NCBI GenBank assembly: GCA_004123355.1
Contig: SCHM01000004.1
Span: forward strand, 496,001 to 560,000
DNA from: Amphirosellinia nigrospora
Taxonomy: Eukaryota; Ascomycota; Sordariomycetes; Xylariales; Xylariaceae
Reading direction: 5' to 3'
DNA: 64,000 nucleotides
Each line of letters opens with the position of its first letter. Within the stretch, counting starts at the first letter, position 1. This document shows positions 1 to 64,000 of the stretch, piece after piece. The notes under the pieces are model-generated. The model did no database searches, had not been told where the DNA came from, and saw nothing but the letters and a program-made list of their open reading frames with translations. The translations under genes and the position numbers were made by a program.

Positions 1-894
1 CTTAAAATATAGTTATAATAATAATAGCTAAAGCTTAATAAGCAATATATAAAAGCAATAATAATAAAACTTATAAACGTTATATATTTGTATAACTTAG
101 ATCGGCTGGCTAAAATAAACTAAAAATAGTAGGGGTAATAAATAAGAATATTTTTTTCGCCCAAAAATAAAAATAAAAAAAATAAAAATAAACTATTAAA
201 CTATTTAACAATAAATTATACGAATATATAAATAGTACTTATAAAAAAATAATAGTATAATATAAGTTTTTATTATATATTAATAACTAAACATATACTA
301 ATATTAAGCTTAATAGCTACTAATATTACGCGTATTATTAAAAATAACTTAAATATATATTAAAAGTTTATAATTATTTAATTAAACTATATATAAATTA
401 ATATTAATTTCAGCTATCGTTTAAAAAGTACGTATATATAAGTACGTATAACTATTTACTTATAAATTTTAAAACTATAATAACTAAAAAACAAAAAAAA
501 AAAAAAAGCAACTAATATTTATATAAATAAATTAACTATTATTTATATAATTATTTATACTTATTTAATTATATAGTAATAATTAGCTTTATAATATTTA
601 TATTAAATATAGATTATAAGCATTTATTATTATAGTACGTTAATAAACGATTTATTTATTATATTTATATAGATTATACGCTTATTAACTAAAACCTAAA
701 AAAAGCAACTAAATTTACCTTAAAAAATATATTAAATTATATATTAACTATAATTTATTTATATATTATTAAATAAATTACTTGGTTATTTACTTAATAT
801 ATATAATAATACTAAGGCTTAACTAATAGCTAGTTTCCGTTAAGTACTTTATACTAAAAATGCCTTAATTAAGCTTGGCAATAATATATAATAA
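1..894. other. RIP-degraded AT-rich sequence, nothing recognisable
   Basis: The sequence is AT-rich with stops in all frames. I see no motif or repeat end before the partial LTR-A copy. It is presumably part of another degraded element that continues beyond the window. Confidence 0.5.
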
Positions 895-980
895 ATTAAT
901 ATATACATATTACTAAATCTAATACCTTTTTATCACTTAATATAAACTTAATACTATATTATCCTTAGTAAAGCTTACTA
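895..980 (+). repeat. LTR-A, partial copy (3' end only)
   Basis: The stretch ending in AGTAAAGCTTACTA matches the last part of the copies at 6,840-7,057 and 23,875-24,087, including the shared core CACTTAATATAAACTTAATA. The upstream part of the repeat does not align clearly, so this copy is truncated or interrupted. It lies about 6 kb upstream of the second copy, in the same orientation, with a Gypsy pol relic between them, as expected for a 5' LTR. Confidence 0.5.
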
Positions 981-1970
981 GCTAATTTATAAAAAATAAA
1001 TAAAAAAGCTTTAAAACGTAAAAATTTAAAACGTAAGAATTTTTATACTAATAATTATAAAAATATATTAAATACTAGTAATAATAACTATTAGTTAAAA
1101 ATAACTTAAAATAAAATACGTAAAAAATTATCCCTTAAATTAATATAAAATTAATATATTTTCTAATATATTTTTTAAATATAATAAATATTTACCTTAA
1201 ACTACTTTAAAAATTATACTTGCCCGTTATAGCTTTTATTTAAAATTTATTTAGCTTTATTATTAATATTAAAATTTTACTAAATAATAATTACTTTTTT
1301 TTTTAGATTTTTTATTTACTAATAATATAAACAATAATTTTAGCCTACTAGCAATAATAATATATATAAATAATATAATTAATATATAGTTATATAAAAT
1401 ATTTTATATAATTAAAGTAAATATTATTAAATTAAATCGGCGAAATATATAGCTATAAAATAAAATAATATAAAAAATAACTAAATTATAGTTTTAATAT
1501 AAAACTTAGCTAAAACTTCGGAAAAAATTTAAATATTTAAAAAATATACTGTTTTATTAAATAATAAAATAAAAATTAATAATTTTATAAAATTCAATAA
1601 AAAAAAAAAAACTAAATAAAATAATAGATTTAATTTAAAGCTTAAAAAACTATTTACGAACTAAAATTATAAATAAAAAAAAAAATATATTATAATTATA
1701 ACCGTATATTATATATTATATTTAAGCTAAAAAAATCGGCATAATTAATAATTAAACCTTATTTTATATAAATATATAAAAACTTTAATAATAATATAAA
1801 TTAAGCTTAATATATAATTAATAACTTTTTTAAAAGTTTAGAAAAAATATATAATATGATTAATAAAGTTATATATATAACGAAAAAAATAAATAGATTA
1901 TTTTAAAAAGCTAGCTTTTAATATTTTTTTAGTTAATTTTATACGTTTAATAAAAAACTTTTATATAAAT

Positions 1971-2264
1971 AGTTACAGATCTACAGGCTCTAGTGGCTGT
2001 GCCTACCACTAGCCACAGCACCCGTAATCTCCACTTGCAGTAACTACCACTCGCAGTGAATGCGTGACTGCTATTCGTAGTAAATGCAGTGCAGTGAATG
2101 AAGGCAGATATTGGCAGTGAATGCAGCTGCCCTACGCGAGTATTTAAGCAGCTGCTTGTACTATAATTTAAACCTTCTTTTTTTCTTACTTTATTTGTAG
2201 ATTTTATATATATATATACTATATATATTAAAGCTTTGTTTTTTCGAATATATAAAGCGTAACT
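1971..2264 (+). repeat. 294-bp dispersed repeat R1 (moderately RIPed copy)
   Basis: It begins AGTTACAGATCTACAGG and ends AAAGCGTAACT, so the ends form a short inverted repeat (AGTTAC/GTAACT). The same sequence occurs inverted at 21,152-21,447 and again directly at 25,667-25,959. Inside are several GCAGTGAATG-like units and a TATTTAAGCAGCTGC stretch that resembles a TATA region. Length and short inverted ends fit a solo LTR or a small non-autonomous element. GC content is far above the flanks in its first 190 bases. Confidence 0.8.
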
Positions 2265-5200
2265 ATTTATAAATTATTTATAATATTATAAAATATTAAA
2301 ACTATTTTTATAATATTTTTAATTAAACTAAACAATTAATTTAATTTAAAAATATTAAAATATTTTTTAAAAATAAACTAATATAATAAACGTATATAGC
2401 TATATATATTAAAGCTTTTATTAATATTTCGGATTTATTTGTTTTAAATATTTAAAATAATAAGTTTTTTATAATAAAACTTTAATAAATAATAAAAAAA
2501 TATATTTATTTAGCTTTTTAAACTATATAAAAACTATAATAATAAACTATAAAAACTAATTATTTTTAACTAATTTAATATAATAGTTTTATAATATTAT
2601 TAATAATTATATATTTAAAAAATAAAAATTCGATATAAATATTATTAGCTTTAATTATATAGTTTAATATTTAATTAATAATTATATAAAATTATAAATA
2701 AAAAACTAAGCTTAACTTTTATTTTAAACTAATAATATATTATAATAAAATAATCTAGTTTAATTTTAATAAAATATAAACTAAACTAATATAAATAATA
2801 TATATAAAAACTTTATTATTATTTTTTAAAAAATAAAAATACGCGTTTTTTAATAATAACTTATTATTATTTTATTATTAACTTATATATATTCGCTAAA
2901 AAATTAAATAAGCAAAATAAAATTTTGCTTAATTAAACAAAAAAATAAAATAAAATTACTATTTTTTACGATAAAATATATATTATATTAATATATACTA
3001 TTAATATTTTTTAATTTATAATTAAAAATAACTTTAACTAATAATAAATTAACTAATAAACTATTAATTAATTATTAAATAAATTATAAAAAATAATTAA
3101 ATAATATAATTACGTTTAAAATAACTTAAATATTTTAAATTAATAAATAGTTAATTTATTAAATTATTATAAAATAACTTTTATTTTATTAAATAATAAA
3201 AAAATAACTAATATATAATTAAAATATTAATATTTATTTTTTATAATAATATAATTAAAAATAAACTTAAATTTAAAATATAAATTCGAACTATATAAAA
3301 TTGCTTTAAATTTAACGCTAATTAATTTTATAATAACGTAGCTAAAATAATTAATATTAAAATTTATATTAAAAGCTATATAGCTAATAATTTTTTTTTT
3401 TATTTATTATTTAATTATTTTAACGTACTAATTAACTCGGAAGCTATTTTAAAATATTTCGAAAAAATTTATATTAATATTAATTATAATAAAAAAACTA
3501 AAACTAATTTTTAATTATTTAATTTTAATTAATATACGTTAATTAAATTTTTAAATTTTAAACTATTTTTATTTATTTAGCTAATAAAACTAAATTTAAT
3601 AAAGCTAAATAAAAAAAAAATTTAAAAATAAGCTATTTTTTTAACTAATAACTAAAACTATATTAAAATATTTAAAAAAAAATATTAATTTTAACGTTTA
3701 TATAAAATATTATTTTTAAATAGTTTATTATTTAATAATAACTAATTATAAATAAAATAAAACTTATAAAAAAAAAACATAAAATTTATTGCTATAATTT
3801 TTATTTTTTTTTTTTTTTTTTGCTTAAATAATCTTTTATTTTATTTTAAAACTAAATAATAATAATAATAACTTTACTTAATTATTTAAGCTTAATATTA
3901 ATAAAATATAATAATTAATTTTTAATAATAAATAGTTTAATTATTATTAGTAAAAATATATTTTAAAAAAATATTTTTAAAAAATTAAACTTTAATAAAT
4001 AAAAAGTTTAAATTATTGCTATTTTAGCTATATATAATATATCGGATATTAAGCTAATTATAATAAAAAATAAACTTATAATAAATATAGAAAAAAAAAT
4101 AATTTTAAAAAAATAGCTTTTTTTTTAAAAAAAATATTTCTAAAAAATATTATTAGTTATAAAATAAATTTAATAAAAAAATATTTAAATAAAAAACTTT
4201 TATTATATATTTATATTTTATATAATAATAAACTTTTTTAATTATAAATAATTTTTTAAAATATAAAAATAAATATATATATAAATATAAACTAATAATT
4301 CGTAAAAAAAATTATTAAACTATTTAATTTTATTATTATTATAAACTTTTTTATTAAAAAAATTATAAAATATAATAATAAAATAAAAAAATATTAATTA
4401 AGCTTTTTTATTATTATTAAAAATATAAAAAAACTTTTAAAAATAAACTTATAACTATTATTAATTTAATTTATAATATTATTTTAAACAAACTATAGTT
4501 TAAATATTATAATATTTTATTAAATTATTAGCAAAACTATTTAATATTTTTATTTTAGCTATTTTTTAATTATAATATAAAATATTATTTAATAATAAAA
4601 AATATATAGCTATAATATTTAATTTATTAACTTAATATTAATTAATAAAACTATAATTTTAAAATCGAAAAATATAACATTAATAATAAAAAAAAATAAA
4701 ATAATATTTAAAAAACTTAAAACTAAAAATATTTATTTTAAAATATAATAATTTTAAAAAAAAAACCTCGATAAAATAAAACAAATAATATTTAATTATT
4801 TTTTGCTAAAGTTTATTTTTAAAAATATAAAATTTGTTTAAAAAATACGGCTTTAATTTTTACTTAAAAGTTTAATAAAAAAAGCTTATACTATATAAAA
4901 TAAAATATATTAATTAATAAAAAAAAACTAATAACTAAAATATTTAGCTTAAATATTATTATTTTTAATATAATAATAAAAAAAACCGAATAAAAAACGT
5001 TTATATTATTAATATTAATAAAGTTAATAAAATAATCGGAAAATTAAAAAAAATAAAAATAATTTCTTAAAAAAAAAAAAAAAAAAATTAAAATAAAAAG
5101 CGCAAAAAAAATACCTAAAAAATATTAAAACTTAATATACATTTTTAGCTAAATAAACTTTAATATATTATTACTATATTGCTTATAAATAAACTATAAA

Positions 5201-5344
5201 ATAAAATTCTTTAAAAATAAGTTTAAAATTAATTTAAAATATAGTTTTTTATATAAAATATTATTAAACAAATTAAAAACTATATAAAAATTTTAATTAA
5301 AAATTTATATAAAAGCTTTATTAAGCTTAATAATACTTTATATA
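2265..5344. other. Degraded interior of Gypsy-1
   Basis: The sequence is AT-rich with dense stops. By position it should hold gag and the start of pol of the Gypsy-1 element, but I could not identify zinc-knuckle or protease motifs with confidence. Confidence 0.4.
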
Positions 5345-6445
5345 ATATATTTATTTTATTTATAAAAAAAATAAATAATAAGCTTTATTTTTATATAAAT
5401 TATTATAAGCTAAATAAAATTATAAAAAAAAACTAGTATTTATTTTTTTTATTAAAAAAACCTTAGTTTATATTATTAAAACAAAATTTTTACCCGATTT
5501 AATATATATAAATATTTAATTATATTTATATACTATTTAAAAATAAAAATTATATAATATTTTATATAAAATATAGTATATATTAATTGTTAGTATTATT
5601 ATTTAGCTTTATTAATAAACTTTTAATATTTTAATAATATATTAATAATATACTATTTAATTTTTTAAAAATTTTTTATAGTATTTACGTTAATAATATT
5701 ATTATTTATTTAAAAATAATAAAAAAATATATTATTTATATATATATATTAAAACGATTAATTTAAATAAAATTATAAATTAACTTAAAAAATTTAAGTT
5801 TTATATTATTAAAATTAAATTTTTAAGCTATATTATTAATATTAAAAAAATTTAAATAAACTTTGCTAAAATTAACGCTATATTAAAATAAAAAATTTTT
5901 ATATTAATTAAAAATATATAATTTTTTTTAAATTTTATAATTTTTATTAAAATTTTATTAATATTTAAAGTTATATTATAGCGCTTTTAAACTAATTAAT
6001 ATAAAAAAGCATACTTTTTAAATAAACTAAAAAATAAAAAAATTAATTTATTAATTTAAAAAAGCTTTAATAAAATCTTTTTTATTAAAATATTTTAATT
6101 ATAACTTATTAATAAAAATTAAAACTAATATATTTAATAATATAAGCTTTAGCGTATTATTATAACTATATAATAAAATTTAGTATTTTATAACGTATTT
6201 TTTAAAAATATTTTATAATATTAAACTAGATTATAATATTTATAAAAAAATTACTAACGGTTATATTATGTTTTAAAAATAAAAACTTAAATTAATTAAT
6301 AGCTATAATAAGCTTTTTTTAATTTTTATTAATAATTAAACATTAAAATTTTTTAGTAAAAAATAATATTTTAACTTAAAATAAACTAAATAAGTTAATT
6401 TTTTTAAAATATAACTTTTTAATATTATATTGCCCCGGTAAAAAA
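5345..6445 (+). pseudogene. Ty3/Gypsy pol relic: reverse transcriptase, RNase H
   Basis: Translation through the stops gives a clear Gypsy reverse transcriptase order. Near 5,350 a short peptide ILFIKK is followed by an INYYKLN stretch, corresponding to the usual VDYRKLN. Near 5,686-5,697 lies YVNN, the RIP-altered catalytic YVDD, followed by IIIYLK. Downstream is an RNase H-like region (KALIKSFLLKYF, then KLDYNIYKK, matching the NYDIYDKE motif). At 6,428-6,442 YCPGK matches the YRPGK motif that ends the RNase H region. Substitutions are those expected from C-to-T and G-to-A change. It is non-functional. Confidence 0.85.
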
Positions 6446-6839
6446 ATATATTAATTAATACTTTATTATAAAAATAAAAAAACCTAATAATATAAAACTA
6501 AAAAAAAAACATAATATTACTTTATATATTTTAGCTAATAAATAGTATAATATAATTAATCTTTATATAAATAAAATTATATTAAATAAGTTTTATTAAA
6601 ATATATAATAAATTAAATTTTTATAAAACTATAATTAATCGAACAAATTTTTAAAAAAAAACCGTAAAAATATAAATATAAAAATTTATTATTAATAAAT
6701 TAAAAATAATAAACTAAAAAATTTATAAAAGTTAAAAATAAATTAATTATATTTTATAAATATTTAATTATTTTTAACTTTTTATATTTAAAAATACGCT
6801 TTATTAAAAAAATATATTATAAAATATTTATTATATATT

Positions 6840-7057
6840 TGCTACACTTTAACAAGGGGGGTAACCCCTGCAAAAGGTCCCCACTACAAAGTAAAGCTTA
6901 CTTTACTAATAAGTAAAGTTTAGTCCTATAGATTAAATAAAGAAGCTAGGGACTAAATAAGTTTTTTGCTTCCGGTAGGAGCTTTACTTAGTATTTGCTT
7001 TTTTTTTTATTACTTAATATAAACTTAATATTATATTATTTTTAGTAAAGCTTATTA
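6840..7057 (+). repeat. LTR-A, best-preserved copy (3' LTR of Gypsy-1)
   Basis: It starts TGCTACACTTTAACA, contains GGGGGGTAACCCC close to its start, and ends AGTAAAGCTTATTA. About 218 bp align with 23,875-24,087, and the last 85 bp with 895-980. It is visibly more GC-rich than its surroundings, and sits directly after the Gypsy-1 pol relic. Exact ends are estimated from where the copies stop matching. Confidence 0.7.
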
Positions 7058-10000
7058 AATAGTACAGTAAGTTTTATAATTTTTATTTTTTAAATTATTT
7101 TAATTTATTTTTTTTTCGGCCGGTAGTTTATTTATATAGTTACCTTTAATCGCTTTAATAATACTTCGCACCGTTTTATAACTTTATAATATTTAAAAAT
7201 ACTTAAACTTTATATTAGTTTATTTTATATTAATTTATTTTAATAAAAAAAAAAGCTTAAAAAAGTTTATATTAACGTTATTTCGTATCGATTTATATTT
7301 TAAAAATAATAAAAACATAAAATACCCTATATTTATTTATTTAAAAAAACTATATTATTATTTTATAATTTTATATAGTTTAAATAAAATATAATAATAT
7401 TAATTTTCGATAATTTATATTAAATCAACTAATTTTTAGCTTAATATTAATATTATAATCTTTAATATTATATTAATTTAATTATAGCTAAATATTTATA
7501 TTTTAATACTATTTTAAATAGTTTTACTATTTTTTATACTAATTATATCTAGTTAAGGCTAACGTTTATAATAATATACTATTATTTTTATAACTTTAAC
7601 TAATTATATTTTAGTTTTTTTATATATTATTTTATAATTTTTATAAAAAAACTAATTATTTATTTTTATTATAATTTATTACTATTTAATAACTTTAATA
7701 AATTTAGCAAAACTATTATTTATATTATATTCCGAGTTATTATATAGTTTATTATTTTTTAGTATAAATATAAATTATAATAATTAATTAATTTATACGT
7801 TATAAAATAGCTAACTATAAATATTATATATTTATACAATTATTTTATTTTAAAATTTATTTAGATTTTTTATATCTATTATAATATTTAATAATATTAT
7901 TTTTAGTAAGTTTTTTCCGGTCGGCTATTTTATAAATTATAACTAGAGCTTATTTAAAATTTAAAACAGATATTATTATTAAAACTAAATTAAAAAAAAT
8001 CAATAGTTTATTTTAAAAGCTTAAAAGCTTTATAATTAAATATAAAATTTTAGCTTTAATTAAAAACTTAATATTAAAGCTAATTAAAATTAATTTATAC
8101 TAATATTATTATTTAAGCCTAATATATTATTATAATAGCTTAAACAACTTATAATAGCTCCGGCAAAAAAATTTAATAAAAAATTTATATTATTTTTTGC
8201 TACGTTTTATTAAGTTATAATACCTAAGCTAGTATTACCGCTAAACTTTAACTTACCGCTAAAACTACTAATAACAATTAAATCTTTATTTATATTTTTA
8301 AAATAAAATACTTAAACTTTAATATATTAAAAAAATATAAAATATAGCTATTTATATTAAATCTTAATATATTTATTTATTTTAAGTTTGCCCGCGATTT
8401 TAAAACAATAAATTAAAAACTTATTTAAGCAAATAATTAAAAAAATAAAAATTATCCGTTTATTTTTAATAAACTTAATAATAATAACTAAATATAAATT
8501 ATATTAAAAAAAGTTTAAACAATAAAATAATTAATTTAATATTATTATATATTAAATAATAGCTTAAAAAAACCTATTTATTTTATTAGTAAATATTATT
8601 AATATAAACTAAAAAGTTAAAAATATCGAATTAATATTAGTTAAACTAGCTATAAAATAAAACAAGTTAATAAAAAAAGTTTTAGAATTAAAAGCTAAAA
8701 ATTAATTTTTAAGTTAACTTTTAAACTAACAAACTTTAATTTATTTTTATATTAAGCTAGTTTTATAAATATAAATATAAACACCGTTAATAAATATTAC
8801 GCGCTTATTATATAACCGATTTAACTAAATATATAGATCGCCGCTAATAAGTACGCTAGTTATAACCACCGTATAATTATAACTAGTATATTTTTTTAAT
8901 AAAAACGTTAATAATTAGTATTAAAATATATTATTACTAGCTAAATAGTTATAACAGCATAATAACTTAATAGTACTACTATAATAAAAACGACCGTAAT
9001 ATTAAACTAATAACTTTTAATATATTAATTTTATTTTTAAATAATTATTTTTATTATTTCTATTTATATATTAACTAGAGTTTTTATTAAGCATATATTA
9101 ATTAAGTTTTAAACGTTTTAAATAGTATATATTTTATAACAATTTAGTATTTATATATATAGCTTTAATAATTTATACGGCGTTAATAATAGCAATATAT
9201 ATTAAGCTAACTAAAAATATAAAATATTAACTTTTATATAAATATTTAAAAATCTTTATATTTAAACGTAGTTTATATAACTTATAAATAATATATATTT
9301 AGCATTTTTAGTACTTTTTAATATTTTATAATTTTACCCGAAAAATAGCCGATATAAAGCTTTAAAATATAGTTTAATTTATAAGTTTAATAGTTAATAA
9401 AAAACTTTTAACTTTAGCTTTTTAAATAATTTAATAAAAAAAACCAAATAAATTTTTTACTTTATATTAATAGTTTAATAAAGCTTAAAAATAAATAGTT
9501 TTTAATGCTTAATATTTAATTATATTTAAAACTTATTATTAAAGCGCCCTTATAAAAAATCCTAACAATAATAATAATAATACAATAATAATATACTAAT
9601 AAACTAAAACAACTAAATAAATACTAAATAAACTTTATATCGACTATATAACTATATAAACCGCTACGCTTACTATATAATTTAAAAGATTTTTAACGTA
9701 AAACTTCCGTAAAATTAAACAAAAATATAATAAAATTAATATTTAAAAAAAAATCGACTAATATTTTATAATATAATAAACTAACGAAATTAAAAAAACA
9801 AACGTTAATTAGTTTAACCTAAAATAAAATAATTTTAATAATAAAAATATAATAACTTATAATAATAAGCTAATTTTTACGGATATATTTTGTTTTATAA
9901 AACGTATCGATTTATTTTTAAAAAATAAAAAATAAAAACTAATAATAAATAATTATTATTTATATTTTAAACGTTTTTATTAAAACTAGCTATTATATAA

Positions 10001-11696
10001 TAAAATAACGAACTAATAATATTAAAACGAACTAATATACATAAAAAAGATTAATTATAATTATTAATAGTTTTATTAATAAGTTCGTTATATAAACTTT
10101 TTAAACTATAAAATTGTTTAATTAATTATATTTTAAGCTAAAATATTTTATTTATAATAAAATAACTATAACTATTTTTATTTAGCAAAAATTATAATAT
10201 ATTTAAATAATAAAAACATTAAATAAAAATAACTATAATTAATATAATATTATAGTTTTTATTTAAACTTATATAAACTTAAATATTAAATAATTTTTAC
10301 TAATATTTAAGTTTATTATAAATTTAATAAACTATATATTTTAAGTTATAAAAATAAAGTTAATCTTTTTAATAGCTATTTATAAAAAATATTTTAAAAA
10401 TAAATTATATTAAAAATATAATAAACTTAAGCGTAATTTTAAGCAAAATAATTAATTTAATAAGTATAAAATAAAAAATTAAAAACGTTAAACTATTAAT
10501 TTAAAAAAAAAAAAGTTATAAATAAAAGTTTAATTATAACTATAAGCGCGACTAAAAAAAAAAATATAAAAAAAATTAAGCTAATTTTACCTAAAAAAAA
10601 AAAATAATATTAACTTTGCTAATAAAAATAAAAACAATTTTTTATATTTATTTATTCGATTTACGAATTAAAAATAATAATAGTATATTTATTATAATAA
10701 ACTATAGTAATATTTATAAATATTATAATAAAATATTTAATTTAATATATATAAAAAACTAGTATACGCGTATATATAATATATAGCCGATTAAACAAAT
10801 TACGTTTTAGTTTTTTATACAAAAAAACAAACGGATATATTTATATTACGCTATTTTATTTTTATTATAAAATATATTATTATTATTTCGAGTTTTATAT
10901 AGCTAAAAATTTTATATAATTATTTAAACAAAATAACACGTTTATAATATAAAAAAATATATTTAAAAATAATTAAGCTAAATTAGCTTCGATTTTTTTA
11001 ATAATTATATAAACGTTTTTTAAGCTATATAAAATAAATAATAATATAGAAAAATTTTTAGTAATCGTTTTTTATATTTAAAAGTTAATATTTATGCCCG
11101 ATAAAATAATAAAATATTATTATTTGTTTTAATTTTAAAACAAAACGTAATATTATTACGCGTAAATTTTTAAATATTTTAAAATATATTATTATATATT
11201 ATAAAAATAAAGTTAAAAATATTAATAGCAAAAAAATATAATATAAACGTTAAACTATGTTTTTTATTATATTATAAAAAAAAACGCTAATAGTTTTTTA
11301 TTTTAATAATAATTACCGAATTTATATAAGTATTTAAAAATAATATTAAGCTTAAAATATTACTAAGTAATAATTTTTTTAGCTTATAAAAAGCTATAAT
11401 TAATTATAAAAGTTAATAAATAATATTTGCTAGTATAAATAATTATAAAATATTTTTAAAATATATTTTTTTATACGATTATATATATATAAATAACTTT
11501 ATTTAAAAATATTATTTAAACTTAAATATACTATTAAAATATTAGCTATTTATATATTTTTATTATTTAATTAAAATTTTACTTTTAAATTTTTATATAA
11601 AATAATATAGCTATTATTATTAAATTTATTATATTATTAATAATAGTTATAACTAATTTTTCGCTAAAAAAAAAAATAATATTTAAAAATACTTAC
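7058..11696. other. RIP-degraded sequence between elements, unassigned
   Basis: About 4.6 kb of AT-rich sequence with stops throughout on both strands. There is no LTR pair or transposase motif that I can defend. Short islands keep more C and G (for example around 8,800-9,000), but no protein family could be read from them. Confidence 0.5.
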
Positions 11697-11910
11697 GTTA
11701 GATTTATAATAGAGCCCCTAAAGGGTTTGTGTTACCAGTGGTTTCCTTGCGCGGAGCGTAGGGGGAAGCCACCTAGTAATACCTATATCTAAATAAACAG
11801 CTAGTACACTGCTAGTTAGAGAATTTATTATTAAATTTATTGCGTAGATCTAATAATAAATTTTTTCTTTAAATTAAACTTTATTTTATAACTTATAATA
11901 TTCTTTTTAA
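11697..11910 (+). repeat. LTR-B, left copy
   Basis: This roughly 210-bp segment contains GCGCGGAGCGTAGGGGG and CTATATCTAAATAAACAGCTAG. It aligns along its length with 19,497-19,705 in the same orientation. It is less damaged than the flanks. Exact ends are uncertain; the matched region ends near TTCTTTTTAA. Confidence 0.75.
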
Positions 11911-14900
11911 AGTAATGCTTTATTACGTAGTTTTATTATAAATATTAAACTATACCGAAAACTATTTATTTTTAAATTTTTCGAAGTCGAAAAATATTAA
12001 TTTTCCCGGTAGTAATTAGCGCGTATAATTTATACGTATCCGTTAATTAAAGTAAATATTACGCCTTAGCGTTGATTTATTTTATATTTTTATTTTTATA
12101 TTTTTTGCGAAACTTTTAAATAAGCTAGTTATTTAGCTTTAAAAAAAGCTTAATAAAGTATTTTTATATCCTAGATATACTAGTTTTTGCGGCGTAGCTA
12201 AAGTTATTATAAAATTGTAAATATTGCGGATTTTTATTAATTAATTGTTTTAAATATTTTAGTTTTATTATAAAGTTTTTAAACGTTTTAGTTTGCTATT
12301 AAAGTTTATAAATATATTAGTTTTATTATTAAAATATAGTTATAAATTATATATATTTTATTTTATTTTTATTCGCGTATAATTTATTTTATTCTTAAGT
12401 TATTATTTATAACGTTATATAAAAATAATAAATCGTAGAACTAATATAATAATAATCTTTTTTACGTATTTAGTTATTTATTAAATTAAACGTTAGATTT
12501 ATTATTAAAGAATTTTTATTTAAAGTTTTTTTTTTTTTAATTTTTAGCGTAATAATTGTTAAAATAAGTATTGTTATTATTAGCATAAGCTTTATTAAAA
12601 ACGCTTGTAAATCGTTTAATAATATAATTTAAAAAGTCGAAATAAAATAAAAAGAATAAAGTTAGCGTAAAAATAACCGAAGCTAATATTAATATTAATA
12701 AAGCTTAATTAGCGATAATAAGTTAAAAATTTATAAGGTTTTTGTTTAAAAGATTAGACTAATAGCTAGGATTTAACGCCGAAACTATAAATATATTTTT
12801 AAAATAATAATAAAGCAATAATTTTAAGCAAAATTAAATTAAACTAAGTATAAAAGAGCTATAAAAGGATATTAAGCAAATTAATAATAAATTTAATTTA
12901 ATTATATAAATAAATTAAAATTTTAGCGCTTTTATAAAGTTCTAAAAAAATCGATATTATATTTTTGCTAATATTTTATTTTTAACTATATTAAACTAGC
13001 GAGCTTTTTATAGTATAGCAATTAATTTTAATAATATAACTATAAGTAAAAAAAAAATAATAATATTTTTGCTTTTATTTTTAAATATAATAAGCGTATT
13101 AATAATACCTTTGTTTTTATTTTTTTTTATTGTTTTAAAAGCATTATAAGAAACGTTAAAATATATTTTTTAATCGAAATAAATAATAATAATAGTAGTA
13201 GAAATAATAATAATAAAAACAGTAACGGAAGAGCAAGTAATTTTAATAATAATTTAGATTTATTAGGTAATAAAGCTAGTTTTAGCGGCTATAGCTATGG
13301 TAATAAATATTATTATTATAAAACTTTGTTTTTTTATATTTATAGTAAAAAGTATTTATAAGATTAAACGTAAAAATATTAAAGTTTTAAACTTTAATTA
13401 AGACGATTTAAAAAATAAAAAAGTTGTTATAGATAAAAAAATATTATTTATATAAATATATATATATTTTTAATATATTTAAACTATATATAAGTTTAAT
13501 AATATAAAATTATTAAATAATAGCTAAATTTTAAAGCTATTTAATTATTTTTTTATAGGTTTTACTTTTTTATAGTAGAACGATAAAATTAAACTTACCG
13601 ATCGTTATATTTAATAAAAAGTAGGCTTGAGTTTAATATTTAAAAATTAAAAGAACGTTTTAAAATATGCCCGAATATATTATAAAAAAATTTTTCGAAA
13701 GTAATTTTTTTTATTCGATATAACGTAGAATAAAAACGTATTTATTTAATTTATTTAACGTAAGCTATAATATACCTATAGAAATAAAATTTTAGCGTAA
13801 AATAATTCTAATTAGCAAAATATTATAAAAATATTTACGATTAATAGGTTAAAATAATCGTTAATTATATTTATTTATTAAAAAAAAAAATATATTAGAT
13901 AAATATATAGAAAAAATTAATAAAATATATTATAGATTAGAATAAAAAGCGGAATATAAGTTTTTAAACATTAAACTTTTTTATAACTATTTAAAAATAA
14001 TAATAAAAACTTTTAAAATTTATGTTTTAAATATAATAATTATAAATATTTTAATTATTATTAATTAAAAAGTAGATATTAATTTTGTTATAAACGTTAT
14101 TATTATTTAATAATAAACGTAATAAATAACGTAATAATAATTGTAATAAATTATAACTATTATAAAAAAAATAATAAAAAAAGTGTTTATAAGGATATAA
14201 AAATATAATAATAGAAATAAAAAATGTGATAATAGTTATATAGCAGCTAAGACTATAGCTATAATTATAATTATAGCTGCGATTATAGCTATAATATAAT
14301 AATAATTATAAATATTATTATAACAAAAAAACGCGATATTATAGCGTATATTAAGCTAATAATATATGTTTAAATAAAAGAATCTAGGTATAATATTAAT
14401 AAAGGATATTTATAGTAATAGTACTTTTTATTATATTTTAGTTTAGCTTTTATTTATTATAAATATTATAAAAAATTAAATTATTTAATACTTTTGTTTT
14501 ATATATATAAAATATAAGTTATATATTTTATTAAAATATAGTATATATTAATACTTTTTTATTTATTGTTTTTAAATAATATATATATAAATATTATATT
14601 TAAATATTATTTTTATAAAATAAGTTTTTTAATATTTAAGTTAGTATAAATTAGTTAAAAAAAGTACGGTTAAAAAAAATATTTTTAACGATAATTTATT
14701 ATTTATATAAAATAATTAAATAAAATCTTTAAGTTAGAAATACCTATATTTAAAGCGCCGAATATAAACATATATAATAAAGCTTTATATTTAAGCATAT
14801 ATTTTTCGTTTTTACGCACGTGTTTTATTAACCGGTTAAAATATAAAAATATATGCCGATTTAAATATAAATAGGATTATAATCGGCGATAAATATTTAA

Positions 14901-17900
14901 TATACTAAAATATATAATAAAAAAACGTAAAACTAAATAATTATTATTAAAAATAAGCATATAAAAAACACATTAAGTTAATTTAAGTTTTTTATTCGAA
15001 AAGTTAATAATAATAAATAGCTTAAAATTATAAAGTACGAAAAAAAAGTTAAATTATAAATAAAAACTATAACTAGGTATATTAATTAATAATAATTTTT
15101 TTATTTTTATAAAGCTATTATCGATTATTTTAAAGTATTATTATTTTTTACAATTTTAATAATTTTATTATTAATTTCAAAGTTTTAATTTATAATCGTA
15201 AATACGTACAAAAATTATTAATACGCGTATTATAATAATCGTAGCTAATAAAATATATATTTATAAATTAAATATAAGCTATTATTTGCTAACTATAATT
15301 TTTATTTTATAGTAGTATATAAAATATAATAATATTATAATAAACGCAAAAACTTTTAAAGTTGTCCGGTTATTAATACTATAAATATTTTAGTTAAATA
15401 AATAAAAATATTAAACTAGGATAAATTTATAAAAATTATAATAGTATATATATTAGCTTATAAAAATTAATTATAAAGATTTTAGCTATTATAGCGGTTA
15501 TTTTAGCTATATTATTAATATAAAATAGTTAGCTTAAATTTTTAGCTATTTTAAATTTGTTCGTTATTATAAATACTAATTTAATATAATATTAATTATT
15601 ATAGCTATTATAACTAATATAATGCTAATAAAACTATATTTATAAATAAATTAGCTAATTTTATAGTTGCTTTTATAGTAGCGCCTAATAAAACTAGTAA
15701 CTATACTACGCTTTACGTAAAAATAATATTTTTACTTTTAGCTATTAATACTTTTAATATTTAGCTTTTAATATTTTTTTTTATTAATATATATATAATT
15801 TTATTATAAATATTAAATTACGCTACTATTAAAAAAACTATATATATAATATTAAAAAGCTTTTTAAGCTTAAACTATTAAAATATATTCTATTTTAAGT
15901 ATTAAAAAGCTTATAGATTTTTTTAAAAATATTAATAATAATATTTATAATTTATATTAAAAAAGTTTTTAAAATAGCTAAGTTTGCTAAAATTATCGAA
16001 GTTTTAATATTTAAATAAATAAAGGCGAAGTTAATATTTTTAAAATAAAATAGTTTAAAATTCTTTTTGTCGATAATTAATAAAAAATAAAATTAAATAT
16101 AAAAGCTTATTTTTTTAGTTAAAAAATATAAAAGTTTTTAATAAAACTTATAACTAATTTTATAAAATAAATCATATAATTTAAATAAATAAGCTATATT
16201 TTTTGCGCATTTTATATTTTTATTTAAAGGAAAATTTATAGCGTAAATAAAGGCCGAGTGGTCGTTAATTTATAATAGTTTAATAAGGTTGCTATTTTTA
16301 ATAGCTATTTTTTTTTTTATAAAATAAAATAATCGGAAACTTTTATAAAAAAGCTTATTATTTACGTTAATATAACCGGTTTTTTTATTAATTTTTAGTT
16401 TATTTTAACTATAAAAATAAGTTTTATTATTAGCTTTTATAAAATAAATAATTTAATATAGTATTAATAAAGTATAAATTCCTTCGGTTATATTTAAAAG
16501 TATATAAACAAGTTTTTTTTTTTATTTTTATTTTTATTATTGTTTTATCGATATTATTATTTTTTCCGATATATTTAAAAAGTATATATAATATTTAAAT
16601 ATTATTTTTAGCTTATTTTAGTTAAAAAATATTATTATATTAAAAAAGTTTTTATTAGTTATTTTTTTATTAAACTTTTTAGATTTCATATTAATATTTT
16701 AAGAATGTTTATTATTACTAAATATATATAAGCGTTTAAATAGTTTGTATTTTTTAAGAACTTTTAAGTTTTCGAGCAATATTTCGGCGCAAATAAATTC
16801 TTTCGTAATTTTTTTTTTTATTATATATAATTAGCTAAACTTTTATAAAAACGTAAAATAGCTTTATTTATTAAAGATTATTAAAAAAAAAAATAGTAAA
16901 TAATAACCTAGGTTATTATAAACATTATATACAAACTATATATTATAACTTTATATTAGCTAAAATAGTTTTTTTTAACGCTATTTAAAACGCTATTTGT
17001 TTTAAAATTATATTTTATTATTATAACCTAAATTGTATTTTATATTTATAAATCGATAAATATTTTAAATAAAGTTTTAATATTATAGTTTTTTATACTA
17101 AGCTAGATTTTAAATAAAAATTAAACGAACTTATATTTTTTATAAAATATAGCTAGTAATATATTTAAATTAATATTTATTATAAGCCGAGATTAAATAC
17201 GGCTTTTTTAAATAAAAAATAATATTTTTATATAAGCTATAAAAAAGCTTTATATTATAATTTATTTAAATAAATATTATATAGTTATTTTAATAGATTA
17301 TTTAGCTATAAAAAGTATTATTAATTAAACTTTATTAAATATTTTTACTATTAATAAAGCAAATAATTAGCTTGTTAATTTATTTATATATTTATTATAG
17401 TATAACTTCTAAATATTTTATTTATTAAGACGTTTTAATTATATTTTAAATATGCTAAGTTAGCTTATTATAGTATAAAATACTATCGACCTAAAAAATA
17501 AGTTAAAACGATTATAAAACCTATAGTACTAAACTTTATATAGAATATAATAGAATATACTGCGGAGGTTATAATAGATAATATATTTAAACGTAATTTT
17601 AAGCTAGAATATAAAGCAAACTTTCGTTATAAAAAAATCTTAAACAAACTTTATTAAAATTAATTTTATAAGCTATATAATAATAAAATATTATTGTTTT
17701 TTTTAAAGCTAAGTATTTATTTTTTATTATAAACGGTTTAATTTATAATAAATATAAAAAAATTAAACAATTTTATATTCTATATATAATACGCAAATAA
17801 ATACTATTATTATATACAATAAAAAGTATTATTTTAGATTTAATTAATAAAAGCTTTAAAACTATATTTAATTTATAAAAAGTTATAATATATTAAAAAA

Positions 17901-19104
17901 TATTATAAATATTATTTAAGTTATAATATTAATTATATAATAAATAAAAACTAATAAATAGTTTATATTTAATTAAACCTAAAAATATATTATTAATATA
18001 AACAATTATAATTAATTTTTTTTATATTATTTTTAATTAAATTATAAAGTATTTTATAATAGTTAAAAAGCTTTAATATATATAATATATATAATAACGG
18101 TTTTTTATTATACGTTTAAACAAATGTTTATAATTTCTAGCAATATAAAATATACTACTAAAAATTAAGCGATAGTTTTAATTAAATAATTATTTTTAAA
18201 TAATTAAAGTATTTTTAAAAAATTATTTTTAATTATAATTATAAGTTTATTTTTAACTTTTAAAAAATATATAAAAAATATTAAGTATTAAATTATTAAT
18301 AATTATATATATATTTATAAAAAAATAGTTTATCCGAAAAAAAAACTAAACGATTAAAATTATAATACGTTTTTTATTATATATATTTTAAATTAAACTA
18401 GCTTAATATAGTTTTCGTTTTATAATAAAATTTTAATTTTACGTTTTTATAAGCTATATAATTTATTTTATATAAACAATTATTTAGGTTTAAGTTTTTT
18501 AGCTTTTTTAATATATTTATAAGCTAAATAAATATATAACTTCGAAAACGTAAAATTTTTATATAACTATTTATAATAAAATATTAAGTTAGCTATAAAT
18601 TTCGCTACTATTATAGCAAAAAATATTTTAATAATAAATACTAAATATTAAAATTTAAACTAAGTAATAAAGTTTTTTTTATTTATATAATAGTTATTAT
18701 TTGCTTAGCAAGCTTTTTAAAAATATTTATAGTAATAAGCTAGATTTTAGATTATTAAATATAAAGTTAGCGATTTAGCTTATAAATTAAACTTTTTTAA
18801 ATATTATTGTATATATTTTATTATTTTTATTGCGTAGTTATAACTATATAAAAATAACGAAGATTTTTTTAAGCGAACAGTATTATTATTAAAGCTTATT
18901 AAACCGACTAATATTTTATAATAAAACGAAAGCGATATTTATAAAGTTAAGGTTTATTTAAATATTATTTTAACCGGAAAAAAAATAATTTCGATTATTT
19001 AATTAAATAAAAAAAATAAGGTTATAAATATAACCGTTAATATTTTATATATTATTTCTAATATTTATAAAAACTTATCGACGAATACTAGTCTAATATA
19101 GCCT

Positions 19105-19350
19105 TTGCTTTATATTGCTAAAAAAAAAAAGTTTTCCGCAAAACTATTTATACTTAAACCTGTACTTAAAGCAACCGAAATAAAAAGTAAGCGTTCCTAT
19201 AATAAGCTACGCAAAATAATTAATACTTTAGCTTTAGCGCTAATACTAACTCTAGTACTGATTTTTGCCGACCTTCTTACTATTAACGCTACTATATTTA
19301 ACGTACCTATAAATAAATTTTCTACTTTTCGCCGAAGCTTTAGGTTATAG
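19105..19350 (+). other. Less-mutated island just inside the right LTR-B
   Basis: About 250 bases keep noticeably more G and C than their surroundings. They are open on the plus strand for 81 codons (lysine-rich start, then a hydrophobic middle) and also for 62 codons on the minus strand. No family is recognised. It is more likely a spared remnant of the retrotransposon 3' region than a gene. Confidence 0.35.
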
Positions 19351-19496
19351 TTGCCCGTAAATAAAATAATAGAAAAAAAAAACAAATAAAAATATTACTT
19401 AATATTATATAAAAAGAATTATAATTATAATATAGCTTAAATTAAATTAAATTAAATAGATTAGTTTGCTAAAATTAATAGATATTTTTTTATGCC

Positions 19497-19705
19497 CGGC
19501 ATTTTAATAAAGCCCTTAAAAAGTTTGTATTATTAATAGCTTTTTTACGCGGAGCGCAAAAAGAAGCTACCTAGCAACACCTATATCTAAATAAATAGCT
19601 AGCATACTGCTAGTTAAAAAATCTATTATTAGATCCACTGCGTAAATTTAATAATAGATTCTCTTCTTTAAATTAGCTTTATTTTACAACCTATAATTCT
19701 TTTTA
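19497..19705 (+). repeat. LTR-B, right copy
   Basis: It aligns with 11,697-11,910, sharing a GCGGAGCG core, CTATATCTAAATAAATAGCTAG and a TTTATTTTACAACCTATAA tail. It has more A where the left copy has G (for example in the segment after GCGGAGCG), consistent with RIP having acted on it independently. Confidence 0.75.
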
Positions 19706-21151
19706 ATTTATTTTTAAACAAATTAATACTAATTTTAAACTTATAATATAAAAAGGTTATTTAAAAGCTATAATAATAGTTATAATAACTATAATTAAAA
19801 AATTAGGTTTAAATATAAGCGCTTCTTAGTTAATAAACATTAACCTCGCTAATATTAAAATATAAGTTTTAACTAATTTAAAAGTATTTATTATTTTAGC
19901 GTTAATAAAAACTTTTTAATAACTTTTATATTTAAAGTAATTATTATTAAAATATATTTAACTGCTTAAAAAAAATATAATAATAATTTTAATTAATATA
20001 GCTAATATTATTAATATATTAAAAAATATAATATATTTTATAAAAAAAAAGTACTTTTATATTAAATAATTAATTTTTTATAATTAAAAGCGTAATATAA
20101 AATAAAGTTTTAAAAAAAATATTTAATAATAAATAAAAACTTAAAATTTTTAATATTGCTTTAATTTTTAGCATTTATAATTAATAAATCGAAAAAATAG
20201 TTATATTTAATAAATAATCGATTTATATTAAAATAATTTAAAAACTATTAATATTTTTAAGCTAATTAATATAATTTAAATCAACTAATTAAAATATTAT
20301 AATTATTTATTAATAAATTAATAAAGATTTTTTTAGTAAATAATTAATAAAAAATAAAGCTAAATAATTATTTATATTTATTATTTATTTATAACTAAAA
20401 AACAATCGATATTATATTCGATAAGCTATATAACTAGGGTTATATAATAAATTAATAGTTTAACTTTTTTTATATATTTTATTTTTATTATATAGATTTA
20501 AAAAAAAAGCAATTTTATTTACAACTAATAGTCGATTTGCGCGCTTTAAATAAAATAATAGTTCTAGATAATTATTTGCTTTTATTATAATTTAAAATTA
20601 TTAGGTTTATTTATAGCAACTTTATAAAATAGTAATAAATATTATTTTTTTTTATTAGTTCGGCGTTTATCCGGACTATTATAATTATTTTACCGTAGTT
20701 AGCTATTAAAAAGTTAAATAATTAATAGTTATTTTAATAAACTTTTATAATTTGCTAATATTTAAATAATATTTTATAAATAAAAAATTTCGACTTTTTA
20801 AAAAATTTTATCGTATATTTATCGATAATATTATTATTTTTTTAAATATTGCTAAAAATATTTGTTTTATTTATATATTATTTTTAAAATATTTTGTTTT
20901 TATTATATTTTATTATTTTTAAAAAGTTTTTTTTTATTTATTTTTTTATTAATTTATTAAGTTTTTAAATAAACACTTTTAGCTATTTAACTATTATTAA
21001 ATAATTAGCTACTTTTTAAAACTTAAAGTTTTTAAACTAGTTTAAAGCGTTAAAATAGTATTTTAATAATAATAAATTTTTATATAATTTTTTTTATATT
21101 ATATATAATATATAAATTTATAGCGTTAAAAAACAATTATTTGCAGAAAAA
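19706..21151. other. RIP-degraded sequence, nothing recognisable
   Basis: AT-rich with stops in all frames. No repeat end or protein motif was identified. Confidence 0.5.
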
Positions 21152-21447
21152 AGTTACGCTTCACACACTCGAAGAGACAAGGCTCCAGCATATGTGGTAT
21201 ATTGCATATAAAATCTACAGATAAAGTAGGAAGGAAGGAAGGTCTAAGTCTACAATACAGGCAGCTGCTTAAATACTCGCGTGGGGCAGCTGCATTCACT
21301 GCCAGTGCCTGCCTTCATTCACTGCAACTGCATTCACTGCGAATGGCAGTCACGCATTCACTGCAAGTGGCAGTTACTGCAAGTGGAGATTACGGGTGCT
21401 GTGGCTAGTGGTGGGGCACAGCCACCAGAGCCTGCAGATCCGTAACT
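21152..21447 (-). repeat. 296-bp dispersed repeat R2, almost free of RIP
   Basis: This is an inverted copy of the repeat at 1,971 and 25,667, bounded by AGTTACG and CGTAACT (7-bp inverted ends). It keeps a mixed base composition: CACTTGCAGTAACTGCCACT-type tandem units, GCAGTGAATG units and a TATTTAAGCAGCTGC region read on the minus strand. In element orientation both flanks are runs of T, compatible with a 5-bp target duplication but not proof of one. A 68-codon plus-strand frame across it is a by-product and is not called as a gene. Confidence 0.85.
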
Positions 21448-23874
21448 AAAAACATAAATTAAATCGCGTATTTATAAACAACTTTAAAAATAATAAGCTT
21501 ATTATCGATTTATTTATTATAAACCGACTAAAAAAAAAAAACTTTTATTTAAAGCTATATAAAACTTAATTTATAGTTATTTTTTTTTTATTATTATAAT
21601 TTAGCTTAATAATTATTTATATAAATAAATAAATCTTTAAAAAAAGCTTTAGTATTATAGTTTTTTATTTAAATAAAAACTATTAATAAAGTTTTAATAT
21701 ATTTATTTTAAATATTTAAATATTATTAATTATATTTTTAAATTATTATTTTACGAATATTAAATTATATTATAAACTTTCCGAATTAAAAATTATATAT
21801 AATATAAATATATAAAAAATTACGTACTATAGTTAAAGCTACGTAAAATTTTATTATAATATTAACTAATTATTTTACAATTAAAAATATTTTAGATTAA
21901 ATTAAGCTTAATATAGCGTTTATTAATTAAGCTAATAAATATTTTATTAATATTTTTATTTATTTGTTTTAATATAAATTATAAATATATTATTTATTTA
22001 ATAAGTTAAATTTCGTTTTTAATATATTAAATTAATTTTATATTATATCCGATTAAATAAATAATAATAATTAAATTAAACGATCGGATAAAGAATTTAT
22101 TTTAAATTAAATTTAGTTAGCTAAATTTATTATAAAAGTAGTTTTTAAAGCTATATTCGATAAAATAATAAAAACTAAAATTATTACCGATTATAATAAA
22201 AATTTTAAATATTATATTATACGCGTTTATAAAAATAATAAAATTATTAATAAAATATTTTTGCGCTTTAGTTATTTATTTATAGTTATTAAAATTTATT
22301 TTATAATATAAAAAAAATAAATATAAACTATATATTTTTAATAAATAAATATAAGTTTATATAAATAATTATAATAATAAATATTATTTCGGTATATAAT
22401 ATATATTAAAAAAATTAGAACTTTATATTATTTATTTAAAATATATAAAACGATAGTTTATATTAAATATTATAATAATTATAAAACGTGCGCTATTAAT
22501 TATAAAAAACTTTATAGTAATTATTAGCTTATTTATTTTAAAAATATTAAGCTTATAAAGATTATATTTTATTTAATTTTATTATTAGTTTGTTTAAAGT
22601 TTTTTTAATAAATATATTTTAATAAATTAAAAGTTATAATTATTATAATATATTAATATTTATAATATATATTATTTTAAAAAAAACTTTATTTATTTTA
22701 AATAATAAAAATATATTATAAAAAATTAAATAGCTATATTAGTTATATAGCTATTATTAAACAATTAAAAATTATTTATTAATATTATTTTAGATTAAAA
22801 TTATAAATTTATTTTAAATTTTAAAAAAGTTTATAAAAAATATAAAAAGCTAAATTTTTTATAATTATTGTTTATTATTTTTAAGAAAATAGTTTTTTAA
22901 CGAAAAAATTAAACTATAAAAATTATTATTTTATTATAATTTTAAACATTTTAAAAATAATTAAATTAATTTATTTTTATTTTATAGTAGAATTTTAATA
23001 ATGTTTATTTAAATTTTATTAAGTTTTTATTCTATAAATAGCTATTCGGTTTTAATTTTTTAAATTTAATAATATATTAATAAAGGTTAATATTACTAAA
23101 TATAAAAATTTACGTTTTATATATAAATATTTATATAAAATATTAAATTAACTATAGATTTTATTTTATTAAAAGCTAAATAATATTTAACTAAAAGTAT
23201 AAGCTAATAAATTTAAAAGAAAAAAATAAAGTATATTTATAGCTATATTATAGTTATTATTTTTTAAATAAACTTTTTAAAAAGTTTTTTTAATAATATA
23301 TTAATTCTTAAAAAATTAAAAGTTAAATTAAACGTTTTATTTATAAATTAGATTTTTTTAAAACTTTTAAAATATTTTTATTATTTTTATTATTTATTTA
23401 TTTTTTAAATAAAATAATAAAAATTTTTTTTACCGATAAATTTTTTTTTTAGTTTAATTTTTAATAATTAATTTAATTTTAAAAAAACGGTAATTTTTTC
23501 GAAATAAAAACTATTTTATAGTATTACTAAACTATAGTTATATTAGCTTTTAATATTTAATAAAATAAAAAAGCTATAGTTATAAAAATAATTAATAAAA
23601 TTAAAATAGTAATTAAAAAATTTTAAAATTTAATTAAAGAATATTAGTTTCGAGCAAATAATAAATTTAAAATTAAAAAAAAAAAAAAAAAGCTATAGCT
23701 ATTATAGCTTAGCCAGCAAATAACCTATAATTATCCTTAAAAAGTAAACTTTATTATAAAAGTAATTAAATTAAATAATAAATTTATATTAATAAATATT
23801 TTAATATATATATTAGCTTAATTATAGTATTAAAGTTATTAAAAGCAATAATAATTTTTTTTAAAGCTAGCATT
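21448..23874. other. RIP-degraded sequence, nothing recognisable
   Basis: AT-rich and stop-laden. It is presumably another dead element, but no motif is readable. Confidence 0.5.
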
Positions 23875-24087
23875 TATTATATTTTAATAGGGGGGGTAAC
23901 CCCTACAAAAGTCCTTATTATAAAGTAAAGCTTATTTTACTAATAAATAAAGTCTAGTTTTATAGATTAAATAAAAAAGCTAAAGATTAAATAAGTTTTT
24001 TATTTCTAATAAAAGCTTTATTTAATATTTGTTTTTTTTATTATTTAATATAAACTTAATATTATATTATTTTAATAAAGCTTATTA
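23875..24087 (+). repeat. LTR-A, third copy (probably solo)
   Basis: It matches 6,840-7,057, including GGGGGGGTAACCCCTAC near its start and AATAAAGCTTATTA at its end. It is more heavily A/T-converted than that copy. I see no partner LTR-A downstream, so it is probably a solo LTR or the remnant of a truncated element. Confidence 0.7.
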
Positions 24088-25666
24088 ATATTTTAATAAA
24101 AATAAAATATACAAACTAGTTATTAAACATTATTAATAGCTTAAATTAAATAAAAATTATATTATTATATAATAAACTATATAAATATAAACTTGTTAAA
24201 ATATTTAAAAAAAAACTTTTAATAAACTTATATTCTTTTTAATATTTAAATATATATAATATTATTTATTATTAATTTTAAATAAATATTAAAAAATAAA
24301 TATAAATATAATAATATATTAATTATAATAAACTATTTAAATAAATAAATATAAACTATATTTTATATTATAAAAATAACTATAAAAAATATTACTAAAA
24401 TATATTATAAAAAATTTTTTAAGTTTTTAGAATATTTATAACTATAATTTTAAACTATAAATTTTAATTTATTTTTGCTTTTATAAATAAACTATATAAG
24501 CTAATAAAAATAAAATATACGCTAATTATTATAAATATTATAAAACTATAAAATAAATAAATTATAAAAAATATTAACTAAAATTATAATATATAAATTA
24601 TTATTAAAATAATTAGTTTAAACATATTTATTATAAATTATATTTAAACGTTAATTTTTTATGTTTTAATAAAATTATTGCTTTATAAAGTTAAATAAGT
24701 TCTTTAATATTATTTAATTTTAATTAAAAAATCGGACCGTAAATAAAAGCTATAAAAATTTTTTTAAAAAAAAAAATAATTTAAACAAATATATAAAAAA
24801 AATAAAAAAATCGTATAGTTCGTTAAATTAGCTAAAAAAAACCTATATATATTTAAGAACGTATAATTAACTAAGCTAATAAAAGTTAATAAAAAACCTA
24901 ACTTTAACGTAAAAAACTATATATTAATTTTAAAAAAAAATAGTTTTAAAAATAAACCGTTTATTAAATAAGCTAAATTTTTTTATAATATAATAAAATT
25001 TAAAATACGCGAAAAAATAAAAATATTTTTATATTAAATATTTTTATAACTTAGAAAATATTAAATCGTTATTATATAAATTAACTACAAAAATACTTTA
25101 ATAATTTATTATTAAGCTAAAAAGCAAAAAATTTAAAAAAAAAATAATAAAACCTAAAAATAAAAAAAATTTATTATAAAAAAATATAAATATTTCGATT
25201 TTATTATTAAAAATTATAATATTAAATAAATTAAAAAATTAAAACCTTAATAATACGTAATATTTAATAAAAAACTTTAAAATAATATAAAAATATTAAA
25301 AAATTTTATAATACGAACTTTAATTTAGCTAAACTTTTAATAAAATTATAAATATAGCTAAAAGCAACGCAAAAAAATAAATTTAATAAACTATATTTAA
25401 ATAATAATAAAGCTATAGTATAAAAAAAAAAATAACGCAAAAAAAAAACGCGTAAATAAAAAAATATATAAATATTATATATATTTAAATATTATATTAA
25501 GCAAAAAAAACTTTAAATAATATATAAAAAAACTAATATAATAACTTAATAATATAAAAACTTTACAAAAAGTTATATTAATAAAAACCCGAAGCGATCT
25601 TTTTTTTCGCTAAAAAGTAATTATAACTTTAACCTTAATTAAATTATTTTTTTTTTTAAAAAGAAT
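24088..25666. other. RIP-degraded sequence, nothing recognisable
   Basis: AT-rich with stops in every frame. It separates the LTR-A copy from the third AGTTACG repeat. Confidence 0.5.
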
Positions 25667-25959
25667 AGTTACAAATCTATAAGCTTTAATAATTATGCCT
25701 TTTATTAACTATAGCACTTATAATCTTTACTTACAATAACTACCACTTATAGTAAATATATAACTATTATTTATAATAAATATAGTGCAATAAATAAAAG
25801 TAGATATTAGTAATAAATGTAGCTACCCTACGTAAATATTTAAACAGCTGTTTATATTATAGATTTAAACCTTTTTTCTTTTTACTTTATTTATAAATTT
25901 TATATACAATATATTATATATGCTAAAGCTTTGTTTTTTCGAGTATATAAAGCATAACT
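25667..25959 (+). repeat. 293-bp dispersed repeat R3, heavily RIPed copy
   Basis: It aligns end to end with the copies at 1,971 and 21,152 (starts AGTTACAAATCTATAAG, ends AAAGCATAACT). Most sites that are C or G in the inverted copy are T or A here. It lies just upstream of, and in the same direction as, the Gypsy-2 pol relic, so it could be that element's 5' LTR. No matching 3' copy was found. Confidence 0.75.
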
Positions 25960-28900
25960 TAAATAATTTTATAAAAATTTTAAAATTTAAAAAAAAAATA
26001 AACTAAAAACTTTAAACTTTTTATAAATATATATTTACGATTAGTAGCAAATAATTTTAATAAATAAATAGTTTTATTTTAATTTTTTATAAAGAATATA
26101 TTTAATTTTTAGTATTATAAAAATCGTTTTAAAAAAACTTAAAATATTAATTAGTACTTAATAAACGTAAATATAAATACGAATAATATTAACTATGTTT
26201 TTTTAGGATTTACGCTATATAATTAATTATTTTTAAATATTTTATACTTTTTATTTTAACCGTTAAATTATTAATAAATTATAATATTATTAGTAGCGGA
26301 TAAAAACCTAATAAATTTATAAAAATTATTTACTATAAAAAGTAGTAAATTATAAAAAGATTATACTTATATTATAGTTAGGTAAGCTATTTAAAAAATG
26401 ATTACTTAAAAATATAAAATATATATTTAAAAAGATTATATATTATTTAAAAACTATTTTTAGCGCTACTATTGCTTATAAATAAACTATTATCGATTAA
26501 TAATCCGTTTAATTATAAACTAGCGAATTAAAAGATATTTTTTACGCTAATTATAAATATAGTATAAAAATAAAGCTTAAGTTATTAACTATAAAAAATA
26601 ACTTAAGTAAAAAAAACGAAAAAGTATATAAAGTAAACGATTTAATTGATGTTTAAAATAATATTAACTATTAAAAATATAAATATTATTTAAAAACGTA
26701 AACTTTAAATAAAGCTTTATTTAGAATAAAATAAATATAAAAGCTAAGATTTTATATTTTAATTTAGTATAAATAATAAAATATTTGTTTATATTTAATG
26801 TAAAAATATTATAAAAAAAACTAGCTATTAATATTTTAATATTATTAGATTTAAGATATATAGCTATAGTTTTTTTAAATATTAAATATATATATAATAT
26901 AAATTATAAAATTTAACTTTTTAATAAACTAAAAAACTTTGTTTAATAAATAAAAAATAAATCGGCTATATTATTAAAACCGCGGAGCTTGAAATAATAA
27001 TTAGCTGTTATATAAAATATGTTTAAATATTATTAACTTTTTTAAATAAAAATATATTTTTAATAATAAGTTATTTATAGCTTAAAAATATAACTTTATA
27101 TAAATTAGGCTAATAATATATTTATTTTTATATTAAAAATATATATTTAAAAATATATTAAATATGTTATTATAAATATATAAAAACTAAAAGTAAAAAT
27201 ATAATATTTTTAATATATAAAAATTATATAGTATAACTAAAAAACGTTAAATATAATAATAACGTTTATATAACTTTTATTACTAGCTTTATAACTTTTT
27301 ATAAGCAAGCAAAAATTATAATATTTTATATAATAATAAAAGATTTTAAGTATTTTAATTTTTTAATTTATTATTATTAAATTTACTAAATATAGAATTC
27401 TGCGTATTATTTAATATAAAAAAAAAAAAAACTTTTATAAAAATAAATTAAATCCGAAATATTATAATTTTATCGATAACGTATATAAAAAATATTTTTT
27501 ATACTATATAATTTAAAAAATATTAATAAATATATAAAGTAAAATCGCTAGTTATATTAATTAATATTAAATTAAAATTATTTAAAAATACTATAATATT
27601 ATAAATGTTTTTTTTTTTTTTAATATAATATATTTATTTTTATACTAAACTTATAATTATAAATCGAAATAAAAAAAAATAAAAATCCTTTTTATATAAA
27701 AATAAACTATTATTTTAGCAAAAATTAAAAGTTATAAAAAAGTTCTTAAATAATAATTTATAAAAAGCTTTATTAAAGTATTAAAATCTTTTATTATTAT
27801 ACTATTATTATTAATAAAAAAACCTAGCGGCAAAATTAAAGTTTATATTAACTATAAAAACTAAATAATATTATAATTAAAAATTGCTATTTTTTGCTAT
27901 TAATATAAAAAACCCTAAACGTATTATATAATTCTAAATTTTTTATAAAACTTAATATTATTATATTTAATAAAATATACGTTATTAAAAAAATAAATAA
28001 AAACTATATTTATTATACGTTTTAGTTTATATAAATATTAATTATTTTTTTTAGCTTATATAATATCTTTAGTATTTTTTAGAAATATATTAATAATACT
28101 TTATATAAGTTTTATAAAAATTTATATTAGTTTATTTAAATAATATATTAATATACTTTAAAATAAAACATAAATACGTAAAATATATATAATAAATTTT
28201 ATAAATATAAAATATAAGTTTTTAAATAAATATCGAAAATATAAGTTTTATATTTAGAACTAAATATTTAAGTTTAATTTATTTACTAAAAAAATCTTAA
28301 TAAATAAAATAAAATAAAAGCTTTAAAAATATAAAAGCGCTAAATATATTAAAAACTTTTAAAAAATTTTAAACTTTATTAATTATTATAAATAGTTTAT
28401 AAAAAGTTTTTTAAAGATTGCTTAACTTTTTATAAATTTGCTTAAGAAAAATATAAATAAAATTAAATTTCCAAAAAATATAATATAAGCTTTATTAAAT
28501 TAAAAAAAACTTTTATATATTATATTAATTTTATAATATTTTATCTATATAAAAAACTATAATAAATTAATATATCCGATTAGCGATAAAAAAAAATATT
28601 ATTATAATATAATAATAAAATAATTTATAATTAGTCGCTTATTTTTAGTAAAATATATAGCTACAAAAACTAATTATAAAATTTATAATAAAAAACTATT
28701 AAATATTATTAAAATATTTAAAAATAAAAGCTTAAGCTTTAAAAAATAAATAAACTAGTATAAATAATTATAAATTATAAAAACTTTTAATATTTTATAA
28801 TAATAAATTATTTAGCTAAAAATAAATTAAATAATTAAAATTTTTAGCTAGTTTAACTTTTAAATAATTTATAGATTAAAAATTTAAGCTATTTAGCTAA

Positions 28901-30785
28901 TATACTAAATAGAAAATTAAAAGATTTAGCTACGAAAAAAAATATTAATAATAAACGTATAATATTTAAACTATAAATTATTATTTAACGAAAAACTAAT
29001 TAATATAATAACTATAAAATATTTATATATAACGTTTATAAATATATATATTAACAATTTTATATAAGCAGTTTATAATTAGTTATTAATTATTTAAAAA
29101 ATTACCGATTGTTTGCTTATTAAAAAAGTTTAAATTAAAATATTAAAAAAATATAAAACGTATTATTTTTTAAATATTAAGTTTTAAATAAAAAAATTTA
29201 TTTCGTTAAACGTTTTTTTTATTAAAATAGCTAACTTAAAAATTTATACTATTTAAAAATTATATAATATAGCTTTAATAAAATATTAAAAAAAAGCTAA
29301 AAATAAAAATAGTTATAAAAAACTTACTAATAAAAAGTTTATAAAAATATAATAATATATATATTAAAGTTTATTTTATAAAAAAGTAAAAATATTAAAA
29401 AGCTAACTTTAAAAGTTTTATATATAGTTTAATTATATTTTTTAAACTATAAATAAATATTTTTATTAATTATATAGTACGTTTTCTGCTTTATAAAAAA
29501 ACAAAAAAAACTTTTACGAATATTTAATAATATAAACTATTTATTAAAATATATTATTTTATAGTATAAAATAATTTATAATAAAAACTTACTAAGCTTT
29601 TATATTATATATATTATATTATATATAATTTAAAATAATTATATTTAATAAAAAAAATAATTTATATTAAAATTTTAATAAAAACTATTTAAATAATTTA
29701 GGACTATATTAAAACTTTAACCGTTTATTATTTATAATAAATAATTAAACCGAAATTTTTAACTAAATTTTAAAATAATACTTTCGGATTATATATATTT
29801 ATAATTAAATAATTAAATAAATTAGCTATTATTAGTAAATTTGTTACGAATATACTAAATTAGCTTTAATTAAAATATATTTTTTTATTAATTATAAATT
29901 TTTATTTTAAAATAAAAAACCGAACTATTAGTTTTTAAAAATTTAAATTTATTAATATATAATATATAAAAATTAAAATAAAACTAATAAAGTAATAAAA
30001 TAATAAGTTTATTTAAAAAACTTAAAAAAATATATAAATTATATAAAAAAAACTATTAATAATATATATTAATACTTAAAAATAATATTTAGTATATAAA
30101 AAAAACTTTATAGCTAAAATATAATAATTTAGTATAAAGAGCTAAAAACTAGCTAATAAAATAGGTTAGTTATATAAAATTATTAAATATTATAAAAATA
30201 TATACTTAAAATTATAATATTTATTATTAAATATATTTTTATAATTTATTATTTTAACTTAAAGTTATTAATAAAAAAGGTTTATTAAGCTAAAAAAAAA
30301 ATTAATAAAACCGCTATATTTAAAAATAATAGATTTATATTAGTTAAAAAAAATAATAAAAAAATAAAAAAAAATATAGTTATAAACAGCGTATTAAATA
30401 GTAAAATAAAAGCATTAGCTTTAATATTTAATAAATTAGTAATATTATAAATTTAACTAGTAATTAGTAGTAAATTTTAAAAGTTATAACTATTATTTAT
30501 AAAAGTTTTATTTAAAAATATAAATAAACCTAGATTTCCGAAATAATATAATAAAAAGCGAGCTATTTAGTAATAACTAATATATAATTATTAAAATAGT
30601 AATAATTTAAGCGATAAAGATAACAAAACGGATAACGATATTTATATAATTATTAATTTAATAAAAATATTAGCTTTATTTGGAATAAAAAAGCTAATAA
30701 AAAAAATACTATTATAAAGTTACGCTATATTACTTTAGCTATATTACCCTAGCTACTTTAAAAACAAAAGATTTTTTTATATAGC
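25960..30785 (+). mobile_element. Gypsy-2: second RIP-killed Ty3/Gypsy element
   Basis: A plus-strand Gypsy pol relic (reverse transcriptase, RNase H, integrase) occupies about 27,800-29,930. The preceding 1.8 kb would hold gag and protease but is unreadable. The element cannot be delimited: the 293-bp repeat just upstream may be its 5' LTR, and its 3' end is presumably lost at the isochore edge near 30,785. Its reverse transcriptase wording differs from Gypsy-1, so it is likely a different family. Confidence 0.6.
27800..29930 (+). pseudogene. Ty3/Gypsy pol relic: reverse transcriptase, RNase H, integrase
   Basis: Reading through stops near 27,800 gives LLLIKKPSGKIKV, the start of a Gypsy reverse transcriptase. 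Around 28,020-28,100 the sequence matches the region usually read as YGLYEYLVTPFGL and the following FQ-YIN segment. An RNase H-like region follows toward 28,700-28,900. At 29,705-29,930 the integrase core end is readable: TVYY corresponds to STAYHPQTDGQTE, then a QILEQY-like run and an AEFVYNN-like run (KFVTNILN). All catalytic codons tested are altered by transitions, so the product is dead. Confidence 0.8.
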
Positions 30786-30844
30786 TTAGTTACGCCTACA
30801 GAAGTAGTTTAGAGACCTTCGCGCAATAATAAGTATAAATAACC

Positions 30845-31775
30845 TACCCCATACTACGAGGTCCCTGACAACCCTCTTTATCCTTGATTTCGGTGCTAGC
30901 GCCCATTGCAATAAAGAACTCGATAGCGATCAGGTTTTTAGACTCTGCTGCGTAGTGCAATGGAGTCCATTCCTTGTCTGTATTGTCGTCTGGTCGAGTA
31001 TCTCTTTTACTCTAGACTCGTCCGGGTACGATGACACAATACACTTCAACACGATATATAGTTAGCATCTCCAATTTCGAAATTCGACATGGTATAGAAG
31101 ATAGCCGATCTGCCACGGCTATCTCGCTGAGTTAGGTCCGCATTTTGTTTCTCGACCAGGTATTCAACTACTGGCAGATAACCAAGGCGTACACAAAATC
31201 GTGCAAGTCGATTGATGTCGAGTTGCGTATAGTATGAGCGATTTTGTTCGATGTAAGTCGATAACTTGGATTCCCAAGCCGGAGATAGCTCGCGAATCCA
31301 CGAACCAAAAATATTGTCGAACTCAACCTCTTTTAAAAGTTAGCGCTAAAGTACGTTCGTTACTTCCTGTTATTTCTCGGATAGTCACAATCTTCGATTC
31401 TTGTACTGGTTGACATACTTCTTTCGCATAGCTCATCTTGTGTCTAGCGGGCAATACGTCGGTCTCTGGCCCTGGAAAACATTTTTATGGTGATTTCACA
31501 GTCAGTATAGAGAGGGTCAAGCTGCCTGATGTCATAAGGCTCCCATTCGGTAACTGCGGTGTTTCTCGAGTCCTCCATGTTATCGACACAGAAAGTATGG
31601 TTAACAGTCGGCGCAACTCGGGGTTCGATCAAAGGGATAACAAGGAAGAGAGGTTCTGTCCTTGTTATCCCGGAGGCGTAGAAAAGTGTAATAAGTGGCA
31701 AGGTGACCAGTGCCTCAGTCGCGAGGGATCAGAGTGTGTAGATTCAGATGAGCCTGCTTCTAAGATCTAGATACA
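30845..31775 (-). pseudogene. Ankyrin-repeat protein pseudogene at the isochore edge
   Basis: On the minus strand one segment (31,050 down to 30,845) reads EWTPLHYAA, then IEFFIAMGAS, a textbook ankyrin repeat. The previous segment (about 31,340-31,050) contains LARFCVRLGYLPVVEYLVEK and GRSAIFYTM, another ankyrin-like unit. A further upstream frame (31,701-31,444) reads as ordinary protein but ends at a stop before joining. The segments lie in different frames. At least one shift needs an extra base rather than a missing one, and there are in-frame stops. I infer true degeneration, probably tied to its position against the RIP block. No start or end can be assigned; related fungal proteins are large ankyrin or NACHT-ankyrin proteins. 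Confidence 0.6.
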
Positions 31776-34190
31776 ATTGCGAGGGCCAGATGGCTCTTAT
31801 ATAGACTTCAGAGCCTATGGCTCTAATACTTGCTTCCTTTACCTATCAGGAGATACCTCCCTTTAAATAGGTGACCTCTACAGAGTACCCCTGTGTGTAT
31901 CTATTTATTATGACACTTGTGTTCGATCTCTTAAAGCTGAGATAATTTTACTATCTTGAATGATAATTATTATAGGACCTTATTACAAATGTGTTGGTCA
32001 GGACATTGCAGGCATTAGATAGCCTATGCGATTTGCTCATCTCGTCGTGTCCTCTTTCTCAGTAACTGGCCAGCAGCGTTTATGAAAAGCCGTTGCAGCA
32101 TGCAGTGTACCTCGATTCACCGGAACGAGATTGTCACCCTATAGATAAGCCTTAGGGTTGCCATTGGCCGTAAGCCTTAATGCAAGACTCACTTTTGGTT
32201 ATACTGCATAGATGGTGTTTTGATGGTATTATGTTATGTAGGAGTAGTAGGCGTGAGTCATAGGGTGTCAACGTCGCTAGATATCTCCTCACTAAGGAGC
32301 AAGGCTCAATGCACTTTGGTGGGAAGGAGCAGATTACACTGTGCCCTCGACGTTATGGAATGAGATACGAATGCCCTTCTCGCGACTTGGCGACGTATGG
32401 TTGTAAGAGCTATTGTTTGGCCTAACGAAATATGATCCCACAGAAAAAATCTATCAATGAATCATGTAATAACACTAGAAACTCTATATGTAGTTCGGCT
32501 TCATGGGAATTATGTGTTTACAGTTCATGGTAATGGATCAGGCTCGTTTTTGGTTCGAGTGAATTTCATGGGTGAGCAGCACAAGGCCCTGGGAACTTAT
32601 TCCACTGTGCAACCACTAGCTAGATACCTACATATTGGGGTGCATTATGTGCAGTATTGCGACGTGTCTGGCAAGTATCTGGGATAATGATGGTTTAGGA
32701 GCTTGTATAAGAGAATGACCAACTGTCTTTGCCAGTCATTTAGAAATTATAAGAGTGAATACTACTAGACCTATCTATCAGCATATATATTATATTGAAG
32801 GTCCCTTCTACATCGAGGCAAAGAAGCATTTGAAAGGTCACGAGCTCTGTAAATTATTTAAAGTTAGAATTTCAAAGCGAGCCCAAGGCTAGGGTCTCCT
32901 GGGGTACGAGAGCCGATAGGCGACGGATGGCGGCAAGATCTCGGCACTCGACGGAAAAAAAGATTGGACGAAAAGCGGAAAAGATAAGGAAGACAGGGAT
33001 TTCTTACCAGGTAAAGGCATACTCCTGTAGTGTCACACGGTAGAAGGTAAGGTGCCTACGCCTGCCAGCCTTCCGGTAGGACATGCAGAACTGAAGGCTG
33101 TGACCATTGGTTAGCGATGATCACGAGGCTCGTAAAAGTCCTTGACCGGAGTTAGCCAAGGAGGGATAGGCTAGAAGCACAAGCTCCAAGACTACGTATA
33201 AAAGTAGGGCAAAGGGAAAGTTATATCGGAGGAAGAATCAGGAAGGCCAAGGAGCCTTTACAGTAGACCCAAGGAGAATTATTAGCTGAATAAAAGTTAA
33301 AGAAATAAATCGATTACTATCTAACCTAATCTATTATAACATCTCAATATCCATACATAGCATAAATCATGATATCATGTATGTTCCCGCTGTGCACTTA
33401 TGTGCTTAATTTTATATCATTTCAGGCGAGGGAACAGGGGAGAGAGCGTATGCATACGAGGTAGCAGTTCGGGGTAGGTATCCCACCGTTAATAGTTAAT
33501 TCTCCACGTCTTCAACAACTGGTTAATACGTAGAGGCTATTCCATTCAGCTCAAACTAACGCAACAGGATGTTAGGGCGGCGGATGAGAACTGAGCAATA
33601 CCCAACGTTAAAGTCGAGTCTAAATGGTATTTAACGAAGCAAACGATACTGCTACAAGATACAAAGTTCGACCACATAGTAAAGCCGAGGGCTATAGATA
33701 ATACGAGATATCGAGCTCTGTTGGAGCTCCATTGCAAAGTGTAACAGGAAAACTACCAACTTGAAAGAGATTCCGCACCCGCAAATATCTCTTCATTTAC
33801 GCCTTTCTACGATTCGTGTTGAGTTGAGCAACATGTATGTCACTGTAGCAGACTTCATTACTTGCAGACTAAAAATTGTTCTTTTCTTCTTCTGTCTCCC
33901 GTCAGACAACAAGACTAACATGACAAATGCCTTGCTAATCCTAGCCGTGAAGCCTAGAGCCAAGTTTTCCTTTCGGGCGAATAGTACAAGCCCCTTCGTA
34001 CAGTCTACTCAAAAAGCGACCCCATAGACTATCCACATGAGGTTATCCATATCTTGATCTGAATGCCTTCTTCTTCTTCTTATCCCAGAAACGCCCTAAA
34101 TATGCAGAACAAATCGCCACCACAAAGCTAAGTTGTGTATATGTATGTATGTATGTATGTCCCGAAACGCCGTGTGCAAGCAAGTCCGTG
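31776..34190. other. Intergenic, no supported gene
   Basis: Base composition is normal. Short frames at 32,457-32,687 (76 codons, plus) and 33,761-34,027 (88 codons, plus) match nothing I recognise and have no visible splice context. A (GTAT)n microsatellite lies at 34,142-34,160 and a short TTC run near 34,066. This stretch separates the ankyrin pseudogene from the 3' end of the glycosyltransferase-like gene. Confidence 0.5.
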
Positions 34191-35987
34191 TTATGACAAT
34201 GTAATACCAGTCCACAAGTACTCCCCGTCAATATTGACCCAGTTTTCACCGGCCATGGCTTTATCCCAGCCCATCATCACGGCCAGCAGCCGGCAACCCA
34301 TCGCACTCATAGTGCAGATGACGGCGTCGCTTGCCTCCGCGAGCACGGCCAGATCCATCGCGTAGGCGCGTCCAACCAGCCCTCTAAGCCGCATGGCGTC
34401 GGCCGACGGTTGATCCGGCTCCTCAGACCCCTTATCCAGCGTGTCCGCGTTGTGCAGTGTCGTGCGGCCGAGGTTCCAGAACATGCTTGCGAAGAAGCCG
34501 CCTTCCCAGCGAATGCCTCGTCGACGAACTTGTGCATCGTGGTCTTGTCGGGGGTGGCGGTCTCGGCATGCTGTTTTCCGGCCAGCTTGATTTGCTCCTG
34601 CGCCGGGAAGGAGTTTTTAAACTCATCCGATTCGTATACATCGGGGTTATCCGATGCGAGAACCATGAAGGAGTGCTGCTTGGCGACTATATCCTCCCCA
34701 CCTAAAGGCGTACTAAAGTTGTGGCGCTCCTCGATGAGCTCCTGGAACCTCTGCACGTACTGGTCTAGCGGTATGTATGCACCGTTGTATTGGTATTCAA
34801 GTGGATGTAGGTCCCCTGACGGACGTGAACCCCAACAACGGTACCATCGTTATAGTTCCCTTGCGGTACGCTTGCCTTTGCCTTGATCTCCTTCACGCGA
34901 TTCGTCACGTACGGCCGGTCATCATTATTGAGATGAAACAAGGCCTCGTAACCCGCGCGGGCGAGGTCGTATATATCTCGCTCTCGGTTGATATCGGACC
35001 GTTTACTTCTCTCGTATTCAGCAACGAAGCTATCCCCGAACGCCTCTCGGGCAGTGGCGGCGGATACTATGAGATGTTTTGCGCTTCGGGGCAGGGTAGC
35101 ATTTGGCGCCTCGGTGGTGGCTTGCAAGCCTGGACGGGCGACGATTTGAACATGTCCGTGTACGGGCCATAGGCCCAACGCGAATCATCGATAAAAAATG
35201 CTCGCTTTTCCTTCTGGGCGAGACCATAGGCCGTCCACAACATCATCAAGGTAGGCCCTAATCCAGCGTCGGATGATTCGAGTACGAACGTTATGGATGT
35301 CCTGCAGGTTTCCATATCTGCCAACCCATCCTTTCTTTGTCCTACTAAATGTCCATGATGCCCCTGAGAAGTGGCTGTGTGTGCTTTCCCCCGGTACTCG
35401 GTAAAAGCCCCCTCTTCTCGGCATCCCTGACGTCCATGAAATAAGGATCCTCGTAGTAATAATCGTGTGGCGCCTGCTGTGATAGCTGAGACTTGCCATG
35501 CAGCTCCTTGACATGTGCGGCGACTTCTTGGCATTTGGCGCATATACTTGCATACTCCTTCATGAGAGCGGAAATTCATAGTTTGGCGGGATAGAGACGG
35601 TCCATTTTGATCTGCCTCGCCGATCTGTGACGGTCATGGCTGTTGGGATTTTTGGCAGCTCGTTCTGCCTAAGTACTTCATATTCTTCGCCTCCTTGAAA
35701 AGCCCAACTGGCGACGGGTATTTGCCTCCCTCCTTGTACAAGTGCCTTAGTGATTAGTAGAAGTGCTGCTAACCCCGTTGTCCAGGCTAGTATTCTCAGT
35801 ACACGGCTTGGCCTCGGCGTAGACGGTGACTTGCGCGGCCGCTTCACTAATGCTGGTAAACCTGGTGAGGGGGTGGCGAGAAAATGAGATGGTTGAAGTT
35901 GAATCGTGACGAGGTGGATGAAGTGGGAGCCTTTTCACCTTGATACGAAGCAGCTCTACGAAGGTTCAGCCGGGGCGGAGCAATCAT
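34191..35987 (-). CDS. Type II membrane protein with GT23/fucosyltransferase-like domain (frame broken six times)
   Basis: The start is ATG at 35,987 (MIAPPRLNLRR). With six single-base gaps restored the product would be 600 residues. A basic proline/serine-rich tail (about residues 1-62) precedes one membrane segment (about 63-82, RILAWTTGLAALLLIT), so the rest should lie in the Golgi or ER lumen. Family marks are GLGPTLMMLW, FFIDDSRWAYG, a GVHVRQG stretch resembling the nucleotide-sugar-binding HxRxGD motif of GT23 enzymes, DEAF-WEGGFF, and the C-terminal ICTMSAMGCRLLAVMMGWDK. I infer a NodZ/FUT8-like fucosyltransferase fold; donor and acceptor are unknown. Frame breaks lie near 35,869 (GGGGG on the plus strand), 35,572 (AAA), 35,388 (CCCCC), 35,088 (GGGG), 34,813 (CCCC) and 34,505-34,520. 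Each needs one added base. There are no nonsense substitutions, so assembly errors are likelier than a pseudogene. Confidence 0.65.
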
Positions 35988-38900
35988 CACCTTGGATGGG
36001 TGCCCTGGGAGAGATCCATAGCAGGGGCCATTTTTGCATTCGTGGCGATTTTGGCATAGATTCTAATCCTAAGGGGAATCGAAGGTGAATATCTACTTTT
36101 CACAAGTAGAATCGGGTTGGTTGATGACACTCTATGGTGATGGTAGTAATGACAATGAAAAGGAGTGACGAGATATCGATCCGAAGGAGCGGTAGTGGTG
36201 AGACGACAAGTTAACAAAACTGAAGGAGCGACAAGTGATCAAGATCATGAAGTGGCCATTACAACCAGGAAATTGGATACCATTCCAAGTTCCAAGTTGG
36301 CAAGAATGGTTACGAACGAACAAACAACGTGTGGGCAGGGCCGTCGAGGCCTCGAGAAGATGGTCGGCCCAGGGGAGTGATAATTGAAAAGGCAAGTTCA
36401 GGTCCGGATGCTGACCGAGGCTGGGTGCAATTACACACTCGCCTGGCTGAGTGCGAGGACAGTGGAAGACGATCGTCAGCTCGAAAAGGTAGGTGATAGG
36501 CCGGAGGCAGAGAGGACCCGTGAAGATCTACTAATAGTAGCGTGGCTACGAAGTGGACATCGTCTTGGCGGAGTGACGATGTACCTAGTGTAATATAAAA
36601 TGTGGTCTTATTGGAAGATTACCGTATAAAATTGGGCGGGTTAGATGGGTCGGCCGTACAGTAGATCCATTGAGCTTGGACAAAGTCCCGGTCTGTCAAG
36701 TGACGATCACGAGGCTCGGGGGGAGAAAGGGGAGAGGTTCAGCAAACAACTCGTTATTAAACAACAGCAAGACAACGGCGAGAGATGTTCACTAAGAATA
36801 AGACATGGGCAGAACATGAGTTTGAATTAGTTAATAAAGTCTAGGTTGTCTAGGTCTACTTACACTAGCAGAAAAGGAAAAGCTGGAGAGGTGAGTGGAG
36901 GATGGACAAGAGTTTCAGACGGGAAGGGCCACGAGGGTTGCATGGAATGGAAGTTGCCGATATTTCTCTCTACCTTTGTACACTAGGCTGTACTTACCTA
37001 GGTTACACTGCATTACATGTCTTTACTTTTACACTACTTTTTAAGATCTGAGGAAATTGACAAACATGCTCGTGTAGAAACTAAGAGGTCCTGCCTGACT
37101 CGGTAAGCGATTTATTTTCTGCCCCTCGTCTAGTAATGCGTTGCTCAGCTTTTTCCTCTTTCACTGACTTTATTTGCTTAGGCATAGCTGATGTGGGGAA
37201 GTGTCTGACGATGATGGACGTTTGAAGGATGACATTTTGGGAGTGTGGGGATGCGATGATGTCAGAGCCTATACAACTGGTACGACTAATCAGTACCACC
37301 ATAGAAAGTACAACCAATGTACCACAGATATGGTAAAATATTGGTGCCCCCTCCTATTAAACCACAACTCAACCCTGGGACAAGTTGAACTTGAAATAGA
37401 CAAAAGAAATTAAACATCGGCTCCAACCGAGAAGTAGTGACCTATTTACGACAGGCATATAAATTTGACCCTTCACGATACTGCGCTATGGGGTTATCGT
37501 TACTATAGACTTAGGTACCCCCGAAAAGTGTCCGCATGAATTATGACCACCAAGTCTACGTACGCACCTATGTAGTGTACGTAATCTTCGGCGCCGATAG
37601 ATTTCTTGTGTGCCTATTTCTGTTCTGGGGAGGATTAATGGAGAAACAGATTGGAAATCCTATGTACTGTTAGGAAACCTTCTTTTATAGCGGCTATGCA
37701 GCACTATATCGCAAACTTGTCTAATACTCCGTAGCTTAGACAATCCCCATATCAGAATGCCATCATTCCGCGATTCACCGGGTACCGGTAATTAAAAGGC
37801 CCAACGCTAGGTACTCACATATACTAGATGAACAGAGTAGATATGAAGTCCCCATCCAATTCCGCACTCCGAGAACAGTAAAGCGGACAACCATTGGCTG
37901 GTCTATAAGACGGGCTAGGGTCTCCCCGTCCCTGGGATCCTTGAGTTGATGAAACAAGCTAAGAAAAATAAATCCATGTCATCTGGTTGGCTCGCCGAGG
38001 TTCGCTTGGAGAGGACCCTTCTTTTTTGCTTTTGATTATGTACATGGTTAATACGTACGGATTGCGATATTGGAACATGATATTTTCTTTTCATTTTTAT
38101 TTTTCCCCCAATGACACATTGACGTAATAACATCACTAAACCAAACCCACACTTACAGATGTTCTGCTGCTTTGTAGGGACAGCGAGTGGCACGGGTAGA
38201 ATACGGATACGTCAAGTTCTGATCGCCGGTGACGAGGCCTGTGCCTATACCTATGCCGTTGTCGTGCAATGAGACGAAATGCATAACAGGGGCGCCGACG
38301 ATCTTGTCAGATGTGAAGATGCTGCGGGCAAATGCCTACCAGCCAACCATCGAGCCGCTCGACGACGTGTTACTCTGCCGTTTGCGCAACTCGCTTCCTG
38401 TGACGATGCACTGCTGTACATCCATTTGGAGACGTCCGGCACTTATCATTGGGTCTTTTGCTCTCTCTCTCTCTTCATGCTACGGTGATGCGAGCCACTT
38501 CGGCCGAACACCTCACACAAACAGTCCTTAGTCTCATGCGTTACCTCTGTAACCAATGGTTCCCCGTTTGCTCTGTGTTTGTTGTCTGTTAGCTATCTCT
38601 CCAATACGGACGAGTAGGTATATACCACAATCACACAATCGGTCGAACCCGCTCAAAGTGTAAAGAGTACACCTACACAGCGGGTGGTGCGAACTATCTA
38701 GTATCCGCCGAGAGAGGCCGTTTTGGTGTAAAGCAGTTCATGGTGCCATGACGGTACCCCCAAAACAGATTATTGTCCCCCTTCGTACCCTTCAGATGAC
38801 AGGACCACGATCAACAAGCCGCATCTACTTAGTGTAACTCGCTTTGACCACGGTGATCAGCGCCCCCTATCAAACAGAAAACCCATTCTCCCGGTAGCCA

Positions 38901-39472
38901 AACGAAACGCGGGAGACCAAGCCTAGCCCTACCAATATTTCGCCCCTTTGGGCCAATCGGCCTTGGTCACCGATCGGCCGGGCTCGACTATCTCAACTAG
39001 CGTAAAAGGACATTCCGCCTGCATGATCAGACAAGCAGTGAACTTCGGCCGGCAACTCTACTGACGTCTTACTTTTTTCCACTCTTACCTAAGTGGCATC
39101 GCACCATGTTCCCCGGCTGAAAGCTTTTCCCAGCGATAATCACGAAAAAAGAATACCTCCGGCCTCCTCTCATCCGGCCCGTCCATGTAACAGGGCAACC
39201 TCCGTACAAACGTCCCAGTCTTAAGTAAGGCGGGATCTCAAAAAGCACATCACCACGTCCATGGCATAGCATACCCAAATTCCCACGTCCAATCCCCCAA
39301 CTCGCAAAATAGCACTCATTGCCCTTGTGCCGCTGCCACCACGACACACACCAACAACGCCACCGACCCCAAAACGCGTATCCGGGTCTTTTCTCTACAG
39401 CGTAGTACGGGGCCCAGCCCCAAGTATCATCACCGCCGCCGCCAGGGGCTTAACCCCTAGGGCTGAAAAAGG

Positions 39473-39499
39473 GTAGGTAGGTAGGTAGGTAGGGTAGGT
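39473..39499. repeat. (GTAG)n microsatellite
   Basis: GTAG repeats run about six units with one interruption. A short inverted sequence, AGGGGCTTAACCCCT, lies about 20 bases upstream. Confidence 0.9.
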
Positions 39500-40006
39500 C
39501 TGGGGGCTGAGGGCTGTAAGTAGTACGCGCGCATTGCAACGCAAGCACATATCACGAGCCAGCCGGCCAGCTCTCTACATCGTAGTCCATGATCAAGTAG
39601 TCCCAAACCTCAGCCCAATATCTAGTTATCCATCTTCCCAACACAAAATAGCATGATATATAAGCAACATTTTATCAAGAAAAATGCCATCCTATCGACC
39701 GTGTAAGGACGTAACCTAGAGGGACATAGAATAAGAAACGAGCAACGAGCAAATCGAAAAAAAGAAAAAAAAAGAGTAAATCCAAGACAAGATAAAAACC
39801 CCCATCCATCCATCTTCGGTAAGATCCGTAGACAATCACATCTATCAATCAATCCATCTATCCATCTATGCAAGTACTACCAACATCGCCGTCTACAATG
39901 CATTAGCCCGGCCCATCCATCCTCCATGCCACGCCAGGCCTCAAGCCGACGGACGCCGCAGCCCGCCGTCCGTTTGAAGATCCAGCTGAACCAAGATCAA
40001 ACAAAA

Positions 40007-40045
40007 GCTGGCTGGTCGGGCTGGCTGGTCGGGCTGGCTGGTCGG
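40007..40045. repeat. 13-bp minisatellite, three perfect units
   Basis: The unit GCTGGCTGGTCGG occurs three times head to tail, followed by a partial unit GCTGACGG. It lies in the presumed 3' flank of the kinesin gene. Confidence 0.9.
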
Positions 40046-40965
40046 GCTGACGGGATATTTCTGACATACATACATATTCAATATACCAAAGCCCTTCAAT
40101 GCGTAGTGTAACCCACAAAATCATGCCCCCCCTTCCAAAAAAAACCCCCCCTAAAAAAAACCCATCCACATATGTATGCAGAATCCAGGAGAAGAAAGCT
40201 GAACAATCCCCTTGTTTCCTCAACAGCCGCGATCTACCCAGCACAGCATGATTACTCGCCGCGCCGCATTCACACATGAAAGGGGGGGGATAGGGTCCGA
40301 GGTGGTATTCGTCGAATAATAAATTTAAATTTCCTTCTTCTGATTTGCCCCCTTCCATCTTTCATGTCCTCTCTCTCTCGTTGGAAACTATTTAGCAACG
40401 ATGACGAGGGGAAAAGCAATTATGTACCCGACCGGACCCAGTTCTTTGGATAGATACCCACGGACTAAAGACGCGAGGTCCGTTTGTGTGCGGTTGGCCG
40501 CTGATGAATAATATACAAGACGTATAAACGAGGTATTTCCCACCCTGCCCAAGGCTGTTATAATGACAGAAACAAAAATGCCTTTTCTTCCGTTCGCCCC
40601 CATAAAGCATAACCGAACCATTACAACCGGCCGACATAAATACAGTACAAGTTGCATCATCTCCTCCTCCCTTCTCGTTGACCATTGAAAACGGGTACTA
40701 GGTAAAAAAACATGGGCAATGTAGTACGGTCCGTCCGACTGGATCGAAAGGAACCAAAAGAACACGACATCCACCAGCCTCCTTTTCACCATTGAGAAGT
40801 TTGCACTCCGCCAGCAAACTAGAAACGTAGCAAACAAATACAAGAACAAGATAAGGGGTATAATATAAGCGGATCAAAATAGAAGAGTTCGACCAGAACG
40901 CCGGCTTACTCCATGAACGATTGAAAGGTTGCCGGAGGCGCCATCGCAGGATTGTGGAGGGAAGT

Positions 40966-43871
40966 TCATGCTTCTTGCGTCAATGGTTGCGCCTCGCTTC
41001 CTGCCGGCTGGTCGTTGTGCGGCAGCTCGAGAGCAGGTTGGCTAAGGTCTGCGAGACTGGCTACGTTGCGATGATTGACAACTCGGACACTGCCACGTAC
41101 GCCTCTAACGATTTGACCAGCTTCTACTCGATCTTGAATCATCTCGTCCAACATTTTACTCATCTCATCCACGCTTCGTTTTTTGACAGGCGAGTAGTTC
41201 TTGTTCTTGGCAACAGGAGGATCTGGCAGGGCATCTTGTGGTGGCGGGCTGACCGATTCCAGAAGGAGCGAAGAGCGAGCGTCGCCCCTGAGTGTTTCGA
41301 GCCCTTCGGCGGCGTCCCGTGAGCGAGCTGCGCTACGCAGAGCCGTCAACATCCTGTCTTTATCCTCTAACCTCGCCCGGAGCTCTGCAATCTCGGCATC
41401 TTTCTCCTTAAGAAGTGCGGACACGCTATGATCCTCACCAACCATGATCCCCTTATTTGGGGCAGAGAACCCTGCTGATGTCCTCGACGAGCTAGCCCGA
41501 CGAGCTTGATTCAATCTCTTTTCGAGTGTTGCGATGTATCGGTTTTTGTCGGCGATATCGGATTGCAACGCTTGGTTCTGAGCTTGCAAAGACGCCGTGC
41601 CATCGCCAAACTCGCCGATAGTATCATCGTCTTCATTCGCAGTGGCTTCTTCGCCACTTGAATGTCGTGCGCTTACCGACCTACGCCCTATTGTAGAGGC
41701 CGATGACCCTCTGGAGGCTGTTCTCTCAATTACACTAGGCGCTGTGAGGGAAGTGCGAATCGAGGTTTGCGAGAAACGATTGTGTATGCCCAACGCGCTG
41801 AAGGTACCGTTGGAATTTACTCCAGTGGATTTGGAACTTAGGATCAAGCGGTTAAGATGATCAATACGTTCCTTCAAGGCAGTGCGTGCGAGTTGCATCT
41901 CCAAAATCTGCTCTTCATGTCTTGCCTCCGCTTCTTTCTCTCGGGCGAGTTCCTCTTCCACGTCTTTCTCTTTTTCGGCTTCTTCAGTCTTGTTATGGTT
42001 GGTTTTGGCTTGGGTGTCAAGTTGTTGCCTCAATTCAAGAATCTCCATCCGATACCGCTCAAGAAGCACTCTCGCGCCGCCCTCCCCACCAGCACCTAAA
42101 GCTTCTTCAGCTCGTTTGGCATGGCTCACAATGCTGTTCTTTGCCCTTGACGCAAACTTGAGCGTGTTAAGGGTTTCGGTCGCGTGGGTATTGGCGGAAG
42201 CAGTGCTTCCTGCGGAGCCGGTTTGGATGGTGCAGAGAATGCTGACAAGTGAATTGCCAGATAACGCGCCTTGCAGTAATCTAGTGAGCTTGCTGTCCCT
42301 GTAAGGCAAATGCTTCCCATCTTTATCTCCGCCCTTCCCTTCTTTCTCCTTATGTTTGAGAGCTTCGAGATCACAGTTCCAAGAGTCAGCAGGCTCTTGT
42401 TGATATGGGATCCTTCTTGCCGGCGTTCCTTTGATTCAGCAGCTTTTTCGGAGCCAGCCAGATCAATCAAACTTAACGTGGATACGCGAACGCCACCTGG
42501 GAAGATCCCTGAGCGTTTGCCTTCTGCGCTCGAGCCTCCTGGCAAACGTTCTCTGCTCTCTACAACAATTTGCACAACAGCGTGGCTGCGAGAGCTTCGT
42601 GCATTAAATTGTGTGCTGGCAGTCCTCCGGGCTTGATCACCGCGCGCAATTACCCGCAGCAACTGGGTGGGACTTTGTACAATCTCTTCTTTCAAAGGGG
42701 TCGCATAAACACCTCGTTTACTGTCTTCTCGAAGCTTAATCTCTTCCTGGGCGCTGCCTGCCCCGGCAGCATTCGCTGTTGGCATGCTAAGAAGATCGTG
42801 TATCCTCTCGTTATAGATTTCAAGGTAGCTCACTCGGAGCAGAAATTCCCTGGTTGGCGTTTCCCGAATATATGAGAATATATCGGTTATAGCCAGTGGG
42901 ATTACGCCGGGAGACGAGGCAGTGCCCTGCATGGAGAACGTCTTGCCTGTCCCCGTCATACCATATGCGAATACTGTTCCGTGGTAACCTTCCATCACCC
43001 GGCGAACTAAGCGCTTCGCGCAATGGTCGTATACACGGCTATTGTCGTCGTGGGTCGTGAAAACATTATCTTTAAACAGTTAGCAGAGTCGACCGTCAGA
43101 GGGCGTGAAACCAACCATAGTAATAATCGCCTCCCTCGCGTCCACGATATGCAACAAGCGACTTGCGACCGTCAACCATCCATTCCCCCTCCGTTTGACC
43201 GTTACTACCGCCAGCATCGGGTCGTACACGAATACTGACAATGACATTTCCTTTGCCGTCCAAACCCTTAGAAGTACGCTTTTCCTTAAGACCAACTGCA
43301 TTCGACTCTAAAGGGTCATCATAGGTAGTAGCTGATGTTGAGCAGGAACCTTGCGCCGAAGAGCTACGGCTTTGAGGCGGAGAGGCGATACTAATCAATC
43401 CATCCGAATGTCTCGTACCAGCCCCGCTCAGTAGCGATTTGCCATCCCACCTCCGTTTAGTAGGCTGGGCGTCGTGTTAGACTGGTAGCCACCTTTGGAT
43501 GTCAACTGAGGAGTGCGAGCTCTCCTGGCTGGCGTAACAATCCCAGAGAGTGGACTCGGAGGCATACTTCCCGATCGGCTCGGAGGTTGTGGGAATGAGT
43601 TGATGCTAACTGTTTTTCGGATTGATCTCCCGGCGCTGTTCACTCCAGGACCCCTCGGGGTCGGAAGAGCGCCAGTTGGTGCCGGAGACAAAGGAGCACC
43701 ATGTAAGGATGTCGCAGATGGCGCTCTCAGTCCACTTCTGGGTGCGCCTGGATTTCTGGTAGGGCTCGAGAATCCGCCGGTGCTCTTCCGACTCTTCGGC
43801 CTGGGTAAAGCCGGAAGAGCGCCCGTTGGGGGATCATTGGATCCTCGTAACCGTGGTAATGTAGTCGCCAT
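40966..43871 (-). CDS. KIP2: Kip2/KipA-family kinesin motor protein
   Basis: Two exons: 43,871-43,116 and 43,069-40,966. A 46-nt GT-AG intron with a CTAAC branch site splits an Asp codon; the joined text YDNVFTTHDDN is classic kinesin. I chose ATG at 43,871 (MATTLPRL) over an upstream in-frame ATG at 43,901. An N-terminal Ser/Pro/Arg-rich extension of about 190 residues precedes the motor. Motor marks are the P-loop GMTGTGKT (about 289-296), switch I NARSSRSH (about 408), switch II LIDLAGSE (about 455) and LPYRDSKLTRLLQGALSGNS. Coiled-coil-rich sequence follows. The length would be 953 residues. The N-terminal motor with a basic Ser-rich extension fits the Kip2/KipA group, plus-end-directed kinesins acting in microtubule growth and polarity. 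Two frame breaks, at GGG (43,446-43,448) and AAA (42,355-42,357), each need one added base inside conserved sequence, so they are probably sequencing errors. Confidence 0.88.
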
Positions 43872-46800
43872 TGTAGTTTGGTATAGGGACGCGTCGCGCA
43901 CGAATTTGTGGTTTTGAGAGGAGCGGTTTGCGCTTCACGCCTCCATGAGGTTCGTGGTGCCGGTGTATAGCGGGTGCGGAATGTGATGTTGCAGCGCTGT
44001 TAGGGACTAAATCGAGAATAATTGCCCTAACGAGAGGTCTCGCCCCGCACTCATAGCCTAGACACTAGGGATCGAAGTATTCAATGGTATGGTCGAATAG
44101 ATTGGATATGATAGACGGTCTATGACTCTGGAAGGACAAATGGGCTGACTGGTAAGTTGATTGGCTGGCGATTCGCAATCTTCGTGGAGCTGGGCAACAA
44201 GAATTGGGCAGAGATGGTACTCCAAATGCGGAAACCGTCAGAAGGCGAGGTCCAGGTCTATCTCAGCAAACCAGATTAGTTCAATATGTATAGATCTGTG
44301 AGAACTTTAATTGGAGGGGAGCAGTTCGCGCTCTCTGGCAACACGTGGAAGAAATGATGGCGCAGAGGTAGGGTTAGGTGAGATGGACCAACTCACGCAA
44401 GTGGAAGATAATGATACAGTCAAGATAGGGAGTATCACGACCCTATAGCTAGAACCAAACCAGAACAAAATCTGTTTTTTCGAGCCCGTTACAAAGAGTG
44501 GCAGAGGGAGTAAATCGGCTGTCGGGCGTCTCTCGTGAGACAAGGTGGGATCAGTCTCAGTTAGCAGTTGAAACCTTGCGCTTTCTTCTCGTGTAGCACC
44601 GTAACCTATTCCAGCCAGAGCGGTTCCACGATGGGCAATGCGAAAGATTAAACCGGTCGGGTGTTGTATATACTATTGTAGGTTTTGGGCCTTTTTGGGT
44701 TCGTCAACTGGTCGCCACAGCCACTTCCCGCCCAGCCGAGGTCAAGCGTAGAGAGAGAGGGATAGATAGATGGCGTGTAGAATGCGAGAAGAGAGAACGA
44801 GAAAGTACAGCTACCGAAGCTGCTTCCAAGCCTGTATGTGATGGCCGAATGCGATTGTCGCTGCCAGTGCAGTAGCGATAGAGAGACTTGTTCCTCCCCG
44901 GGAAAGCATAAAACCCAGCTACGCTGGAAGCCTCAGGTTGTCGTGGTGGCGCTGGTACGCTGGATGCTCGCTGTATGGGCTGCACTGTAAGGAGACTATG
45001 CGTAGCGCCAATAAGTTGCTAGACTTGGGTGGCAGTACCAGCTCAAGCACAAGCAACAAGCAGCCACGGACTGACTGACTGACTGGATCTTTGGAGTAAA
45101 CCACGATGGGCTGGTAAGTATTGATTGATTGATGATCCAAATACTCAAGGTACCATCAACCGATGGAACCTTTCACCTGCAGTGTAGTGCAGTGCGGTCT
45201 TCAAGTGGTCAATTTAGGGGTCAGGACCAGGCCAGTCGGGTCGGGGTAGATGATGATCTAGTGCAAGTACGTGCGCACAATGAGATAGACAAGCATTGCT
45301 ACGAGGCTAACGGGGACCTGTACCCTAGTCCAATACGTAGTGTCGCTGCTAGATAATCTAGACTGAAGCCGTAGCGTTGGTCATGTCAGTGATTCCCGAT
45401 GGGGTCTAGCAGCGTCGTTGGGGTGTTGAACCGAGAAATAGAGCGCTCATCCTGCGTATGATCCCCAGTATCACCCGTCATATGCTTGGCCGAGTGTGTA
45501 AGTACTTATCTCCGCATAAGGTACCAACCTTCCCTCGCCCATCGACTGAAAGCTACACTACAGTAAAAAAGCAGGTAAGTAATTCTGCGTATAGTGTACT
45601 GTACTGTACACGTATCTTCGGTTTGCGTGCAACGTAGCAAGATACCCCTTTAGTAATCGGACGAATGAGGCACTCCGCCTTTAAATATCAAGATCTAAGT
45701 TAGCTTTTGCTGCACATGACGACAAGTCTGTCTCACTCTTCCTGCTCTACTGTAAGTACAACCTATCAGTACCAGTTATTTTTTTATACCAACATGTCCA
45801 TGTCTATCTAGTGTACTAAATTCATCAGCCTCTCATTAGCATCTCGCACCACTGCCGCCAGTGGATCATAAATTTTACCACTATCACCCGACCCTGACCA
45901 GGTTCTAATTCCTAGACAATTTCCAACCGCGGCCTAACGTAGCACATCCCAGCCAATCTCATTCCATGAACCCTGCTATTTCGCAGCATACCCTGCATAA
46001 GTTGTCGACCATACTCAGATCAACCACCAATACCCGGCTAACAACCGCTATGCTAGGTCGTATAATATTGATATTATATCCATGGGGGTGAATATGGGGG
46101 AGATTTAAAGAATGACGAGGAGCTTGTGAATGGTGTTCAAAGGGACTGGAGTATAAAGCATGCTGGTGAAAGTGTGGGTGTGTATCAAGGCCACAACGTG
46201 CGTACCTGGACGGGATGAGATAACCTGTCACACACATCTCGTATTATATAGTGTACTGATATTCCTTCATAAATCCATGTGGCTCTGAGGGGCGATTTAC
46301 GAGTACGTTGTCGCCGCACAAAAGTTGTGGGAGCTCGGCACAACTCCGATTCCTACTGATGAGACTTGAAGCTAATTACGGTTAAAGACTCGACCAGTCA
46401 TTATAGGTGCCCCATTATCTACTATGTACAGCCACGAGGTACTTCCCTCCTTCACAGATTTGTAAATAGTTACCAAGTATTCGACAGTCTGTCTATCGCT
46501 TCTCTCAAGCCATACAACATTCCCGCCAAGCTATGCCTCGACAACTCCGATAACGGGTTGGGATCACAGATTGGATCAAAACTGTCGAATGCGACGCGCC
46601 ACCACGCGCTTCTAGATTTCCCCTTGTTCGACGCCACGTCCATCTGAAATCCATTGGCAGTTGGCCCAGGGAAGGATTTGAGATGAGAGACCAGTAGGAG
46701 CCGCAGGTGTAGTTGCAGATGTGACCTTTCGACGCAGGTCCAATGCCACTCATTTCGAGTGGGCTTGCTTGCCGTCCCCAGTACGGTAGCGTCGCCGAAA

Positions 46801-48723
46801 TGTAAGCTCAGGGTATACACACCACACTACACTATACTATTTAGGGAGAGGTTTGCAAGGGAGCCGGATTTTTGCAGGTCATATCTTGATAAAAGGCCGA
46901 AAGGGCAACTCGAGCCCATTGCTTCGGCTCTTTTCTACTGGCTGGGGGGAGTTTCTGCTCACAGGATTTCCCAGCTGTCCTCATCACATTTGATCAGGCG
47001 GGCCCGATCGTCGAGCGCAACACCTGGTTGGGCTTTCTGTTGTGAGCTGTTCACACTTACTCCACGCTCGCCCCGAACCAGAACTTCGGCCGTTATGGTG
47101 CAACTGGTTGGGTTGGGGGGCCTCAGGACCTCCCCTGTCCACTTCGCATTTGCCAATTTCCCACGTTGGCGCCTTTCGCTCTTGAACTACGACGCTACCC
47201 CGCAGTGGTGCAAGGAAGCTTGGCGACGAGGACTACCACATCGCGATTCTTGGGTCGCGCTGGTACTATAAAACTTGGGATCGCAAACCTGGCCTTATTT
47301 CGTGATGTCGGTAGCAGTATTGCAAAGAGTCGAGGGAAGTGCGCATAGCCCCATAGATGGCCCATTAAGAAACTCGGGTGTTCGAGTACGATATCATAAA
47401 TCACACCCCGCATGCTTGTTTGTCTCACAACTTACAAGCCACCTCCTGAACTTGGGCTGGCATATGAATCCGATTGCTGGGCCCGCCGCAACGAGGAAAG
47501 TACAACAGGCTGACCGACCTCTTGATAGAGTTGTCCTACGGGTCATGAGATATTACGTTGATCTAGTATCAGACGAGGGGCTGAATAAGTCTGTCTCGCT
47601 ACAATATAACACAAGAACCAGACGGTTAAACCCGATGTCACTAATGGTAGGTTTAAGACGGAGCGGCATCCCGCAATATGTGATCTATCAATGCGTTGTT
47701 AGAACTGGTGTGTACGCTCTACACGGTCCAGGGTAGTAGCAGGACAGAAGCCGTTCTCGAACTGATATCCGATAGCACTGTTCACAATCAATAACATGGA
47801 CTTATACGTCTGACCGTTTGAGTCATTTGCAAGCGATAAAAGGTTAGAGCAAATAGAAAAGACAGTGTAATAGGTAGCAGTTTAAAGGTTTGATAGGCTT
47901 TCAGCATTGAAAGTTAATATTTCTCAAGAGTTATATCAATATTCGATGCAGCTGTAGACTAACATAGACCAGATACCTATCTCTCCCAATCAGTCACGAA
48001 TAAATATGATGCATCGAAAGCGTTTCATAACCGCACCACAGGAACCAAACAAATGATCGAGCTGTATCTACGGTTACTTTACATACTGTGTCCAACCCAA
48101 ACTCTACGAAATAGGATGAATCGACCGATATGATTAGGGTTGTATTTTGATGTTAGGCACATCAGTTCACGCGACGGGAACCCCAAAATCCACGAAGTCG
48201 GGTTCTTCGATACCACGAAAAGGGTCGTTTCGAGATAATGTGCTAAGATTGATTATTCGATCGGGAAGTTTATTTATCTATATCACCCACCACCAATGAA
48301 AATTCCCGAGCTCAAATTGCTTGGTGTAGTGTATATAAAACGACCTAAGTACGCCTCGAGTCACCTACCGCTCCATGGCTATATGAATACTCATATCACG
48401 GTATCACACTAGGCACGTTTGAGATAAGCCCATTAGCCTCCAACGTCCCGCGCCCATCACCGGCCGAGGGACCGAACGGCACCCTGCCGGGCCTGTGTAT
48501 CTATATCTACCTATATATCCCTCCCGCGGCTGATTCTGTGCTTCCTTCCACGAGGATAGAACGACAGCACTGCAGAGGATCTGGATGTTTCTTTGATACG
48601 GGCGGGAAAAGGAATGAATAACCGAGCCGACAACACAGTGGCGGCTGATACCACGAAATCAACGCCTTATTAATTCCCGAGGGCGGGAACGACTCATACA
48701 TGCCGGCAGTGCCCACGACGAGC

Positions 48724-48755
<32 letters not shown>

Positions 48756-49991
48756 CCCCTAACGCAACAACCGGGTTCATGGGTGCTTATACGGCGATAC
48801 ACGTCACCGAAGCTAGTCATTGGCCCGCCCGTCGCGGGCGCAAGCCTCGTGGGGTCACGGCTGTGTCTCGGGTGCGGGTTTCACCGGACCTCGTGTATCG
48901 GACGAGCGAATGAACAATTTTCACCACCACCACGACGATGCATATCGATCGGTGAGACGAAGCGCACGAAAAAGGTAAGGCAAGGGCATCTCACGTCCGG
49001 ATTCCCGGCCGGCGCTCTTTGCCTATTCCAGCCTCGAGCGCCGACTCCAAGAGGAGGAGGGAGACGGATCTCGAAACGAGTTTGCTGGGTACCGGCAGGT
49101 GAGAGAGATCCTTTATGCCGTGTATGCAATACGGTAGGAATCGCCACAATTTTCATTCGATGTGCATTGTTGCATTTGATCCCGATGTTCGATGCGTTGT
49201 ACACTACACCAAGTTTGCTCCGATGGCGAATCATGCGGTCAAATATCTAAAACAAACCACGAGCAACGGGGGAGAAAAGGGACGTATCAATCCCAGGAGT
49301 GCCCTGCGAGAGAAGACGAGACCAATCGAACATACACCAGATATCACGCGATATTTCTGCGCGCCATGACCCTTGTCATTATGTACTTATCAATCGGTAA
49401 CCATGCTAACCACCTATCTAATATAAATACAAGCTCACACAATTGACAGTCGTTTTATTTTCTAGTAGTTGTTGGTGGCGGCACCGTCTAATGAAACATG
49501 GCGCTATACCACCTTCGCCCGCTTCGAAACGAATAAGCGAGCCCGTGTTATACCACAGGGCGAGGACGTGGGACACAAATCTCCACGAGCCTATCTAGTG
49601 TAGTATCGGCAAGCAAGGGAGTGCCCGCTGTCATATATAACGTGTTATACTTGGGGTGTACGAGGGACATCCCTGATGCGTTTTCCCACCCCTTCGTCCG
49701 GTGGTGGATGACGGAGCGAGTACTGTATTATGTAACGCAGAGGGGTCATCAGCGAAGGGTGATACGAATGTGGGTTTTTAATGTATGTGGTGCATTTGAG
49801 GTTGTTTGTTATAATGTTAAGCTAAAGTGATTGATATGACGGATTTGTGGTGTTCCAACTCCCATAGTAAAAATAATTCGGCTCATCAATTGTTCGCTGG
49901 TCCTGCGCTGGGTCGATAATCATATCACGATCGCCCTAGCCACCATGTTCTATGCACTGTTTGTTAGATCTTCTACTGAATTAAAGCGAAG
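43872..49991. other. 6-kb interval without a convincing gene
   Basis: The first part is the kinesin 5' flank. Frames at 46,759-47,271 (170 codons, plus) and 48,783-49,250 (155 codons, plus) have overlapping open frames on the other strand and no recognisable domains. The minus strand between 46,470 and 47,430 has several partly protein-like fragments in different frames (for example a WTGEVLRPPNP stretch near 47,130), which could be a degraded gene, but I cannot join them. Short repeats include GACT near 45,070 and AGAC at 48,728. Confidence 0.45.
48728..48755. repeat. (AGAC)7 microsatellite
   Basis: Seven tandem AGAC units, uninterrupted, followed by a C run. Confidence 0.95.
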
Positions 49992-51251
49992 TTACCCAAT
50001 AGCACGGACGCCCCGCCCAACGCTGCGTGTCTCGAAGACTTCCACGAGGCCGGCGCCGACGGCCTCCTGTAGCACCCATTCAAAGGTGAGACCGTAGAAT
50101 TGGCGCCACTTCCTCGTCTGCCCAGGTAGCACACCGGTAAACTCGCCACGCGCCCTCCTCGCTGACGTCTCGTCGATCTTCACAATGCCACCATCCCAGA
50201 GCTCCCTGAGGACGCACTCAGGGGCTTCACGGAACTTGGACTTGCCCAGTAACGACATTAGATGATCCAGAGCCGTAGAAACTAGTTTTAGAAACGAACC
50301 TGCCCCCGGGACTGCAAGTCTGTATTCTGTAGAAGGGGAATGCGTCAGACATATGGCGGATAAAGAGCCGCCGCCGCTGCCGCCGGCATTATGTAAGGCG
50401 CCCTCGCCACCTACTGTGCCGATAGAGCCTGCGGCCTGTCGCGACACGGTCTCCAAGGACGTGAGGGTGATCTTGTCCTCGGGGCGGGCATACGAACGCA
50501 TGGTGCCGGATATGGCGCCGTGGCTGACAACGCCACCGGTATGCTGCGCGGTAAGGAAACCCGCGTGCACGAGCTCTTGGATCTCAGACGGCCTCAGCGC
50601 ATCTCTGCGCAGGACCTGGGAGTCCGGATTCGACGCCAGGAAGTTCAGCAGATTCTCCCTAGCACCGTCGCCGAGCGCCGTCGTTTTCCGGAGCGATGCC
50701 TCGTAGTCCGAGGCCAGCACCACGAATTCGCCGACGACGCCACGTCGCGGCACCACGATGCGGCGTAGGAACCCCCGTCGCGTGAGCTCGGCCACCTCCC
50801 TCTCGACGGCGCTCGGCGACGACAGCAGCGCCTGTACGTGCGCGATGCTCACTATGGGCGGGAGATTTCGGCGGTAGTTGAGCGTCTCGGCAATGCGGGT
50901 GGACGTCATGCCCGCAGCCGTCTCGGGAACGGGCGCAAACATACGCGTGCGGATGTATTGGATAGCCTGAGGCGTATCGCGAAGGTGAAGGTCGGTCGCA
51001 AGGGCCGTGACGAGGCCGAAGTCGTCAAGTTTGTCATCGCCGAAGAAGTCGTCGTCGTCGTTTCGGGCCTTGCTCTTTGTTGTTTTCGCACCGACTCCGG
51101 GTTTGCGACGGGGCAGCGAGGAAGCCCATGACGGAGCGGGCGATGCGGATGATGAAGATGTGGATCGCTTTGCGCTCGGCTGACTCGACAACGTCGACGA
51201 AGTCTTCTTCTTAACCCGGCCAGAGCCTCCCAAGATCGACCTGAGGCTCAT
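49992..51251 (-). CDS. STK19: STK19 family winged-helix protein
   Basis: An intact, intronless 419-codon frame from ATG at 51,251 (MSLRSILGG). The first 65 residues are Ser/Lys-rich and low in complexity, ending in an acidic DDDDFFGDD stretch. The body carries fungal Stk19-domain marks: DDFGLVTALATDL, IQYIRTRMFAPVPE, MTSTRIAETLNYRRNLPPIV and VVPRRGVVGEFVVL. STK19 was named as a kinase, but the human protein is built of winged-helix domains that bind nucleic acid and has been linked to transcription-coupled DNA repair; I see no kinase motifs here. A nuclear DNA- or RNA-binding role is inferred from the family. Unlike several neighbours it has no frame break. The degenerate DUF3435 gene ends about 180 bases upstream on the same strand, so the promoter must lie in or beyond that relic. 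Confidence 0.85.
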   Translation of the reverse strand: MSLRSILGGSGRVKKKTSSTLSSQPSAKRSTSSSSASPAPSWASSLPRRKPGVGAKTTKSKARNDDDDFFGDDKLDDFGLVTALATDLHLRDTPQAIQYIRTRMFAPVPETAAGMTSTRIAETLNYRRNLPPIVSIAHVQALLSSPSAVEREVAELTRRGFLRRIVVPRRGVVGEFVVLASDYEASLRKTTALGDGARENLLNFLASNPDSQVLRRDALRPSEIQELVHAGFLTAQHTGGVVSHGAISGTMRSYARPEDKITLTSLETVSRQAAGSIGTVGGEGALHNAGGSGGGSLSAICLTHSPSTEYRLAVPGAGSFLKLVSTALDHLMSLLGKSKFREAPECVLRELWDGGIVKIDETSARRARGEFTGVLPGQTRKWRQFYGLTFEWVLQEAVGAGLVEVFETRSVGRGVRAIG

Positions 51252-51427
51252 TTTTGGTCATGACAGGAGTGATCATGACTGAGGTGACAGCCTCGGGCCT
51301 TCGACGTTGTGAGTCAGTCGGGACAAAAAGGCTGAACCACGCCGTTTCAAAGACATACCTAATTGGAAGTGGGATGTACATTGGCCCCACGGCGGCAAAT
51401 GCTGGCCGCCTAAGTCGGTACCTACTC

Positions 51428-52519
51428 CTAACGACTTTTAGGGTGCTCGGTAAGGTTCCGCCCCTGCCAATTATAAGCATAGGCGAACTCCCCGATTGCC
51501 TTGATCCATTTGGTCATCATATCTCTCGTCCGATAGCTGCCAACCCATATAGGTCTGGCATGCCCTACGGAATACGTAGGTTTTTTTTGAACCGGTCGTT
51601 GAGAGGGATCGGTAGCTTCTTCTTTCGGCCTTCATTGTAAGCGTCGCAAGTTCATGCGGGTCGGCATTGAGCACATCTGAACGAAACACTTGCTGGTATA
51701 TCAAAATGCCCAGAAGAAAGACATGAGGACTGAGAAGTAGACTAGGATCCTCAATAACCTCGGGGATTATAAAAGTTTTGCTTTCGATGTTAGCATACGA
51801 ACACCGCCGGCTTTCGGGAACATACACGGCCTTGCTGCCAAGGTATTTTTTTGTGAACTTCAACGAGAACGAGATGACGAGGTTATGAGGCCGGTCATTA
51901 TTTGGGTCGCGTACTAAATCCAGACGCAAATCCCCAAAGCGGAGCTTTAGCAATGAGTCGGGTCGCGCGCCGGCGGGTGCCATTAGAAGAAGAAACAACA
52001 CAGCCGAAATACGTAGCATGCCGAGTTTAAACATCTTATCTGTCGTGCTTAATGTTGTCTCGATCTGCAACTTCAAATCTTCGAGTGACATCGGCCTGTT
52101 TTCTTGTTTTTCGGTCGTCAAGTCGTGAGTAGCGCAAAGACTTAATAGCGCCTAGGTGGTGGAGATATATCAGTCCACGGAACAATCTTTTAATAACGTC
52201 GTCATCTGTCGTCTTGTTCCTTGTGCGTACACCTTCCGTTTGAAAATCTCGTCATCGTGGGCTTGTATAGCTTGCTAGTAGAACTCGGGGCCTGGGATGT
52301 TTACATTTAACTTGCTAAAGTCGAATTTTGAAGGGTCGTTCTCAGATTCTTGGACGTCTGCTTCAAAACTTTTATATCTTGACGTCGAGACGGTGCTCGG
52401 GTTTGTATCTGCCCAAGTGTCTCTTCAACTTCTTCGTCGAGCTCCGCAGTCTCGTCGCAGTCGAAATCGTCTCCGGAATCCTCGTTAGAGGTGTTGATAT
52501 ACTCAGAGTCTGAATGCAT
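51428..52519 (-). pseudogene. DUF3435 (FluG-domain) tyrosine-recombinase-like pseudogene
   Basis: The uninterrupted core (52,121-51,471) contains PMSLEDLKLQIETTLSTT, PAGARPDSLLKLRFGDLRL, SLKFTKKYLG and VIEDPSLLLSPHVFLLGIL, hallmarks of DUF3435, a family that includes Starship captain recombinases. The likely start is ATG at 52,519 (acidic N-terminus), with FSKLNVNIPGPEFY just downstream in a shifted frame. After the core, WIKAIGE is read in another frame before a stop at 51,428. The C-terminal part that would carry the HxxR and catalytic tyrosine is missing. Shifts go in both directions and there is an in-frame TAG in the N-terminal part, so this is a true pseudogene. It may be a former captain or only a cargo or solo family member; no element ends were identified. 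Confidence 0.75.
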
Positions 52520-52950
52520 TATGGATACACATCAAGGTGCAATAACAAGCAGTAAATTGAACTAACATAATTCGATTCTTTTTTTTGGACCCATCAACAC
52601 TTTAAGTTACACTCTTCCCCTAACTACGAAATACGTCATATCACCAGTACGATGCCCCTCTGGGTCTGCCCTAGCAGTTCACGAGGCTTTTGCCTCTCGA
52701 TCTCTCGATACCTGTAGGTCCTAATACCGGACCCGAACGGAACACAAGGCCTTCTTCCGCAACCGAGCTTGTGGAGCTAGGTCTGTAAAAAGCCTAGCGT
52801 TGCATGATGGGGTACTGATCTACCCCTCTAACTGGTTTTCGCCTGGCGACGCAAGACGTTTACTTCTTGCTGCTTGTTGTTTAGGTATCTCTGAATCATT
52901 AACGGTAGTTTTCTCCTTATCTTAATCTTCCCTCCAGTTCCCCAGTTCCC
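52520..52950. other. Divergent intergenic region between DUF3435 relic and nuclease-like gene
   Basis: These 431 bases separate two head-to-head genes and would contain both promoters. I see no clear regulatory motif, and no repeat that would mark an element end. Confidence 0.5.
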
Positions 52951-54337
52951 ATGTCCCAAGACGAAGCTAAGTTGCGCGTCTCCCACTGGCTTGCAGCTCA
53001 ATGCTCACAATCCCTGATTGAAGAGCAAACGAATCATCGTCTCAAGCGAAAATACAAGAATTTATCAACGAACGACATTGACACCAAACAGTGTGACTAC
53101 ACGACGCTATCATCGCCGCCCTTACCGCCGACACCCGATCTATGCTACCATCGAAGCCTGCGAAAAGACAGCGTCGAGCTCAAGATATAACCGACGAAGA
53201 AGATGCAGGTAGTTCCGAGGGCGGCGATAGCGCCAACAAGCAAACCCCCCGTCCAAGGACGACCAACACCAACATCATAAAAACGACGTCCGAAACCTCT
53301 TTGGACCCGACCGACTCCGCTTCGTCACTTAACGTCTCGCGTACTTCGTCCCCGTCGAAGCAACTACAAGGCATGAGTTTGATTGAGGATGGTTTCGTTC
53401 TGGACAAGCTATCTATTTCAAGCTCAGCTATCCCCGCTGATCTAATGCAGCTTGTCGAGGAGATGGACCAGATAAGTCAGGGCTTCGGCATCCTCTCCAC
53501 TGCCGCTCAACATGAGGTCCAGAACAGCGGGCTACGCTTCGCAAGCTATGTCTTTGCGCAAAATAAGGAGGCTACAACTGAGGCTAGCCCATCTTTCATG
53601 TCGCCTGCTACGGCCAAAATGATATCGGAGAGGGCAAACCAGTGTGAGCTGCGGCTTGAAGACGAAGCCTCGTGGAATATGGAGGTACATCATCACCTAC
53701 TACGTCGAGTGTGCCGTCCTCATGGTCGCACTGGCCTGGTAGATTTTGTATCTTGTACCACTGCACGTATCGCTCCTGCGTATCGGCCACGTAATGCGCC
53801 GAGCAAGATGGTTGACTTTTGCTTGTATATCAACCCGACGCACGAGGGAAATCTCGTCCGCATTAAAGGCCGAATAGATACTCTCCGTTGCCGTCTCCCA
53901 CACAACACTATTAACCATACGGATTATGCGCCGTTGTGTGGTTTGCCTATCGGCCCATCCATCGAGACGAAACCCTCGGCTCAAGATTGGAAAATGGCCA
54001 CGCTTCAGATGGGCACGTGGCAGTCCGCCCAGCTAAGGGCCATTTCAGCATTACAGCGGAGTACAGCACCGGCGTCTCTATCGGCTTCCAGTCCGTCAGC
54101 CATTACCTACTTTCCTAGTATTATTGTCAAGGTCATGACTGGTACTTTACAGCCACAGCAATACGTGACGATGGCGTTAAGGCTTTTTTGAGTAAGATAA
54201 CCATTGGGAGTACCGAGACGCCATTAGGCGTATACAAGATATCGGCTGCTCTACAGTGTCTTGTGCGTTGGTTTCGGGACGTTTATTGGCCATTGTATAA
54301 ACTCAAAATCCTTAAGTTAGCCGGGCATCCTTCATAA
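52951..54337 (+). CDS. Fungal PD-(D/E)XK nuclease-like protein
   Basis: The start is ATG at 52,951 (MSQDEAKLRVSHWLAAQ); the stop is TAA at 54,335-54,337. Restoring one base at each of two breaks (CCC at 53,134-53,136; AA/GG at 54,129-54,132) gives 462 residues. The N-terminal 150 residues are basic and Ser/Thr-rich. The nuclease-like core has ASWNMEVHHHLL, a KMVDFCLYINP strand, NHTDYAPL and SIETKPSAQDW. Candidate catalytic residues are E245, D289 and E339-x-K341, in the D-(D/E)XK layout. After the second break the frame continues with GHDWYFTA and ends with a Trp/Tyr-rich tail. This matches an uncharacterised lineage-expanded fungal family; its substrate is unknown. It lies head-to-head with the DUF3435 relic, which suggests an accessory region. 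Confidence 0.72.
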
Positions 54338-56919
54338 TCTAGGCAAGGTTCAGGTAACTTTTATTATGCTACTAGTTTGAGGTCCTTCGGTAGTATTACG
54401 TGAAGAGGGAATCCTTCCCTGTTGATTCTAGCTGCTATATGTTTTTAACAGTTAGTAAACAGATGCAATGTCTTGCTGAAGTGATACTAAATTAAGAAGT
54501 CACCACAGGTGCTGTACAAGGGCATAAGGCATCTATGTGTATATCAACAGGTCATCCTACCTACTCTACGATTGTCAAATAGCTGAATAGTACGCTCGTA
54601 TACCTTCCATTCACTAAGTCTATCCAGGTTAATAATGATGTCAAGGATATTGTCCTCTTTCCAAGATGGATCAGACCCTTGCGTTTCTATGCCAAGCTGG
54701 TTTTGCTTCTCGTAACTAAAGGTGGGAAGCAAATCCTTGTTCACTCTAAGCACCTCCGAAAGGCGTTTAAAAAGGCGTTTAATAACGGCTTAACCGTTGT
54801 TTGAAAGGAGGTTAAAACCACCTTGAGTTCGAAAGCCACTTCGCAGTTATGTTTTGTGGGGGTAGCTATAGGAATCCGGGTCTAAAGAAAACGGCGGAGA
54901 ACTATATGAAGGATATCCGAACAATAGCCAAAGAGTCGAATATACGAGTAAAATGGGTGTTTCTACACGACGCTGACGACCATTCGTATGTCCTCTATCA
55001 AGGTCGGATAAGAAATGCATGTTAACTATACGACACAGGTCTTCAGCAGTCTCAATCGGCGCCGCGCTATACACATTACGTTTACCACCTCCAGGGGAAA
55101 TCCTCCGCCAGTCAGCAATAGGCCTACAGAAATAACGAAAGATAACTCCGAGTAGGAAGGGGATAAATATGCAGATGTTTTATTCGCTAAAGGCTATAGT
55201 TCTCTGTCGGCAGGGGTCAATAACCCTAGAACTAAGAAGTACCGAATGCGACCGGTAGGTTTCCGACTTGTCTGCGACCCTGCTTATGAAATAGCCAACG
55301 GAATAAAACTGCCAGAACCACCTTGTATCAAAATCGGGCAATTCTATCAACTTCCAAACGATATTGACGAGGGGTTGGGGACGTAAGATATCGGGTGGGA
55401 AATAGAGGGCGCTGACCTTTCACATGGCAACATCGTCTTTGAAACAAGCGGCCCAGACATCGAGTCATTATCAGGGCTAACGGCTTCCTGTAATGACAGA
55501 GAGGATAAAAGCCAGATCAAGGTTTGGGTCAGTTGCTCCAAGGTTAGCGGGGGCGAGAGGGCATATCACAGCAAACTTATTATACAAGTAAGGCGAGCAA
55601 CCACAATAACCCATCTAGTTACGATTTTACTTGTGCAACTTTACATTCCGAAATATTAAATACTTTATTATTCATCATCTGAAGGATAGGGGAGCCGTAC
55701 TTATAAACTCTAGGGCAGACTCGGAATTTACTCCTCTAGCCTAGCAATGGCCAAGTGTAAGTAGGAACTTAAGAGAAGATGAGGCAATTCAAGATTAATA
55801 ATGTACTTGTCGATGCCGCTAGTATAATTATTTAGCTACATTCTAAGAATACTTAGTGAGAAATAAAACTAAAAAAACTTACGGGATCTTTTTATTGGCA
55901 TCCTCTTTCTTACTTTTGGGGAAGGCGCTATAGGGAATTTGCTACCAATAATATCGCGGCTTCAGCTTCGGAACTGGTCGCAAGGCAAGTTAGAAAGATG
56001 GCCTAGAGCAAGAAGTAGATTGGAGGTGCAGTGCTTGAATGGTTCGCGTGGCCTGAGGCCAGTCGCCTCTGCCGTCGTAGATAGAAAGCGGAATGACATC
56101 TTGAACCAGAGCAGACGGTAATTGGCAGCTAGCTAGGAGTATGATGCACTTACCTCCTTGATTGAATTAACCAACTTCGAAAAGAAGTATACTTAATATT
56201 TTACTATTAGTAGTCTATATAGTGATAAGGACGCCGAATATTAATTACTTAATGTTGTCCCGTGGTTTTGGAGTGCTGTGGTTGTCGAGGATGGGAAGTT
56301 GTTGTGGTTGCGGAATGACTTGTAGACAACTCCGAGAGAAACATGAATTAGTAACTATTGAAGTAAAGTACAACAACAAGAAATGTTGCTAACAGTTTCA
56401 AACTGATCTAGTCAATATTTTATTCGATTAGACATGGTATTGGTGATGGCTAAACAGTAACTAGGTGATCTGGATCTGGATCTACCTCTAACACTAATTA
56501 TATAGTTGCTCATAACTATTACATTGAGATCCTCTGACAGAGGATACCTCCTCAACTTGTTATCAAACCTAGCAACAGTTGAATGGAAAATCGAACTTCT
56601 ATGAGTGGATCGCCGCTTTCTAAGTTGTTGTAAAAGCAGATGATCGTTGGGCTACTAAAGCGGCACTTGAGATATTAACTCTAAGTTGTTGGACGTTCCG
56701 TTCTGACTCAACTCATAGCCAAGATTATTTGGCGGGGTTAGTAGCGGGGTTGAGGTGGAACCTAGCACCCAATCCTGCCACTGCTGTAGGTTTGCTAGGA
56801 TAGTAAAGCCTATGTATTGATATAGTTCACCCTAGTACATCCCTCGTTCAAGGAATTCTGAGACGAACAACGAAATTTTGTTATTCTCTTCTCTGAGTGG
56901 TGTCTATACTGTTTCCAAG
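54338..56919. other. 2.6-kb interval with scattered gene fragments
   Basis: No complete gene is supported. The minus strand at about 55,134-54,847 has a protein-like frame (RRISPGGGKRNVYSAAP, then SDLDRGHTNGRQRR), and 54,753-54,544 has another (DILDII-like, LSEWKVYER). The plus strand at 55,156-55,659 is open except for one TAA at 55,384 and includes YRMRPVGFRLVCD. None gives a family I can name with confidence. Together they suggest degraded accessory genes rather than functional ones. Confidence 0.4.
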
Positions 56920-57708
56920 ATGCCACCTGTGGTGATTCTCATTCGCCATGCACAGGCTGCCCACAGTGAATATACCATACCCAACCGTCCTCAGCATAAT
57001 AGATACTGACGATCCTAGATATTGACAATAAGTGACCCTGCGCCCCATGTATAAATACATGAGAGCTAACGGCGTGAGCACATGACTGGTCAATATTCGA
57101 TCCTAAGTTGACAGAGAAAGGCATAAATCAATGCAAAACCCTGGCAGATCAGCTTGAGGCAAACTTTCCTTACGGTACCGACGGTTGCCGTATCGTGGTC
57201 AGTCCATTATCACGGACGTTGCAGACAGTCCAGCATTCACTCGGATGGCTGTTAGAACGCGGTGTACCGGTTGTGGCGCGCGCGGAATGGCAGGTAGGAT
57301 ACCCCTAATTGAGATTATAGCATATTACGTACTCATCAGAAGCAAATAAAGGAAGACACAGCCAACCCCTGTGATATTGGCACCGGGAGACCTGAGCTGG
57401 AGAAAAACTGGCCAGATTACGACTTCTCACAGCTGGATCCGGTCTACCCCGAGAAAACAGGCCTGTATGGGCCGGAGGAGGAGACGATTCGGAAGAGAGC
57501 AGCAGTTGCAAGAAAATGGCTTTCTGAGCAGACAGACAAGTGTATCGTTGTCGTCACCCACTCGGGCTTTCTCCATAGGGTCGTGAAAGGACCGAGATAT
57601 AGGAATGTGGAATACCGGACATACAAGATAGAAGGGGATGGTTCGGGTGAAGTTGAATTGGTCGAGTTGACGGAACAGAGCAAGGATATACCAGGAAGGG
57701 AAGAATAA
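56920..57708 (+). CDS. Histidine phosphatase (phosphoglycerate mutase-like) protein
   Basis: Three exons: 56,920-56,965, 57,079-57,293 and 57,340-57,708, coding for 209 residues. Intron 1 (113 nt, GTGAAT...GCTAAC...GAG) splits a codon; intron 2 (46 nt, GTAGGA...CAG) is in phase 0. The N-terminus MPPVVILIRHAQAAH has the phospho-accepting His in RHAQ. Downstream are DPKLTEKG, VVSPLSRTLQT (second Arg of the phosphate pocket), EWQ, a PCDIGTGRPEL stretch and VVVTHSGFLHRV with the second His. This is the branch 1 histidine phosphatase superfamily, soluble and cytosolic by appearance (no signal or membrane segment). The substrate cannot be told; these small fungal members are usually annotated as phosphoglycerate mutase family phosphatases. 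No frame break is seen. Confidence 0.83.
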
Positions 57709-59148
57709 GTTGTCTGTTGGTGACGGGTTTCCAATATCCCTCAAAATACTTGATGACTACGAAAGAGAGCGGTGAGAATCCGCCGGCCGGCGAAATAAAC
57801 CAACTGCCTAATTCTTTGTCCTACGGGTTTGCTGTACACCACCTCCTAAAGGAACGGTACGCATCATCACTACATGTACCTGTCAACTGGAATTTTTTAT
57901 GTGGCCGAGATTTACCATGGGAAACCAGCTTGTTGGCAAAAACTGACTTCCCTCAAACGAACGGCTATCTTGGTCTGGCACTAGATTCAAATCGAGAGAC
58001 TGTAGAGAAGTTGGTCTTTCGAAGCAATCGAGAAAGATTGTGAATTGGACGTGCTGTTGAATGTAAAGAAAGAAAGAAGCCAAAAATAAAAAATTGGCGC
58101 ATGTGACTCCAAGAAAATAAAGAGGCGTTGGTTGGCGACCCTTATCGACAAGGACCACGCTAGCCGGATTTTCGCCCGACTATGCTACTAGCAGTATGGT
58201 GTGGTACACAACAGCTCAATGTCGGACAGGACATGTCTTTCAGCTGACCAGATGTGCTGCCACGACGTCATACTCGAACAGCTGAATGACACAATAGAAG
58301 CAAGCACCCGCTCTACCCAAGCAATGAGCGAGTGTTGTCAGCGAGTTCGTTCCTCGTCCTACTTATTAGTGTAAGTCCGTAAGACCATTAGGAGGCGACC
58401 CATCAGGGTCCTCGTCGCCTGATCAGAGGCGTTCACTCGGCTGACCCACCAACCATCACCGTCCCCCATCAGACGGTTCCATTTTAGTCGAACTTAATCA
58501 TCGGGAACAGACGCCATGTGCTGAGGATCTGTTACATCTTTAGATCTCTCCTTGTTTAAGTTCACTACACGTGCGAAATGCAGGCTCATGATTCGCTACA
58601 CATCACACGCCGGTGGGTGCCACCTGTTCGGCTCAGGACTTTGTAGTGGTCTGGCGACTGGCTTAGAAGAAGAGGGAAAATGATAAAAAGAGTATCGAGT
58701 CGCCGGCGCCCACCTGGCTGACTTGCTGGCTATCATTTCTTTCGTCTCGGTCTACACGGCAACATAGTGGACTTAGATCCAAACCATCTCTTGCCTCGTT
58801 TTCTTTTCTTCGGCGCTTTTGATAGGCTGTTTCAGCCCCAGATCGGCGCCCTGACGCAAGGCGATCCTCTACATAACCACGCTATCCCGATTCTGCCCCG
58901 ATCAGACCCTGCCAAGTTGCACTTTATGACCTGGATGTTTAATGACCTGATGACGGAATCGCAGCCGGGCTACGGGTGCTAAAAAAAATAGGGAAAAAGA
59001 GAAAAAAGTACCAAATAGTTCTGCGCGTTAGTCGGGAACTCTTATGCTATCTAGAACTGCTCTTCCTTCCGCTGCGACTTGTATGCGCAAAACCCTCACT
59101 ACCTAAACACGCTGTATTCAGCTTAAAGAGCGCCCTTCGTCGTGCAGC
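57709..59148. other. Intergenic, PPN1 upstream region
   Basis: Short frames (57,717-58,043, 108 codons; 58,767-58,982, 71 codons) show no domain. The right part is the 5' flank of the endopolyphosphatase gene. No promoter motif could be singled out. Confidence 0.5.
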
Positions 59149-61291
59149 ATGGCACCGCTAAAGGCCCTCCAATGGGCAACATTGATGGTCCCCAACCTGC
59201 TGGCGCAGCTCCCTCTTAGTGCAGCAGCAACCGAAACCCAGGCTGTTCTGCAGCCCCCAAATGATCCTGGTAGCGAACAATCCCTTGCTACCTCACAGCG
59301 TCGCCTTCGCGGCAGATTCCTCCATATCACAGGTATGCCCGCTACACCACCATTTTCATAGTCAAGCCATAGCGTGCGCATCTTAATTGTTAAGGACAAT
59401 GTAGATCTACACCCCGACGAGCACTACAAACCCCACACATCGACCCAAGAGAACATCGCATGCCATCGCGGTCATGGACTTGCTGGTGTATACGGCGCCG
59501 AGACGTCGGACTGCGACTCGCCCTTATCACTAGTGAATGCGACTTTGGCTTGGGTTAGAGAACACCTAAGGGACGAGATTGACTTTGTTGTCTGGACTGG
59601 TGACTCTGCCCGCCATGATAGCGACGAGGAGATACCCCGCCATAATAAGGATATTTTATCTATGAACCGTCGCATTGCCGATGCCTTCGTGGACACCTTC
59701 TCAGACGACAAGGGCTTGGTTGTTCCCGTAGTGCCAACTTTCGGTAATAACGATATTTACCCTCACAATATTCTGATGCCTGGACCCAACGACATTCTTA
59801 GGACATATAGCAATATTTGGAAGCCATTCATACCCGAAGCTCAGCGGCACTCATTCGAATTCGGTGGCTGGTTTTACGTTGAGGTCATACCTCGAAAACT
59901 TGCCGTATTTAGCCTCAACACCATGTACTTTTTCGACCGTAACGCTGGCTTCGACGATTGTGTACATCCTTCCGAGCCCGGGTACAAGCATTTAGAATGG
60001 CTGCTGGTTCAGCTCGAGTCTTTGCGTAGCCGTGGCATGAAGGCCATCCTCATGGGACATGTCCCTCCTGCTAGGACATCGGGCAAGCAACTATGGGACG
60101 AAACATGCTGGCAAAAATACACCTTATGGTTGCACCAGTACCGCGACGTTGTCGTCAGTTCTCTGTACGGTCATATGAATATCGACCACTTCTTATTACA
60201 AGACGCAAAAGATATCGATATGGCTTTGATTCGGGCCCCGGCTAAAGGCAAAGCTTCAACCCGCGACAGCATGGACGAAGAACTCTCGATTCAGTCCGGC
60301 GCCGGCTACTTGAAAGAGCTCCGTGATGATTGGGCTAATCTGCCGGATCCTGTTGCTCTAGAGCGAGGTGTTGACGGGACGAAGAGGCGAGGTAGGGGTA
60401 AGAAAGGCAAAGATAAGCTTGGCAGCAAATGGGCAGAACGATTTCAGCTTTCTCTCATATCCCCAAGTATCGTGCCCAATTATTTCCCAAGTCTCAGGGT
60501 ATTTGAATATAATATCACTGGGCTCGAAGATAACCCTACTTGGGTAGATACTGCAAGAGTAGTACCGGTCAATGAGGACGTCTCCGACCAAGACGAGATG
60601 CCTGATGTTGGCGAGCTCAGAAGACGCCAGATGCCCGATTTCGAGGTTGAAAAGAAGAAAAAGAAGGACAAAGGCAAGAAAGGCCCGAAACCACCGAAAG
60701 ACCCGAATCTACGCCTTCCCGACCCTCCCGCAAAGGGCACCCCGCCCGGTCCGGCGTACTATCCCAGACCCTGACACTGCTTGGTTTCACGCAGTATTAC
60801 GCGAACCTCACATACATCAACAATGACGTCGCTGGCGACGAGGATGTGTCGTCCTGGGGTTGGAACCCGGGAAACACAAGGGAAAGACTCCTAAGCATGA
60901 CAAGCCACAACCCAGAAAGTTCGGCTTCGAGGTCGAGTATAGCACGTTTGACGACAAGATCTACAGACTCGACGATCTTACGGTGAAGAGCTTTGTGCGC
61001 CTCGCTCACCGCATAGGACAGGCGTCTAAGAAAACTAAGTCGTATGCGGAAGACGAGCTGGACGATCTGGTCACAGACTATGAAGTCGACGAATACGACG
61101 TAGACGAAGACGAATACGACGACGATGAGGAGGAAGATTATGTGGATAGCGAGTTCGACGTAGAAGAGTCTGCTAAAAGCGACAAGAAGAAACACAAGGG
61201 CAAGAAGAAAAAGGCCCGCAAGACGTGGCTGCATTTCCTGAAGCATGCTTTCGTCAGCACCAAGAGCACAGATGAGCTCAAGGACTTGTAA
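59149..61291 (+). CDS. PPN1: Endopolyphosphatase Ppn1 (vacuolar metallophosphatase)
   Basis: Exon 1 is 59,149-59,332; exon 2 starts at 59,405 after a 72-nt intron that splits the Asp codon of ITDLHPDEHYK. The N-terminal hydrophobic stretch (about 8-28) fits a signal anchor. Calcineurin-like metal-site motifs occur in order: D62-x-H, GDSARH (127-132), GNND (175-178), GHVPP (279-283) and GHMNIDH (317-323). A basic linker with KKKKKDKGKKG follows, then an Asp/Glu-rich stretch and the conserved end WLHFLKHAFVSTK. The length is 690 residues if one base is restored at CCC (60,763-60,765) and one at AAA (60,872-60,874). The conserved text continues across both breaks, so these are probably sequencing errors. 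The enzyme cuts inorganic polyphosphate internally in the vacuole. It converges on OFD1. Confidence 0.9.
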
Positions 61292-61853
61292 TAGCCGAAC
61301 TAAAACAGGATCGGCATTGGTTGTTGCTTTCCCTGCGATTGATATTTCGGCATCTGATATTGGGAATTGTATCTTATAAGCAAGCTGGGCGTTTCGGCAG
61401 GTGTTTAGCATTCACGCATTATGTACGGCGTAGGACATTGTCTGCATCTACATTGTTTGATTATGGTTATGGTTGGTCAAGAAAGGAATGGGAAGAAGGA
61501 AAGCGAAAGAAGGCTGGTCTGTCGGGGTATTATACACCCTATACACTTAAACTACGGTTGCCTTGTGCGTAGATATTAGAAATGGATACCAAGAAGTGCT
61601 TCCTAAAGTTGGTTGAGGCGAGTGGAAATTCTACACCATTACATAGCAACGACATGGACATATCCAGTCGAGGATTAGACTAGATCAGGATCCCTTAAGC
61701 GTACATCTAAATAGGGTAAAAAAAACATTGAAGATATTCATTCACTCAATCATTACTATCTAGACATGGTATCAAGACACTACCTAACCTCAAAAATCTA
61801 ACTTTTCCTTTTTCCCTTTCCCATTCCCTTTCCTTTGCCATTCCTTGCTTTCA
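61292..61853. other. Intergenic region between convergent PPN1 and OFD1
   Basis: These 562 bases hold the two 3' ends. A CCTTTTTCCCTTTCCC-type pyrimidine stretch lies near 61,805. No gene or clear polyadenylation motif pair is identified. Confidence 0.5.
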
Positions 61854-63943
61854 TCACCTCAGTCGATTAATCTTAGTCAGAGTCACTATCCTCAGAAGGC
61901 GAGAACCCTTCCACTCCTCCTCGGTATCATCAGCGAGGGGGTCGATATATTCCTCCTCCTCGTCGACGTCCTCCTCGACCTCGAAGGAACCGCAGACGTC
62001 CCATCTATCGCCCTTGGCGCGGCGGCTGACGTATTTCACGAAGCGCAGCACACCTTTATCGTGCAGCACGAGGCTCATGCGGTTCCACGCCGCGGCCTGG
62101 AAGAACAGTATATTGTCGCCCCCTCCTCGTCGTTGCTGGATTTGTAAATGGCCGCGTCTTCGTTGTCGTCGCCCTCATCTGTCGCCATGTAGACCTCGTG
62201 GCCACCTACCTCCCCTGTTCCTTCTTCTTCCCCCTCCTCCTCGTCCTTGTGTTTGCGTTTCCTCTTAGTACTGTCTTTCTTCCCCTTCGTCTTCGAAGCT
62301 GTCGCTTCGCTGTCTTCCGCCTCGTCATCCCCTTCTTCCGCGCCTCCCCACCCTTTGTGGGGGTGATGCCGAGGTTCAACTCCAGCCGCGGCTTGCCCTC
62401 GTGGCCCGTGGCCAGCGTGTAATCTTTCCCGCGCCGGAACCGCCGCGCCAGGATGTCGTGGCTCTCGATCGTGCAACCCGTCGCGATCTGCAGCCACCGG
62501 CGGAACTGGCGGCTGGGGAGGAACTCGTCGAGGAGCTCGCGGATCGGAGAGTCGGCTTCGTCGGCTTTGCTCGGCTTTCCTTTCTCTTTGCCGCGATTCT
62601 TCTTCCGCTTCTCCGGAGACGGGGGTAGGTAGAGGTATCTGTGTTTGTGCGGTGGCTTCGCTACGCGCCAGGATGTCTCTTTCTCGAGCTTTGCGGTATC
62701 GTCAGGTAACTCCTCGCTCGCCTCTTCCTGCGCCTTCACATAGGCGCGCAGCCGCGTCGCGAACTTCTTCCCTAGTAGATTCGGGAGTGTGATGCTTGAG
62801 TTCACGTCGAAGTACTCCGAGATCTGCTCGAGGGTGTCGGGCGTCAGGTACGTGGGGGCCATGAAGCGGAGGAGGAACTCAAGGTCGGCTTCGTCGAAGT
62901 CGGCCTCACCCTCCTTGACGGGGACGGGCTGCGGCCGGGGCGCGTCGTACTGGTCCGGGTTGCCCTGCAGCTGCATGAGGCCGCTGTTCTTGGTATTCTG
63001 CTCCTCGGCGCCCGCGACGTAGCCGTCCTCGCCGACCTGCGGGATGTGGAACCACCCTGAGATGGCCATGCGCACGCGCCCGCCCTCGCGCACCAGTTGC
63101 GCCTTGGAGTCGGCGTGGTACACCTCCTCGACGTCGTGGAAGCTCCTCCCCGGCTGCACGGCGAAGAAGCTCAGCTGGTTCCACGCCGGCGGGATCACCT
63201 TGCTGACGTCCGGGATAGGGGTATGCGCGACCTGCCCGTCCTTGCCCTCGATCGTCTTCACGGGGAAGAGCCGGAGGGCGCGCCCCATTCCGACTTCCAG
63301 GGGATGTCCGGGTCGGTGAGGTAGAGGATGTAGCTGACCTTCCGGCTGCCGATGACATCGTCGTGGCACAGCAGGTAGCAGCCGGGGGTGTAGACGTTGA
63401 TGGCCATGTCGGTCTTGCGACCGCTGAGGGGGCCGCAGCCGGTGACGTGGGCTATGTAGTCGCGGAAAGGTTGGGAGTACATGGCGTCGCGCAAGGCCAG
63501 GAGTGAGGGTAGCTTGGCGAGGGCATCGTCGCCTAGCCCGTCGAGGTTGGCGAGGTCGCCCGACTGGTGGATCTTGTAGATGTCGGTCTCCTTGGGCGTA
63601 AACATGACATTCTCCTTGATCTCGTTGCGCACAGAACGTAATAGCTTATCGTCGATCAGCTCGTGGATGACGGCATGCTTGTACGGCGCCGACTCGGCAT
63701 ACTCCTGCGTATACTGGTTAAGAACCTTCTTGTCGAAGAGTCCTTTCCTGAAGCGTTTTTGGGCATCATCTTTGCTCGGAGCTATAAATTGGTGTTAGCC
63801 TTTGGCTCATCTTCTATCGCCGCTATCCTATTCCATTCCTTCTGGACCTCCCAGCGCCACTGACTAAACGACTTACAGCTCTTGGTCTTCTTCTTGGGGT
63901 GTGCCTTGTCCACGACCTGTGGCTCCTCTGCTTTGCGCTTCAT
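61854..63943 (-). CDS. OFD1: Prolyl 3,4-dihydroxylase, Ofd1/Tpa1 (OGFOD1) family
   Basis: Exon 1 is 63,943-63,877 (MKRKAEEPQ); a 95-nt GTAAGT...TATAG intron precedes exon 2 (63,781-61,854). The length is 665 residues with three bases restored. The 2-oxoglutarate/Fe(II) dioxygenase domain is clear: [19 protein letters not shown] (metal ligands H162, D164), [19 protein letters not shown] (third ligand about H238) and [12 protein letters not shown] (2-oxoglutarate Arg near 258). A second, degenerate double-stranded beta-helix domain follows, with Lys/Glu-rich insertions, and [21 protein letters not shown] near the end. Family members hydroxylate ribosomal protein uS12 and, in fission yeast, regulate sterol-responsive transcription under low oxygen. 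Frame breaks lie near CCCC (63,283-63,286), GGGGG (62,359-62,363) and 62,110-62,120, each one base short, again probably errors. Confidence 0.9.
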
Positions 63944-64000
63944 TCTGGGTGGCTGACGTGGGTTGCCCTGAGCTTAAGCAATTGGATCAAAAGCAAGACA

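Follow-up and report, generated by a model that had tools for sequence, protein, structure and literature searches.

Frame breaks in conserved genes of a fungal genome assembly almost certainly reflect one-base losses in the consensus

The main finding of this study is that the repeated frame breaks seen in neighbouring conserved genes of this fungal assembly are almost certainly errors of the consensus, in which single bases have dropped out of the assembly, some of them at least within homopolymer runs, and that the genes are presumably intact in the organism. The source would be an insufficiently polished long-read assembly, in which case accurate reads would restore the frames. Such an explanation had been put forward in the initial annotation of this DNA, and it is now supported by three lines of evidence: breaks of the same kind occur genome-wide, intron-sized gaps scored in the same way show no directional bias, and telomere repeats and 5S rRNA genes lack bases as well. 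The missing-base pattern is best read as an ordinary sequencing artefact of a known kind, not new biology.

The window—the whole 64,000-base stretch that was analysed—corresponds to positions 496001-560000 of contig C6, and the genome searched comprises 48,114,038 bases in 11 contigs. Base composition changes sharply along the window, with a G+C content of 7-16% over the first 30 kb and about 44-61% from 32 kb onward. Positions 1-30000 form an AT-rich block of about 30 kb that is centromere-like and adjoins normal gene-bearing DNA. To judge by its gene content and its short introns of GT...CTAAC...AG layout, the DNA resembles that of a filamentous ascomycete.

Frame breaks in five genes of the window

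The genes, their break zones and one unbroken gene used for comparison are as follows, where -1 denotes one missing base and +1 one gained base.

34190..35740, minus strand: GT-like open frame (three-frame reading and codon model), with five supported -1 breaks and a sixth that is unstable
About 35564-35577, 35346-35416, 35116-35165, 34766-34821 and 34485-34519, minus strand: 90% break zones of the GT-like gene (codon model)
35641-35690, minus strand: zone of the unstable sixth break of the GT-like gene (codon model)
40966..43934, minus strand: kinesin gene (Pfam pieces, open reading frames and codon model), with one supported break
42337-42401 (codon model) and 42321-42350 (Pfam boundary), minus strand: zone of the supported kinesin break
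Near 43430-43476, minus strand: second, N-terminal kinesin break (offset between open reading frames only)
49995..51257, minus strand: Stk19-like gene, unbroken comparison, with 421 codons in one open frame
52951..54334, plus strand: PD-(D/E)XK (PDDEXK_12, PF20516) gene, with one break in zone 54132-54169 and another near 53102
59362..61291, plus strand: PPN1-like metallophosphatase gene (PF00149), with two -1 breaks in zones 60685-60764 and 60843-60877
61857..63794, minus strand: OFD1/TPA1-type prolyl hydroxylase gene (PF13661 and PF10637; structures TPA1 3kt1 and ofd1 6e0t)
63262-63305, 62324-62349 and 62109-62125, minus strand: the three -1 break zones of OFD1 (codon model)

Breaks were called with a codon model in which a lost and a gained base cost the same; its training set was made up of unbroken pieces totalling 4,124 codons. 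In simulations with single indels the net direction was correct in 200/200 cases, most of the test pieces having also served as training pieces. The model was run on trimmed segments and then repeated on longer ones at three penalty settings, and calls no more than about 45 bases from the end of a segment were discounted as edge effects (kinesin 41009 -1, PD-(D/E)XK 54326 +1, and GT-like 34201 -1 and 35894 -1). The trimmed-segment run gave 13 breaks, all -1 (six in the GT-like gene, three in OFD1, two in PPN1 and one each in the kinesin and PD-(D/E)XK genes), and the set supported after the stability runs again numbers 13 and is again all -1, with five in the GT-like gene, three in OFD1, two in each of PPN1 and PD-(D/E)XK, and one in kinesin. 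All three OFD1 breaks, both PPN1 breaks and the break in kinesin exon 2 (near 42352) were stable in every run, and the PD-(D/E)XK break near 54145 and the GT-like breaks near 35146, 34802 and 34506 were likewise -1 in all runs. The second PD-(D/E)XK break, near 53102, was -1 in all three of the longer-segment runs that cover the site. The initial annotation had listed 15 breaks in five genes, each one base short. Thirteen of these are borne out by the codon model, including all those listed for OFD1 (three), PPN1 (two; this name comes from the annotation, the family match here being PF00149) and PD-(D/E)XK (two), while the sixth break in the GT-like gene and the N-terminal one in kinesin are not.

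The claim that the conserved protein resumes across the breaks agrees with the Pfam matches where a profile exists, as in OFD1, kinesin and PDDEXK_12. The OFD1 match spans four frames, each of which is one base short of the preceding one. In the PDDEXK_12 gene the match ends at profile position 196 and restarts from 195 in another frame, and in kinesin profile positions 272 and 273 sit in different frames. As for the N-terminal kinesin break, the open reading frames 43431-43934 and 43099-43476 do differ by a one-base-short offset, but the codon model never placed a break there, and only one of the two kinesin breaks initially listed is thus supported. The Stk19-like gene serves as an unbroken comparison, and its PF10494 match (E 9.9e-90, profile 2-278 of 278) lies entirely in one frame. 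The codon model added a cancelling -1/+1 pair at its N terminus in every run, which we take as noise with no net break since one open frame spans the Pfam match.

The coding score of the GT-like gene is weak (6.0 over 1541 bases, versus 104.8 over 1791 for OFD1), and the GT23-like label the gene had been given is not upheld by sequence: neither its pieces nor its read-through gave an accepted match to GT23 (alpha-1,6-fucosyltransferase) in Pfam, NCBIfam or PDB chains, or to any other family or solved structure. GT11 gave a sub-threshold hit (E 0.075 with one of the pieces, E 0.28 with the read-through), and other hits were unrelated or likewise below threshold. Six breaks had been reported, five of which are supported, with some variation between runs. 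The break near 35576 was -1 in 8/9 runs, and that near 35346 was -1 in 6/9, a pair of +1 calls taking its place in the other three. The sixth proved unstable, its call varying with segment ends and penalty (-1 near 35665 in 2/9 runs, +1 near 35764 or 35663 in 6/9). The five supported breaks are in excess of the 1.2 expected from the other genes (P 0.007; for six breaks, P 0.0013).

Runs of identical bases at the breaks

The initial annotation placed almost every break at a run of three to five identical bases, which is true as seen, although at the resolution of the break zones it does not significantly exceed chance. For 19 zones—those of the 13 trimmed-run breaks, including the unstable sixth GT-like one, and of six TCP1-family breaks (see below)—the longest run touching the 90% zone was compared with random placements drawn from the same genes. 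Seventeen of the 19 touch a run of at least three bases versus 15.4 expected, an enrichment that is not significant, and the summed run length gave P 0.09. Losses linked to runs were seen only in telomere repeats (GGG to GG) and in 5S rRNA genes (C5, G4 and CCC). When run lengths in the window were compared with a geometric expectation, long runs were not clearly short in supply.

Conserved families across the genome

Because gene decay should be local, we made a genome-wide profile search for six conserved families (TCP1, HSP70, kinesin, tRNA-synt_1, actin and adaptin), which covered 63,942 matched bases; the tally is confined to neighbouring matches separated by no more than 400 bases, and four joins of an odd class are left out of it. 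It contains 36 direct frame switches without room for an intron, one of which is the window's own kinesin break. Twenty-six of these are at offset 2, equivalent to one lost base, and 10 at offset 1. In 22 of the 36 the two matches meet with no more than two bases of discrepancy: 15 of these joins lack exactly one base, five lack two, two have two bases too many (equivalent in frame to one lost) and none has a single base too many. The offset-1 switches consist of the five joins that are two short, each of which is also compatible with a single gained base if the protein lacks one residue of the profile, and of five that are loosely aligned (gaps of 4, 4, 13, 34 and -17). In the same tables, the direction of intron-sized gaps is split 10 versus 12, so the tally method has no evident directional bias.

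One-base-short breaks were found on other contigs, including in TCP1/HSP60-type and HSP70 loci. Six of the 10 TCP1-family loci contain a direct switch, and others occur in HSP70, kinesin, tRNA-synt_1, actin and adaptin. When the DNA of the six switched TCP1-family loci was read, conserved stretches mostly passed from frame to frame. At one TCP1 locus (C1:3159210) the codon model placed a gained base in all three runs. Two conserved loci on the window's own contig, C6:4018175 and C6:181474, are unbroken in their matched part. The TCP1-family loci are of types that we take to be CCT subunits or mitochondrial HSP60. Each of these proteins is essential and as a rule encoded by a single-copy gene, and the six broken loci therefore cannot all be pseudogenes. 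The further statement that no insertions were seen holds for the 13 supported window breaks, all -1, but an absence of insertions is unproved, since a few joins read as one gained base or two lost.

Telomeres and 5S rRNA genes

Sequences that are never translated were also short of bases. TTAGGG arrays are present at four contig ends (the right ends of C1, C4, C5 and C9), and in the same repeat search no CCCTAA array of four units turned up at any place in the genome. The other contig ends viewed mostly stop in AT-rich DNA. Parsing of the four arrays, leaving off the last piece of each, showed that 129 units are perfect TTAGGG whereas 46 pieces deviate from it; TTAGG accounts for 30 of the 46, and one piece has an extra base. 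This rate may not hold elsewhere because contig ends are possibly low in coverage, and some of the variation is possibly real. Replacement of telomere repeats by TTAAAA, CTTCTT or CCCTGG repeats is described as a signature of nanopore miscalling (PMC9414165). None of the four arrays contains these repeats, a result that is compatible with nanopore data all the same.

A search for 5S rRNA genes, in which 47 of 2,127 first-look candidates were scored, yielded at least 33 matches, all 33 of which were aligned. These genes (L037-L069) are dispersed and of at least two sequence types. Among 13 near-identical copies, eight are shorter and none is longer, with losses in a C5 run (six copies), a G4 run (two), CCC (one) and a CG pair (one). 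The C5 run is one short in six of the 13, so the majority alone leaves its original length unproved; the four copies of a related second type have five. Insertions are limited to three of the 33 copies, all of them diverged (L066, L068 and L069, with 15, 9 and 40 substitutions, respectively). Missing bases in telomeres and 5S rRNA, both untranslated, argue against recoding in translation.

Alternative explanations

Pseudogene decay of the five genes in the neighbourhood of the centromere-like block is very improbable as an explanation, despite the AT-richness of the window's first 30 kb and the fact that the gene nearest to it, the GT-like one, combines an excess of breaks with a weak coding score. 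The 13 supported breaks share one direction, the OFD1 profile match persists across all the breaks in that gene, and similar breaks affect TCP1/HSP60-type and HSP70 loci on other contigs. In the GT-like gene itself all supported breaks are of the same sign, as is more readily explained by a locally poor consensus than by decay, although real decay may have occurred in addition to the loss of bases. We give still less credence to short introns as the cause of the frame changes. Intron-sized gaps (about 50-70 bases) are common in the tallies, and one frame change in kinesin (about 43080-43125) is indeed accounted for by an intron of about 46 bases with a GT...CTAAC...AG layout, identified by eye. 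However, the gap at 20 of the direct switches measures -1 or -2 bases, which leaves no place for an intron, and the intron-sized gaps do not share the directional bias of the direct switches.

The resumption of the conserved protein after each break, mostly at one offset, is also what would be expected from programmed -1 frameshifting, in which the ribosome routinely re-reads one base, the genome being correct and the proteins whole. We nevertheless regard this as extremely unlikely, since telomere repeats and 5S rRNA, which no ribosome translates, are short of bases too, and some conserved loci (C6:4018175 and C6:181474) are unbroken in their matched part. Its extension to the whole genome—one-base re-reading in translation, with the assembled frames correct and the telomere and 5S variants representing separate, real variation—is scarcely credible. 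Loss of bases from the assembled sequence thus remains by far the best explanation.

Relation to known cases and implications

There are precedents for this. In the chromosome-level assembly of Drechmeria coniospora, conserved genes are described as frame-broken by homopolymer indels until polished with short reads, and polishing as introducing more insertions than deletions (PMC7500977). The present case appears similar in that conserved fungal genes would be frame-broken by the residual indels of a long-read assembly. It appears to differ in the balance of errors, as losses dominate here. The account of Kastor, concerned with nanopore assemblies of bacteria, describes gene-splitting deletion errors in runs of two to eight bases, mostly four to five (PMC12007338). 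Base losses that split genes are common to both cases, but Kastor deals with bacteria for which close references exist (PMC12007338), whereas our analysis is reference-free and its run enrichment at coding breaks is not significant.

In practice, gene models built on this assembly would be fragmented or interrupted by spurious introns, and genes that are essential might wrongly be listed as missing from it. At the same time, broken TCP1/HSP60-type genes and telomere arrays offer rapid internal checks for which reads are unnecessary and which could be tried on any assembly.

Finally, between the Stk19-like and PD-(D/E)XK genes, the window contains a DUF3435 fragment (51471-52151, minus strand; PF11917, E 3.3e-36, profile 2-170 of 418), which looks truncated. 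Among the members of this family are tyrosine recombinases responsible for the mobility of large fungal elements.
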